Assembly (NCBI GenBank): GCA_030407315.1
Contig: JALQPE010002421.1
Coordinates: 1 to 64,000 of the forward strand
Direction: 5' to 3'
Origin: Asparagopsis taxiformis
Taxonomy: Eukaryota; Rhodophyta; Florideophyceae; Bonnemaisoniales; Bonnemaisoniaceae
Length of the DNA: 64,000 bases
Shown here: piece by piece, positions 1-64,000 of the stretch
How the letters are laid out: each line of letters begins with the position of its first letter
How positions within the stretch are numbered: the first letter of the stretch is position 1
Translations under genes and position numbers: made by a program
Notes under the pieces: model-generated
Databases searched by the model: none
What the model was told of the DNA's origin: nothing
What the model saw: the letters and a program-made list of their open reading frames with translations, nothing else

Positions 1-631
1 AGAGCCGTTGCTCGTTCGATGATATTGTTCCCTTTCCCTCCCGGCCACGATTGCCAATACCTATATAAGCCACGATGGCATCGCTTTACAGTGTAAACAC
101 TGCTCGTAACGTCCCCGAATGGGAAAGGACCTTGTGGGTCGCACGTGGGACCCGTTGGTCGTTGGCCGTTGCCAGTACGTTCGTTGCACACGTGTGCCGG
201 TTTGCGCGCGCGCATGCGCCAGCAATGTTCGTGCATTGCTGTCGCCGGTCGTGTCCGCCGGAAATTCGTAAACGTAAATATTTGCAATTTCGGAATTGCC
301 ACGTATACTACACAGCCACACCCCCACACGTGGACGTCCCGGCCACGCGAGGCCCGTCAGGACGCGCCTGAGACACGGGGCCGTGGCGCCTTTTCGGGTA
401 CAACTGCGGACGTGGCAGTTGTCCGAAAAATCTCGTTTTAAACGTACGCGGCCCGGTTGGCTGATCGAATCGCCACGGCGCCGGAGCGCGCGCGTGCGCT
501 CCGGGCTCTTTCGTAATCATCGAGGCCCGCCCGTTGGCATCGTACGTCAATGCCTCGCTTAGGCGTTTTCCTGCAACGAATGCAGTGTCCAATTCCACCA
601 CGCGGGTGTGCTTCAATTCAGCGCGATACGT
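1..631 (-). repeat. 3' LTR of minus-strand gypsy element (partial)
   Basis: This stretch is a direct repeat of 12,997-13,613, with small indels between the two. It contains a TATATA box (about 61-68) placed so that, read on the minus strand, it could drive transcription toward the LTR/internal boundary. The true outer end is not visible because the window starts inside the element. No TG...CA ends could be fixed with confidence. Confidence 0.85.
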
Positions 632-965
632 GCGCAGGCCGCGGCCCTTCGTGAATCTGCCAGCGGGCATTACGACAACGGTCGTCCGAAGGTTATTTAA
701 GCCGCGGCTTAACGTGATAGCGATCGTCGCTCACCCTTCCTCTCACCATCGTCATCCAGGCCGTTGCCTTTCGTTCTCCCTTACCTCTTTCCCCCGCTGG
801 GTACTACTACCTCCGTTCCTTTCGTTCTCTTGTTTCGTCTAGCCCGCGTGGCTCTCGTCGTTCCGTGCTCGTTGCACTTCGTAATTATCGTGTACAGCGT
901 AACCACGATGTTACGACTCGTAGAGCACCGATGCTAACACTCCGCGCCCGCCGGCTCTGCTGGAG
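632..965 (+). promoter_or_regulatory. Possible promoter/leader of the antisense ORF in the gypsy 3' region
   Basis: No protein is supported here. On the plus strand there is a TATA-like TTATTTAAG at about 693-701, followed at 728-840 by a very pyrimidine-rich stretch (runs such as CCTTCCTCTC and CTCTTTCCCCC) and then the ORF region starting near 966. This is the layout of a promoter with a pyrimidine-rich leader, read opposite to gag-pol. It is inference from composition only. Confidence 0.35.
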
Positions 966-3131
966 GTGGAGCGAGGAACCCTTCGCAGGGCGCTCCCTCC
1001 CTCGTCGGGCCGGTGCGCCGCCAGCGACGGAAGCGTCCGTCGCCCCGCCCCATCCGTTAGGGCGGGAGAAGCCGTTGCTCCGCAGGCCGTCGCCTCTTCG
1101 TCTCGCCCGATGGCTCCGTCTCGCCTGGTGGCTTCCGTGACGCCTGCCGAGGCTGCTAGGGCCGATGCCCCACGTGATGATGACGCAACGGCGTCCGACT
1201 CGGGGAATTCGTCACCCGTCATTCCGGATGCCGCGGCCCCGTCGATGGGTGTAGCCGCGATGGCAGCGGCCGCTCGTTCGCGTCGTGCTGTGGCGGCGGC
1301 CCGCACGGGCGTGCCTCGTCGTGACGGCTCGCCGCGTTCCCCTCGCCAGGATCCCTCGCCGGAGGGTGGTGACCCCGTTGGGACAGTCGGCACCGCCTCA
1401 CGTGGCGGTGCGGCGCTAAACGTAGGCGTCCTGACCCACGCGTGGGCTGCGTTGCCCCGCGTGGGTATCACGGATGACGATCTCGCCACGTTGGCCAGAG
1501 ATCGTCTAGACGCCCGCGCGGTCGTCGACTATATGCGTTCCGCCGAGGATACGTGGGGGCGGGCAGCCGGGCGTCGTTTCGCCAACGGGCCACCGGGATC
1601 GGAACGTTACCAGATCCCGGCGTCGATACGTTGCGACCGCTCGTGGTTGCGTGACGTCAACGACGCGATCTACGTCGATCGTATGGACGCCTTCCTGTGG
1701 AAGGGGACGCCCGAGGAACCGCCGTTCATCTCGGTGGCGTCCGTATTCGTATGTCCGCGGACACTTTCCGAAAGGCAACGTGCCGAATGGAAGACTGCTC
1801 TTTCGTTGAGCGTCATCTCCAAAAGCGTCGTGTCGTACGACGACCATTTCGCGCTCCGTCACGTGAACGCGGACGACTACCGCGTGTCGCACGCGTCAGC
1901 TCCGTGGGTCGTCCCGAGCGAGCTCTACTTCCCGCCGTTGCCGGAAAGTAAGAGGAGTTTCCGTACCCCCGTGGGTCGTCCACGTTGCTACCACGCGTGG
2001 TGCACTATTTTACCGATGCCGTGAAGGACGCGCCTGCCCCCGTGAAGGAACGTTCCTCATGGCCGTGGATATCGAACACGCAGCGATGCTCGCATGCTCG
2101 CTGTTCGTGGAACGTCGTGTGTTCGGGCGCGCGTGCCTACTGCCGGAGTCCACGTTGGACTTCCTGGCCGACTACGAGATGCTTCGTGCAATCCCGGTGG
2201 ACGGTTCCGACACGTTCGTCTCCGTTACCAGCGCGTTGGCTGAGGCTCGCGGCGCCCTTGCGTTGGGGCCGGAGTATCGCGTTGTACGCCCGGATTACGC
2301 GACCGGGGACAACCAAGAGTTCGTCCAGGTACGAAGTGATGGGGCTTACGTGCCGCGGGTCGCTTCCCGTTCCGAACGCCGTCGTGGCAATCGTACCGGT
2401 TATTTCGGCGGCCTCGGGGGCAACGAGCGCCCCCGAGGGACGCGTTCTGGCCGTCGTGGCCACAAAACGAAGCGCCGCGTGCGCCGGATCCTCGAGAGAT
2501 CGTGCCACGCGAGGCTACGGGAGGGGGCAACGTTGCCCGCGTCGGTCGTCCGGATGTGGCCACGCCGGCCGAGCGCGCGCCACGGTTCGTGAGCTGGACG
2601 ACCGCGTCTCCGATGAGGATGCCCGTCGGCTTCTCGGTACGTCGATGGCCGCTCCGCCTCGTGCGGAGGGCTGGGTTATTCGTTCCCTCATCTCATCCGT
2701 GGCTCGCGCAGCCGAAGAGTTCAGGGCCCAGACGTTGGACCTGACTGCCCGCTTGGCAACGGAAGCGCGCGATTTCGGAACGTCTCGCCGCGGCGACTCG
2801 TAGTTACGCGCCGCCCGTTGGCGTTCGTAATGAACCTTACGGTTATGCGAGTGGCGGCGGCTTCGGCGACCCCGCCGGGTATGGTCACGCAGCGGCGTAC
2901 CTGCCACGCGACCCCGCTTCGGCGCGCCCTTCGGATACGCGCAGTCACGGGACTGCGGATGCTTACGCTAGGGATCCCGCGTCGCGTCGCGAGCGAGCCC
3001 CCGTGGTCACGCAGACCGTCGATCCGTACGCGCCGGGCTTCGTTCAGCCCAGTCGCAGCCGCAGCCACGATAGCCGCGGCGAAGGCCCTGGTCCGTATGA
3101 CCCTGCGGGCAAGCGTTCTCGTCGCTACTAG
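966..3131 (+). pseudogene. Antisense ORF region within gypsy element, unknown protein (frameshifted)
   Basis: A protein-like reading on the strand opposite gag-pol, between pol and the 3' LTR. The first ATG in the opening frame is at 1,110. The reading runs to about 2,000 in one frame, continues from 2,059 to about 2,480 in a second, to about 2,800 in a third, and returns to the first frame for a Gly/Tyr/Arg/Ser-rich tail ending in TAG at 3,129-3,131. The N-terminal third is Ala/Arg/Pro-rich. The middle (ITDDDLATLARDRL, YVDRMDAFLWKGTPEE) looks like a globular domain that I do not recognise. Extra antisense ORFs at this position are known in some plant Ty3/gypsy elements. The equivalent part of the other copy lies outside the window, so coding cannot be tested by comparison here. 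Confidence 0.45.
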
Positions 3132-5612
3132 GTCGTTCCTAGGTTAGTTCGTAGGCCACGTAGGCTTTAGCATCGTGCTGCTTCGTAAACTTCGTCTTGT
3201 TTTCTGCGTAATCGCATGGCTCCGTTGAGCTTCGTAATTCGTATTGGCAGGTCGTCTGCGCGGGGGAGGGGTTAGCGTTAAGCCCTCCCCCACAATTTTT
3301 GTTGTGGCGTCTACCCCGTTGGCGTCGTAGAGCTTCGTAGCCCGTCTTCGCGTTCGCGGCGGCGCGTGCCCGTTGGCAGGTTCGTAACATCGTAACTATT
3401 CGGCAAAGCGGCGGCGCGTAGCGGCGGCTTTTCACTGCGAGTGGTACGTTAACCTCGATCGTAGAGCCCGTTGGCGTGCGTATCATTTAGTAACTAACTC
3501 GAAAATCGTTTCCGCCGTCGTTTCTCGTTCGGATACCCCGTCGGGTGTCGAATTCCGTTGAGCATTCGAGCTCTTTAGCGCGTAGCACGTCGGTGCTAAT
3601 TTTAATTTGCTCCGATGAGCTGAACAACAAAAATTTGTCGAGCACGGGACCGACTCGCGCGTGAGTCGGTTTGACGTTCTACGCCGTGGCGTGTACGCAG
3701 CAATTCGTCGCAGTACGTTGCGGTTCCGTTGACGACGTGGTTGCCGGCGGGCTTGGCTTTTCGTATAGCCGTTGACGTCATTAGCGCCGTCGCGCTTCAC
3801 GTTCCCGCGGCTTCACGTTGGCCAGTGGCGTTATCATTTTGTAACTACCTCGGATTCGTTTCCGCCGTCGTTCTCGTGCGGATAACCCCGTCGGGTGTCG
3901 AATTCCGTTGAGCATTCGAGCTCTTTGGCACGTAGCACGTCGGTGCCCATTTTAATTTGCTCCGATGAGCTGGACGGAAAATTCGCTAAACGTCAGGCCG
4001 ACTCGCGCGTGAGTTGGCTTGACGTTTCACGCCGTTGCGTGTACGCGGCAGTGCGTCGTGGTGCGTCGCGGTTCCGTTGACAACGTCTTTGCCGGCGGGC
4101 TTGGCTTTTCGTATAGCCGTTAACACCGTTAGCGCCGTCGCGCTTCACGTTCCCGCGGCTTCACGTTAGCCGGTGGCGCAATCGTTGCGCTAGTCCGCTT
4201 CGCGTGGTTGCGTCGTTCGCCGCGGCGTCCGAGGAGCGTTTCGTTAGCTCATCCGTTATGTGGTGCGACGTGCACCTGGGCATACGTAATGCTCGCCCTC
4301 TACGCCGTTGCGTAATTTCGTTTATTCGACTTGCGAACCCGACGGGGACGCGATTGACGAAGTCGTTTCGCACGCCCGCGGGCGTTTGAGGCTGTTACGT
4401 GAGCCAGTTTTTCGTCGGCTCGTTGCCTTCAGCTGTGCCGTTTACGTTGGCTACCAGCTTGTACGCCGTTGCGTATTCGTTTGTTTCGCGGGGTCGACCC
4501 GTTGAGGTACGTCGTTATCGTTACGACGTCCGCGTACGCGCTCGTATCCTGGCCAACGTGGCCGGTGGCGCGTGCGCCTTCGAATTCGAACGGAGGTCTA
4601 AGCTTTTAGCTTACTCGTTTTGCGACGCGGACGTGCGCGTCTTAGCCTTCGTGACCGTACGTGGTCTACCCCTTTCGGGTTGCTCGTGCGTTTCGACTAG
4701 CCGGCGGGCTTTTCGCTTTCGCGCGTCATTCGTTATGCCCGCGTGGCAGGACACCGTTGTGTCGTTTCCGTGGTTGCCGTACGTGGCTACCGTGTTCGGC
4801 GTCGTGCCTCACGATGGCGATAACGGTTCGCCGTCCGTCGTTGCGGCCTCGTTGGCTCGTCGTTTCGCACGCTTTACTCGCGCGCTTCGTGCGCTGAGAC
4901 CCGTTGGTCTTGTTCGTCGGCTAACGTATAGCTTCGTTCCGCTTCGTGCGTGAAGTTTCGTAATGAGGCCGTTGCCATCTTCGTTGGGGACGCGTCCGTC
5001 CTACGTCGTTTCTCCGCCTTCCGGCGTTACGTTGCCGTTAGCTCGCGAGCTTTGGCGTTGACCTCGTTGGTCGATGCGACTCGTTGTCAGCGGCTGTCCA
5101 CGGGGACGTACGATGGCTCACGTGACATGCCAAAATTACGAAATTTTCGGGGCACGCGTGTCCCGAGATTTGGCCAGATTAGCGCACTGTAATCGGCCCG
5201 ATTTTTCGTACCGTGCGTCCATGGCCCGCTGGCCCAAGTATAATTTTCGCGCGAAAAATCTGACGTGTTGTCCGTCCGTGGCCCGTGGTGTCGTCACCTT
5301 TGCCCGTGGGACGGTCAACACTGTCGAGCCAGTCGTGGCTCTTCACATCGTGTGAATCGTCCGCGCGTGGACTCGTCCAATCTTTCGTTGGCGCTCGTGC
5401 CTCCACCAACGTATGGTGTCGAAAACGAAAAGAGCGACGGCTCTAGCACGCATCGCGCCCCCCCAACGCAAGGGTGGACGTCCCGGCCACTCGTTGTGCC
5501 TTCGCTTCTCGTTCGTGCGGCTCGTCGCCTTCGTTTGTTGCATCGTGCAACGTCGCGCACGCGTGCGCTTAACCCGACGCTCGTGTGCGTTTTCGGGGGC
5601 CGTCGTGGCCTT
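3132..5612. other. Non-coding 3' region of gypsy element, with tandem duplication
   Basis: About 2.5 kb between the end of the antisense ORF and the pol stop. No convincing protein. The part from 4,269 rightward is matched, inverted, by 62,646-64,000 in the other copy, but open frames are not kept between copies, which argues against coding. It holds the 350-bp tandem duplication listed separately. Confidence 0.6.
3489..4188. repeat. Tandem duplication, period 350 bp
   Basis: Two diverged copies of a unit of about 350 bp lie head to tail. For example, the block containing GTCGGGTGTCGAATTCCGTT and the following AGCATTCGAGCTCTTT occurs at about 3,540 and again at about 3,890. The copies differ at many positions, so the duplication is not recent. 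It lies in the non-coding 3' part of the gypsy element. Confidence 0.85.
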
Positions 5613-8600
5613 TCACGTTGTTGCTCGTCGCACGCGTGCGAAGTATCGAGAGACGCTCTCTTCAGATACGTTCCGGCGGGGCTCCCACGTAGGGTTACGA
5701 TACCCGACCCACTTCACGAGGAAGTCTAACGTTCCGTCCTCGTTCACGCGGTGGTTGAGTAGGTCGTCTACTACATACGCCGGACCGTCGCGGTTCTTGT
5801 CGAGGTCTGCCTCGGTGGCATCGTATGGCTCCGGCGGGGGCGCGTTCGCCGGCGTTGGCGCGCGTACGCAACGCGGTCCGAGTTGACACGTTCAACTACG
5901 TCTCCTCGTTGGATGACGAACGTTCGTACGTCGTTACGTAGTACGCGGAACGGTCCCAACGCGTGGTTGCCGAGCTTCGTGCCCTTCGTGGTCCCGTCCG
6001 TCGGGTCGATGAATACGTATTCTCCCGCGCGGATGTTTCGATTCGAGACACGGACTCGCTTGTCGAAATTTCGTTTTATAACGTGCCTGCGCGGCCTTCA
6101 GCGTTCGATACGCGTTATCCATCGTTGTGGCGAGCTCACGAACGTAAGTGGCTCGCCCCCCCCGTCGGGTAGTTCGCGGTTCGTTACCGACGTGTGTAGC
6201 GCCAACGGTGGCGGTGGATTCGTGAGAATCAAATCGAAGGGCGTCGTGCCCGTGCTCGAATGCACATGCGTGTTGTACGCAAACGTTAACGCCGATGCGT
6301 ATCGATCCCAGTCGTTCTGGTTTTCGTTCACGTAATTGCGCAGCATCGCCAGGATCGTCCTGTTGTAGCGCTCCACCTGCCCGTTCGTTTGGGGGTGGTA
6401 CGTCGACGTAAAGACGTTCGTTACGCCAATCTCGTTGCAAACGCGCTGGAAGAACTTAGCAGCGAACTGCTTTCCGTTGTCGCTTATGAGCGTCCGTGGG
6501 GGTCCATACGAGAAGACCCACGCGTTGACGAACGCGCTCGCCACGTTGGCGGAATCGATATTCCGTAGAGGTACGACTCTGGTTAGCTTCGTAAAGCGGT
6601 CCGTTATCACGAGAATAAATCGGTTACCACGCGTGGTCTTCGTAAGCGGACCTAGTATGTCGATACATAGGTCTCGCAGCGGCTCCGTAGCCGGGAATAA
6701 ACGTAACGGGTTCGTCCGTTTGCGAAGCTTCACGCGGTTCTTCGCACATCCGACGCAGTTTCGTACCGTTGCGTGGATGTCGGCGGCCATCGCGGGCCAG
6801 TAGTACGTCCTCCGTAGGGTGTAGTACATACGTGTTTGTCCGGGATGTCCAGCGAGGACGTGGTGGTGCGTTAACTCCAGCAGCCGCGGCCGTAACGAAG
6901 CTGGCAAAACGATTTGTGTACGTTCCTCGTCGTGAGGGTTCCGGCGTCGGAGTAAGCCATCGTGGCCTTCGAAGAATGCAGCGTCCTGCGTCTCGGACTG
7001 TCGTGTCAGTATCGTTTGACAGAACGCGTCCTCGCGTTGAGCTTCGATAAGCTCGTCCCTCGTAATGGGAAGCTGAACGTCAGCTGGTGGCACGCGTGCC
7101 GAATCGTCTTCGGCAGCGCGCTGCTCGTCGAGGAAATCCGGTTCCTCGTCAAGAATGTCGTCGAGCGACGCATCGTGGTTGAACTCGAGTTCATCGTGGC
7201 CAGCCGTCGTGGCTGGTGTTCGTTCGTCACGAGTCTCGTTCGACGGGTCGTCGTGACCCCTGGCATTCGTTGCCTTTTTACGTGCGGACGTCGATCGTCC
7301 GTGCCCATTTCGTGTGGGTTGTCGCCGACTGCGAGTGGTCACGAGGACCGCGTCCCCATACGATGGTACGTCATCGTCAACCGGGTCGACCGTCGTCATA
7401 CGTAGATATCACACGTGATAAAGCGTCAGGTACCTGGTGCACGCGCCCAGGCCTGTACGTGACTTCGAAATCGAATTCGGCAACGCGTAGCCTCCATCGT
7501 AGTAGTCGTCCGGACGCGTCCGTCAACGTCATCAGCCAACGTAAGGCTTCGTGGTCCGTACGTACGGTGAACCGTTGACCCTCTACGTAGGGTCGGAGCG
7601 ACGTTATCGCCCAAACGACGGAGTAGCACTCGCGCTCCGTTGCCGAGTAACCGCGTTCGGTTTCGTTAAGGGTCTTCAACCAGTACCCAATCGGCACCCA
7701 TTCGTTGGGCTTATCTTCGTTCTGCTGCTGGAGCAACGTAGCTCCCAGCTGATACGCCGACGCGTCGGTATCGATCATGAACGGACGTCCCGCCTTCGGA
7801 AGGTGCAATACTGGTGGCGACACCAGTATTGTCTTCAACGTTTCGAACGCATTCGTTTGCGCGTCCGTTGGGTTCGTCCAATCGGGGGAAGCGTCCTTCT
7901 TCAACATCGTGTTGAGGGGCCGAGCGATCTCGGCATACGCCTTTACGAAGCGGCGGTAAACGTTGGCCGCGCCCAAAAACGATCGACATTGCGTCTTGTC
8001 TCGTGGGAACGTAGCCGTACGAAAGGCTTCCTTGTTCCGAGCTGCGACGTGCAGCTTCCCTGGGGTGATCACGTGCCCCAGGTAGTCAACTCGTGGTTGA
8101 AAGAACGAGCACTTCGTGAGCTTTAACGTTACTCCCGCTGCGCGTAGCAGGGAAAGCACCTGGTCAACGTGACCCAGGTGAGACTCGAGGTCTTTCGAAA
8201 AGACGATTACGTCGTCTAAGTAAACAAGGCACGATTGCCAACGTACTCCGGAGAGGATTATGTCCAACGTCCGCTGAAACGTAGCGGGGGCATTTCGTAG
8301 CCCGAATGGCATTCGCACGTAGCGATACGTTCCCATGAAAGACGTAAACGTTGTCTTATCACGGTCCTCGGCGGAGACGGGCACTTGCCAGTAACCGGCG
8401 TTACAGTCGAGTGTCGTAAAGATGGCTGCGTCGCCAAGCGAATCGAGGCAATCTTCCATACGAGGAAGCGGATACGAGTCAGCGATCGTTTTCGCGTTCA
8501 AACGCCTGTAGTCGACACAGAAACATAGGGATCCGTCCTTCTTCGGCACCAACACGATTGGTGACGCCCATTCGCTGGACGCGGGTTCGATAACCCCTTC

Positions 8601-10205
8601 GTTGAGCATCTTCGTGATCTGCTCCTCGGCTATCGTACGTAGGGCCGGACCCTGCCGATAGGGCATTGAACGTATGGGCCGCGTGCCTGGTTCGAGTTCG
8701 ATTCGATGCTCCGTAGCATTGGTTTCGCCGAGGCGTCCGCTCGTCCACATTGACGAATGTGTGGCTAGCATCTCGTTGATGCGTTTTCGTAAGTCCTCGT
8801 CGTCGAGGTGCGACAAATCGATTGTCGACTGCCAATTCGTGGCGGGGTCGTTCCCCTTTTCGTTGACCAACGGGTCTGGCGTTTCGTCGCCAAACTCGTT
8901 CGTATTTGTCCGCGTCGTCGCGTCGACTAGCGGTAGGTTCAAAACCTTCGCGAGGGCTTCGCCGCCCTCACGCTTGAGTGGAACGATTCCCAACGGGGAG
9001 CGTACCGCGTACGCAATCGTCGCGCCTTTCGGCAATTCGCGGTCCTTCTTCGTGAAGTTCGACACGATAATGGAGAACGTCTCTCTCGGTCCTACGTCGA
9101 CCACTCCGTTGGCTATGCGTAGCCCATGCCGGAATTGCACCGACGCTTTCGGTTCGAGGAACATGAGTCCGGTCGCATCCGTCGTCACGTTGACGGTCCG
9201 TTGCGACATCGCCGGTACACGCGTGTACTTCGTCAGGCGAACCGAGAACGTTCGGCTCGGCCGATTCGCGGCCGCGTTACGCTCGCGGCGTTTCGGGTGT
9301 TCCACGTTTGGATTCGTCTCTTCCCCCTCCTCGTACGGAGTCTTCGTATCGCCCTCCGCGACAATGGGTATCGTATCTCCCCGATGGAGTTCGATCGTCT
9401 GCGCTCGACAGCGTATAGCATCGACATGTTTCGACATGAACGATGTACCCATTATGACGGGAACAGCCAGCGTGTTGGCTACGAAGAATTTTACGCTGAA
9501 CAGCGAGTTCCCCAACCTGACGCGAAGCAGGATGGCGCCCTCGATAGGCAAACGTCGCCCGTTGGCGTCTCCGAGCTTCGGTAGCTCTTCGTCACGTAGA
9601 CAGCGGTCGACCCAGTCGTAGGGCAGTAGACTTGTTCGTATCAAGTTGTAGCCGCTGCACGTATCCATCGCGATGGTAATCGCCCTCATCACGTTGAGGT
9701 CTAGTCCGATCGTTCCGGATACGATATAATGCTTCGACGCAAGTAGGCACGTATGCCCGCCGAGGACCAACGGTTCGGTCCTGACCGGCGCGCGGTCTAC
9801 GTCTTCGCTAGCGATTCTTCGCTTCACCGTATGAGCCCGTATGGCTTCTTTTGCGTCGACACGCTTCGTATAAGCCGTGTGCTTGGCTTTCTCGCGCTCG
9901 GAAGCGTCGTGCTTCCGGGTAGCGTGTCTCGCTCGTCTGCGAGGCTTCCTCTTCGTGTGAGGTTCGTTTGTCCCGTCAGACTTCGTTTCTTCCCCCACGT
10001 CGGGTGTCGTGTGACTCGAGTTGGCCTTCGCGGCCGTGAGCTTTTCGTAACTCTCGTTCGTCGTTGAGCCTGCGGAGGACCAATCATCGACGTCGGTCGT
10101 CCCCCTTTTACGTAAGGGTTCAGGCGATGTGGGTGGCTCGTGACCTACATCGCCTGGTCGTTTTCCGGTACGAGGCCGTTCGACACGTCGTCGTCGTGAG
10201 CCCAC
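5613..10205 (-). pseudogene. pol: Ty3/gypsy Pol polyprotein, frameshifted copy
   Basis: Encodes protease (DTCSG), reverse transcriptase (YLDD), RNase H (IDTDAS), integrase with an HHCC zinc finger and DDE core, and a C-terminal chromodomain. Compared with the plus-strand copy it has one extra C near 7,384 (end of RNase H/tether), a lost base near 6,165 after the integrase core (a G-run of eight instead of a nine-base GGGGGAGGG stretch), and further small changes near 5,865 that break the tail before the chromodomain. The stop corresponds to 5,613-5,615. In this copy the integrase junction FAYNTHVHSST is uninterrupted, which shows what the other copy looked like before its solo-LTR insertion. 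Expression would be by -1 frameshift from gag at the GGAAAAC site at 10,160-10,166. Confidence 0.92.
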
Positions 10206-12549
10206 GAAGCTCGTTCGTCATCGTGACTCGTTTCCACCTCGAGTGGTGTTTCGTCAGCGGAAGTCGTCACGTAGACTCCGCTGCAGCCATTACGCTGGCC
10301 ATTTCGTTCGTTCGCCCACGGGCGGGAGTCACGTCGGTCATTACGAAAGTCGCCGCGGCGCCTGTCGAAGGGCCTCCCCCCGTCCCGATTGGGGTTTCGG
10401 AGTATCGTAGGCGGCGTGCCGTATCTCCGCGGGGTCACGTTCCCTCGCTCATCAGGTCGTTCCTGGTTACGTTTGGCCATTCGTTGGCGGAAGTACTCAG
10501 CCTGACGTGGGTTGCTCTTCACGTGGAAGAGGTAGTACTTGTACGCGAAAAAGATCCGTTGATCTGGCGTCAGACGCGGACACGTAAACGTCGAGTGGCC
10601 ATCTTCGCGGCATGACCAACACGATAGCGTCCAGTAATCATTCGGGATTACAGAATGCGCCAATTGCGTCTGCTCGCTCGTGAGCTTCGGCACGTCCTCG
10701 CATGGACGGTTCAATCGAGCTTCGAGCTCATCCGGCTTTTTGTTTGCCGTTTTCGTATCGTTGGGCGGCGGCCCGTTCGTGAAGAGGATCGCCTCCCAAT
10801 TTTCGGCAACGTGAACCGCAGCGAGCGACACGTCTTCATCATCCCTCGCGGGGATATTCGGGTTACCATCGTGGTAACTGGGCTCGCTAGCCCGTTCATT
10901 ACGTAAGTACGCGGACTCATCGTAGTCCGCGAACTTCCTCGACTCGTGGTCGGAAATAGCCAACGTAGGCTTCACCGGAAACCGCACTTTCGGTTTCGCG
11001 GCTGACGCGACAGCTGCCGTACGTGCACGGAAGGTCGTTCCTTCGGCCGTCGCCAATCGTCTCACAACGGTGAGGTCGTTCCTCTCTCGTTCGGGGAGTG
11101 ACCGGAGTCGTTCCGTCACGGCTGCCCGCGTCGAGGGCAGCAAACCACGCACGTAGTGGTGAACGAGGAGTCGGTCCGTAAACACGTAGTTACACGCCCG
11201 CGTGGCGGTGTCGAGTCTATCAGCGTACTGATTCTCGTCCTCGTTAGGACTCTGCGTGATCATCGTGACCTTTTCGTAGGCCTCCTGCAGCACGTCGTCT
11301 TGCAGGTATCGTTTGATCAACGCGTTGATCACGTGAGGCCACGAGAACCTCTTCGTCGGATCAGTCGTGATCACGCCAGTCGTACACTGGGAATCGTAGA
11401 ACCGTCGGGCGTCCCCTTCGAGGAAGAAGTGCAGCGCACGTACTGCCACTCCCTCGCACACTCCGAGTGTGCTGAACCCATCACGTATTTGGGCGAGTAA
11501 TCCGAGCAACGTAATCGGATTCCGGCCGGAGAACGGCTTCAACGTAGGGAAAAGTCCCTCCAGCTCACGTTTGAGCTTATGTACGCTTTGACTCTCGTTC
11601 ACGTAGAGATGTTCACGTACATCGTTAAGTCGGTACATGCGGTACGACACCACGTTCGCAAATGCGTCGAGCATCGTCGTGTGCTCTGCCAACGCGTGGG
11701 AAACGGGTCCGAGGGCGTTCCCTGGTAAGCGTACCGCGTCGGCACGTTCGTTTTCGTGGACTCGCGTGTCCGTCGTGCCGAACGTACCCAGCCACAGAAT
11801 GTACGTCTCACGTGGCGGGGGAGCTCTCGTATCGAATTGCGCAGCTCGTGCTGCGTCCGCCGACCGCGCGTGGTCTGGCGTATCGTTAAAACGTAATTGC
11901 CTTCGTGGCGTCTCGTTGGGGTTGGCGATGGCTCGTTGCACTGTCGCCCCCCTTCCGTACGTTGTCGGGGTCGTCGGACCGGGTGTTGGTGGTATCCTCC
12001 CGGAACGGCCGGGGAGGATTGCGAGTTATAGGCGCGCGAGCCTTCTTCGTAATTCGGATCGCTTCCGCTCGGCGGAGCGGAACGTCCGGCGACGATTTCG
12101 TTGAATACTACGACAAACGAGTCGAGTCTTCCCTCCACGGCGGAGAGGCGGTTTCGTAAATCTTCGTTTTCCCGTTCGAGGGTCGCTGAGCGTTCACGTA
12201 ACGCAAGAGCTTCGCGCTCCGAGACTCCGAGTCTCTGCCTTACGGCTTCGTCGACGGCCGCGTCGCTCGCCCTTTCGATGTGACCTCGAAGGTCTTCGTA
12301 CACTACACGTAGTGCCGTGGGAGTCACGTTCCCTTCGTTGAGCTGACCGCGCGTTGCGGGGTCCATACTCACGGACTCAAACGGGCTTACCGTACGTGGT
12401 AGCTGGCCGATCGCCTCGATATCCGGCGGGATAGATCGATCAGTAGCGAAGATCGCTTCTGCTGACAAGGCCACGTTGGCTTCGGCGTCCGCTGACGTTG
12501 GCAACGGTTGCCTGGGCGACGCGCTGGAATTCGACACAGCGTAATTCAT
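10145..12549 (-). pseudogene. gag: Ty3/gypsy Gag, frameshifted copy
   Basis: Homologous over its whole length to the intact 801-residue Gag of the plus-strand copy. It starts with MNYAVSNSS at 12,549 and ends at 10,145. One base is missing near 11,985 (after the PGGY motif), so the N-terminal part (12,549-11,599) and the C-terminal part (11,941-10,145) are in different frames. The C-terminal part keeps the CX2CX4HX4C zinc knuckle (CWSCREDGHSTFTC) and an Arg-rich tail that would bind RNA. Likely function: capsid and nucleocapsid of the virus-like particle. Confidence 0.92.
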
Positions 12550-12996
12550 AGACCGTCGTCTGTAGCACGTAGCTTTTCGTTAACGTAAAAGAGCTCAACC
12601 TCGTTGGTTGTCGTTATGCTCGTAGCAACTTCTAGGTCGAGAGACCAGTGTGGAACGATAGTTCGGTGACGAAGTAGCTGGTACGAGCTACGGACACACT
12701 GTCCTTAACGAAACGAAACGAACGGACAGTGCCACCCGCTGGTGTTTGACTGTATTGGTAGAACGGTAGAAGGTAGAGGTTAGCGAGTAGAAACGAGCGT
12801 CATGACGCAACAATCCACGCGAGGATTACGTTCGGTAAACGAGGTGGCACGTCACCGGAGGCGCTCTCAACCAAGCCCGGAGGCACTACACGCAATCAGC
12901 CTTACGTGCGGCGATGGGTAGGGAGTACGCAGCTCGACGGAGACGAAGCCTCGTTAGGCAAAACGTAAACGTAAACGTAGAAGTCAGTCGTAGACT
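12550..12996 (-). other. Gypsy 5' untranslated leader
   Basis: Sequence between the 5' LTR and the gag start on the minus strand. It is matched, inverted, by 54,476-54,916 in the other copy at high identity. It has no ORF. A repeated AAACGT/ACGTTT motif lies next to the LTR (12,961-12,978). I could not identify the primer binding site with confidence. Confidence 0.7.
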
Positions 12997-13613
12997 AGAG
13001 CCGTTGCTCGTTCGATGAATTGTCCCCTTTCCCTCCCGGCACGATGCCAATACCTATATAGCCACGATGGCATCGCTTTACAGTGTAAACACTGCTCGTA
13101 ACGTCCCCGAATGGGAAAGGACCTTGAGGGTCGCACGTGAGGACCCGTTGGTCCGTTGGCCGTTGCCAGTACGTTCGTTGCACACGTGTGCCGGTTGCGC
13201 GCGCATGCGCCAGCAATGTTCGTGCATTGCTGTCGCCGGTCGTGTCCGCGGAAATCGTAAATATTTGCAATTTCGGAATTGCCACGTATACTACACAGCC
13301 CCACCCCCACACGTGGACGTCCCGGCCACGCGAGGCCCGTCAGGACGCGCCTGAGACACGGGGCCGTGGCGCCTTTTCGGGTACAACTGCGGACGTGGCA
13401 GTTGTCCCGAAAAATCTCGTTTAAACGTACGCGGCCCGGTTGGCTAATCGAATCGCCACGGCGCCGGAGCGCGCGCGTGCGCTCCGGCTCTTTAGTAATC
13501 ATCGAGGCCCGCCCGTTGGCATCATTCGTCAATGCCTCGCTTAGGCGTTTCCCTGCAACGAGTGCAGTGTCCAATTCCACCACGCGGGTGTGCTTCAATT
13601 CAGCGCGATACGT
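12997..13613 (-). repeat. 5' LTR of minus-strand gypsy element
   Basis: Direct repeat of 1-631. It carries the CTATATAG box (about 13,054-13,061). The outer end coincides with the centre of a loopless palindrome (13,584-13,639), so the true LTR terminus may have been altered or truncated here. No target-site duplication could be assigned. Confidence 0.85.
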
Positions 13614-13639
13614 ATCGCGCTGAATTGAAGCACACCCGC
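13584..13639. repeat. Perfect 56-bp loopless palindrome at the LTR/island junction
   Basis: The last 28 bp of the LTR (starting GCGGGTGTGC) are followed at once by their exact reverse complement. The centre is GATACGTATC at 13,607-13,616. It marks the boundary between the gypsy element and the island. It may come from aberrant integration or repair, or be an assembly chimera. Confidence 0.95.
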
Positions 13640-13822
13640 TGCACGTGCAGCGTAAGGTTCATCAGGACTGAAGGTAGGTAGGGGATGTCTTGTCCGGACA
13701 GTATATGAGAGGAAGCTGAGAGACGGGAAGCGCACTCGGAGGTACCACAATTGTGGATTTCATCGTCTACACAACATTTGAACAGAGAACCGATTGAACG
13801 AACTGAGATTTCAGGGATTACA

Positions 13823-16800
13823 ATGGGAGACAATAGTATCATGAATACTACAGCGGAGAAGAACAATTCTCCTTCTGCTGAAGAGAAAAGCATCACTATT
13901 GCTCAGTACAGCTCTTCTAAAGTGCAAGTTGATCCTCGCAAAGTGAAGTTTCCGACAGTGACCTCCCGTTTGGTGCGACCGGGTCGTGTAAACGAACTGG
14001 CCAGCATTTTCATGGATAGAGGTTTCTCTACCACTGGAACTATGATTACAGTCTGCAAAATGGAAGATAACGAAGGAGACGAGTTTTACTGCATCGATGG
14101 CTCTCATCGCATAGCTGCTCTGCAACTATGCCTGGAGAAGTACTCAGGAAAGAACAGGGATTCCTTGGAATTGGTTTGGGTACAACAGTTGATTGCGCCG
14201 AACGGGCGTCTAATTTTCGATGCGCTGGAGGTTCTGAAACTGTCTCTCGAAGCCAATATACAAACTCACGATGTCGCTTCTGTGAGCATTGCCGACAATG
14301 TCTGTGCGGTCATAGAGTTTCTCAGGTTTTCCAACCAGATGGATCTTCCTGTTGCCCGGCTTATTCCTATTCTGAAAGAAGTGAGCTATATTCTGCCGTC
14401 CGACAGGAACCGTTCGGAGAACTCGTATAGGCAGTACATCAACATTGCGAAGGGGTTCAATCGCACAGACAGCGTTGCTTTCGTGTACTGGGGCTCTATC
14501 CCTAGCGTTTACAATGCTTTGGATAGGAACAGAGAAATCGAGGATGCAAGAACCGAGGGAAGAGATCCGGACTTTTCTCCAATTGACTCTGCCGATATGT
14601 ACGGGTGCGTGCTCGATCTTGTCAATAACGCAATATTCCGCAATGGTACGGACGGACGAGGGACGCGCGATAAGGAGTGGTTCCAGTGGTTTGTGCTCGA
14701 GATGACAGCGTCGTGGACAAGGATGAGGAGGAAGAGAGGACTTGTCAGAAATATCGGAAGCGGAAGTCCGTTCACGATGCGCACTTGGCTACTGGCTCTG
14801 TTGGCCATCTATGATATGGCAGAGGTCGTCCGCAAGTGGTTGAACTCTGCAACGATGGAGGAATTCGTGCGAACGGATTTGGCAGCAGAAAACGCGAAGG
14901 AGGTCGGGGATAATGATCATCGCATTGGAGAACGCATTTTATTCGTCCTTGTCGACTTTCATGACGACGTGGTAGACAGAAGCAGTCTGAGAACCAAGAA
15001 CGGGATGTTTACAAACAGTTTTTACGACAAACTGGAATATGCTACCGGGACAAAGGCAATGCAGGAGACGAAAGCGGAGGAGGAGAGGGAACGGAATCGC
15101 ATGACCCCCGGAGAAATAGAAAAAGCACTTGTTGCTGGCGCCAAAGCAGAAGAGGAAGAAGCACCTACTGCCGCAGAACAGGGAAATAATTCTACAGAGA
15201 AGGAAACGGTGGAAACTCCTGGTCCTGTTCAAGCAGAAGAAGGAGTATCTGCCGAAGCCCAAGTAGAGCAGGAAGTTTCTGCTGTTGTGGAGGAAGAACA
15301 GGAAATTACTCCAAATGTGGTGGCAGAAGAAGTGATTCCTGCTGTCGCAACGAAAGCAATAGAAGAGGAACCTCTGAGCACCCCGAAAGAAGCAGAAGAC
15401 CGTCCTGCCGCAGCAAAAGAGGGAGGACAGGAACGTCCTGCCACGCGTCTTGCAGCAGCTGAGAAGAGGGAAGCAGAACGTCTTGCTGTTCTCCAAAAAG
15501 AACAGGAACGTCTTTCAGCTTTAAGGGCAGAGCGGGAAAGTCGTGCCAGGGATAATTCGCCGGGAAGGATTGTCAGAGAAGATCTTCCTCAGGGAAGGAA
15601 ACAAAGCGGCGATACGCAAAGTCTGGATATCAACTTGGACAATAGTGGTCGCATGGACATAGACACGCCTGGACAACAAGCTGGAGATGCGCAGAACCGC
15701 TCTGTGATATTGAAACTTCGAATCAGGACACCAGAAACTAACAGCACTAGCCCGGCAGAAGCGGACAAGGAGAATTCGGGAAGAAGCAGGAGTTCTGGTG
15801 GAAGCGGCGATGAAAACGAGTCCAGGTTGGATAAGAAGCGAAGAAGGGAAGATACTAGCGCGAATTTTTCTGAGCCCAATACGCCGGATGACAACATTGA
15901 GATTGGGCCTCCTCGGGAAAAGAAGAGTAGAGTCAATGCAAGAAAACGAACGACTGGAGAAGAAGCACCATTCTTCACTGACGAGCAAGAAAACTCCCTT
16001 CCAGACCGCACATTCGCAGAGGAGATACCTGAGAAGCTGCCTTTATGCGTTCCTTCCAACTCGAGAATGAAGTATTATATCACAGAAGAAGACATTGATA
16101 CAATCCGGACGGAGATAATGGAAGCAGCTGCAGGCTACTCTACTTTGGTATGTCCCCTCGGTTCTTGTGAAAGCCAACAATACTTCAGCTACCAGAGAAG
16201 AATGATCGACGAGCTTGGTTATGTGGTGTTGCAAGACATTTTCTCTTCTACTACAGTGGGAGCAGCTACGCACGAGTTATTCACACAGATGGCCAGCACA
16301 TTCCAAGGTACTACAAGTGGCTCAAGTGCAAGTCAGAAGAACCCGTGGAAACCACTTCGACCGAAAGACTGCACTGGTGTATTCAAGACGGACCGGATAA
16401 GCATCTGCGATGACCTTGAGCAAGAAAGCGCGCGGCAGTACAGGAACAAGCTGATTCTGGAGCTAGGTAAGGCGATTTGTGCGGAGAACCTGAAGCTCGG
16501 GTTTGGAAGAGAAGAAGCGGTGGTGTTTCCAGAAACGGGTCTTCGTCTGATTTTGACCGCAGAAGGTAGTCAGGAGCAACTTATGCATACCGATGTTCCC
16601 GTCCGTGAGGGAACTGGAACTGGTCCTCTCAACTCGCCATCATATTTCATGATGGCTGCTGGTGCGGATGGGTTCATCATTCGTATCGCCAAGTTCAGCC
16701 ATGTGTGCCTAAGTCATCCAGCGAAAGACAAGTACCGCGTGCCAGTGACGAACGTGCGCATCCCACCGTATTCCCTGCTTGTATGCCGAACGGACGTGTA

Positions 16801-16945
16801 TCACGGAGGAATGGGATTCGCGGAGGGTCGTTCTTCGGTGAGGTACCAGCATCCTATCCGGTCCCATCTATCACTGCGAACTTCCAGGGAGAAGTTGCTA
16901 CAGCCTCCCTTCAATGTCAACTACTGGGAGCGTTTAGATATCTGA
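13823..16945 (+). CDS. ParB-like / 2OG-Fe(II) oxygenase-like fusion protein 1 (cassette A)
   Basis: About 1,040 residues from the first ATG at 13,823; the open frame upstream has no ATG. Residues about 30-130 form a ParB/sulfiredoxin-like domain with D92-G-S-H95-R96. A conserved region shared with the two paralogues follows (THDVASVSIADNVCAV; DMYGCVLDLV). Residues about 440-640 are Glu/Ala-rich and low-complexity, probably disordered or coiled, followed by basic stretches (DKKRRRE, REKKSR) that could be nuclear localisation signals. The C-terminal part has the residues of a double-stranded beta-helix 2OG oxygenase: H922-x-D924, distal H994 (VYHGGMGF) and R1013 (IRSH), with normal spacing. Seen: the motifs. 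Inferred: oxidation of DNA, RNA or protein. The substrate is unknown. It is the first gene of cassette A, and its downstream partners now lie beyond the inserted transposon. Confidence 0.8.
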   Translation: MGDNSIMNTTAEKNNSPSAEEKSITIAQYSSSKVQVDPRKVKFPTVTSRLVRPGRVNELASIFMDRGFSTTGTMITVCKMEDNEGDEFYCIDGSHRIAALQLCLEKYSGKNRDSLELVWVQQLIAPNGRLIFDALEVLKLSLEANIQTHDVASVSIADNVCAVIEFLRFSNQMDLPVARLIPILKEVSYILPSDRNRSENSYRQYINIAKGFNRTDSVAFVYWGSIPSVYNALDRNREIEDARTEGRDPDFSPIDSADMYGCVLDLVNNAIFRNGTDGRGTRDKEWFQWFVLEMTASWTRMRRKRGLVRNIGSGSPFTMRTWLLALLAIYDMAEVVRKWLNSATMEEFVRTDLAAENAKEVGDNDHRIGERILFVLVDFHDDVVDRSSLRTKNGMFTNSFYDKLEYATGTKAMQETKAEEERERNRMTPGEIEKALVAGAKAEEEEAPTAAEQGNNSTEKETVETPGPVQAEEGVSAEAQVEQEVSAVVEEEQEITPNVVAEEVIPAVATKAIEEEPLSTPKEAEDRPAAAKEGGQERPATRLAAAEKREAERLAVLQKEQERLSALRAERESRARDNSPGRIVREDLPQGRKQSGDTQSLDINLDNSGRMDIDTPGQQAGDAQNRSVILKLRIRTPETNSTSPAEADKENSGRSRSSGGSGDENESRLDKKRRREDTSANFSEPNTPDDNIEIGPPREKKSRVNARKRTTGEEAPFFTDEQENSLPDRTFAEEIPEKLPLCVPSNSRMKYYITEEDIDTIRTEIMEAAAGYSTLVCPLGSCESQQYFSYQRRMIDELGYVVLQDIFSSTTVGAATHELFTQMASTFQGTTSGSSASQKNPWKPLRPKDCTGVFKTDRISICDDLEQESARQYRNKLILELGKAICAENLKLGFGREEAVVFPETGLRLILTAEGSQEQLMHTDVPVREGTGTGPLNSPSYFMMAAGADGFIIRIAKFSHVCLSHPAKDKYRVPVTNVRIPPYSLLVCRTDVYHGGMGFAEGRSSVRYQHPIRSHLSLRTSREKLLQPPFNVNYWERLDI

Positions 16946-17172
16946 TGAAATTAGTTCTTAATAGCATTCTATGGCAGGCATCAAGGCCGCCTTCAAGTAA
17001 ACGATGAAAGTTAGGCTAGTACATGACGTTTGGGTATGTAGACGGGTCAGGAGATATACAATACTCAATTTAATATGAGAAGGGGAGGAAACTATGGCGG
17101 GCACTACTAGAATAGAACAAGGTAATATCGCAGTCGTCTTCAGCTGCAACATTGAGGTGAGGAAGGCTTACA
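16946..17172. other. Intergenic, nothing recognised
   Basis: Sequence downstream of the ParB/oxygenase gene. I see no ORF, RNA gene or repeat here. Confidence 0.5.
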
Positions 17173-17311
17173 GATGATGCAGTTTCGCTGGGGTGCTGAC
17201 AGCAAAGTCATCGTTACGATGACTTTGCTGTAAGAAATCAAATCATTACAGCGGCCACAATTTTTTACCGGGTAAAAAATTCTTGCTGATTTTTTACCCG
17301 GTAAAACCACT
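17173..17311. repeat. Foldback (MITE-like) element remnant with ACCGGGT palindromes
   Basis: Contains the 31-nt palindrome starting CAGCAAAGTCATCG at 17,200-17,230, a 19-nt palindrome TTTTTTACCGGGTAAAAAA at 17,261-17,279, and its partner TTTTTTACCCGGTAAAA at 17,290-17,306. The same modules occur in the foldback element at 46,326-46,733. It abuts the left inverted repeat of the giant element. Confidence 0.8.
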
Positions 17312-17396
17312 AAGGCATCTGCGGCCTGGAGTGCAAACTATCCACTTTTCTACTGCTTTACCTATGGATACGAAAAGGAGAGAAACTACACTACTG
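17312..17396. repeat. Left terminal inverted repeat of the giant element
   Basis: 85 bp beginning AAGGCATCTGCGG and ending ACACTACTG. It is identical to the reverse complement of the right end (46,316-46,325 joined to 46,736-46,810). Perfect identity between copies 29 kb apart implies recent activity or ongoing conversion. Confidence 0.9.
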
Positions 17397-18565
17397 TGTC
17401 TGAAATCGGGCCTGGGGCAGTACTGTACGGCAGTAAAATTTACTGCCTGAGGCAGTAAAATTTAGTACTGTAAAAATATAAATTAATGCCCTACTTGCCG
17501 GCAGTACAGTGCACTGCCCGGAGGCAGTGGCCATGTGCTGCCGACGGCAGTAGAAAGTACTGCCTGGATGTATGAGGTGAGGCAGTGGTGGGAGGCAGTG
17601 ATAGTTGCTGGATTTAGATTGCCTTTCTGGCAGTGATTTGTGCTACATTGGCCTGTAAAATAAAGTAGTATATTGTGCTGACTTGGGCAGCACGGGGAGG
17701 GAGTAAAATATGCTGTCCAGGAATATGGCCCACGGTAGTACTATTTGGTGGCGTAGGATGCACCGTGTGGCAGTAGAAGCTAGTGTTTCCGGCAGCGTGC
17801 TGTGCTGGCTGCAGGCCCTAATGACGGCAGCACATTTTGCTATATTTAGGTAGTGCCCCGATGTACTGTATGACACTGCCTGCAGGTCATGGCAGAGGCA
17901 GAGAAATGTACTGTATTCTATTATTGGACAAAGCAGTAATTTCTGCTGCTGTGTGGTGCTGCTTTTTTTTGTACTTACAGGTAGTGACAAGTCTATGTTC
18001 TGGCAGTAGAGTAATGCAGTGGAATATGATGACAGCAGACATGCTTCGAGGCTGTGTATTCTACTGCCTGTGGAAGCGAGTGGGGACAGTAAATTATGAT
18101 GTCTGACGAAATGTGTGAAAGCAATGAAATGAGGTGCTGATAGTCTCTGGGAAAAGCTGCCTGATAGTACTGCTTTATGATACGAAAAGTGCTACCGTAC
18201 CGTGCTACTTGCCGTGGTGGAAAGTGCTGCCGTGCTCTACTACTTGCGTATGTGTAAATCACTGCCACGCTGTACTGCTCCAGGATATGTGAATTGCTGC
18301 CCCACAGCACTACAAAAAGTAGTAGATTTTGATGTATTATAGAGCTGTCCAGATCAGCGTAAAGTACTGTCTGATAGTGTTGTACTCGACAGGGGCATAG
18401 GACAGTACCAGTTACTGCCTGTGGCAGTGCAGTGTACTACCTGGAAGTGCTACCTGTGGCAGTACATTTCACTACCTGGAACTAGTGCTTGAGACAGTAC
18501 AATTTACTGCCGGGAGGTCTATACTGAACCAGTAAATTGTAGTGCCTGGCGGTACTGACTCGGAC
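17397..18565. repeat. Subterminal array of TACTGCC/GGCAGTA motifs (left)
   Basis: More than 1 kb without a gene, filled with degenerate copies of TACTGCC and its complement, often joined as short palindromes (for example GGCAGTAAAATTTACTGCC near 17,434-17,457). Spacing is irregular. The same motif array lies just inside the right end at 45,950-46,315. Known role of such repeats in CACTA elements: binding sites for an element-encoded protein. Here this is inference. Confidence 0.85.
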
Positions 18566-19997
18566 AGAACGGGAAAGTAGTAGAATATGATGCCTAGGGT
18601 AATACTTTCTAGTGCCTACAATTGATGTTCAGGACGATAGAATGAGGTGGAAATGCCATTCCAGTCGCATGTTCAGGCATCTGGCTACGAAATGTCGGGC
18701 AGAATGGAGTATCTCTCTCGGTGGTCTTCATAGAAGTGTATAGGGATAACCAAGTGTGATCTAAAAGGATGTCAGAATTTTTATGTAGCAAGGACAACGA
18801 TGCCTGAAGGATTGTTTCAGTTCTATCATTAGACTAGACTACTCATAAAATCGAACTATCGTATCTAAAATCTTACTATCTCTACAACCAGGACTATTGT
18901 GCAAGCAAATCGAGTTCCTTGCTGTTTCAAAACTACATGTGATGTTCAGACAGGAGGGAAATAAACACCATTACAGATGATTTGCAACAGGTTAGCAATC
19001 GGATATAGAAAAGTATTGTAAAGGATGAGAAGAACATGAGTATGAATGGAATGAACAAACTTACCATCATTGAACTATTTTTGCGTGCAAAGGTATTGGT
19101 TGTAGGTTGGAATGACGAAAGCTTGCAAGCTTTCGTCATTCCAACCTATAACCAATACCTATGCCAGAATCATTTGCAATCAATAGACTAGAATAGGATC
19201 AGCGAAGAACGATATTTATGGTTAGTGCACTATCTTTCATGGAAAGCATGTGGAAAGAAATGAGAGAGGGGAAAGATACCTACTCGACAACGTACCAGCC
19301 TTACCTGTCATCTTCATGATAACCGGATGATGAAATGGTCCTATACGTCGCGCATCAACAGCCTTAAATAGACAGCTCATCCACTCATAATGACCTCGTC
19401 GTAACTGGAAGGCAGATGATTTGGCAGACGATGATGTGGCAGATGATTTGGCAGCGGATGATCTGTCAAATTTTCTGGACGTGATAAATTAGCAGAAATA
19501 GAAATCATGCCCCTACGCAATGTCAAACCAACCTAAAAGTCTTGGTATTGATGTTTAGCTGCATACTGAAGGAGAAACATCGAATAAATGCTATAAATTA
19601 GAGTAGTAGACAATCCGAAAGAGAATTGCAACCGTGTTCTCATCTATATATAGTTTATTACCATAACAAGATTACTATTGAGGCCTATTATACCATGTAC
19701 TGAAGCTAAATTGTAAATGATTCGTGTATTTCATTCAGAAAAGGAAGCAGGAATCGTTGGAGGCATTAAAGATCGCTGAAGAACCCAACATGGGAAATCA
19801 AGTCACCTGTTCCTTGAGTTAGGTAGGACACTAGTCAGTGTGAAGTTTTCGATAAGATGTAACGGTAAGAAAATATAGGTACTATAAACTATTACAGTGG
19901 CCTGGTTAAAAAGAGACGGATACCATCTTATTAGTTGCGTACTAGTTGACATTAATCCACAATTTGTGCAAGGTTCTCTCGAATCCAAAGAGAAGAG
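18566..19997. other. Non-coding region upstream of transposase gene
   Basis: AT-rich, with no supported gene. It contains the 70-bp palindrome at 19,091-19,160 and, at 19,409-19,470, a small degenerate tandem repeat of GGCAGATGATTT-like 12-15-mers. The promoter of the transposase gene should lie near its right end, but I see no clear TATA box. Confidence 0.5.
19091..19160. repeat. 70-bp loopless palindrome
   Basis: Arms 19,091-19,125 and 19,126-19,160 are reverse complements with one mismatch and no loop. The centre is AAGCTTGCAAGCTT. It is not a transcription terminator of any gene seen here. Confidence 0.95.
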
Positions 19998-22231
19998 ATG
20001 AAACGAACAGCTGTTCGGAAGAAAGGTACACCTCGAAGAACCCGGAGAAGGTTTGAATCATTGCCAACCCCATACGAAAGTGGGACAAGGCACGAAAATG
20101 GGGAAACCCCGCTAGTTTCGAACGAAACATTCGAGGTTCACGCCGATATACCGGACGAAAACGTCGGAAAAGCATCTGCTGAAGACGAGAATATTTCTAG
20201 TGGCAATGGAGAAGAGCACATTGCATTTTTTGAGGCTGGAAAAGTTACCAGAGAAGAAGAAACGATAGGCTCTGAGGAAAGCTCGGCCGAGAGCTGTGAT
20301 GACCACGACGGAGAAGAGGCAGCGGAAGATGACCGCGGACTTGTGGATAAACTGCTGACCTGGCCAGTATTCTCTGCAATAATATTGCTTAGTGGAACGC
20401 TACGGATGAAACGCAAGGACTATGAAGGTATGCGTGAGATGTCTAATTTCAAGCGGGACATTTCGGATCAAGCACCCAGCGACTCGTACATGAGGAAAGT
20501 CATTTTACCGTTCATTCTGAAAACATGTTTCCCACAAAGCATGGATACAACGTGTGAAATAGATGTAACAAAAAGCGGCTCTAGGCTTGGAAAGATGTCT
20601 CCAGGACTGTCTAGTAGCCGTAGAGCTCATTGTACTACATCGGTACGAGTCGTGCTACCGAGCACATGGGCGGAAAGGGATATACAGACCGGACCCATTC
20701 TGGACTGCATAAAGTCTAGTAAAAGGGATAGTAGTGATGAAAGAGAAGATGAAGCATATCAAATTGCTTCAGAAAGTATTGAAAACTCTTTCATTGTCAA
20801 ATGCCGTTCAGCTGTTCTGAATGACCCATTCCATCGCATTTCGGTAAGTGCATCAGATCATGACGGTCACAAGATGCACAGAAAGGTATACGCCCGACAT
20901 GGAGACGAGTTGAGGATCATATGTATGCCGACGACAAATCAAGAGGCCCTGGTGGCTAAGCTGGGAGGAGCCAGAACGAAACAGGGAAAGAACATCGAAA
21001 CTGGAAAGAATTCTAGGAGCAGGAGAAGTTTTACAGCAAGGAGTGACTGGAGAATTGAAGCTATCATCATTGCAAGTTATCTTGCAACCGGAGAAGAACA
21101 ACAAGAATCAAATATGGAAGATGTGATAGGCCCGCAAATCGATGCAATGGAAGAAACTGAGAAAAGAAATGCGAGGCGTGTCGTCTCCACCACAACGCTC
21201 GACGGAGAACATTGCAACAATGATATTCGGGCAGGTGACGCTATCACTCTGTTTCGGCCAAAAAGTAAGTCTGATGGGAGCACATTTGAAGAGTTACTAC
21301 TCGTGAACAGACATCTGAAAAAGGGACGCTCTGAACATGCGACTTTTCTCATTTGCTCCACAAGGGGAGCAACTGGGCAGCTACATCGCGAACAAATTCG
21401 GGTGAAAGACGTCCAGCTCATAGGAGCTCCAGACAAGAGGTCTAGATGGCACCCCGGCTCTAAACGTATGGATGCCTGCAGTGAGGGGAATCTTTCAGAT
21501 GGCAGGAAATATATCGTATACCGATTTCTGCTATATGCTGATGACTTCCAGCCGTTCACAAGCCGGAAAGGAAGTTTTGGTGGCTGCTATATGCTTCCAT
21601 TAGGCATACAGCCAAGCAAGAGAGCAAGCTTCCACGCAGTCCGCGTTCTTGGATTCGTTCCCCCGGGAGTTTCAACAAATGTTGTAATTGAGAGAGTTGT
21701 ACCCGACATTGTGAAGGGAAGTACAGACGGTTTTCCAGCGAAAGATGCAAATGGAGAAGACGTGGTCATATTCCTGGATCCTGTTGGATTTATCGGAGAT
21801 TACCCAGCTGTTTCGCATACTCTGGATGTCCGTGGACACACCAGTAATACACCATGCCATAGCTGCATTTTCGAAAAGCAAGATATGAGCAGCAGTGGAG
21901 GTTCACGAAATGCATACACAGCATTGCTAAACAGTCAGATGAGTACGCATGCCCGAGGAATGCACCGAAACAAGCTTGTGAGGGAAGTCGCATCGCAAGA
22001 TCAGCTCAAAGTTCTTGGACTAAGCCTAGATCCGATTGAGAATAAGGCACTCCATAATTTGAGTGAATCCCTTAATCGTGTGCGGAGAGGAGTTCCTACA
22101 AACGAAGAAGGAGTTCCAGTTGTTCCTTGTCAATTCGATCCATATCGCTCTGCTGTAGTTGCCCCAGACCATCTGCTCTCCGGACTGGCTCAAGATGTGA
22201 TGAATGCGACAATCACCGCAGCAACACCTGT
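19998..22231 (+). pseudogene. TNP2/CACTA-like transposase, 5' part (split by copia insertion)
   Basis: About 743 residues before the copia insertion, starting at ATG 19,998. The N-terminus is basic (RTRRRF), then very acidic. The region around YRFLLYADDFQPF, the later FLDPVGFIGDYPAV and the CX2C of TPCHSC resemble the TNP2/Plavaka/CACTA type of DDE transposase (first Asp, second Asp, small zinc site). PDHLLSGLAQDVM resembles the helix that follows in these families. The frame runs directly into the LTR at 22,232. The missing rest is at 27,634-29,106. The family assignment is by motif resemblance and is tentative. If correct, this enzyme would cut and join the ends at 17.3 and 46.8 kb. Confidence 0.65.
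22227..22231. other. Target-site duplication of copia element (CCTGT), left
   Basis: CCTGT occurs at 22,227-22,231 and again at 27,634-27,638, directly flanking the two LTRs: a 5-bp duplication as expected for copia integrase. Confidence 0.93.
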
Positions 22232-22521
22232 TGTCATATGTTCCATTCTGTAATGGTGGGAATGCTGAGGGATGGGTAATCAACAAGGCGAGTTCAGCCG
22301 GCACGTGAAGACCGAGGGTTGCTTCCCTTATTCCTTTTTATTCCCCGCTTGTGTATGGGGTGAAGCCGGTATTTATACTGTATCGGAGTGCCGGTATTGC
22401 ATTCTGTCAGTAAGTGCAATTCACATATAGAGGATATGTGGTGAATTGCTTAGTGGCCGATTCACGATTAGATACGTGCCATAAAAGTGTGTGCTTATGA
22501 TAAAGTGGGCAGTCTACAACA
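22232..22521 (-). repeat. Copia 3' LTR
   Basis: 290 bp, TG...CA ends, matching 27,344-27,633. Its outer end adjoins the CCTGT duplication. Confidence 0.95.
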
Positions 22522-22750
22522 CACCCCCGAATGACTGTAGTCCATCGTAAGTCATTCTTGCTGTTGTTCTTCTTGTTATGAGCTATTTGAGCAACTTTGC
22601 GAGCTGCCGTAATGTCGATGCCGTGCTTAACTTGTGTTCGTATGTGTATAAGTATTCTCTATATTGCTAATGCAATGTATGCGAGGGGCTATAACCCTTT
22701 GCGTAGTGTCTGCGTAGTAAAATGATAACATATTGCGTGCGTGCTGCTAG

Positions 22751-24559
22751 TCATCGCCAAGTCCTGCTATTGACTTCATAACCTGCATTCATATCGATAC
22801 TTAATTCGCCAGTGGCGCAGGTAGTATTAATCATTCTGAAAAGTGTAACATTGCGCTTGGTAAGTGCGTCAGCGATGTTCAGTGCCCCAGGTATCCACTT
22901 TAGCGTATCGAGCTCTCTTGACTCAAAGCTATCACGAATTCGATCGACGGTTTGGCGTATCCTATAATCTTTCCCTTCGTGTAAAGTTGTTATAGTGTCA
23001 TATAATGCTCTGGAGTCGACATGGAGCTTATGCGGAATTATCAACTTCGGAAAGAGGCTAGAGTATGACTCTTTGAGGTGGAATCCTCTATCTTCGGCAT
23101 CAGCGCAAGCCAAGACTTCTGCTCCATAAGATGAATAACAGACTCGTTTCTGCTTTGTGCTACTCCAATCGATGGGATGATAGATGACGGGACTATTGTT
23201 AACTTCAATTGCCAGTCCGGTGATACTCCCTGACTGGCCATAAGATCTGCTTCGAGAAATGTTGAAGGCTGCGTCCGTGAAGGAACAAACGTATACATCT
23301 CGGACTTGTTCTTTCGGTTTAAGGAATGTTATTGATGGTGATAATTCGAGTATCTCCTTCATTAGTTGGTTTGCTGTATGTAAATGTGTCACCTTCAGAA
23401 TAGGAGTTTGCTGTTGCATCCATGATGCTGCAAATGATGCAGGTGGGAGTACTCCGCTTCCTAGAAAGTTAAGCGTACCGGCTAAACTTTTGAAAAATGT
23501 TCGTTCGTCTGAAGTGGCTGGTTCAAGTAATTCTTTCCGTCGCTGTCTTGACAATGGAATTTGTTGTATTCTGCTGGTGTAGTTCTTCATAGATAGATTT
23601 ATATCTCCCACCGAAGATCTGCTTATTTCACATCCATTGAAGTGGAAGTTATCTCCGAAATTTGTTTTCCCGACTTTGAATTCACTTGATAGTGTATCTG
23701 TGAAATGTTTTATCTTGCTCTGGGAACCACCAATGAGGAAGTCGTCTGTCACCTTTGCCACGATCAGTACTATTCTTCCTGAATTATCGCGGAGTAAGTA
23801 CACTTGGTTAATATTGTTGGCGCGGGTAAGACCATACTTTTCGATCATCCATGTTTCAATCGTTGTGGCCCATTGTCGTCCAGCTTCTACAATCCCATAG
23901 GGAAGTAGTTTAAGTTTCCATAGTACACCACGATGGCCTCCCCACTCTCTTGGTGGTCTTACATAAATTTCACGGCGAATTGGTCCGCTCTGGAGATATG
24001 CGCCTTTTATGTCAGCCATACAGAGGTGGAAGTTGAGGATGGATGAGACGGAAAGTGTCATGCGAATAGCATCGAATTGAGCGGTAGTGGAATCTTTTCT
24101 AATGTCTTCTTTGTCCTGGTCTCTATTTCCATGTGGGACTATGCGCGCTTTAAGGGTCTTTCGTCCATCTTCGGATGTTTTGATCTTATATACAACGTGA
24201 GAGCTTATTATGTTGCTATTACTCTGAACATCTTTTTCCGGAATGATGTCGTATGCCTCTTTCCAGTTGCTGTCATGTTCAGTTGTAAATGAATCCGCAA
24301 CTATCCATGGTGGTGCAAATTCCAACTGTTTTCTTGTCACTTGTGAGGTGCCAATCTCCTTACCAATATCTCGAAGGTAACGTTGCCTCTCTGACTGTAG
24401 CTCCCCAAAGTAAGGGGGAGGTATATCTTTGATCACAGAGTTCCCAATGTCTTTTTCTGGTGCTTCACTCCTGTTTTGTTTATCATCATACTCTTCTGAG
24501 TTGTCGGATACAACATGATTTACCTCTTTTGGAGAGGTTTGTGGGGTGTTATTAGACAT
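22751..24559 (-). CDS. pol: Copia reverse transcriptase / RNase H region of Pol
   Basis: 602-residue open frame. RVT_2-type reverse transcriptase: SNWKEAYDIIP, KARIVPHGNRDQDK, DIKGAYLQ, LPYGIVEAGRQW, and the catalytic KVTDDFLIGG (VTDD in place of the common VDD). RNase H begins at SFTDAAFN and ends with LDTLKWIPGALNIADALTKR, typical of copia. It is in a different frame from the integrase segment upstream (which ends at 24,672), so a frame change lies between 24,560 and 24,671. That makes this copy probably inactive unless the shift is programmed. Confidence 0.93.
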   Translation of the reverse strand: MSNNTPQTSPKEVNHVVSDNSEEYDDKQNRSEAPEKDIGNSVIKDIPPPYFGELQSERQRYLRDIGKEIGTSQVTRKQLEFAPPWIVADSFTTEHDSNWKEAYDIIPEKDVQSNSNIISSHVVYKIKTSEDGRKTLKARIVPHGNRDQDKEDIRKDSTTAQFDAIRMTLSVSSILNFHLCMADIKGAYLQSGPIRREIYVRPPREWGGHRGVLWKLKLLPYGIVEAGRQWATTIETWMIEKYGLTRANNINQVYLLRDNSGRIVLIVAKVTDDFLIGGSQSKIKHFTDTLSSEFKVGKTNFGDNFHFNGCEISRSSVGDINLSMKNYTSRIQQIPLSRQRRKELLEPATSDERTFFKSLAGTLNFLGSGVLPPASFAASWMQQQTPILKVTHLHTANQLMKEILELSPSITFLKPKEQVRDVYVCSFTDAAFNISRSRSYGQSGSITGLAIEVNNSPVIYHPIDWSSTKQKRVCYSSYGAEVLACADAEDRGFHLKESYSSLFPKLIIPHKLHVDSRALYDTITTLHEGKDYRIRQTVDRIRDSFESRELDTLKWIPGALNIADALTKRNVTLFRMINTTCATGELSIDMNAGYEVNSRTWR

Positions 24560-24671
24560 TGGAGCGACAATACACCAATGCTCACTTCCCTCACCCCCGT
24601 ATTGTCGGACTGCAGAATATTTGTGCTATAGGCCGGTGCGGTGATGTATTGGCTTGAATGCAGGACAATGT

Positions 24672-26213
24672 TTATGTGAGGCTGTCAAGCGGTCGTTGGC
24701 TGTTAGGATAGTCTAGCTCTTCCTCAAGTGTGCATGCCGATAGAGATTCAGCTAAAGGTCCCTCTGGAGCAAGGCGGATGTCCTCATATGCGACTTTCAT
24801 CGGCTGTCCTTTGGTTGAAGAGTCTCGGCGTACAAGGATAAAATGCTTTTGAGCAGATATAACATTACATTTCAGCCATTGGTTGGGTTCGCAATGCTTG
24901 GAAGACTTGTGGTACACCCACACGGGACGGCCTGGTGGAAGTAGATGTTGTGGAATGTTGTTGGGTGAACGGGTGCGGAGTAATTTTTCCAAAGCGCGTG
25001 TTGCCATTTGTTGCTGATATGCAGAGACAAGTTCGGGGGGGACGATTGTCGACGGTACACCGAGTATGGAAGGGCTATATCCTCGGGCGAGTTGGAAAGC
25101 GCTAAGTGTCTTGGATCCAGCGAAAAGGTTGGAGAGAAAACATGCTCGTGATAGTAACAGCGAAGTGTCAGCAGCAGACAGTTCCTCGGAGATTTTCTCA
25201 ATGATTAGCTTGAGTACACCATTTTTCCTTTCTACTACCCCAATTTTGTTATGGCGGCGAGTCGGCCGTGTCAGGAATTCGATGCTGTGCCTTCTGCAGA
25301 GCGCTCGTGTAGGTTCGCGATCGAGTTCATTGTCACCAGCTAGGGAGGATGGTGCACCGTGTTTGTAAATCCAGTTATTTTGTATTGTCCTCGTGATAAA
25401 ATCTTGTGAGCGAGAGTTGGTCATTTCAACTTCAGAATATGACGTATAGGAGTCGACCATGTGAAGTCAAATTACTTTGGTGCTCTTCAGTTGTACCCAG
25501 AAAAAATCGACCTGAAGTTCTTTGTTGAAATGACTCGATATTCTTGATATGGATACTTTTCTTGAGATAGAGGGTTTCCCATGGGATGTACATATTTCAC
25601 ATGCAAGAGAAACTTTCTCTAGAGCTTTATCCAATGGGGGAGTGAGTTTCCCAGCCAGTTTGAACAGCCTCCTCATTTCTGGATATGTTGCGTGTGAATA
25701 TCTGTGTATCTTCTTGGCAAGGGCCAGTGGAGATGTTAAATGAGGTGGAAAATAAGTTGAGAGCAATCCGGAGACTTTCATTTCATTGTGTGGTAGTAAT
25801 CGCAGTCTTAATCGTTGATCTGTTGGAGTTATATAGGTCGTGAAGGTTCGAGGCTTTGTATCAGAAGGGCGCATGAATGTGATGAAAGGTTGAAGACTGA
25901 GGTTGTGAGTATTGGAATGTTTTCTTTTGTCCAATCCGATTATAAGTGGTGAGTCTCCTTCAATAAGGTCGAAATCGAATGTTGTAGGTAGCCTTTTTAT
26001 GTCAAACACGGTGAGAGACCATGATCCGATTATTGGTTTCGAACCAAGGCAATCCACGCCCCATCCTAGTTGGTATGCATTTCGAGGTGGTCTGATGTTG
26101 AACGGGATACCCAATATGTTACAGAATTTGGCAGCATCTGATATTCCACCGTGTGAAGTAGGTGAGCCATCGTCTAAAATGGGGTTTGGGTCAGATGGCA
26201 GGTTTGCCCTCAC
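24672..26213 (-). pseudogene. pol: Copia protease and integrase region of Pol (one in-frame stop)
   Basis: Reads in the -1 frame relative to gag. It starts right after the gag stop with a protease-like LDDGSP motif, then the GAG-pre-integrase zinc finger (HATYPE...CEICTSH), then the integrase core: first Asp near VDFFWVQ or HMVDSYTSYSEV, second Asp in LAGDNE, Glu in GVVERKNG. An in-frame TGA at 25,467-25,469 lies between LKSTKVI and LHMVDSYTS, inside the core. Function: cleavage of the polyprotein and insertion of the cDNA. Confidence 0.9.
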
Positions 26214-26215
26214 CC

Positions 26216-27358
26216 CTATTGAAAAAAATTATCTTCGTTGTCTCTCTCTGGTGCATGTTTCTCTTCCACATGCCTACGTCGTTTAGAGGGATCAAACTTG
26301 GTGCATTCCGGATCACCTCTCCAGTGTCCAAATTGATTGCATTCGTGACATCTTGTGTTGTGCTTGTCATTCCTGCGATTCATTTTCCGTTTGTTGGAGT
26401 TGTGGTATGGCCGTTTGTTTCCATGCCATGTTGGTGGTCTATGGTCTCCTAGGAGTATTGCTTTCCTCGGGAGTAGTGATGTCTTGCTTTCTTGTGGATT
26501 GGGAATATCTTGTGTGGCTTCTATTTGTGATACGGCGTTTACAGCTTCATGGAAGCAGATTTGGAAGGTTGTATTATCCAATTTAAGGGAAGAGTCAGAC
26601 CTTTTCAATACATTTCGGAGTTTAATTCCGATGCATTTTGCTTCTTCTATTACATCTCTTTCTTTTTCTGTATCCTTGGAACCGGCAAAATTATCGATGA
26701 ATGATTGTATTTCTCGAGCAAATTCCACAGTCAGCTGCAGCGTTGATTTAGGGTGGTAATGCGTCTTCGTGGTTGCACTTGTGGATAGTTGTAGAAGGAT
26801 GTTGTCCTTGGTTGTTTGTTGGAAACCAGCGTTTTCTATGAGTACCATCGAAAAGATTTGGTTGTCCCTTTCCAAGTCGTTTGTTCTGCAATTATTGAGG
26901 TATAATGATACCAGACCTTCAAATCTTTTGGCGTAGGATCGGGGAGTTTCATTGGAGAGTCTGCGACACTTATATATATCCTGAATCATATTTGTCAATC
27001 GTCTTATTCCCTCGGTTGGTGATTCTTTAGCAATAATCTTGATGATTGTATCCACTACTAGATCTTGTTCAGAGTCTGATTCGGCCTGATCCATCAGCAG
27101 GTCTCCTTTGTTCATGGCGAGGTCTAATTAGTATCTACTGGAGGGGTCTACTGCCTGATATATAGCTTCTCCAAGCGCTTGGCTCAATGCTTTGGCCTTC
27201 ATGTCCCCGCCTTTGGCCAGCTTTCTTACCAGCCTAACCCAGCTCCGGATATTGCTCCGCCATTGAAAGATGTCTGTGGATATAGTGAGAGGGGGCGGTT
27301 GCAGGAATCCCCTTGGTTTACCCTGGCCCTCTGGGCCCATAACTGTCATATGTTCCAT
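26216..27358 (-). pseudogene. gag: Copia Gag (one in-frame stop)
   Basis: Starts at 27,358. An in-frame TAA at 27,128-27,130 (after AVDPSSRY) separates 76 N-terminal residues from the remaining 299. The C-terminus has a zinc knuckle of slightly unusual spacing, CX2CX4HX6C (CHECNQFGHWRGDPEC), inside a basic region. The frame ends at 26,216, six bases after a run of seven T (minus strand) that fits a -1 frameshift site into Pol. Confidence 0.85.
26222..26228 (-). promoter_or_regulatory. Candidate -1 ribosomal frameshift site, T TTT TTT
   Basis: In gag frame the codons are AAT TTT TTT CAA TAG, so the seven T form a classical X XXY YYZ heptamer. A -1 slip leads exactly into the protease frame (ATA GGG GTG AGG...). 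Two independent facts, the phase of the heptamer and the direction of the shift, agree. Confidence 0.75.
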
Positions 27359-27633
27359 TCTGTAATGGTGGGAATGCTGAGGGATGGGTAATCAACAAGG
27401 CGAGTTCAGCCGGCACGTGAAGACCGAGGGTTGCTTCCCTTATTCCTTTTTATTCCCCGCTTGTGTATGGGGTGAAGCCGGTATTTATACTGTATCGGAG
27501 TGCCGGTATTGCATTCTGTCAGTAAGTGCAATTCACATATAGAGGATATGTGGTGAATTGCTTAGTGGCCGATTCACGATTAGATACGTGCCATAAAAGT
27601 GTGTGCTTATGATAAAGTGGGCAGTCTACAACA
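27344..27633 (-). repeat. Copia 5' LTR
   Basis: 290 bp, matching 22,232-22,521, followed by CCTGT (27,634-27,638), the right target-site duplication. Confidence 0.95.
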
Positions 27634-29106
27634 CCTGTACTTCGAAATGTTGCGGAAACAGTTCTACTGAATACCCTCCGAATGTTCTGTTTGAGTAGTC
27701 AGAGTCAGGTATTCGGGCAGAACTACCTATTATCGATGAACATGAGCGATATATTCGCTGTTCTCGTTGTAGCTCCCCAAGCATTTTATTCGGCATTTCG
27801 TATCGTCATCGGGAACTCTTGGGACGGGTATGAAAAACTTGAACGTATTCTTCGTTTGCTGAAAAAGTTTCAAATGGTTGTTGCCAGCATTCGATTCATC
27901 CCAACATGGTGGATAGATGGACTTGAGTCAACCAGGAGGTTCGAGGCCGAGAATGGCGGACGTCATGACCACATTCTAGCTCTTGTTTCAGACTATATGA
28001 AAGAACTGCATGAGGTATGCAAGAAGGATCCTATTGCAATGAAACATCTGGACAAACCGAACTTGCATCGGTTGATAGAATTTTGCGTACATACATTACC
28101 AGCTTTTGGAGCTGCGAAACATGTGGAAGAGCTTTTATTCGAGAGAATGCACCAGCCTCTTAAAAGAGGGGTTCGAAACTCGAACCATAAGAATGAACAT
28201 CTGTCATCAATGGAGCTCATCATGGCCGATGACTGGCTCGCACGAATAGCCATCACGCTGGGTGCAGTAGGTCACAATACAAAACAATGGACGTCTGCCG
28301 ATTGCAGACGCGTGTATTTTGCACTAGGAAAAGGAATTTCGGAGAGTCCACATGCGACAGAAGAGGCTGCAAAAAGATGCTTCTTAAGTCCTGTATTCCA
28401 TCTCATATCAGAGAGGAGCAGTACTATGGTGAGCACCCACTGTCCAATCACGCGGTGGCGAGGGGAATCTGTTGAAGACGCGAAAAATGTTCCGGCAGAA
28501 GAAACCGTCATGATGGCAAGGATACGTAAAGCTTCTGAAACTTTTCTCAGAACCAGACAGGTAAACGGGTCTCAACATGGTGAACGACTATGGTGGCTCA
28601 CTGCTGCACAAAGAGTGCGCACTAGTCATGAGGGATCTGAGAGCGAATCGAGGTTAGGGCGTGCTGAACCTGGAAGCATCGTTCAAGCAGTGTGCAAAGA
28701 TGGATGGTATGATGCTGGTATAGTAGTACCCGCCCATAGCAGGACGAGCATGGAGGAATTCACATGTTCCAGACGTGTCCTTTTCGTCACATTGTCATTT
28801 TTTATTGTGGTAGGGCAAGGAGAGGAGAAGAAGGCAAAGAAATGGAAGCAGAAAACTCCATATGCTGTCTGCATTCCCTTGACATGCACTGGAGACGGTA
28901 TGTACCGGAAAGGTGGGAATGATACTATAGTTCACGTTGAAATGAACGACGGGGTCCGAGAAGTTTTGCACGTACATAACTGCGAGTCAGGAGTTTGTTT
29001 ATACGATAGACAAAGTGGCATTGTAGAGCACAATAGTGATATTCTTTCTGGTGGTGAAGTGAGCGTCTTAACTAGAGAAGATGGATACCCACCACGTTCA
29101 GCATAG
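27634..29106 (+). pseudogene. TNP2/CACTA-like transposase, 3' part
   Basis: Continuation of the gene cut at 22,231. If the copia element and one CCTGT are taken out, the reading frame of the 5' part continues exactly into this part, giving about 1,230 residues. The block CVHTLPAFGAAKHVEELLFERMHQPLKR, followed by NSNHKNEH, resembles the region with the catalytic Glu in TNP2/Plavaka-like transposases. The last 150 residues (SRLGRAEPGSIVQAVCKDGWYDAGIVV, later EVLHVHNCESG) look like a small beta-rich domain, perhaps Tudor/BAH-like, but this is not certain. Stop at 29,104-29,106. Confidence 0.65.
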
Positions 29107-29365
29107 AGTGTTCCAGCACAGTGTTTAATACATCAGTAAACTTTCGTAATTCATTTAGCAGCAGTCCTGATCAAGTCTTCCAACAAATGCTATACAAAAT
29201 TTGTACATGTCGTTTGAAGAATAGAGTGGGATTTTGTTCCATGCGCAAAAATAAAGTGTGTTTTGCGAAGAGCGTACGCACTTACGTACGTATGACGCCA
29301 TTGGTACTAGAGATGGAGCCGCGAGTTGCAGGACTCCTAGTTCCACAAAGTTGAGTTCGCATAAT

Positions 29366-29572
29366 CCAATGGAGAGCTGGCACCTTGCCAATGAAGTGGA
29401 AAATAATACCCGGTATAGTTTTCTGGCTCCAGTGACAAGTGGAGTATTGTGACTGATGGCTGTCTGCTGGCCAATGGGGAGCCGGCACCTGGCCAATGCA
29501 GTGGAAAATAATACCCGGTATAGTTTTTTGGCTCCAGTGACAAGTGGAGTACTATGATTCATGGCAATGGGA
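29366..29572. repeat. Tandem pair of foldback units with ATACCCGGTAT core (locus 1)
   Basis: Two units of about 105 bp, beginning CCAATGG at 29,366 and 29,471. Each has GGAAAATAATACCCGGTATAG in the middle, where the right half of the core palindrome has decayed. Placed after the transposase gene and before the second ParB/oxygenase gene. Confidence 0.85.
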
Positions 29573-29813
29573 TGGTTTTGGGAACGAAGGAATTGTGTGT
29601 GGGAAGTCCTTCATCGAGGAATGACAGATGGCCGAATACAATTGGAGCGCGTGGAAGGTGAATCAATAACTGATATTTCACGTTTAGACGTGTAGGGAGA
29701 TCGTTTCCCGCCAAATACCACCTTGAAAGAGGAATATCTCTTGATCGTGTAGTCGGAGAGAAAAGGTATCTTTGTTATCCTGAACGGCTTCTCTACGCGT
29801 CCAAATCTTTGCA

Positions 29814-32800
29814 ATGGCCGGAAGCGACACTGAGCGCGCTGCGGAACCAAAGGATACCGTCGAAAGCGTTGCAGAGAGACTTGCAACGACGGTAGGCGGT
29901 GATAAAACACCCTCCGGAGGTTCTGCTGATGGAGGGGCTCCGTCTGCAGCGGGAAGGGAGACGGCAGATAGCCAGACACCCATTCAGGGAGCAGACGCTG
30001 CCATGATAGAGGCAGCAAAAACCCTTGGTGATATATCACCATCTGGGAAAAACACTCTACGCTTTCCATCTACTCCTGGGACGGTGAAATCGAAAAACAG
30101 GGAGAGGTCTAACGTCCGTGAAGGCGAGGGGAGTCCTGCTGGCATGGAAGCATCAGAAGAGTCTGTGATGGGGATTGACATCAACATTGTCGAATGCAGG
30201 ACTGAACCTAAAATGATCAATCCGCTAGATGTTGCCAAACCGGAATCAACTTCTCGTCTTGTGCAGGAGGCCAGAGTGCGCGATCTGGTCAGCAAAATAT
30301 CTACCGAGGGGTTTCTGGAAACTGGCACCCGAATGACCATCTGTGAAACAATGGGGTCAGACGGACGGAAGAAACTGCAGTGCATTGATGGAGGTCATCG
30401 TATCAGCGCTTTGCAGTCGATTTGGAAAACAAACCGACAGTTGCTGATCGATGGAGACTGAGGAGCATTAGCGTTGACTTCATCCGACCACCTGGAACCC
30501 GTGAAATGTTTCATCCTCTTGAAGTGATGCGAATATCGCAGAAGCTGAACGAAAAGACTCATGACGTGATAGAAGTTTCTATTGCTGACCACGTCTGTAC
30601 GGTCATGAAGTTCATGATGATGAAGGGCTTGATGAAGGCGAAGGTAAATGTGTGCACAAAAGTTGTAGTCGAGAACAAGGTCATTCCAGGTTGTCAGGAA
30701 GGAATCATGATGAAGTACGTTTCGATTGCGCAGGGCTTCGGAGACGTAAATAACCCGGCGTTCGAACATTGGTCAGCTATCCCAAGTCGATTTGCAACTG
30801 AAACTAGTCCGCCAGACTCGAAGAATATGCAGGGATGCACTGTGGACGTCCTATTCGCTTCTGCGTTTCGAAAAGCTTCGGTGGACACCAAACTTGTCAT
30901 TCTAGAGCTCACTGCAATGTGGACGATGTGGAAACGTAGGAAAGGAGATGGTGGTATAAGTCTAAAGACATGCGCGCAAAAGTGGTGCTACAGCATGTGT
31001 GAAATATATGACATACTTGAGAAAGCTGTACGGAAAGAAAACTCCTGGCATTCCTCACCTCATCCATGTTTCAGGAAGTTACATGAAGTACCGGAGCCAG
31101 GTGGACGAACACGAAAAACCATACGATATCGCATTTTGACTGTCCTCAAAGATTTCTATCCTTCCGACGCACCAACTGGGAGAGGTATACGTGCAGCATT
31201 GACGCGGTCTATGATGAAAGAAATCCGTTATGTGGTTTTCAACGGCCCAATTCTATCGGATGACTCTCTCGACCATTCCGTCGCGCCTGAAATAGGTGTG
31301 CAGGAAAGGCGGACTAGGCGAAAATCCTTGGAAGGGAATACTGCACCTCAACCACGACAACAATCCGCATCGTATGGTGATACTTCAAATGCTGCCATTG
31401 ATCGCTCGGACGTGGTACAGAGTCCAAATGTACTTACCCAACAGCAGACACAGGGCAGTCTGGAAATATCGGATCGTGTTAACGCTGAGGTCGGTGCTGC
31501 AACACAGGTTGGTGAAGAGGCGACAGGGAAAGCGGCAGATTCCGAAAGCGCAAAGCAGGTTACAACGGACCGCGCAGTGCCTACTGCGCCAACCGAGAAC
31601 AATTCTTCGAAACCTGGAGATTGTGAAGTTGGGGATGTGTTGCAGAAGAACGTAGGAACTCAAGAGCTTGAACCAACTGGTGCAAATCGAGGAAGAAATG
31701 ACCACGGTGATGAAAATGACCTGCAACAATCACCTAGCCCAGTGGCAGCCGGAAGTGCCACGCTCAGACCAGAGCAGGGTGGAAAGTCGCCGGCGAATAT
31801 GTCAGTTGGTCATCCAAGAACTGGTCGAGATGGTGAAGGAGGTCCTGAATCTAGGAAGAGCGATGGGTCTGGAACGAAAGATGTCCGCGAAGAATGTCCC
31901 GAACATTCTTCTGGAAGGACAACGGAGGACCCGATGAAAGGTGTACGAAATCAGGGTGATGGCACTGGAGACGCTATGTTATCTACAGCGGATGTCGGCC
32001 TACCTGTTTTACCTGAGCTGGAGGACACGGAAACACCTGTTACCAGTTCTACGCCTAGGAAGTTGATGAAAGCCAAGCACAGCAGTGGTTTCGTGCCCTT
32101 AAAGGCAAAGCCGAGGAATACGGAGACGCCGCCAATGATTCTACGATCCAAACGGAAATTGGTGGATGTCACCCCTCAAGAGGTTATTGACCTGGTGGGA
32201 GAGGATACCAGCAGGCCGCGGTGAAAGAAGAAGCAAAAGATGCGTGAAGACGCAAATTTGCAATCCGGCAAAGACGCTGCAGTCCACGCGGTTCAAGGAG
32301 GTCAGTATTCGAACAGGCAACAAAATGATGTCCCTGACAAAGATGTGGAGGAAGGTATAGAAGCGAAACTGCCTGTTATCATTCATCCCGACAGTCGAAT
32401 GAAATACTATGTGAATGGGAAACTGGTCGATACGCTTCGAGCCGAGGTCGCTGAAGCAGCAGCGAGTGCCTATTCGGCACAAAATGTTTCCGCTGAGTTT
32501 CTCTCGAGGGCTTATTTCCGAGAGAAACGAAATGAAATAGACTTGGTTGGGTTTACAATTCTGGACGGAATATTCAAGTCTTCTACTACTGCAGATGCGA
32601 TCCACGAACTGCTCCTTCATTTTTCTGCGTTGTTTGAGGAACGTCTCGAGGATGCCAAGAAGAACTCTGAATCCGGTGACACCCGCAGAGATCCGGACTG
32701 GACACCGTGGTGCATGGCTATGATGGATGGGAAAAACTCTGATGAAGAAGGTGAGAAGGGCAGAGGAATCTTTATAACAAAGCGGAAGAGCTTATGTGAT

Positions 32801-33337
32801 GACCTCGAGGATAACAATAATAATCTCTATCGGAAGAAGATGATTGTTGAGCTCGGTCTAGGTATTTGTGCGGAAGGTTTGGAATTGAGGACTAGTGGGA
32901 AGGACCCGATGGCCTTCCCCAGCACTGGAACTACTTTAGTGCTGACTGGAGAGCGGACTAAACCTCGTGCTGGACATACAGACTATGAAGTGGGAATCGA
33001 TGAAGTTAACAGTCCCCCTTCTCCGCCATCCTACTTCATGATGTCAAGCGGCGCAGATGGATTCGGCCTCGTGCTTGCACCCTACAGTCATGTCTGTTTA
33101 TCCCATCCCAACAGAGAGTTATACAGAGTTCCAATGAAGAGGTGTGAAGTACCACCATATTCTGTTCTTGTCTGCCGAGGGGATGTTTATCACCACGAGG
33201 AAGGATTTGAGAGCAATAAGGGTCTTCAATACAAGTTCCCGATCCGATCTCACATATTCCTCAAAACTGAGCAGCATCAAAGTGAAGAAGGAGAATATGT
33301 CGTTGGACATTGGGAGGGCAATTCGAAATTGAAGTGA
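29814..33337 (+). pseudogene. ParB-like / 2OG-Fe(II) oxygenase-like fusion protein 2 (damaged)
   Basis: Paralogue of the genes at 13,823 and 34,364. Start ATG at 29,814. The ParB-like domain has CIDGGHRISALQ, then the frame changes between about 30,430 and 30,460. The rest of the conserved region (THDVIEVSIADHVCTV; NMQGCTVDVLF) reads in the next frame through a low-complexity linker to a TGA at 32,222-32,224. The same frame continues after the stop into the oxygenase part, where the HxD His (32,975), the distal His of VYHHEEGF (33,191) and the Arg of IRSH (33,245) are all kept. It could be a pseudogene, or the TGA could lie in a small intron (GTGAAAG follows), but two separate breaks favour a pseudogene. 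Stop at 33,335-33,337. Confidence 0.8.
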
Positions 33338-33671
33338 TGAAGGGCATCTGTCCAGCCGTGTTGAAGCCTTAGTTGGGTATGAATCCGTAGAGTAATAAAC
33401 ACAATTCCAATAGAACATGATAAAAGAGATACTGCATGGATTCTTTATATAGTCAGATCAACTTCACAAATGTAACAAACACCACATGCAGAAAGCTATT
33501 CTCCACAGAAAGCTCTACCTACAGGAGCTGCAAATTCTAAACCTCTTCAGTAGATGCAAGAAACGATAGCAGATAGTAAAACCTGGTATTATATTACATC
33601 GTTCACTATCCCCGGTAAAATTTTCAGTTCCTGAGAACAGGAGTCTGGCCGGGTATAAAGTTGGGTGGGTG
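33338..33671. other. Intergenic, with a degenerate repeat fragment
   Basis: No ORF. Near 33,630-33,660 there are remnants resembling the foldback unit (CCCCGGTAAAATTTT and GGCCGGGTATAAAG). Confidence 0.5.
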
Positions 33672-33920
33672 TAGACCAAGTGCACCAACCCCATTGCCTG
33701 GGGGTACTCCGGATAACCTCAGCCAATGGCGTTGGTGCACCTGGCTTTTGGGAGGCCAAAATAATACCGGGTATTATTTTGGGTCGGTATAGACCAAGTG
33801 CACCAACCCCATTGGCCGAGGTTGTCCAAACTACCACCGGCCAATGGCGTTGGTGCACCTGGCTTTTGGGAGGCCAAAATAATACCGGGTATTATTCCTA
33901 GTTTCTCAAGCCAGGTGCAG
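33672..33920. repeat. Tandem pair of foldback units with ATACCGGGTAT core (locus 2)
   Basis: Two units with period 118 bp (TAGACCAAGTGCACC at 33,672 and 33,790). Each unit folds on itself: GGCCAATGG...TGCACC pairs with GGTGCA...CCATTGGCC across the core AATAATACCGGGTATTATT. Sits between the damaged and the intact ParB/oxygenase genes. Confidence 0.92.
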
Positions 33921-34363
33921 TGCACTCATTGGCCGAAGCCCACTTATTCGTGGTTCATGTTGAATACAGACGCATTTGGTATGTACGCATCAGCTCCACG
34001 AGTTGGTGCAAAATGCTGGGAAGTATGTGACTTCAGCATTATGTAGTTATTACTTGAGTGGTTTTGGGGTAATCACCATGACCAACTCGTACCTGTTTAG
34101 CCACTTTGAGTATGAACTCGTCGTATAGCGATTGTATTTGGCCGCAGAAATTAACTGAATTTCGAGTATTACTCTTGATCTGAGTCAAGTGGTCTAGAAA
34201 TAAACAAAAAATTGAAATCAGAGTTGAAACGGATTGTTCACGTTTGATCCTTTATCAGACTGCAGTAGCGAAATAAATCTATCTTAATCGTCTCTGTATC
34301 GTCGTTATCGGGGTCGTACACTCAATCAAGCTTCTCTCCATTCCTGCTTTCCCTCATCCTTCA
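33921..34363. other. Intergenic region upstream of ParB/oxygenase gene 3
   Basis: AT-rich, no ORF. The promoter of the gene at 34,364 should be here. I see no strong TATA box; the last 60 bases are pyrimidine-rich, as a leader would be. Confidence 0.4.
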
Positions 34364-37180
34364 ATGGCTCCTCGCACTCGCTCCAAACCCTCTGCCCCCG
34401 CCCCTGCTCGCGCTTCGACTCGCGGTCGGGCCTCCGCTCGCTCTCGCGCCCCTTCTCGCTCTCGCGCCCCTTCTCGCAGCCCTGGTCACGATAACTCTGT
34501 CACCGCCGAGGTTCAGTTGTCAGACTGTCCCAAAGCTGACCACAGGCTGTCTCCCTTGGATTTGCACAGACCCCCCCTATTCTCTCGTCATATTAGGGAA
34601 GGGAGAGTGCTTGAGCTGAAGGAGAAGTTCTTGAGGGAAGGATTCACCTCCTCAATCTCCCGAATCCTTGCCTGCAAAATGCTCCTTCCTAGTGAAGGCA
34701 GCACAACCCCCACCCTTCAAACCTTTTACATCGATGGTGGCCATCGCGTTGCGGCTCTCCAGAAGTGCATTCGTGAAGACCCGGAAGGGCAACATCCGTA
34801 TGCTGCTTCATTCAGGAACATCGATGTGGCTTTGATCAGGCGCCCAGGGACAGAAGAAGTTTCCGATGAGTACTTCACACCTTTTGAAGTACTCGGGCTG
34901 TCCATTCAAGCAAACACACTCACACATGATGTTGCCCTTGTTTCTTTGGCAGACCGAGTGTGTTCTGTGGTCCAACTGCTCACGACCAAGGACATGCTGG
35001 GTGAACCGAATCGGAAGTGCATTCAGGTCATCATGGACAGCCAGTTGTCGATATCGAAACTGGGCTACCAAGCCATCAACAAGCACGTGACTGCTGCGAA
35101 AGGCTTCCGGACTGTGAACAACAAAGCGCTTGAGTTCTGGAGTTCCGTACCGAGCATGTTCACCAAGGAAATTCTCGCTGCGGAACAGGAAAGGGCCGTT
35201 AAAGAAGGCCGTGACATCAACGACGATGTCTTCAAGCAGTCCGTAGACATGTATGGCTGCAACATGGATCTCGTTTTCATGGCAGACTTCCGTCGCGGCT
35301 CGGAGTATCAGCAAAGGTTCATCTTGCTCATAACAGCTCTCTGGACACGCATGCGAGATCTGCGTCAGTTGAGTAGGACGACAAGAGGATTTGGTAATCC
35401 TTTCGTTCGTGTTTTGATTGAAGTTTTCAAGATGTCCGAGCCGGTTGCTGCTCACAAAAAGATGGAGCCTCCGCTCGAGCATTTCTACTCCGAGCTCAAG
35501 AACACTGGGTCAGGAAAGGAGACTGTTATTGCGAACAGTATTGCGGAGACCCTCCTGCACTTCAATACCGACGACAACAGCGGTACGAAGCATGCTCTCG
35601 TCTCCGACGAAATGTATGAGCAGCTTCGCTTTTCCACGGGCGTTGTGGACATGGAAGAAGACCAAAGGGTCATTGTTCACAATGAACAGCCATCTGAAGA
35701 TGCGCCGAAGCCATCTACGCCCCAATCAGATGAGCCTTCTACCCCTTCTACCCGTTCTGGTCCTACTCCTCCTGCCCCTTCTACCCCTCCTGCTCCTTCT
35801 ACCCCTCCTGCTCCTCGTGCTCATTCTACCCCTTCTACCCCTTCTACTCCTGCTCCTACTACCCCTCCTGCTCCTGCCACTTCCGTTCCTGCAGTTGAGC
35901 AGGCTCAAGGAACCCCTGATGCCACTGTGGCAGGTTCTGAGAAGCAATTGGGATCTGTTCTCCTCCGTCTCCCTCTCAATGCACCCCCGGTTGCGGTGAA
36001 TGAGCCAGTCGAGACACTTCGCAGGTCGAAACGGCAGAGAACGGAGAGTCTACGGGTTGGCGGCGACAGTCAGGCAGAGTCGGAGGTAGAAGAAGAGTCC
36101 GAAGAGCCCCTTCCGAAGCGCAGAAGACTGGAATTTAACCGTACGGTTAAACGTTCAACCGAGGAGATTCCATTGTTCAGCGATGAGCAGGAAAATCCCC
36201 TCCCCGACAGGGTAGTCGATGAACGGATTATGGATATTCTCCCGAACACCATACCGTCAGACTCTAGGGTCAAGTACTATATCGACAGCAAGCTGTACGA
36301 AACAATCCGACAGGAGATTTTGAGTGCAGCTGCTGCCGATATGAATTGTATAGCGTGCAGTGGTCCAGCTTGCTGTGCAGAGAAGTTCTTTGCAACAGCT
36401 AGGTCAACTCTCAATCTCTTGGGTGCCCATGTACTCAGTGGTATCTTCCGTTCTTCGACTGTGGGCAACGCAGCACATGAACTGTTCACGTTCTACGCCC
36501 AGAAGTTCAAACCTGTTCATTCTTCTGCTGAAGACAGTTCCAATGATCCCTGGCATCAGATTCGAAACAAGGGTGAGGTAACAGCAGAGCAACAGGCCTC
36601 TCGTTTGGGAAGGTTCTCTATCTCAAGGAAGAAGATTTGCGACGATCTCGAGCAGATGGATGAACATCAATTCAAGAACAAGATGATTCTCGAGGTCGGC
36701 AAAGCAATCTGTGCCGAGCTAATGTACTTGGGCCTAGGAATCCATGAGCCTGTGGCCTTTCCTAAAACCGGTTTACGTCTTTTGCTGACCTCTGATGGTG
36801 CTCCAGATCAAGACTTGCACACAGACCTACCGGTGGTCATCAATGATTCCGATTTCCCACCTGGAAGATCGTACTTTCTGATGGCAAGCGCGGCTGATGG
36901 GTTCTGGCTTCGTGGAGCGTATTTCAGCCACGTCTGTTTGACGCGTGCAGACGCTGAGAAGTACAAGACGCCTGTTATGGACATCTACGTGCCACCGTAT
37001 TCTCTCTTCATCGGTCGTGGTGACTTCTACCATGGAGGCAAAGGATTCAGTAGTTCAGCGGAAAATCGCCTAACATATGGTCTTCCGGTTCGTTCTCATC
37101 TCTACCTTTTAAGTGACGAAGAAGAATTGGCGGATGCTATCGAAACAGTCAACTACTGGGATGCACCTAGTGCGCGATAA
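34364..37180 (+). CDS. ParB-like / 2OG-Fe(II) oxygenase-like fusion protein 3 (cassette B)
   Basis: 938 residues, intact, ATG at 34,364. The N-terminus is an Arg/Ser/Ala/Pro-rich tail with repeated SRAPSRS, which could bind nucleic acid. Residues about 60-160 are a ParB-like domain (YIDGGHRVAALQ, DGGHR near 124-128). A conserved middle region follows (THDVALVSLADRVCSV; DMYGCNMDLVF), then a linker of PSTPPAP repeats (about 450-520) and a basic patch LPKRRR. The C-terminal oxygenase-like domain has H819-x-D821, H890 (FYHGGKGF) and R910 (VRSHLYL). The order H-x-D, H, R, with the Arg 20 residues after the distal His, is the usual 2OG oxygenase pattern. It is convergent with the methyltransferase/SET gene next to it. 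Confidence 0.85.
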   Translation: MAPRTRSKPSAPAPARASTRGRASARSRAPSRSRAPSRSPGHDNSVTAEVQLSDCPKADHRLSPLDLHRPPLFSRHIREGRVLELKEKFLREGFTSSISRILACKMLLPSEGSTTPTLQTFYIDGGHRVAALQKCIREDPEGQHPYAASFRNIDVALIRRPGTEEVSDEYFTPFEVLGLSIQANTLTHDVALVSLADRVCSVVQLLTTKDMLGEPNRKCIQVIMDSQLSISKLGYQAINKHVTAAKGFRTVNNKALEFWSSVPSMFTKEILAAEQERAVKEGRDINDDVFKQSVDMYGCNMDLVFMADFRRGSEYQQRFILLITALWTRMRDLRQLSRTTRGFGNPFVRVLIEVFKMSEPVAAHKKMEPPLEHFYSELKNTGSGKETVIANSIAETLLHFNTDDNSGTKHALVSDEMYEQLRFSTGVVDMEEDQRVIVHNEQPSEDAPKPSTPQSDEPSTPSTRSGPTPPAPSTPPAPSTPPAPRAHSTPSTPSTPAPTTPPAPATSVPAVEQAQGTPDATVAGSEKQLGSVLLRLPLNAPPVAVNEPVETLRRSKRQRTESLRVGGDSQAESEVEEESEEPLPKRRRLEFNRTVKRSTEEIPLFSDEQENPLPDRVVDERIMDILPNTIPSDSRVKYYIDSKLYETIRQEILSAAAADMNCIACSGPACCAEKFFATARSTLNLLGAHVLSGIFRSSTVGNAAHELFTFYAQKFKPVHSSAEDSSNDPWHQIRNKGEVTAEQQASRLGRFSISRKKICDDLEQMDEHQFKNKMILEVGKAICAELMYLGLGIHEPVAFPKTGLRLLLTSDGAPDQDLHTDLPVVINDSDFPPGRSYFLMASAADGFWLRGAYFSHVCLTRADAEKYKTPVMDIYVPPYSLFIGRGDFYHGGKGFSSSAENRLTYGLPVRSHLYLLSDEEELADAIETVNYWDAPSAR

Positions 37181-37511
37181 TCTGCAAGAATACTGCTTTG
37201 CCTCTCCCTCTACAGGCAGCATCTGCCAATCCTAAGCTAGCTTCGGTAGTATACTTCCTTTACCACAACTAAATCTACTCCTATTCATGACTTTGAAAAT
37301 ATTAGCACGGTCAGTCTACTGCACTATTAGAGTTCCTCTACCTCTCACCCCGCATAGCTTCTACACCCTACATCGTACAGACTGATCTCTTTTCCTTTCC
37401 TACATGCATGGCACAGTTTTGCAAGACTGCCACAATTCCACATCACTCGAGTAACCAAGGTCTTGAATTGTTCTTCTTAGTATACTAACTATAGTTGAGA
37501 TGCAAACCTGG
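37181..37511. other. Intergenic, nothing recognised
   Basis: Pyrimidine-rich 3' flank of the ParB/oxygenase gene. No ORF or structured element seen before the repeat pair at 37,512. Confidence 0.5.
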
Positions 37512-37730
37512 CAGCCAATGGCAGAGCTGCACTTGGGCTGGCCACACCCAAAATAATACCCGGTATTATTTTGGCATGGCAAAGCCCAGGTGCAGCAATT
37601 CCATTGGCTGCCGCTGCGTTCATGACAGCCAATGGCAGAGCTGCACTTGGGCTGGCCACACCCAAAATAATACCCGGTATTATTTTGGCATGGCAAAGCC
37701 CAGGTGCAGCACTATCATTGGACGTGGGCT
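37512..37730. repeat. Tandem pair of foldback units with ATACCCGGTAT core (locus 3)
   Basis: Two near-identical units, period 114 bp (CAGCCAATGGCAGAG at 37,512 and 37,626). Each is an almost complete hairpin: CAGCCAATGG at one end and CCATTGGCTG at the other, GCTGCACTTGGGCT against AGCCCAGGTGCAGC, and the central AATAATACCCGGTATTATT. Located between convergent genes. Confidence 0.94.
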
Positions 37731-37870
37731 GACTGGCACCGCTCAGCAAATGAAAGTCTGTTATTATCGCTCAGGTAGATTGTAGTACTACAACGTTGTA
37801 CGAGTTCAGATGCAAGACTTTTTATTGCTGATGGTACTCTTGATATCTGTAATTGGACGCCTAAACTGTC

Positions 37871-40800
37871 CTACTTCTCTGCAGTCCAGTAGCGCGATCC
37901 ATAGTCAACGAATATCTCTTCCCCAGCTCGAACATCTACTACAACCTGCGCTAGGATGAGATCAGGTTTTGCTACTGCATACTTGAAGTCGCAAGTAGGA
38001 TTGACGTCTTTGTGAACTCGGAACTCTGCATTTTTTCTGCGTTGCACATTTGCAACTCTCTCCATTCCGTCAATGGTCCTACTGTCGTTGAGGTAGCTGC
38101 AGACATTGTATTCCGCTGGTACAAGATATATCTTGTCGACCGGTGCTTCTTCTCCGATGACACTGGTCTCCATCTCCATGTTGAAGTTTTGGAATCTTTC
38201 ACCAGTACAACCGAACCCGTCCGGTCCGTACAAGCGACTGCGTTGCGGTTCATTCTCCCCAATCTTCCCGTATAAAATTGTCCCATTATACCATCCAACA
38301 ACAGAGCCCCTCTCTAAATCTTCTGCGGCAAAAACCCCCAATCCTCCCTCTCGAACTGTCGATGCAGCAACAATAACGTTGTGAAAGGAGGCATCTACTG
38401 CAAGCATCATCTCAGGGTCAACGGAGAAAACCTTGCCTAAATCTTCTACGCCCCATTCATTCATTGGGACTTCGGCAAGTCTTCGGAGCATGCTTTGATC
38501 CCGCGCAACAGAGGAGACAAATCGCAACATATGCAGTGGTAGTGAAGATACCGACGGGAATCCATCAGGCGCATCACTTCGATGTCGAAGTCTTTCACTT
38601 CCTACATTGCTCCTTATCGAGTAATTCCATTCTTTGTTAGCGAGAATACTCGATATGTCATTTTTGGTTGCCTCCCCAAAAACTCCATCTCGACCTTGCC
38701 TAACAAAGCAATCCAGCAACAACGGCTGAGCTGATCCATGGCATGTGGCGTCTTTTTCACATCCAATAAACTTGCGATACAGACCATCTCTCATTGTCAT
38801 GCAAGCTATTGCAGTAGAATACGTTCCGGAGAATAGATCTACCACAATGTCTCCTGGCTTTGAAAACCTTGAAATAAGCTCTCGAAGTATGGACAGAGGC
38901 TTCTGCTCCGCACGTAGCCTTTTGTCTTCGAAGTTCAATGACTCACCAGGTCCGAGCTTTGGGCAGTTGTCGATTGCGTTCACGTACCCTGGATGTCGTG
39001 AAAGGTCACGGTTATGCAAAGAATAATCAACCATTTCAAACGCGGCAGCTCCCATCCCACGTTTGAAACTGTGCACAACAAACTCGTGAATGTTGTGTAA
39101 TGAACACGATTTGTTCATTGGGTTTTGGATGAATACGTAGGGACGACGGCTTAGAATGAGAGGAACATCGTCTGTACGCATGGATTGTTCCCCGCTTTCT
39201 GCATTTTGAAGAGCTTCTCCCCACCCAACCAACTGTTTGATACTGGAAAATATCAGGGCATGTCCTCCAGGGCGCAGCATTCGAGAAATGTCCTTTCCAG
39301 TACGAAACATTTGTGCGCTATTGATGTCATCATAGTCTGAATTGGTCTTGCCTTTCTCCCTCCGCGTGTTGAAGGGTGGATCGGTGAGCACAAGTTGTGC
39401 TTGTCCATCAATAGTATTCCCTGAAAGCATGCCAATGGAATCAGTGTTAACCTGGTGCACTAACCTCGAGGCTGTACAGTTGTAAGCCACGCAAAATCTC
39501 TTCATGACCTTTTTCAATTGCACAATATGATCCGGTACCCCCTCTTCCTCACCCACTGCCTCCGCTGACGGTGTATCCTCCGCAACATCTTGCATAACCG
39601 TGTCCATTGCGGACGAAGCCCTCCCATCCATGCTGGATGTATACTGGGATCCAGAGTCATTGGTAGGTTTCCTTCCACCTGTACCTAAACGGCGAGTGCT
39701 GTGCTGCATTGATTCATTCGACTCAAGACGATCTCTTTCTCGAGAAAGAGATCTGGATGCTGCGTTGCGCTGTTCAGTCTCGTAGAGAATTTTCAAGTCG
39801 CAGACATCAACTGGCTTCACACGCATTTCACGGTTCCAGTTCTTCCATACCTTGAGTCTTTCGTGACCATCCAATGCGATGGATTGTTCTATTCTTGCTT
39901 CGATGAAGGCGTTCAATCCGAACCGGTCAGGCTGATGGAAAAATTTAGTGCGCAGCCCTTCCATCTGGTTCGTACTTGATCCGAATACATCAATGCCTAT
40001 CATACAGTCATACACAGACACTAGTACGGCTTCTGTCAAAGACCTCAACCTTGCATCAACAGAGATATCCAAAGTGCCTGGATAACCTGCATTCTCGCGG
40101 AGTTTCACTACCGGGGACGGAAGCAGAAGATCTGAGTAGTGGTCAGGATGTGCCCACCCGTCAGTACGATTAGCAAGACAGATGAATTGGAATTTCTCAG
40201 AGTCGAAAACCATGTATGGGCGACACATCATGTAGGCGCTTTCGAAGCCCAGAATCATCGCTGTTGTATCCCAGGCAGACATGACCCTTTCCAAAACGAC
40301 ACCCACAGACTCTCCGTTTGCTCTTGTGCGCTGGAAAGGGGCGAATGTAGAAGTCTCTGTATCCCTCCCAGTTCTACGACGCTTCCTACCCCGGCGAATG
40401 GGTGCATTTCTGCGTCTAGTGAGGGCAATGTGCACAAATGAAATCATAAACATCAGCCTTCCAAATACTTTGTCTTCTTCTGTTAATGTTCTACCCTGTG
40501 CACTTCTTCCAGAACGAAAATACTCACAGGTGAGGACTTCGCGACACAATGGAGAAGCAATTTCACCACTTGTAGACATCCCAAACAACTGCTCGCCGAC
40601 TGATGCTCTTTTCTCGAGAGATGTGGGAAACTCCTTCATCGCAAAATTGTTCTGAACTTCCACCGGCCTTCCCCATACAATACAGAACAACTGCCACAGA
40701 CAGCGAACCATTTTGGGATTGGGTTCTTCTATGCGACTGTAGGGGCGAAGCACACGAAGAATTGACAAGCAACTCTCGTACTGTGGCTGCCTCAGCACAG

Positions 40801-41380
40801 TTTCTGCCAAATCTTCGCGCTGAGATCCCACGGCGAGCCATCGCCTAATGGATGGCATATTCACGTCGCGAATTGTAACCATGCTTGAGCTTCCTTGTTT
40901 TTCACCTGCGTTTCGCTCCCAGTACCCATCTCTAAGATCCAAAGTAAGATTCAGGTACTCAATGAAAGTCATCCTCTTCTGCCTGGATGCCATATCGTTC
41001 GCGTTTGATGCTTTCACACTATCTAGAAGGAAAGCAGCACTTGTAATCGGAGATATGTCGACTTCTTCTTCAATCATAGGAACAGTGAAATCACGCGGAA
41101 GCTCACCGTTCTCTATGAGCTTGATTACAGCTTTCGAACGATGCGCACCATCCAGCACCTCTACCTCACCGGCAATGATCCGACCGGTAATTGGGTTGTT
41201 GTCATTGTAGCCGTAAACCTGAATGCTCTCGGCAATAACATCGACGTGCCTGTAGTCGATTTCTCGAATCTCGACATATCTTTTGATCTTGAATGGGTCG
41301 ATGTGCAATAGCCCATTGCGCCGCTCACCATGAAGGGGACGCCCAGAGGTGCTCGCTGGATTTCTCTTCTCAGAGGCCAT
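37871..41380 (-). CDS. ParB-like / beta-class amino-DNA methyltransferase / SET-domain fusion protein 1 (cassette B)
   Basis: 1,169 residues, intact, ATG at 41,380. Three parts. (1) ParB-like domain, residues about 25-120, with VLDGAHR (D77-R81). (2) DNA methyltransferase, about 620-880: catalytic motif IV LTDPPFN (D667-F670) lies before the AdoMet-binding motif I VDLFSGTYS (D848-S855); this permuted order and the DPPF motif are those of beta-class N6-adenine/N4-cytosine methyltransferases (the N6_N4_Mtase family). (3) SET domain, about 1000-1164: GGLGVF (1012), GWYNGTI, YLND (1096-1099, in place of the usual NHSC), and EEIFVDYG (D1159-G1161). ParB plus this methyltransferase is a known prokaryotic/phage pairing; the SET addition is eukaryote-like. 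Predicted role: methylating DNA and perhaps a protein such as a histone. The altered NHxC motif leaves SET activity open. Confidence 0.88.
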   Translation of the reverse strand: MASEKRNPASTSGRPLHGERRNGLLHIDPFKIKRYVEIREIDYRHVDVIAESIQVYGYNDNNPITGRIIAGEVEVLDGAHRSKAVIKLIENGELPRDFTVPMIEEEVDISPITSAAFLLDSVKASNANDMASRQKRMTFIEYLNLTLDLRDGYWERNAGEKQGSSSMVTIRDVNMPSIRRWLAVGSQREDLAETVLRQPQYESCLSILRVLRPYSRIEEPNPKMVRCLWQLFCIVWGRPVEVQNNFAMKEFPTSLEKRASVGEQLFGMSTSGEIASPLCREVLTCEYFRSGRSAQGRTLTEEDKVFGRLMFMISFVHIALTRRRNAPIRRGRKRRRTGRDTETSTFAPFQRTRANGESVGVVLERVMSAWDTTAMILGFESAYMMCRPYMVFDSEKFQFICLANRTDGWAHPDHYSDLLLPSPVVKLRENAGYPGTLDISVDARLRSLTEAVLVSVYDCMIGIDVFGSSTNQMEGLRTKFFHQPDRFGLNAFIEARIEQSIALDGHERLKVWKNWNREMRVKPVDVCDLKILYETEQRNAASRSLSRERDRLESNESMQHSTRRLGTGGRKPTNDSGSQYTSSMDGRASSAMDTVMQDVAEDTPSAEAVGEEEGVPDHIVQLKKVMKRFCVAYNCTASRLVHQVNTDSIGMLSGNTIDGQAQLVLTDPPFNTRREKGKTNSDYDDINSAQMFRTGKDISRMLRPGGHALIFSSIKQLVGWGEALQNAESGEQSMRTDDVPLILSRRPYVFIQNPMNKSCSLHNIHEFVVHSFKRGMGAAAFEMVDYSLHNRDLSRHPGYVNAIDNCPKLGPGESLNFEDKRLRAEQKPLSILRELISRFSKPGDIVVDLFSGTYSTAIACMTMRDGLYRKFIGCEKDATCHGSAQPLLLDCFVRQGRDGVFGEATKNDISSILANKEWNYSIRSNVGSERLRHRSDAPDGFPSVSSLPLHMLRFVSSVARDQSMLRRLAEVPMNEWGVEDLGKVFSVDPEMMLAVDASFHNVIVAASTVREGGLGVFAAEDLERGSVVGWYNGTILYGKIGENEPQRSRLYGPDGFGCTGERFQNFNMEMETSVIGEEAPVDKIYLVPAEYNVCSYLNDSRTIDGMERVANVQRRKNAEFRVHKDVNPTCDFKYAVAKPDLILAQVVVDVRAGEEIFVDYGSRYWTAEK

Positions 41381-42111
41381 CGAGAAATAGATTCTTCACC
41401 TCAATCAGCCACCAGCAGAAAACAATCTTCTCTCCTACCTGCCGTTAAAAACCTTCGGCAACAATCTTGATAAACCTTAAATGCACAGTTAAAGAGTTAA
41501 CCTGAATATTTTCAGGTATACTTTGGCTAGGTAGGGTACGTAATGAGGAATAATTAGGTTCTTCGGCGGCCTTTCAATACAATTATTTCGCCAACGGACA
41601 TTTCCATTTTTGTTTTGAATTTGAAGTCCCCTCGAGAGATTGAGTTTGAAATCTGCCATCGGAGATTTCAAAACCAATCTCTTGAGAGGACTTCATCTTC
41701 TGTTCGAACTTGTAGACTCGTTCTTACAACCAGTATATAAATATACACATTGATTTCACTGCATCATTCTCGATCCCTGCGTCTGTTTATACATACACGT
41801 CTAGGTTCCGTTATATTGCCACAGCGAAAAATACACCCAATCTACTGGTAATGGCTTCGAGCAGCTCGGAATAAGATCTTTATTATATGGTGATGAATGT
41901 TCAAGAGAGATGATCATCACGATGTTGGTCTCCCATGTCGCTTGGGACAGGTGTTAGTAATTTATAACCGTTACGAGTTATGCAAGTATAAAAATAGTAA
42001 CCTACCAATTTTCTCTCTATCATTCCACACGGATACAAGCTGTACAGTTTCGTCATCTTTCCTGTTTCCTCAGTCGATACCTCTTCCATTCTTTTCCTGG
42101 GAATACCCATT
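41381..42111. promoter_or_regulatory. Divergent intergenic region with TATA box and hairpin
   Basis: Separates the methyltransferase/SET gene (-) from the Tudor-like gene (+). It holds a 32-bp imperfect inverted repeat (41,623-41,694, loop GCCATCGG, about four mismatches) and a good TATA box CAGTATATAAATATACAC at about 41,730 for the plus strand. Likely shared promoter region; the hairpin could be a common control site. Confidence 0.5.
41623..41694. repeat. Imperfect inverted repeat between divergent genes
   Basis: Left arm begins GAAGTCCCCTCGAGAGATTG, right arm ends GAGAGGACTTC. Arms of 32 bp around an 8-nt loop. It was not found elsewhere in the window. Confidence 0.85.
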
Positions 42112-43500
42112 ATGCAAGACCCAACAGACTTTGTCTCCGAAGGATCAGTCATTGAAGTAGAATGGAGTTTACGAACGAGAGGAAGGAAACAGAAAAAGGT
42201 TTGGTGGGGCGCCAAAGTTTTGAGTACTGCCAAGCCGGACGCGTCCGGAGAACATCGTTTGACTGGAAACTTGTTTGTTACGCTGCAATATCAATCTGAA
42301 CACGGTTTCGACCAGTCAGTCTCTACAGCAAAATTATTCAAGAACAATTCGCTGCTGGACATTGACTCTGGAAACATGCTACGTTGGAGGTTTGGAGAGC
42401 AACTAGCACTAGAGCAGACGATCTCGTCTGCGGGTGAAGACAGTTTCCATAAAAAAGACTGCAAACAAAACATGTTGAGTCGATCCAAGTCCGAGCCGCG
42501 CTTAGTTTGCGATGAGAGTCCTCCTGGTCCTAACATCAATGAGGACATATCCAAGCTGTTTCAAAAGGTATCCTACCTCGAAAGGCAGATTCTCAACTGT
42601 CGCGGTTCATCAAGCGCTACTGGACCCATCTTCGGAAACATTGTGTGCGACTACCTGTTCCAGAGAGTTGGCTTAAAACTGGACAAACCCCTGTCCTCCA
42701 AAATCACGAAGTCTGAAACAGGCCGGGAAGTGAGCTCCTTGGTGCAAGACTATGTGACGGCAAGAGCAGATTGCTCGCTTGAACAGTTTTTACAACTTTC
42801 CAGGCTATGCGAAGAGAAGAACAACCCAAACACAATTTTCCTGCCGAGCGTCGAGGCGGTTCGAATTTCAACTGGGAGAGATAAAGAGCTATCGATCCAC
42901 TTTGGAACATACTATGACCTCTGCAATACTTTAGCTCCTTCCATGTCTACATGCACGAACTCTACTATCCTCAAGTGGAAGAAAACACGACACGATTCTG
43001 GGTCTTCTGTCATTAGAGTTTTGGGAACTCTAGCAGACAGTGCTTCAGAAGATTCTATTCCATCTACAAAGGCTGTTCTTGTTGGTTCCTCTTTATACAG
43101 GAGATCTGAAAACATGAGTAGTACTGTCGTTCTTACTCGAGAATCTGATGAATACGACTATGTCAATTGCAGCTATTCGTATCCTTTGGAAGCTCGCTTC
43201 CTCTCAAGTCGAGAAATGCAGGAGAACTTTGAGCTGCCGGACAGCAAAAATTTCAAACTGGCCAACTCGTTCTCACTGACCTGGAAACCTGTTCAAGGCC
43301 CTCGTCCATATGGAACTTTCGAGCGCGTTCTCAAGAATGTTGTGTTGGGAACTGCATACTTGAACCTCCCAGCATGCATTTTCAGTGGACACACCATCTG
43401 CAGCGAGCTAGACACAATTGGACATGACGTTATCGTTGGACAGAATAGTTCCCCTGTCGATGCACCTCATCCTACCGTACACGATGTCGCCTCCGAGTAA
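42112..43500 (+). CDS. Protein with Tudor-like N-terminus 1 (cassette B)
   Basis: 462 residues, ATG at 42,112, intact. It aligns along its length with the protein at 50,909 in the other cassette. Residues about 10-95 (SVIEVEWSLR...VWWGAKVL...FVTLQYQSEHGFDQSV...LLDID) have the pattern of a small beta-barrel such as Tudor or agenet: aromatic residues, then Y..E.GFD. This resemblance is by eye. A short heptad region (about 140-160, ISKLFQKVSYLERQI) follows, then a conserved C-terminal domain that I do not recognise (SGSSVIRVLGTLAD; YDYVNCSYSYPLEARFL; LPACIFSGHTICSEL). If the Tudor-like call is right, it could read a methylated lysine or arginine. It is divergent from the methyltransferase/SET gene and convergent with the coiled-coil gene. 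Confidence 0.7.
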   Translation: MQDPTDFVSEGSVIEVEWSLRTRGRKQKKVWWGAKVLSTAKPDASGEHRLTGNLFVTLQYQSEHGFDQSVSTAKLFKNNSLLDIDSGNMLRWRFGEQLALEQTISSAGEDSFHKKDCKQNMLSRSKSEPRLVCDESPPGPNINEDISKLFQKVSYLERQILNCRGSSSATGPIFGNIVCDYLFQRVGLKLDKPLSSKITKSETGREVSSLVQDYVTARADCSLEQFLQLSRLCEEKNNPNTIFLPSVEAVRISTGRDKELSIHFGTYYDLCNTLAPSMSTCTNSTILKWKKTRHDSGSSVIRVLGTLADSASEDSIPSTKAVLVGSSLYRRSENMSSTVVLTRESDEYDYVNCSYSYPLEARFLSSREMQENFELPDSKNFKLANSFSLTWKPVQGPRPYGTFERVLKNVVLGTAYLNLPACIFSGHTICSELDTIGHDVIVGQNSSPVDAPHPTVHDVASE

Positions 43501-43609
43501 AACGTTTTCTATCTTTTCTAGATGGGTCTACAAGACTGTTCAGAGTTAGTCAACCTCGATTAAGTCGATGGTATCCATCGATACATGCTCCGTATCTTTC
43601 TGGCCTGTT

Positions 43610-43830
43610 CCTTCGTCCAGGGACTGTCTGCATTCTGTAACAATGATTGCCCTCCACTTGGCAAAATATCCCTGAAAATAATACCGGGTATTATTCTTAG
43701 GTTTCGTCCAGGGATCGCCTGTAGTCGGTACGAATGATTGCCCTCCACTTGGCAAAATATTCCTCAAAATAATACCCGGTATTATTTTCCGCACTACTCT
43801 GCCAGGTGGAGCTACGGCATTGGATGGGAC
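43610..43830. repeat. Tandem pair of foldback units with ATACCGGGTAT core (locus 4)
   Basis: Two units, period about 91 bp (AATGATTGCCCTCCACTTGG at about 43,642 and 43,733), each with AATAATACC(C/G)GGTATTATT. The outer arms (CCACTTGGC / GCCAGGTGG) pair less fully than at loci 2 and 3. Lies between the convergent Tudor-like and coiled-coil genes of cassette B. Confidence 0.9.
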
Positions 43831-44107
43831 TGCACAGGCCCCGAAGCTACTAGAGGCGTGCTCAATGACAGGGTAAAACTCTTAACCGTAGTAGACATGA
43901 CGCTTTCTAGTCGCAGAGTGAGCTGAAAAATAAGAACGATAGCTATTGTTTCCAGTACACCATGTAGTACGTAGCATGCTAGGGTGCACCTTTTCCACTC
44001 ATATCCTAGACAGTTTCATATCTAAAGGTTTCTATTTCTCCTCAGTCTGCCTCGTCGTAATTATTTTACTTCAAAGGTTATGAAACTTTACTTATCCGCT
44101 TCCATTA

Positions 44108-45631
44108 TCAATCTTCCTCATCAAGGAAAACTTCAACGTAGCTTTCACTCCCATCTTCTTCATTTCCATGTCCGCTATCCTCCTCAAACGCGGTACTACG
44201 CTGTTCCAAGTGTTGTTCATCGAATTTTTCGTTAGTAATTGTCAGTACATCTTCGCAGAGATGCCTCTTACAGATTCGCTCACTCGGCAACATCGCCTTT
44301 CCTAATTGTTTGAGCTCGTCTTGTACACTTTCTTCGAAGGTCTGACCTGATTGTACCTTGAAAATTCCTAGAATCCCGGAAGCGATTGCATAGACAAATC
44401 TGAGTGAATTGCAGGAACGTCGCAGGAAAACCATTCTACTCGTGCATTAAAGGAAAGCAATTGCAGTGTTCAGGGCTACCTCCAGGATATTGATTCTCCT
44501 TCGAATCATCCTTTTGGCCACACATCCCGATATCTCGACTTCGTACTGAATGATGACAACCATCTCTTTCCGCTCAGCGATGAATTGTATCAAGATCTCG
44601 GAATTCTTGTCATCCACAACTTTCCGTTCCTCAGGCCTTAGATTTCCGTTGGTCACACGGGTATCGGGGATAACATCCATATCTCGAATGAGATCGTGAG
44701 TTGGAAACTCGAAAGTGATAGAGGCGTCCGTTTCCAAGACTAGAGCGAACCCCAGTTCGACAGGGAATCGATGGCGCACCTGCTCTCTAGACTTGTTCAG
44801 GAAACCGAGCACCTTTGTCAGCGCAACTTTCGTAACAGCCAAATATATTTCACGCTTGCTCAACTGTCCACCATTTCCATCTGTTTTCCTCCGCTTCCTA
44901 GCCCCTCCGTCAATGCTTCCTGCAGGCTGGTTTCGGCCATCGCCAGTGGCACCATAAACAACTTCTTCGATTATTTTGTCCAGAATGTACTTGTTCTCCT
45001 TCCAGACGTTGAACGCATTCGAATCGCGTCCAGAGCTCGAGCCTTCCACTGTACGGCATGTACCCGACTTTTCCTTCTGAATGTTCCGCAGGAGAGACAT
45101 CACCACTTGGAATCGAAGCTCGATGTTGTTCTTCCCGGTGTTGGATTGGAACACATCCCTCTTGTCATTGCTCTGCTTCGCAAACATCATTGCAGAGAGC
45201 AACCTGCAACCACGGAGGTCGTAGATTCCTTGGTTGGTGTAAATTGTCGCCCCAGCATCAATCTTGTCGACCAGCAAAGGTACAACAGTTCCAAATACTG
45301 CACACAGAAAATTGTAAGAAAACGATAGTTCTGCTGACTGCGAGATGCGCAAACGGTCCCTGTCCTTGTCAGTCATCCCCTTCTTCGAATTGCCCTGACT
45401 CTGCTGTAATAAACCATCACAGATGTCTTTCACACCCTGTAATTCCGTTACTATAAACTCGACGCGACTCATCAGCTTTTCGATTTGCTGGCGTTGGGAC
45501 GTTCGATCATCGTCGATTTCATCCATCCTCTCCCCAATACGACGAACTTCCCCAGTCACTGTCCTGAATCCCTCTCGAATAATCCCTGCGAGGCAGTCAT
45601 TTGGATTTTCCTCACGACGCTGAGATTCCAT
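44108..45631 (-). pseudogene. Coiled-coil protein 1 (cassette B), one in-frame stop
   Basis: Paralogue of 52,546-54,072. ATG at 45,631. 394 residues, then TAA at 44,447-44,449, then the same frame continues to 44,108 (total about 507 codons, the length of the paralogue). The stop stands where the paralogue has Gln (AVAYTQC against AIAFL-stop-C), so a single C-to-T change explains it. Residues about 15-85 form a coiled coil (VRRIGERMDEIDDDRTSQ and onward). A conserved DKDRDRLRISQSAELSF block, a basic ARKRRKTDG patch (possible nuclear signal) and an acidic C-terminal tail follow. No enzyme motif recognised. The stop removes about 110 residues; a shortened protein may still be made. Confidence 0.75.
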
Positions 45632-45949
45632 CTTCCGTCAAACTTCTCCTCTCGTTCCAATCGCAAAGTGTCACTCCAGACGATTTTCCTGCAACAAGAA
45701 TGCTAGCAATAGTAACAAATAATGCCAACTACTCTACTCATATCCTCGGAAAACGACCGATTTTCTCCTACCTTTTTTGTAACGGTCATTTCCATGTGAC
45801 CATGCATCCTCTACACTTCTCACTACTAGTAGCTTCAGAATAGTTTCCTCTCTTCTCTACTTGAACTCACATGCGAACACATTGTACAACCCTATCCTGG
45901 ACAACTATTGCAACATTGAATCTCAGAAAATACCAATCACCAATTACTA
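45632..45949. other. Upstream region of coiled-coil gene 1
   Basis: No ORF supported. Promoter of the coiled-coil gene expected here; no clear TATA box seen on the minus strand. Confidence 0.4.
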
Positions 45950-46315
45950 TCAAGGCAGTACTTGCAGGCAGTACAATTCACTGCCGGAGCCAGTATATTT
46001 TACTGCCTGATTCTAATGCCAGGTCATTTGCCAGGGCAGTACTGTACGGCAGTACATTCCATTGCAGAAATCATCAAAAATCACTGCATTGCACTACTGC
46101 CCTGTGGTACCAGCAAAAATTACTAGAATTTGCTATCGTACAGTACTGCATTCTGCTACATACCGTACTGCCAGGAAATTTTGTATTTTACTGTCTGCGG
46201 CACTAGAACTGAAAAAATTAAAATAGTAATTTTACTGCCTCAGGCACTACATTGCTCAGGCAGTGATTTTTACTGCCTCAGGCAGTAAATTTACTACATT
46301 TTTTGATCTCAAACT
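45950..46315. repeat. Subterminal array of TACTGCC/GGCAGTA motifs (right)
   Basis: Same motif family as 17,397-18,565, for example CTGCCTCAGGCAGTAAATTTACT near 46,275-46,295, in both orientations. It lies just inside the right inverted repeat. Confidence 0.87.
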
Positions 46316-46810
46316 CAGTAGTGTAGAAAGATGTGAGTGAGAAATTGTGTAGCAACGCAGCATGTAGAACACCAGTAAGACAGCGATGTAGGAGAAGCAG
46401 TAACCCCATTACAGTGCGGGCCGTTTACCGGGGATGCTGACAGCAAAGTCATCGTTACGATGACTTTGCTGTAAGGAACTGTTTCCTTGCAGTGGCCAAA
46501 GAATTTTTTACCGGGTAAAAAATCCGCAAGAACTTTACCAAGATCGGCAAGAAATTTGGCGTGGCGCTGTAATGATTTGTTTTCTTACAGCAAAGTCATC
46601 GTAACGATGACTTTGCTGTCAGCATCCCCGGTAAACGGCCCGCACTGTAATGGGGTGACTGCTTCTCCTACATCGCTGTCTTACTGGTGTTCTACATGCT
46701 GCGTTGCTACACAATTTCTCACTCACATCTTTCTAGTTTCTCTCCTTTTCGTATCCATAGGTAAAGCAGTAGAAAAGTGGATAGTTTGCACTCCAGGCCG
46801 CAGATGCCTT
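46316..46810. repeat. Right terminal inverted repeat of the giant element, split by a foldback insertion
   Basis: 46,316-46,325 (CAGTAGTGTA) plus 46,736-46,810 (from GTTTCTCTCC to CAGATGCCTT) together equal the reverse complement of 17,312-17,396. The 408-bp foldback element and its TA duplication occupy the middle. Confidence 0.88.
46326..46733. mobile_element. Foldback/MITE with about 150-bp near-perfect arms, TA target duplication
   Basis: Arms starting GAAAGATGTGAGTGAG (46,326) and ending CTCACTCACATCTTTC (46,733) match over about 150 bp with one mismatch seen, around a loop of about 105 bp. TA flanks both ends (46,324-46,325 and 46,734-46,735), as for Tc1/mariner-type insertion. It contains the CAGCAAAGTCATCG palindrome in both arms and TTTTTTACCGGGTAAAAAA (46,504-46,522) in the loop. 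No coding capacity. Confidence 0.93.
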
Positions 46811-46926
46811 CCTGCAGTCATGTCACGATTGTTGTAGTCTAGTCTATAATATCTAGCGCTCTTGCAAGATGATGCACAGTCTATTGTCTCTGCCAATGCG
46901 TGTTTACTCAAATCTATCAAAGTAGC

Positions 46927-49900
46927 TCAGTTAGCTGGCCAATATTTTCTACCATAGTCGGCAAATATCTCCTCATCAGCTTCAACGTCTCTGGTCAGAA
47001 CGACCTTGACAGCATGGGGATTCTTGATATTTGAAGCAAAGTCCGGTTTGTCTATGGCATCGCCTTGTCGAAACTCGGCTGACTGTGTTCGACTCACCTC
47101 GGTCGCTTTCTCCGTTCCGTCAATGACCCGACAATCATTGAGGTAGCTGGTACAATTATAGACCGCTGGAACGAGCCAGACCTTCCGAACAGGTGCACCC
47201 CTCCCTATGTACGTGGTTTCCAATTCCATGATGTAGTCCTGGAACCTCTCTCCTGTGCACCCAAATCCTTCCGGGCCGTACATCACTGATCTCTGCGGTT
47301 CCGAGTCTCGAATCTTCGCATAGAAAATCGTCCCGTTGTACCAGCCAATGACCGTCCCCTTCTTCAGTTTCTTCGCCGCGAATACGCCAAACCCACCACC
47401 TCTTACCTCCGATTGCGAAACATAGACACCGTAGAATGCGGCATCGGCAGCCAGAATCGCGTCCGGGTCTATGCTCCAAAACGAGTGCATGTCCTCGGCA
47501 GGCCACTGGTCCATAGGCACCCCGCTCAATCTGTGAAGCATAGACCCGTCCTTCTTCATTGACGCAACGAACACAAGCAGATGGTTCGGCAATGCTGTCA
47601 CAGCAGGGAATCCTTCTGGTGCATCTGAGATGTGCTTCTGACGAAGCCTTGGAGCTTTTCCTGTGACCGGTACCGACTCGTCCCCAAGAATACTCTCCAC
47701 CTCACGCTGCAAGATCCCCCCATATCGCCCGGCTTTCACCTCACTGACGAAAGCATGCAGTATCCACTCCTGCGATGCATCGTGGCACCTTTTTTTCCTT
47801 CTCACACCCAATGAACCGACGATACGTACCATCCCTCAACGTCATACACGCTATGGCTGTGCTGTACGTTCCCGAGAAGAAATCCATCACGATATCGTTC
47901 TGCTTCGAAAATCGTTCCAGAAGCTCACGAAGAGTGGTCAACGCCTTCTGCTCATGGCGCAGTCGGTTGTTCTGCCCATCATATTGAGCTTCACCAGCCG
48001 ACAACCTCGGAACGTTGTCAATCACGTTGGTGAACCCAGGGTGCCTCGATATGTCCGGATTGTGCAACCTGTAATCCACCATATCGTACGCAGCCATACC
48101 CTTCCCCCGCTTATACGCATGGATAACGAAATCGTGCATATTATGCAGTGTGCACGTTTTCGTCGATGGATTGGACGTAAAGCTGTGTGGTCGGCGAGAT
48201 AGCACGACTGGAACACTGTCCACAATCATCTTGCCAGGCTCGGCATTTCTGATTGCATCCATCCATGCCACGAGTTGGCGCACTCTGGAATAGATCAGAG
48301 CATGGCCGCCAGGCCGAAGAACTCGAACTATTTCACACGCAACACTCGCCAACTCTTCCGGCTCCAGAATATCGTACTCCGAGTTTTCTCTGCCGCCTTC
48401 CCGCCTCGTGTTGAATGGAGGATCAGTGAGCACAAGCTGAACACTGTCCTCCAACACGCCATCTTCCAGGAAACTAATTTTGTCCTCCACCTCTTTGGCT
48501 ACATCAGTGGCGTCACAATTCACAGTGTGAATGTAACGCCCCATCACAGCTTCCAGCTTGGTGACGTATTCTGGCTTGGTTTCCTTTCCGACGTCAACGA
48601 GCGGTGCTTCTGTAGGCGATACAGTGTCAACCTCCATAGCGTCATCCTCTTCCGCACCTTCTCTTGTTGCTGTTTCGCTAGCAACCGCCGCACTATCGTC
48701 CTCTCCACCACCGCACTCCAGCCTAGCCTTCTTCCTCTGTGGCTCCAGACTATCCTCTTCTATATCCTCGCTGCCATTGTTTGGCACTGCTGCGGATATT
48801 TCCATCTGCGCAGGTGCACCTTCAAGGATGCCAGGCTCGGGCGTATCCTCAAGACTGTGCAACTCATCCAGGGTCAGAGGAAGCTTTCGTTGCTCTCGGG
48901 TTCGCAATAACCAAGCCTTCAGCCTCCTCTGACCATTCAGGGCATGAGACGTGTTCGACTTGGCTCGCATGAACGAGTTCAAGCCGAACTTGTCAGGAGT
49001 GTCGAAAAGCAAGGCTCGAAGTCTCTGCATCAGCTGACCACGCTCGGCGAACACATTCACCTCAGTGACACATTGGCGTATCGACAGCAGGAAGGCGCTT
49101 GTCAATGATCGTAGCCTTGCATCCACAGCCACTGGAAGGTCGGCACAGAACCCGTTTTCACTGTCTACAGTTTTCGGGACAATGGTCAGGTTTTTCCGAT
49201 GCTCCTCGACCGCACAGCCATCAGACCGATTCGGGAGTGACCTGAAGCAAAGGCTCGCAGGATCGAATACCATGAACGGCCAGCACATCGATTCAACATC
49301 CTCATACCCCAACACTCTTGCCCCGGTATCCCACGCAGCTAACACACGGTCGACAACAAATCCAAGCTGGTTGGCTTGCGCACTGGATGTTGCAATTCCA
49401 ACCATTCCACCACCACCAATGGCCCCGGATGTGGCTCTGGCCCGCCTAGATGGCACACTGCCCATCTCCTTACTGCGAATAGCCAAGATACACTGGCACA
49501 TCATAACCATCAGCCTCCTGAACCGCTTCTGGCTAGCCTGCAAAGAATCTTGCATGTCGGATGTAGCGCCGTCCAGAAAGTACCTGCTCGAAAGCAGTTC
49601 ACGGTTCAGTGGAGAGGACAATTCTCCGCGGGGTGTCTTGCCAAACATTTCGACGGCACGAGAACTAGTCACCCCCACCTGTTTCGGAAACTCAACCATC
49701 CTCGGAGAATCACCCATCTCTGCATTGAGTCCCCATGCATGACAAAACATTTGCCACAGACGTAAATCAATCGAACTCGAATCTTCTGCTCGGTGATACG
49801 GCCGAAGCACAGCCAGGATAGACATGCATGAGCTGTACTGCGGTTTACCACTCAGGCTTGAAGCAATTTGGCCGCTTGGATCGCAGGATTTGATCCAGCC

Positions 49901-50395
49901 CAACACATCAGCCATCCTCACAGACGAAATGTGAGCGTAGTTGTCCTTTCCGTTTTGGACCCAGTACTCGTCTCTGAGATCAACGGCGATCATCAGATAC
50001 TCAACAAACATCATGCGCCTTTGCAGGCCTGCAATGTCGTTGGATGTCGTCGCTCTCACACGGTCCAGCACAACAGCAGTACTGCTGTTGGTGTCCGCCA
50101 CGATAGACTCTTCTCGCATAGGAATCGTAACGCCAGGAGGAAAGACGCCCTTCTCCATTCCACGTACAATTGCCATGCAGCGGTGCGCTCCATCCAATAT
50201 CTCCAGAACGCCTTCTCGAAACCTGCCAGTCACAGGATGAGCTGTGTCATAACCGCTGTTGCGAATGCTCTCCATGAGCGCTTCCACATGACTTGCATCA
50301 ACATCGCGAATCGATACGAATTTGCTGACTTGATTGGGGTCGATGAACACCCATCCGTCGTGCTTTTCACCGTGATTGTGGAACGTTCCTTCCAT
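46927..50395 (-). pseudogene. ParB-like / amino-DNA methyltransferase / SET-domain fusion protein 2 (cassette A), one frameshift
   Basis: Paralogue of 37,871-41,380 with the same architecture and nearly the same length (about 1,156 residues if the frame is mended). First ATG at 50,395. ParB-like domain with EILDGAHR; methyltransferase with LTDPPFN (D658) then motif I DFFSGTYS; SET part with GGGFGVF, GWYNGTI, SYLND and EEIFADYG. The frame changes inside a run of seven A (minus strand; 47,790-47,796) right after RRFIGCEKE, the last strand of the methyltransferase; six A would keep the frame. The break could be a true mutation, a sequencing error in a homopolymer, or a programmed shift that yields methyltransferase with and without SET. 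The conserved SET reading after it suggests the loss, if real, is recent. Confidence 0.85.
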
Positions 50396-50908
50396 GGCGA
50401 ACAAAGGTAGAGTTTTTAAGAAAGGGATAGTTGGTTGCTGCTTGACCAGGGTGGCGCAAAGCAGAAGTTGGTTGTTTAAAACAAAGTGTCAGCGAGTGGT
50501 AGCACTTCGGTGGCTGTTTCCTTTCCACCCCTGTCCGAACCTTTGCAAGATAACTACATCGACTGTTAGCTCAATAATCAATGTAATACTAAAGTAATAC
50601 TCAAAATATTTTTCCATGCAATTTATTGGGCCCCGTAACATCTCTAAGCGTATCTTTGTAGTCCAATCGTATGCATCCGACATTCACTTCTAGAACGATT
50701 ATTCACATCAAATTTTATGCTGCAATCAGTTCATGGCAGACATCATCCACACTGACGTGTCAATTTTGTCAATTGTCCATTCTATTTCTACATCACCTAA
50801 ACATCTCTTCTCGACCTTTCCAATCCTCCTAGTATATACTACTCTTTAGCAGAAGGTAACGGTTAGGCTTTCACTAATACAACAATTCTATCCCATACCT
50901 ATCCCAAC
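50396..50908. promoter_or_regulatory. Divergent intergenic region, cassette A
   Basis: Between the methyltransferase/SET gene (-) and the Tudor-like gene (+), the same arrangement as 41,381-42,111. A TATA-like CTAGTATATACTAC at about 50,828-50,841 lies some 75 bp before the ATG at 50,909. The hairpin of the cassette B promoter region is not present. Confidence 0.5.
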
Positions 50909-52270
50909 ATGCTTCCTCTCGCTCCAAACGACGTTATAGAAGTTCAATGGGAACTTCGGCCGTTTGGGAGGAAACGAAAAATTGTCCGGTGGTCTGCAAT
51001 CGTCAAGGAAATTACTCAGGTCAAGACTGAAACAGACCCATTCCTCCATGCATTGCTCGAATACAAAGCTGAATATGGTTTCGACTCTACCCTTTCTCAA
51101 GTCAAGATTTCAGATCGTAACGAGCTCGTCGACAAGGATTCCGGAAGGGTTCTCCCGTGGCGAAGTGGTGAGCTTCGCAGTATGGACTCACCTGCATCCC
51201 CAGCAGAGAGAGACCCGGACTACGGCATTGACCACATTCGCCACCGCCACCGCGGCATCCTCCAAGATTGCACTGCGGATCAAATGAAGAAGACCGTAGC
51301 AGAAATGCTGGCAAGATTGGAAAAGCTGGAGTCAGCTGCCAAACATCCTCTACCCCCTCCATTCGATTCCAACAGTTCCATGACCTCCTCTGCTCTGACT
51401 GTATGTAGCATTCTGTTTCAGAAGCTTGGTGTGTACACGGACAAGCCCCTCTCCCTCCGGATGACAAAATCCGAGCACTCCAGGGGAATGCGACAAACAT
51501 CGCAAGAAGAAATCAGAGTACAGGCCGACTGCTCCCTTGCTCAATTCCGCACTATTGCCATTCAATGCAAGGCGAAAGAGAATCGTGACGTTCTCTTCCA
51601 GCCGTCCTTTGAGGACATCACCTTTCCCTCTGGAAATGAGTCGGATCCTTCCATCATTTTCCCCACCTTTCAGGCACTATGTGACTCCATAGGTACCTCG
51701 CAACACGGGTTCCAGAAAATATTGGTGAAGAGCAGGGCGGAACGCGATGGAGGCAGCTCATCGATTGTCCGAATTTTAGGAAATCTAGTCGACGTTGATT
51801 GCTCTCATGATGCTCCTTCTTCCGCATTTCTCGTCGGCTCATCTGCTTACGTCTTGTCCAGCCCAGACCAACGTATGACAGTTCTTTGCAGAGACTCCTA
51901 CGAGTTTGACCACGTCAACAATACATTTTTACATCCCCTATGTCTTAGCCAACTATCACAGTCTAGCATCGTGGACTCTTTCCACCTACGTGATAAGGCT
52001 ACTGTTACCTATGGAGCAACGTTTTCGTTACTGTGGAGACGTATTCAGCGCCGAGCCAGTTACAGCACTTTCCAGCCTCTATCAACCGCAGAGACGTTTG
52101 GTACACTACATCTACGCTTACATTGCTGTATTTTCAGTGGTACTACTACATGCCAGGAGCTTGAAGACATTGGCTATGAGGCTATCTCTCGTCTTGGCTT
52201 CAATGCGGATTCAGACACTACCCACCCTCCTTCTCCTCCACCTGCCACCTGCAGTCCGGAGCAAAAATGA
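50909..52270 (+). CDS. Protein with Tudor-like N-terminus 2 (cassette A)
   Basis: 453 residues, ATG at 50,909, intact. Aligns with the protein at 42,112: DVIEVQWELR.FGRKRKIVRWSAIV...YKAEYGFDSTLSQVKI at the N-terminus (Tudor/agenet-like by eye), a short coiled segment (QMKKTVAEMLARLEKLESA, about 125-145), and the conserved C-terminal domain (GSSSIVRILGNLVD; YEFDHVNNTFLHPLCL; CCIFSGTTTCQEL). The tail is Pro/Ser-rich. Conservation of frame and length in a second, diverged copy shows this is a real gene. Function unknown; a reader or adaptor role is inferred only from the fold resemblance and the neighbours. Confidence 0.75.
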   Translation: MLPLAPNDVIEVQWELRPFGRKRKIVRWSAIVKEITQVKTETDPFLHALLEYKAEYGFDSTLSQVKISDRNELVDKDSGRVLPWRSGELRSMDSPASPAERDPDYGIDHIRHRHRGILQDCTADQMKKTVAEMLARLEKLESAAKHPLPPPFDSNSSMTSSALTVCSILFQKLGVYTDKPLSLRMTKSEHSRGMRQTSQEEIRVQADCSLAQFRTIAIQCKAKENRDVLFQPSFEDITFPSGNESDPSIIFPTFQALCDSIGTSQHGFQKILVKSRAERDGGSSSIVRILGNLVDVDCSHDAPSSAFLVGSSAYVLSSPDQRMTVLCRDSYEFDHVNNTFLHPLCLSQLSQSSIVDSFHLRDKATVTYGATFSLLWRRIQRRASYSTFQPLSTAETFGTLHLRLHCCIFSGTTTCQELEDIGYEAISRLGFNADSDTTHPPSPPPATCSPEQK

Positions 52271-52545
52271 TAAAGTACACCTATCCGTAGTTATCCTGTT
52301 CCTGGGTATTTCATTCTAGAGCTCCTGTGGCCATCAATTTCTAGTAAAGACGGATACCCTCGCCCCTTCCTACTTCGACTATTCCACTACCTGTCTCTGC
52401 GCTGTTCCTTCGACTTGACACTATCGTCTGACTGGTTTCCTGATGTCTCGTATCTATCTACTTCCATCTATTACAAAATTCAACTCAACAGAAATTTTAT
52501 TTCTTCATTCTTCGTCTACTACACCGAAACCGGTTTCATCCGATA

Positions 52546-54072
52546 CTACTCCCCTTCATTCTCAATTTCATCATCGACAAATACCTTCACGTATTCTTCA
52601 TCTCCTCCGTCCTCTTCCATAGACCTGAAGCTCTCCTCCAGCACTGAGTCCCCTCCATCGTCTACATTCAGTTCTTCATATCTATCACGCGATATAGTCA
52701 AAACCTCCTCATTCATAAAACGACTACTCACCCGCTCCCCGGGAAGAAGCAGTTTCACTGCTTCATTGATTTCCCGGATTTGCGCTCCTCCCACCTCTGC
52801 TCCACTTTGAAATTTCAAAATCGTTCGGAACCCGTATGCAAGTATGTAGATGAATTGCAAGGAGTATTCTGAACGTCGCAGGAACATGTTCCTATCAGAA
52901 CATTGCGTGTAGGCGACTGCAAAGTTCAGTGCAACCTCTACTAAATTGATCCTCCTAGTCACAAACCTCTTGTCCGGTTCTCCAATTATTTGAACTTCGT
53001 ACTCGACTTTGAATACCATTTCTTTTCGCACAGCAATGAAGTCGCGAAGAATCTTCATATTCTTGTCATCCATTGCTGCGCGCCCCGCTTCATTCATTTT
53101 CCTCTGCGCCGAGTACAGACTTGGAACTGACTCAATGTCCAGCCCACCGTCGTGCAAATGATGCTCCATGCGGACTGAACCTTGAAACCCACTGTATAGA
53201 ACGAATCCAAGATCTCGGATGAACCGGTTTCGCACATGATCTCTGGACTTGTTCATAAACCCGGTCACTGCGGTGAGTGCCGATTTCGTCACAGTGATGC
53301 CTACCTCCTTTCTGTGCAACGGCCCATTATCACTAACCTTTCTTCGCTTCTGCTTTCGAGAGGCCCCATCACTTCCCTCGGACGTCCCATGCATTCCATC
53401 CATGCGAGCAGAGTCCGTTCCGCGAATTGTCTCCTCAATGGTCCCGGTAGTCACATACCCCCGCGCCCTCCACCGTTCGATACCTTCCGACGTTCCATTG
53501 AAGCTGGAACGGTCTCCTCCCTCTCTGAAAGAATTGTTTTGACACGTATTCTTGATTAAAGAGGTCACAACTTGGCAGCGCAATTCAATGTGGTTCCGAC
53601 CGGCAAGCGTCCTATTGAACACATCCTTTCGCTCATTGCTCTGCCTGGCGAACATCAGCGTATTGATTAGCTGGCATCCGTTGAAATGCCTATCCCTCTT
53701 ATCCACCATTGCCTTCGTGTACGTTGGAACAACAGCACACAGCACAGCACACACCATTTCGAACGTGAACGATTTCTCCGCATCCTGCGCAATGCGGAGA
53801 CGTTCCCTGTCCTTCTCGGAGGCGATCTTCTTCGGATGTCCTTGTCTCTGGCTCAGAAACCCATCGACGATGCTCTTGACCTCCTGCATATCGGAGTTTA
53901 GCATGGAGACAGTCTTGGCGACATTTCCGAGAGTCTCGCGTAATTGATTGGTGCTCTTCTCAACGGCATCCATTTTATCACTCAGGGCTTTCAGCTCTGC
54001 AGTGATGTTCGAAAAGCCCTCACGCGTTATTTCGGAAAATGCGGCGAAGCTTACGGAGGTTTCGGGATTCAT
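52546..54072 (-). CDS. Coiled-coil protein 2 (cassette A)
   Basis: 508 residues, intact. I chose ATG 54,072 (MNPETSVSF) because the open frame upstream of it runs into the gypsy LTR and the paralogue begins at the matching place. Residues about 10-80 are a strong coiled coil (ITAELKALSDKMDAVEKSTN and onward). Then EKDRERLRIAQDAEKSFTFEM, a variable Ser/Gly-rich part with RKQKRRKV (possible nuclear signal), a conserved region TKSALTAVTGFMNKSRDHVRN, INLVEVALNFAVAY, FLRRSEYSLQFIYILAYGFR, and an acidic tail. No known domain recognised; the heptads suggest a self-assembling partner. Only 275 bp separate its stop from that of the convergent Tudor-like gene. Confidence 0.8.
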   Translation of the reverse strand: MNPETSVSFAAFSEITREGFSNITAELKALSDKMDAVEKSTNQLRETLGNVAKTVSMLNSDMQEVKSIVDGFLSQRQGHPKKIASEKDRERLRIAQDAEKSFTFEMVCAVLCAVVPTYTKAMVDKRDRHFNGCQLINTLMFARQSNERKDVFNRTLAGRNHIELRCQVVTSLIKNTCQNNSFREGGDRSSFNGTSEGIERWRARGYVTTGTIEETIRGTDSARMDGMHGTSEGSDGASRKQKRRKVSDNGPLHRKEVGITVTKSALTAVTGFMNKSRDHVRNRFIRDLGFVLYSGFQGSVRMEHHLHDGGLDIESVPSLYSAQRKMNEAGRAAMDDKNMKILRDFIAVRKEMVFKVEYEVQIIGEPDKRFVTRRINLVEVALNFAVAYTQCSDRNMFLRRSEYSLQFIYILAYGFRTILKFQSGAEVGGAQIREINEAVKLLLPGERVSSRFMNEEVLTISRDRYEELNVDDGGDSVLEESFRSMEEDGGDEEYVKVFVDDEIENEGE

Positions 54073-54146
54073 CTTGAACTTGCAATTCGAGTTTGCTAAA
54101 AGGAGAAGTGGAGAAGTACTTTGAAGGAAGGATGTCACGCTTAGTA

Positions 54147-54475
54147 TAGCAGTTGTAGTATACGTGGCAATTCCGAAATTGCAAATATTTACGTTTTCCG
54201 CAGAATTCGAATTTCGGCGGACACGACCGGCGACAGCAATGCACGAACATTGCTGGCGCATGCGCGCGCAACCGGCACACGTGTGCAACGAACGTACTGG
54301 CAACGGCCAACGGACCAACGGGTCCCTACGTGTGACCCACAAGGTCCTTTCCCATTCGGGGACGTTACGAGCAGTGTTTACACTGTAAAGCGATGCCATC
54401 GTGGCTATATAGGTATTGGCATCGTGCCAGGAGGGAAAGGGGACAATTCATCGAACGAGCAACGGCTCTAGTCTA
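54147..54475 (+). repeat. Truncated 5' LTR of plus-strand gypsy element
   Basis: Matches the reverse complement of about 12,992-13,300 (TGTAGTATACGTGG to GCTCTAGTCTACG). The outer 315 bp or so of the LTR are missing; the island begins directly at the break, 75 bp from the start codon of the coiled-coil gene. A CTATATAG box (about 54,404-54,411) is kept. Confidence 0.87.
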
Positions 54476-54916
54476 CGACTTACTTCTACGTTTACGTTTA
54501 CGTTTTGCCTAACGAGGCTTCGTCTCCGTCGAGCTGCGTACTCCCTACCCATCGCCGCACGTAAGGCTGATTGCGTGTAGTGCCTCCGGGCTTGGTTGAG
54601 AGCGCCTCCGGTGACGTGCCACCTCGTTTACCGAACGTAATCCTCGCGTGGATTGTTGCGTCGTGACGCTCGTGTCTACTCGCTAACCTATCTCTACCGT
54701 TCTACCTAACATACAGTCAAACACCAGCGGGTGGCACTGTCCGTTCGTTTCGTTTCGTTAAGGACAGTGTGTCCGTAGCTCGTACCAGCTACTTCGTCAC
54801 CGAACTATCGTTCCACACTGGTCTCTCGACCTAGAAGTTGCTACGAGCATAACGACAACCAACGAGGTTGAGCTCTTTTACGTTAACGAAAAGCTACGTG
54901 CTACAGACGACGGTCT
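54476..54916 (+). other. Gypsy 5' untranslated leader
   Basis: Between the LTR and gag. Matches 12,550-12,996 inverted. Repeated ACGTTT units at about 54,489-54,506. No ORF. Confidence 0.7.
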
Positions 54917-57322
54917 ATGAATTACGCTGTGTCGAATTCCAGCGCGTCGCCCAGGCAACCGTTGCCAACGTCAGCGGACGCCGAAGCCGACGTGGCCTTG
55001 TCAGCAGAAACGATCTTCGCGACTGATCGATCTATCCCGCCGGATATCGAGGCGATCGGCCAGCTACCACGTACGGTAAGCCCGTTTGAGTCCGTGAGTA
55101 TGGACCCCGCAACGCGCGGTCAGCTCAACGAAGGGAACGTGACTCCCACGGCACTACGCGTAGTGTACGAAGACCTTCGAGGTCACATCGAAAGGGCGAG
55201 CGACGCGGCCGTCGACGAAGCCGTAAGGCAGAGACTCGGAGTCTCGGAGCGCGAAGCTCTTGCGTTACGTGAACGCTCAGCGACCCTCGAACGGGAAAAC
55301 GAAGATTTACGAAACCGCCTCTCCGCCGTGGAGGGAAGACTCGACTCGTTTGTCGTAGTATTCAACGAAATCGTCGCCGGACGTTCCGCTCCGCCGAGCG
55401 GAAGCGATCCGAACTACGAAGAAGGCTCGCGCGCCTATAACTCGCAATCCTCCCCGGCCGTTCCGGGAGGATACCTCTCAACACCCGGTCCGACGACCCC
55501 GACAACGTACGGAAGGGGGGCGACAGTGCAACGAGCCATCGCCAACCCCGACGAGACGCCACGAAGTCAATTGTGTTTTAACGATACGCCAGACCACGCG
55601 CGGTCGGCGGACGCAGCACGAGCTGCGCAATTCGATACGAGAGCTCCCCCGTCACGTGAGACGTACATTCTGTGGCTGGGTACGTTCGGCACGACGGACA
55701 CGCGAGTCCACGAAAACGAACGTGCCGACGCGGTACGCTTACCAGGGAACGCCCTCGGACCCGTTTCCCACGCGTTGGCAGAGCACACGACGATGCTCGA
55801 CGCATTTGCGAACGTGGTGTCGTACCGCATGTACCGACTTAACGATGTACGTGAACATCTCTACGTGAACGAGATTCAAAGCGTACATAAGCTCAAACGT
55901 GAGCTGGAGGGACTTTTCCCTACGTTGAAGCCGTTCTCCGGCCGGAATCCGATTACGTTGCTCGGATTCCTCGCCCAAATACGTGATGGGTTCAGCACAC
56001 TCGGAGTGTGCGAGGGAGTGGCAGTACGTGCGCTGCACTTCTTCCTCGAAGGGGACGCCCGACGGTTCTACGATTCCCAGTGTACGACTGGCGTGATCAC
56101 GACTGATCCGACGAAGAGGTTCTCGTGGCCTCACGTAATCAACTCGTTGATTAAACGTTACCTGCAAGACGACGTGCTGCAGGAGGCCTACGAAAAGGTC
56201 ACGATGATTACACAGAGTCCTAACGAGGACGAGAATCAGTACGCTGATAGACTCGACACCGCCACGCGGGCGTGCAACTACGTGTTTACGGACCGACTCC
56301 TCGTTCACCACTACGTGCGTGGTTTGCTGCACTCGACGCGGGCAGCAGTGACGGAACAACTCCGGTCACTTCCCGAACGAGAGAGGAACTACCTCACCGT
56401 TGTGAGACGATTGGCGACGGCCGAAGGAATGACCTTCCGTGCACGTACGGCAGCTGTCGCGTCAGTCGCGAAACCGAAAGTGCGGTTTCCGATGAAGCCT
56501 ACGTTGGCTATTTCCGACCACGAGTCGAAGAAGTTCGCGGACTACGATGAGTCCGCGTACTTACGTAATGAACGGGCTAGCGAGCCCAGTTACCACGATG
56601 GTAACCCGAATATCCCCGCGAGGGATGATGAAGACGTGTCGCTCGCTGCGGTTCACGTTGCCGAAAATTGGGAGGCGATCCTCTTCACGAACGGGCCGCC
56701 GCCCAACGATACGAAAACGGCAAACAAAAAGCCGGATGAGCTCGAAGCTCGATTGAACCGTCCATGCGAGGACGTGCCGAAGCTCACGAGCGAGCAGACG
56801 CAATTGGCGCATTCTGTAATCCCGAATGATTACTGGACGCTATCGTGTTGGTCATGCCGCGAAGATGGCCACTCGACGTTTACGTGTCCGCGTCTGACGC
56901 CAGATCAACGGATCTTTTTCGCGTACAAGTACTACCTCTTCCACGTGAAGAGCAACCCACGTCAGGCTGAGTACTTCCGCCAACGAATGGCCAAACGTAA
57001 CCAGGAACGACCTGATGAGCGAGGGAACGTGACCCCGCGGAGATACGGCACGCCGCCTACGATACTCCGAAACCCCAATCGGGACGGGGGGAGGCCCTTC
57101 GACAGGCGCCGCGGCGACTTTCGTAATGACCGACGTGACTCCCGCCCGTGGGCGAACGAACGAAATGGCCAGCGTAATGGCTGCAGCGGAGTCTACGTGA
57201 CGACTTCCGCTGACGAAACACCACTCGAGGTGGAAACGAGTCACGATGACGAACGAGCTTCGTGGGCTCACGACGACGACGTGTCGAACGGCCTCGTACC
57301 GGAAAACGACCAGGCGATGTAG
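54917..57322 (+). CDS. gag: Ty3/gypsy Gag
   Basis: 801 residues, ATG at 54,917, intact. Residues about 95-160 form a coiled coil (EREALALRERSATLERENED). The central part (about 250-560) contains the capsid-like region (LKPFSGRNPITLLGFLAQIRDGF, FFLEGDARRFYDSQ, ITQSPNEDENQYADRLDTATRACNY), typical of Ty3/gypsy Gag. The nucleocapsid has a zinc knuckle CX2CX4HX4C starting at C644, followed by an Arg/Asn-rich stretch. It overlaps pol by 61 bases. It would form the particle that packages the element's RNA. Confidence 0.95.
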   Translation: MNYAVSNSSASPRQPLPTSADAEADVALSAETIFATDRSIPPDIEAIGQLPRTVSPFESVSMDPATRGQLNEGNVTPTALRVVYEDLRGHIERASDAAVDEAVRQRLGVSEREALALRERSATLERENEDLRNRLSAVEGRLDSFVVVFNEIVAGRSAPPSGSDPNYEEGSRAYNSQSSPAVPGGYLSTPGPTTPTTYGRGATVQRAIANPDETPRSQLCFNDTPDHARSADAARAAQFDTRAPPSRETYILWLGTFGTTDTRVHENERADAVRLPGNALGPVSHALAEHTTMLDAFANVVSYRMYRLNDVREHLYVNEIQSVHKLKRELEGLFPTLKPFSGRNPITLLGFLAQIRDGFSTLGVCEGVAVRALHFFLEGDARRFYDSQCTTGVITTDPTKRFSWPHVINSLIKRYLQDDVLQEAYEKVTMITQSPNEDENQYADRLDTATRACNYVFTDRLLVHHYVRGLLHSTRAAVTEQLRSLPERERNYLTVVRRLATAEGMTFRARTAAVASVAKPKVRFPMKPTLAISDHESKKFADYDESAYLRNERASEPSYHDGNPNIPARDDEDVSLAAVHVAENWEAILFTNGPPPNDTKTANKKPDELEARLNRPCEDVPKLTSEQTQLAHSVIPNDYWTLSCWSCREDGHSTFTCPRLTPDQRIFFAYKYYLFHVKSNPRQAEYFRQRMAKRNQERPDERGNVTPRRYGTPPTILRNPNRDGGRPFDRRRGDFRNDRRDSRPWANERNGQRNGCSGVYVTTSADETPLEVETSHDDERASWAHDDDVSNGLVPENDQAM

Positions 57323-60300
57323 GTCACGAGCCACCCACATCGCCTGAACCCTTACGTAAAAGGGGGACGACCGACGTCGATGATTGGTCCTCCGCAGGCT
57401 CAACGACGAACGAGAGTTACGAAAAGCTCACGGCCGCGAAGGCCAACTCGAGTCACACGACACCCGACGTGGGGGAAGAAACGAAGTCTGACGGGACAAA
57501 CGAACCTCACACGAAGAGGAAGCCTCGCAGACGAGCGAGACACGCTACCCGGAAGCACGACGCTTCCGAGCGCGAGAAAGCCAAGCACACGGCTTATACG
57601 AAGCGTGTCGACGCAAAAGAAGCCATACGGGCTCATACGGTGAAGCGACGAATCGCTAGCGAAGACGTAGACCGCGCGCCGGTCAGGACCGAACCGTTGG
57701 TCCTCGGCGGGCATACGTGCCTACTTGCGTCGAAGCATTATATCGTATCCGGAACGATCGGACTAGACCTCAACGTGATGAGGGCGATTACCATCGCGAT
57801 GGATACGTGCAGCGGCTACAACTTGATACGAACAAGTCTACTGCCCTACGACTGGGTCGACCGCTGTCTACGTGACGAAGAGCTACCGAAGCTCGGAGAC
57901 GCCAACGGGCGACGTTTGCCTATCGAGGGCGCCATCCTGCTTCGCGTCAGGTTGGGGAACTCGCTGTTCAGCGTAAAATTCTTCGTAGCCAACACGCTGG
58001 CTGTTCCCGTCATAATGGGTACATCGTTCATGTCGAAACATGTCGATGCTATACGCTGTCGAGCGCAGACGATCGAACTCCATCGGGGAGATACGATACC
58101 CATTGTCGCGGAGGGCGATACGAAGACTCCGTACGAGGAGGGGGAAGAGACGAATCCAAACGTGGAACACCCGAAACGCCGCGAGCGTAACGCGGCCGCG
58201 AATCGGCCGAGCCGAACGTTCTCGGTTCGCCTGACGAAGTACACGCGTGTACCGGCGATGTCGCAACGGACCGTCAACGTGACGACGGATGCGACCGGAC
58301 TCATGTTCCTCGAACCGAAAGCGTCGGTGCAATTCCGGCATGGGCTACGCATAGCCAACGGAGTGGTCGACGTAGGACCGAGAGAGACGTTCTCCATTAT
58401 CGTGTCGAACTTCACGAAGAAGGACCGCGAATTGCCGAAAGGCGCGACGATTGCGTACGCGGTACGCTCCCCGTTGGGAATCGTTCCACTCAAGCGTGAG
58501 GGCGGCGAAGCCCTCGCGAAGGTTTTGAACCTACCGCTAGTCGACGCGACGACGCGGACAAATACGAACGAGTTAGGCGACGAAACGCCAGACCCGTTGG
58601 TCAACGAAAAGGGGAACGACCCCGCCACGAATTGGCAGTCGACAATCGATTTGTCGCACCTCGACGACGAGGACTTACGAAAACGCACCAACGAGATGCT
58701 AGCCACACATTCGTCAATGTGGACGAGCGGACGCCTCGGCGAAACCAATGCTACGGAGCATCGAATCGAACTCGAACCAGGCACGCGGCCCATACGTTCA
58801 ATGCCCTATCGGCAGGGTCCGGCCCTACGTACGATAGCCGAGGAGCAGATCACGAAGATGCTCAACGAAGGGGTTATCGAACCCGCGTCCAGCGAATGGG
58901 CGTCACCAATCGTGTTGGTGCCGAAGAAGGACGGATCCCTATGTTTCTGTGTCGACTACAGGCGTTTGAACGCGAAAACGATCGCTGACTCGTATCCGCT
59001 TCCTCGTATGGAAGATTGCCTCGATTCGCTTGGCGACGCAGCCATCTTTACGACACTCGACTGTAACGCCGGTTACTGGCAAGTGCCCGTCTCCGCCGAG
59101 GACCGTGATAAGACAACGTTTACGTCTTTCATGGGAACGTATCGCTACGTGCGAATGCCATTCGGGCTACGAAATGCCCCCGCTACGTTTCAGCGGACGT
59201 TGGACATAATCCTCTCCGGAGTACGTTGGCAATCGTGCCTTGTTTACTTAGACGACGTAATCGTCTTTTCGAAAGACCTCGAGTCTCACCTGGGTCACGT
59301 TGACCAGGTGCTTTCCCTGCTACGCGCAGCGGGAGTAACGTTAAAGCTCACGAAGTGCTCGTTCTTTCAACCACGAGTTGACTACCTGGGGCACGTGATC
59401 ACCCCAGGGAAGCTGCACGTCGCAGCTCGGAACAAGGAAGCCTTTCGTACGGCTACGTTCCCACGAGACAAGACGCAATGTCGATCGTTTTTGGGCGCGG
59501 CCAACGTTTACCGCCGCTTCGTAAAGGCGTATGCCGAGATCGCTCGACCCCTCAACACGATGTTGAAGAAGGACGCTTCCCCCGATTGGACGAACCCAAC
59601 GGACGCGCAAACGAATGCGTTCGAAACGTTGAAGACAATACTGGTGTCGCCACCAGTATTGCACCTTCCGAAGGCGGGACGTCCGTTCATGATCGATACC
59701 GACGCGTCGGCGTATCAGCTGGGAGCTACGTTGCTCCAGCAGCAGAACGAAGATAAGCCCAACGAATGGGTGCCGATTGGGTACTGGTTGAAGACCCTTA
59801 ACGAAACCGAACGCGGTTACTCGGCAACGGAGCGCGAGTGCTACTCCGTCGTTTGGGCGATAACGTCGCTCCGACCCTACGTAGAGGGTCAACGGTTCAC
59901 CGTACGTACGGACCACGAAGCCTTACGTTGGCTGATGACGTTGACGGACGCGTCCGGACGACTACTACGATGGAGGCTACGCGTTGCCGAATTCGATTTC
60001 GAAGTCACGTACAGGCCTGGGCGCGTGCACCAGGTACCTGACGCTTTATCACGTGTGATATCTACGTATGACGACGGTCGACCGGTTGACGATGACGTAC
60101 CATCGTATGGGGACGCGGTCCTCGTGACCACTCGCAGTCGGCGACAACCCACACGAAATGGGCACGGACGATCGACGTCCGCACGTAAAAAGGCAACGAA
60201 TGCCAGGGGTCACGACGACCCGTCGAACGAGACTCGTGACGAACGAACACCAGCCACGACGGCTGGCCACGATGAACTCGAGTTCAACCACGATGCGTCG

Positions 60301-61203
60301 CTCGACGACATTCTTGACGAGGAACCGGATTTCCTCGACGAGCAGCGCGCTGCCGAAGACGATTCGGCACGCGTGCCACCAGCTGACGTTCAGCTTCCCA
60401 TTACGAGGGACGAGCTTATCGAAGCTCAACGCGAGGACGCGTTCTGTCAAACGATACTGACACGACAGTCCGAGACGCAGGACGCTGCATTCTTCGAAGG
60501 CCACGATGGCTTACTCCGACGCCGGAACCCTCACGACGAGGAACGTACACAAATCGTTTTGCCAGCTTCGTTACGGCCGCGGCTGCTGGAGTTAACGCAC
60601 CACCACGTCCTCGCTGGACATCCCGGACAAACAAGTATGTACTACACCCTACGGAGGACGTACTACTGGCCCGCGATGGCCGCCGACATCCACGCAACGG
60701 TACGAAACTGCGTCGGATGTGCGAAGAACCGCGTGAAGCTTCGCAAACGGACGAACCCGTTACGTTTATTCCCGGCTACGGAGCCGCTGCGAGACCTATG
60801 TATCGACATACTAGGTCCGCTGACGAAGACCACGCGTGGTAACCGATTTATTCTCGTGATAACGGACCGCTTTACGAAGCTAACCAGAGTCGTACCTCTA
60901 CGGAATATCGATTCCGCCAACGTGGCGAGCGCGTTCGTCAACGCGTGGGTCTTCTCGTATGGACCCCCACGGACGCTCATAAGCGATAACGGAAAGCAGT
61001 TCGCTGCTAAGTTTTTCCAGCACATCTGCAACGAAATCGGCGTAACGAACGTCTTTACGTCGACGTACCACCCCCAAACGAACGGGCAGGTGGAGCGCTA
61101 CAACAGGACGATCCTGGCGATGCTGCGCAATTACGTGAACGAAAACCAGAACGACTGGGATCGATATGCATCGGCATTAACGTTCGCGAACAACACGCAT
61201 GTG
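57262..61203 (+). pseudogene. pol: Ty3/gypsy Pol (protease, RT, RNase H, integrase), cut by solo LTR
   Basis: Open in the -1 frame relative to gag from 57,262; probably made as Gag-Pol by frameshift. Numbering from 57,262: protease DTCSG at D181; RT with LDCNAGYWQVPV and YLDD at 662-665; RNase H from FMIDTDASAYQLG and RTDHEALRWL; integrase zinc finger (HHHVLAGHP...NCVGCAK) and DDE core D1182, D1242, E1278, the last two with the usual 35-residue gap. The frame is cut after NNTHV by the insertion at 61,204 and ends in foreign sequence at 61,260. Unlike the minus copy it has no frameshift before this point. Confidence 0.93.
57301..57307 (+). promoter_or_regulatory. Candidate -1 frameshift site GGAAAAC in gag-pol overlap
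   Basis: In gag frame the site reads CCG GAA AAC GAC, i.e. G GAA AAC, an X XXY YYZ-type heptamer, 15 bases before the gag stop and within the 61-base gag-pol overlap. A -1 slip gives the pol frame. The site is also present in the minus copy (10,160-10,166). Confidence 0.6.
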
Positions 61204-61992
61204 TGTGATGCAATTTATGTTGCAAGTGCGCGCGCGGGTCGGAGCGATGCGTCGCGTTGAGTCCGCGTGCATTCGCGTTTAGTTAGGTAGTAAGCGAGCG
61301 TACGCGTGGCGATACAATTACGTGTCACGGCGCGCTTGCGCGAACGCGTACGATTGCGAGCTTGGCGCCACGTGTAGCGCCTTTTGCGAAATTCCCTTTA
61401 TTTCCCCTTTTTGGGTTTTTTATGACGAAAGTCTTTTTCCCAAATATTTCCCTTTTTGCGTGCGAGCGAGCGGCCGCCGGCCGGCCGCGCAAGGACAACC
61501 TGTCCTTAGTAGTTAGCTATTAATGGTCGTTCTGCTTCGCACCTTACCAATAAACAGTCAGCATCTTCGCAGCTACGAGTTAAGCGTTTAGCGAATCGCG
61601 AGGACCGATTGCGTTGAAACGTTGCGTGCGGGTTGCTCACGATCGCCGACGTTCGCGTGCGCGCTGCGCATAAACCGATCGTCGAACCGCGTCGCACCGC
61701 GATAGCGCGCGTTGCGTCGCACGCCACTAGGCCAGGGATTTACGACCCCTGTGTGGATCGCGTTGTGCTCGAGTTTACTCGGTGATCTCACCCTGAGATC
61801 ACGGCTTGCGCCGGCCCGCGAATCCCGTGTTGCGATCGTTCCCTACGCGTTCCGCCGTTGTACCACCCGTTCGCCAGCGCGACCGAGCGACGCGCGAACG
61901 CAAGTTCAACCAGCGCGTTACGGTTCACCTCGCCCTGACACGGCTGCAATTCTAGAACTCCCTTAGCGATCGCCACCCCGGCTGGTCCTACA
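61204..61992. mobile_element. Solo LTR inserted in integrase gene
   Basis: 789 bp beginning TGTGATGC and ending TCCTACA (TGT...ACA ends), flanked by ATGTG at 61,199-61,203 and 61,993-61,997. The minus gypsy copy has the empty site. No gag or pol within, so it is a solo LTR left by recombination, from an LTR element otherwise absent from this window. Removing it with one ATGTG restores the pol frame. It contains GCGC-rich sequence and an AT-rich stretch around 61,390-61,460. Confidence 0.92.
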
Positions 61993-62645
61993 ATGTGCAT
62001 TCGAGCACGGGCACGACGCCCTTCGATTTGATTCTCACGAATCCACCGCCACCGTTGGCGCTACACACGTCGGTAACGAACCGCGAACTACCCGACGGGG
62101 GAGGGCGAGCCACTTACGTTCGTGAGCTCGCCACAACGATGGACGACGCGTATCGAACGCTGAAGGCCGCGCAGGCACGTTATAAACGAAACTTCGACAA
62201 GCGAGTCCGTGTCTCGAATCGAAACATCCGCGCGGGAGAATACGTATTCATAGACCCGACGGACGGGACTACGAAGGGCACGAAGCTCGGCAACCACGCG
62301 TTGGGACCGTTCCGCGTACTACGTAACGACCTACGAACGTTCGTCATCCAACGAGGAGACGTAGTTGAACGTGTCAACTCGGACCGCGTGGCGTACGCGC
62401 CAACGCCGGCGAACGCGCCCCCGCCGGAGCCATACGATGCCACCGAGGCAGACCTCGACAAGAACCGCGACGGTCCGGCGTATGTAGTAGACGACCTATT
62501 CAACCATCGCGTAAACGATGACGGCACCCTAGACTTCCTCGTGAAGTGGGTCGGGTATCGTAACCCTACGTGGGAGCCCCGCCGGAACGTATCTGAAGAG
62601 AGCGTCTCTCGATACTTCGCACGCGTGCGACGAGCAACAACGTGA
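61993..62645 (+). pseudogene. pol: Ty3/gypsy Pol, integrase C-terminus and chromodomain
   Basis: Continuation of pol after the solo LTR (HSSTGTTPFDLIL onward). Contains the GPY/F-type module (LGPFRVLRND...RGDVVERVNSDRV) and a chromodomain near the end (LDFLVKWVGYRNPTWEPRRNV), which in chromoviruses directs integration to marked chromatin. Stop TGA at 62,643-62,645. Confidence 0.92.
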
Positions 62646-64000
62646 AAGGCCACGACGGCCCCCGAAAACGCACACGAGCGTCGGGTTAAGCGCACGCGTG
62701 CGCGACGTTGCACGATGCAACATACGAAGGCGACGAGCCGCACGAACGAGAAGCGACGGCACAACGAGTGGCCGGGACGTCCACCCTTGCGTTGGGGGGG
62801 GCGCGATGCGTGCTAGAGCCGTCGCTCTTTTCGTTTTCGACACCATACGTTGGTGGAGCACGAGCGCCAACGAAAGATTGGACGACGAGTCCACGCGCGG
62901 ACGATTCACACGATGTGAAGAGCCACGACTGGCTCGACAGTGTTGACCGTCCCACGGGCAAAGGTGACGACACCACGGGCCACGGACGGACAACACGTCA
63001 GATTTTTCGCGCGAAAAATTATGCCTGGGCCAGCGGGCCATGGACGCACGGTACGAAAAATCGGGCCGATTACAATGCGCTAATCTAGCCAAACCTCGGG
63101 ACACGCGTGCCCCGAAAATTTCGTAATTTTGGCATGTCACGTGAGCCATCGTACGTCCCCGTGGGCAGCCGCTGACAACGAGTCGCATCGACCAACGAGG
63201 CCAACGCCAAAAGCTCGCGAGCTAACGGCAACGTAACGCCGGAAGGCGGAGAAACGACGTAGGACGGACGCGTCCCCAACGAAGATTGCAACGGCCTCAT
63301 TACGAAACTTCATGCACGAAGCGCAACGAAGCTATACGTTAGCCGACGAACAAGACCAACGGGTCTCAGCGCACGAAGCGCGCGAGTAAAGCGTGCGAAA
63401 CGTCGAGCCAACGAGGCCGCAACAACGGACGGCGAACCGTTATCGCCATCGTGAGGCACGACGCCGAACACGGTAGCCACGTACGGCAACCACGGAACGA
63501 CACAACGGTGTCCTGCCACGCGGGCATAACGAATGACGCGCGAAAGCGAAAAGCCCGCCGGTTAGTCGAAACGCACGAGCAAACCCGAAAGGCGGGTAGA
63601 CCACGTACGGTCACGAAGGCTAAGACGCGCACGTCCGCGTCGCAAAACGAGTAAGCTAACAAAGCTTAGACTCCGTTCGAATTCGAAGGCGCACGCGCCA
63701 CCGGCCACGTTGGCCAGGATACAAGCGCGTACGCGGACGTCGTAACGATAACAACGTACCTCAACGGGTCGACCCCGCGAAACAAAAATACGAATACGCA
63801 ACGGCGTACAAGCTGGTAGCCAACGTAAACGGCACAGCCGAAGGCAACGAGCCGACGAAAAACTGGCTCACGTAACAGCCTCAAACGCCCGCGGGCGTGC
63901 GAAACGACTTCGTCAATCGCGTCCCCGTCGGGTTCGCAAGTTGAATAAACGAAATTACGCAACGGCGTAGAGGGCGAGCATTACGTAGGCCCAGGTGCAC
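62646..64000 (+). other. Non-coding 3' region of gypsy element (partial)
   Basis: Matches 4,269-5,612 inverted, with more indels than the coding parts. No ORF is kept in both copies. The antisense ORF seen in the other copy would lie beyond the window. Confidence 0.7.

Follow-up and report, generated by a model that had tools for sequence, protein, structure and literature searches.

The 64,000-nucleotide stretch of the Asparagopsis taxiformis genome analysed here (the window) contains one giant CACTA-type DNA transposon, element B, inserted into a partial copy of another, diverged family, A (Table 1). Although diverged, the two families carry the same cargo: two proteins with a ParB-like module and an HTD..H..R domain, one ParB-like/DNA methyltransferase/SET protein, and two proteins without an assigned family. 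The best explanation for this combination, which we put forward tentatively and at somewhat less than an even chance, is that the ParB-like modules dock on palindromes of their own family and guide self-marking of the element.

The nesting of B within A, which had been proposed in an earlier sequence-only reading, is borne out by the ends of B (17389 and 46323), which carry the CACTA...TAGTG inverted termini CACTACTGTGTCTGAAATC and CAGTAGTG and are flanked by a 2-bp target duplication, TA. When the flanks are joined minus one TA, they match this stretch of A as it recurs, inverted, beside the insertion and, taken together with the ends, this means that B inserted into a relative of itself, so that the earlier proposal of an insertion into a relative of its own cargo stands; the size of the element, previously given as 29.5 kb, is corrected to 28,935 bp. 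The inverted repeats at 17312-17403 and 46719-46810 were considered as the ends of B and rejected: they are A sequence, and alignment to a copy of A on C436 shifted the ends to 17389 and 46323. That copy has CACTA...TAGTG inverted termini and a target duplication of its own (GA). According to an inverted-repeat search, positions 46324-46735 in the right part of A form an inverted duplication with 155-nt arms.

Table 1. Features of elements A and B in the window, in order of position.
Feature	Position	Strand	Basis or remark
Element A, left part	13640..17388	+	98.9% match to A copy on C436 over 16270-17233; outer boundary approximate, placed by adjoining Gypsy sequence
A gene 1 (alpha)	13823..16945	+	ORF; 45% to B alpha over C-terminal domain
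33-bp palindrome of family A	17199..17231	.	more copies at 46440-46472 and 46587-46619
A palindromes TTTTTTACC(S)GGTAAAAAA, one exact and one with 2 mismatches	17261..17308	.	3' of A gene 1
Element B, giant CACTA-type DNA transposon, 28,935 bp	17389..46323	+	within element A; ends, TA duplication, empty site
B transposase ORF, first part	19998..22231	+	41% identity to A transposase
Copia LTR retrotransposon splitting B transposase	22232..27634	-	291-bp LTRs 100% identical; RVT_2 E 6e-24
B transposase ORF, second part	27682..29106	+	39% to downstream part of A transposase at end of same contig
B palindrome pair, 2 mismatches each	29402..29525	.	3' of transposase
B beta, second ParB/'oxygenase' paralogue, broken frame	29814..33337	+	41% to 1211-aa A paralogue P0010 over C-terminal domain
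B palindrome pair AATAATACC(S)GGTATTATT, exact	33760..33896	.	3' of beta paralogue
B gene 1 (alpha), ParB-like N-terminal module and conserved HTD...H...R domain ('oxygenase')	34364..37180	+	ORF 938 aa; alignment motif
B palindrome pair	37552..37684	.	between convergent genes 1 and 2
B gene 2, ParB-like, N6/N4 DNA methyltransferase and SET, 1169 aa	37871..41380	-	PF01555 E 1.2e-13, PF00856 E 2.2e-5
B gene 3 ('Tudor-like', no family match), 462 aa	42112..43500	+	at least 92 genomic copies including window, 98-100%
B palindrome pair	43677..43786	.	between convergent genes 3 and 4
B gene 4, predicted coiled-coil, truncated in window	44447..45631	-	at least 105 copies including window
Element A, right part, truncated beside Gypsy element	46324..54160	-	98.4% over 7.6 kb to A copy on C436, from 46562
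A palindrome, exact	46504..46522	.	region adjoining A gene 2
A gene 2, ParB-methyltransferase-SET, two frames in window copy	46927..50404	-	Pfam
A gene 3	50909..52270	+	at least 93 copies including window, others 98-99%
A gene 4	52546..54072	-	42% to B gene 4

Both families have subterminal repeats within 1.3 kb of an end (23 of 25 GGCAGTA/TACTGCC in B, 28 of 29 GACAGTA/TACTGTC in A) and, by their termini, 2-bp duplication and subterminal repeats, fit the CACTA/EnSpm-type DNA transposons. Across a local stretch of 72 residues, the B transposase weakly matches a Plavaka transposase (E 1.5e-4), and a profile comparison gave E 0.011 at a probability of 4% (shuffles 0.28 or worse in 6/6). Neither a relevant DDE transposase nor the Plavaka transposase PF18759 was matched by Pfam in the scanned A or B transposase pieces; PF18759 does score in a neighbouring ORF on C436 (E 1.3e-24). 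Petroll 2025 is said to report a giant Plavaka transposon expansion in Bostrychia moritziana. The CACTA...TAGTG ends, 2-bp duplication and subterminal repeats are features that A and B have in common with Plavaka and CACTA/EnSpm (the CMC group), but their ends are unlike those of the two Plavaka types described in the relevant part of PMC12730594. The family-specific subterminal repeats, and the retention of enzymes beside the transposase, would suit a cargo that regulates transposition, methylated ends or a methylated transposase promoter setting the timing of transposase action. Bacterial Dam controls Tn10 by methylation in a comparable way. We consider such a role for the cargo improbable, as the palindromes described below are internal rather than terminal and a SET domain would be unnecessary for this kind of control.

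The order and orientation of genes 1-4 (+,-,+,-) are identical in A and B according to their ORF positions, as had been claimed, and pairwise homology of 34-47% links the copies: 37% identity for gene 1 (45% over the C-terminal domain), 42-47% for gene 2, 34% for gene 3 and 42% for gene 4. The unit is nevertheless larger than the four genes first described, as the transposase and a second ParB/'oxygenase' paralogue (beta) also belong to it. This paralogue is absent from the window's A copy, but is found, whole or partial, directly before gene 2 in all three other A copies for which the region upstream of gene 3 was fetched. Close relatives of A gene 1 are P0008 and a copy on C2295, at its right end. 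BLAST scores pair the A and B alpha proteins, and likewise the beta proteins, but the tree supports this pairing at only 59 (50-55 once a fifth sequence is included), and firm alpha/beta orthology was rejected on these values. The order alpha-beta in A and beta-alpha in B is a lead only, given this weak tree support. Comparison of family trees, which had been suggested as a check on joint duplication, gave a clear result for the methyltransferases, those of A and B clustering together with 100% ultrafast bootstrap in a tree with six other sequences.

Of the domains claimed for the cargo, only the N6/N4 methyltransferase (PF01555, E 1.2e-13 and 7.6e-16 in the two gene 2 copies) and SET (PF00856, in both copies) are supported by Pfam above cut-off. 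A gene 2 is divided in the window into two frames (47741-50404 and 46927-47832), while it forms a single 1155-aa frame in C436 and is spanned by one uninterrupted match on both C44 and C632. SET proteins have an 'NHSC' motif, in place of which B has NDSR and A has NDCR; this makes SET activity uncertain. The name ParB has moderate support in gene 2, where the putative module matches a ParB profile with E 4.7e-4 (hhalign probability 33%; shuffles 0.19 or worse in 10/10) and a PHROG ParB-like partition protein with E 0.003, with no ParB match in Pfam or PDB. The N-terminal module of gene 1 matches that of gene 2 in a profile comparison (E 1e-4), and by itself gave no bacterial ParB match (E 0.1).

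The labels 'oxygenase' and 'Tudor-like' found no such database support and are motif-level readings. The HTD...H...R residues are conserved in the alignment, and the domain may perhaps be an Fe(II)/2-oxoglutarate oxygenase; no oxygenase family match was obtained in Pfam, NCBIfam or PHROGs, the profile of the domain had no PDB match, and Pfam scans gave no TET/JBP match. AlkB was rejected as a relative (E 0.53, one AlkB sequence only), and two AlphaFold2 models, with mean pLDDT of 30 and 36, were too poor to be used on the fold. For gene 3, no Tudor match was found by Pfam with the whole protein (E up to 0.5) or its N-terminal piece (E up to 10), nor was there such a family match in NCBIfam or PHROGs. 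The B gene 4 frame has 396 aa in the window and 509 aa in most other copies. Oddly, A gene 4 has a Hva1_TUDOR match below cut-off (E 0.28). A limited search of IMG/VR, with two peptide patterns each, returned no relatives of the oxygenase domain or of gene 3, and a viral source is thus unsupported.

Across the 141.5 Mb eukaryotic assembly, gene 3 numbers at least 92 copies in family B and at least 93 in family A, 98-100% identical; these counts are lower bounds, as 92 of 1267 candidates were scored for B gene 3, 105 of 1254 for B gene 4 and 93 of 1194 for A gene 3. Gene 4 is in place beside 69 of the 92 scored B gene 3 copies (none of the other 23 has gene 4 scored elsewhere on the same contig), and genes 1-3 are in order in 4/4 further fetched B copies. 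The genes therefore travel together, as the sequence-only reading had it, on a many-copy transposon, and are linked elsewhere in the genome rather than scattered, the arrangement that would have spoken against a unit. The cargo could also consist of passengers without function for the element, and some copies are indeed broken: A gene 2 in the window, a transposase-alpha chimera in the A copy on C436, and, among the four fetched B copies, gene 1 in two and gene 2 in one. This seems very unlikely in view of the retention of the same genes by two families with proteins about 40% identical, of relatives of genes 1 and 2 by a third, more distant element, and of open frames without internal stop in nearly all scored copies (91/92 for B gene 3, 104/105 for B gene 4 and 93/93 for A gene 3).

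The palindromes of the two families have a common core and family-specific arms. The B form, AATAATACC(S)GGTATTATT, has 2,333 exact sites in the genome and the A form, TTTTTTACC(S)GGTAAAAAA, has 2,319, with 0 for the backward control in either case; the window contains 8, against 0.00 expected from shuffles. They lie 3' of most genes of their own family, often as tandem arrays of variable length, with 1, 2, 9 and 10 sites at the gene 1/gene 2 junction of four other B copies and 25 consecutive sites on C19 among the matches listed. Palindromes were found in 14 of 20 scanned loci (several overlapping), and in 13 of these 14 the arm is that of the surrounding genes' family, the one other locus (L004) having no detected cassette gene by which to assign a family. 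No exact A-type site occurs in four B loci and no B-type site in the A copy on C436, and the interval separating genes 3 and 4 of family A showed none of these palindromes in the window, L027 and L024.

Each of the four B palindrome pairs in the window is located 3' of a gene, two of the pairs separating convergent genes, and the divergent gap 41381-42111 is free of them, a placement equally suited to terminators or boundaries. The palindromes might accordingly act as transcription terminators, poly(A) or boundary elements while the cargo enzymes mark chromatin independently, which we judge unlikely: AT-rich arms around a one-base centre would probably make a poor RNA hairpin and a good dimer site, the number of sites per array is highly variable, and the core is retained while the arms differ between families. 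The co-occurrence of a ParB-like module with palindromic arrays also recalls bacterial ParB-parS, and ParB-like proteins on the arrays might cluster or retain copies or excised circles in a partition-like manner. However, no ParA-type ATPase was matched among 22 Pfam-scanned proteins from the longer ORFs and the elements are integrated with target duplications, which leaves partition highly improbable.

In the self-marking explanation that we favour, the ParB-like modules would bind the palindromes of their own family and thereby recruit the linked enzymes to the element. There, its DNA would receive N6-methyladenine or N4-methylcytosine from the methyltransferase and its histones would be methylated by the SET domain, while a host mark would be stripped by the second catalytic domain, perhaps an Fe(II)/2-oxoglutarate oxygenase. 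Such marking could keep all copies of a family expressed or competent for movement despite host silencing, with variable array length tuning the dosage, and a change in the palindrome arms would restrict each sister family to its own copies. That this amounts to a transposon self-recognition code, in which matching ParB-like modules and arrays guide writers of DNA and histone methylation and a mark remover, the arms diverging while the core is kept, is conceivable but doubtful.

ParB-methyltransferases on algal transposons have already been published (PMC12477816). The giant transposon Sola1-1_Ec32 of Ectocarpus encodes, on the strand opposite the transposase, a 1104-aa protein that combines a ParB-like domain with an N6/N4 DNA methyltransferase domain, and the authors suggest that proteins of this type bind the transposon encoding them and modify it; they also cite similar proteins on transposons of green and red algae (Iyer 2011; Petroll 2025, Bostrychia moritziana). 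A and B resemble Sola1-1_Ec32 in being giant DNA transposons with a protein of this kind, but it belongs to another superfamily, and the passages describing it in PMC12477816 make no mention of a SET domain, of ParB-like 'oxygenase' paralogues, of companions like genes 3 and 4, or of arrays of palindromes. Fungal DNA transposons carrying TET/JBP have oxygenase-type cargo, in A and B by motif only, and the mark-removing oxygenase is thought to counter silencing; unlike A and B, they have no DNA methyltransferase or SET cargo in the account given in the relevant part of PMC12730594.

Transposons are usually viewed as targets of chromatin marking, whereas an element with its own writers of DNA and histone marks and its own address tags would, if the proposal is true, mark itself. 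With two families whose palindromes are matched and diverged, the idea can be tested directly, as each ParB-like module should favour its own palindrome. If this is the case, A and B would represent a natural sequence-addressed chromatin-marking system in eukaryotes.

The sequence-only reading had placed a four-gene cassette twice in the window, one copy nested inside the other, and an ORF check of the window found the ORFs it named to be present, in the order and orientation it gave. The copies belong to two diverged families of giant transposon, A and B, with a B copy lying inside an A fragment, and share as cargo a ParB-like/'oxygenase' gene (gene 1), a ParB-like/methyltransferase/SET gene (gene 2), a 'Tudor-like' gene (gene 3) and a predicted coiled-coil gene (gene 4). 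Since the proteins of cassettes A and B are just 34–47% identical, the cassettes are old relatives, not a recent duplication. Inverted Gypsy copies flank the A fragment on both sides (see table); across 1,286 nt, split into three blocks, they are 96–99% complementary.

Coordinates of the features discussed (L + number, DNA stretch taken from the assembly)
Feature	Stretch	Position	Strand	Description
B element ends	window	17389 and 46323		CACTACTG...CAGTAGTG; flanked by 2-bp TA duplication
A copy on contig C436	stretch taken from C436	3459-22868		ends CACTACGGTGTTG; GA duplication
Second A element, right end of contig C2295	L003 to L032	L003:8903 to L032:7295		in several frames
Plavaka transposase	L030	5-2743	-	PF18759, E 1.3e-24; adjoins C436 A copy
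389-aa open frame	L039	2349-3518	-	spans tandem palindrome array of L039 B copy
Gypsy LTR retrotransposon, left copy	window	12000-13295		one gag-like ORF seen, nothing more
Gypsy LTR retrotransposon, right copy	window	54154-55466		gag and pol
Perfect 56-bp palindrome	window	13584-13639		immediately upstream of A gene 1
70-bp palindrome, one mismatch	window	19091-19160		upstream of B transposase

The repeats first taken for the B ends proved to be A sequence on comparison with the A copy on C436. B is inserted into A sequence within an inverted duplication, the intact opposite arm of which contains GAAACTAGAAAGATG, identical to the joined flanks of B less one TA. Short end-proximal repeats are specific to each family, GGCAGTA/TACTGCC in B (23 of 25 within 1.3 kb of an end) and GACAGTA/TACTGTC in A (28 of 29 within the same distance); together with the ends and the 2-bp duplications, they are CACTA-type features. 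The transposase is too diverged for Pfam, where the A and B pieces scanned gave no relevant match, but over a short stretch it does resemble a Plavaka transposase.

Copies were counted in the 141.5 Mb assembly containing contig C2295, of which the window is positions 1-64000. The size and content of the assembly point to a eukaryote, perhaps an alga to judge by the literature. The counts include the window copy and are lower bounds, as only some of the candidates were scored. B gene 3 is present in at least 92 copies (92 of 1267 candidates scored), 98–100% identical and without an internal stop in 91 of 92, B gene 4 in at least 105 (105 of 1254 scored; 104 stop-free) and A gene 3 in at least 93 (93 of 1194 scored; none with an internal stop). 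For 69 of the 92 scored gene-3 copies a B gene 4 is scored too, with the spacing expected and in the opposite orientation, and a scored gene 3 is in place for 69 of the 105 scored gene-4 copies. None of the remaining 23 gene-3 copies has gene 4 scored elsewhere on its contig; the partners of unpaired copies may be unscored or lost at a contig end. Genes 1, 2 and 3 keep their order and orientation in all four further B stretches. Three of these have gene 2 as a complete frame of 1169 aa; the gene 1 frame runs open to the end in two and is broken in the other two.

The B layout runs from the transposase, interrupted by a Copia element whose LTRs are identical, through a broken ParB/'oxygenase' paralogue and genes 1–4 to the element end. 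A second ParB/'oxygenase' paralogue, whole or partial, precedes gene 2 in all three A copies examined upstream of gene 3 (contigs C436, where it has 1211 aa, C44 and C632), and is missing before gene 2 in the window A copy. The C436 copy is also incomplete, because a deletion has fused its transposase with gene 1; in the second A element of C2295, at the right end, the transposase is followed by gene 1. Contig C9 (L006-L009) carries a B-like copy, diverged or recombinant, with a gene 2 N-terminus 55% and a gene 3 end 97% identical.

Gene 2 encodes an N6/N4 DNA methyltransferase, with DpnA and CcrM as closest solved structures, and a SET domain, both above Pfam cut-offs. In a profile comparison its N-terminus matches bacterial ParB at E 4.7e-4 with an hhalign probability of 33%, and all 10 column shuffles scored 0.19 or worse. 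It also matches a ParB-like family of phages (E 0.003), but Pfam and the PDB gave no ParB match. This N-terminal module is common to gene 1, its paralogue and gene 2 (E 1e-4); compared with ParB directly, that of gene 1 and the paralogue gives no match (E 0.1). Their C-terminal domain keeps HTD...H...R in all four sequences, a residue arrangement typical of Fe(II)/2-oxoglutarate oxygenases; family-library and structure searches did not support an oxygenase identity, and neither of two predicted structures was usable as support. Gene 3 has no family match, and gene 4 only sub-cut-off Pfam matches, several to helical families.

Each family is also associated with its own palindrome, of two arms around a one-base centre (S). 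That of B, AATAATACC(S)GGTATTATT, occurs eight times in the window (six exact, two with two mismatches; 0.00 expected). These sites form four pairs, all located 3' of genes; the divergent gap between B genes 2 and 3 is without the palindrome. Throughout the assembly there are 2,333 exact B sites and 2,319 exact sites of the A palindrome, TTTTTTACC(S)GGTAAAAAA, counted inside or outside A/B elements alike, and none of either pattern reversed as a control. Palindromes are present at 14 of 20 scanned loci (several overlapping), and at 13 of these the arm corresponds to the family of the surrounding genes; no cassette gene was seen at the remaining one, L004. Array length differs between copies: four B copies have 1, 2, 9 and 10 sites at the gene 1–2 junction (the ten being nine regular and one apart) and two each at the gene 3–4 junction, and 25 follow in a row on contig C19 among those listed; in one A copy an 881-bp unit is present three times. 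In family A the palindromes follow the 3' ends of the transposase, of gene 1 and of the gene 1 paralogue (L032, L025, L026, L028, L029), including those of the transposase and of gene 1 in the element at the C2295 right end; none was seen between genes 3 and 4 in the window, L027 or L024. The open frame across the L039 array is probably a by-product of its 114-bp repeat unit.

A third, more distant element surrounds the C436 A copy; it retains a relative of gene 2 and one of the C-terminal domain of gene 1, with ORFs that, by eye, look like genes 3 and 4. The adjoining Plavaka transposase may be part of a third cargo-bearing family that received the A insertion. In the protein database gene 2 has seven relatives, five of them just 24–33% identical, and gene 1 has one. 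A plasmid-type RepB/ParB gene lies on stretch L001 (contig C1526); most of its best relatives are genes of alphaproteobacterial plasmids, so the assembly probably includes a bacterial contig.

ParB-methyltransferase genes on algal transposons are already known (PMC12477816), so the kind is not new; compared with the available description of the Ectocarpus transposon in that source, the window adds the SET fusion, paralogous ParB-like proteins, companion genes and palindromes differing between two sister families. A literature search of incomplete coverage found no further publication on the same cargo set, which does not establish its absence from print. A predicted DNA-binding module joined to two or three predicted enzymatic activities, on the same element as a family-specific palindrome array, suggests self-addressed marking, in outline what has been proposed for the Ectocarpus gene (PMC12477816); the modules and palindromes co-occur, and from this we infer that the element may mark its own sequence.
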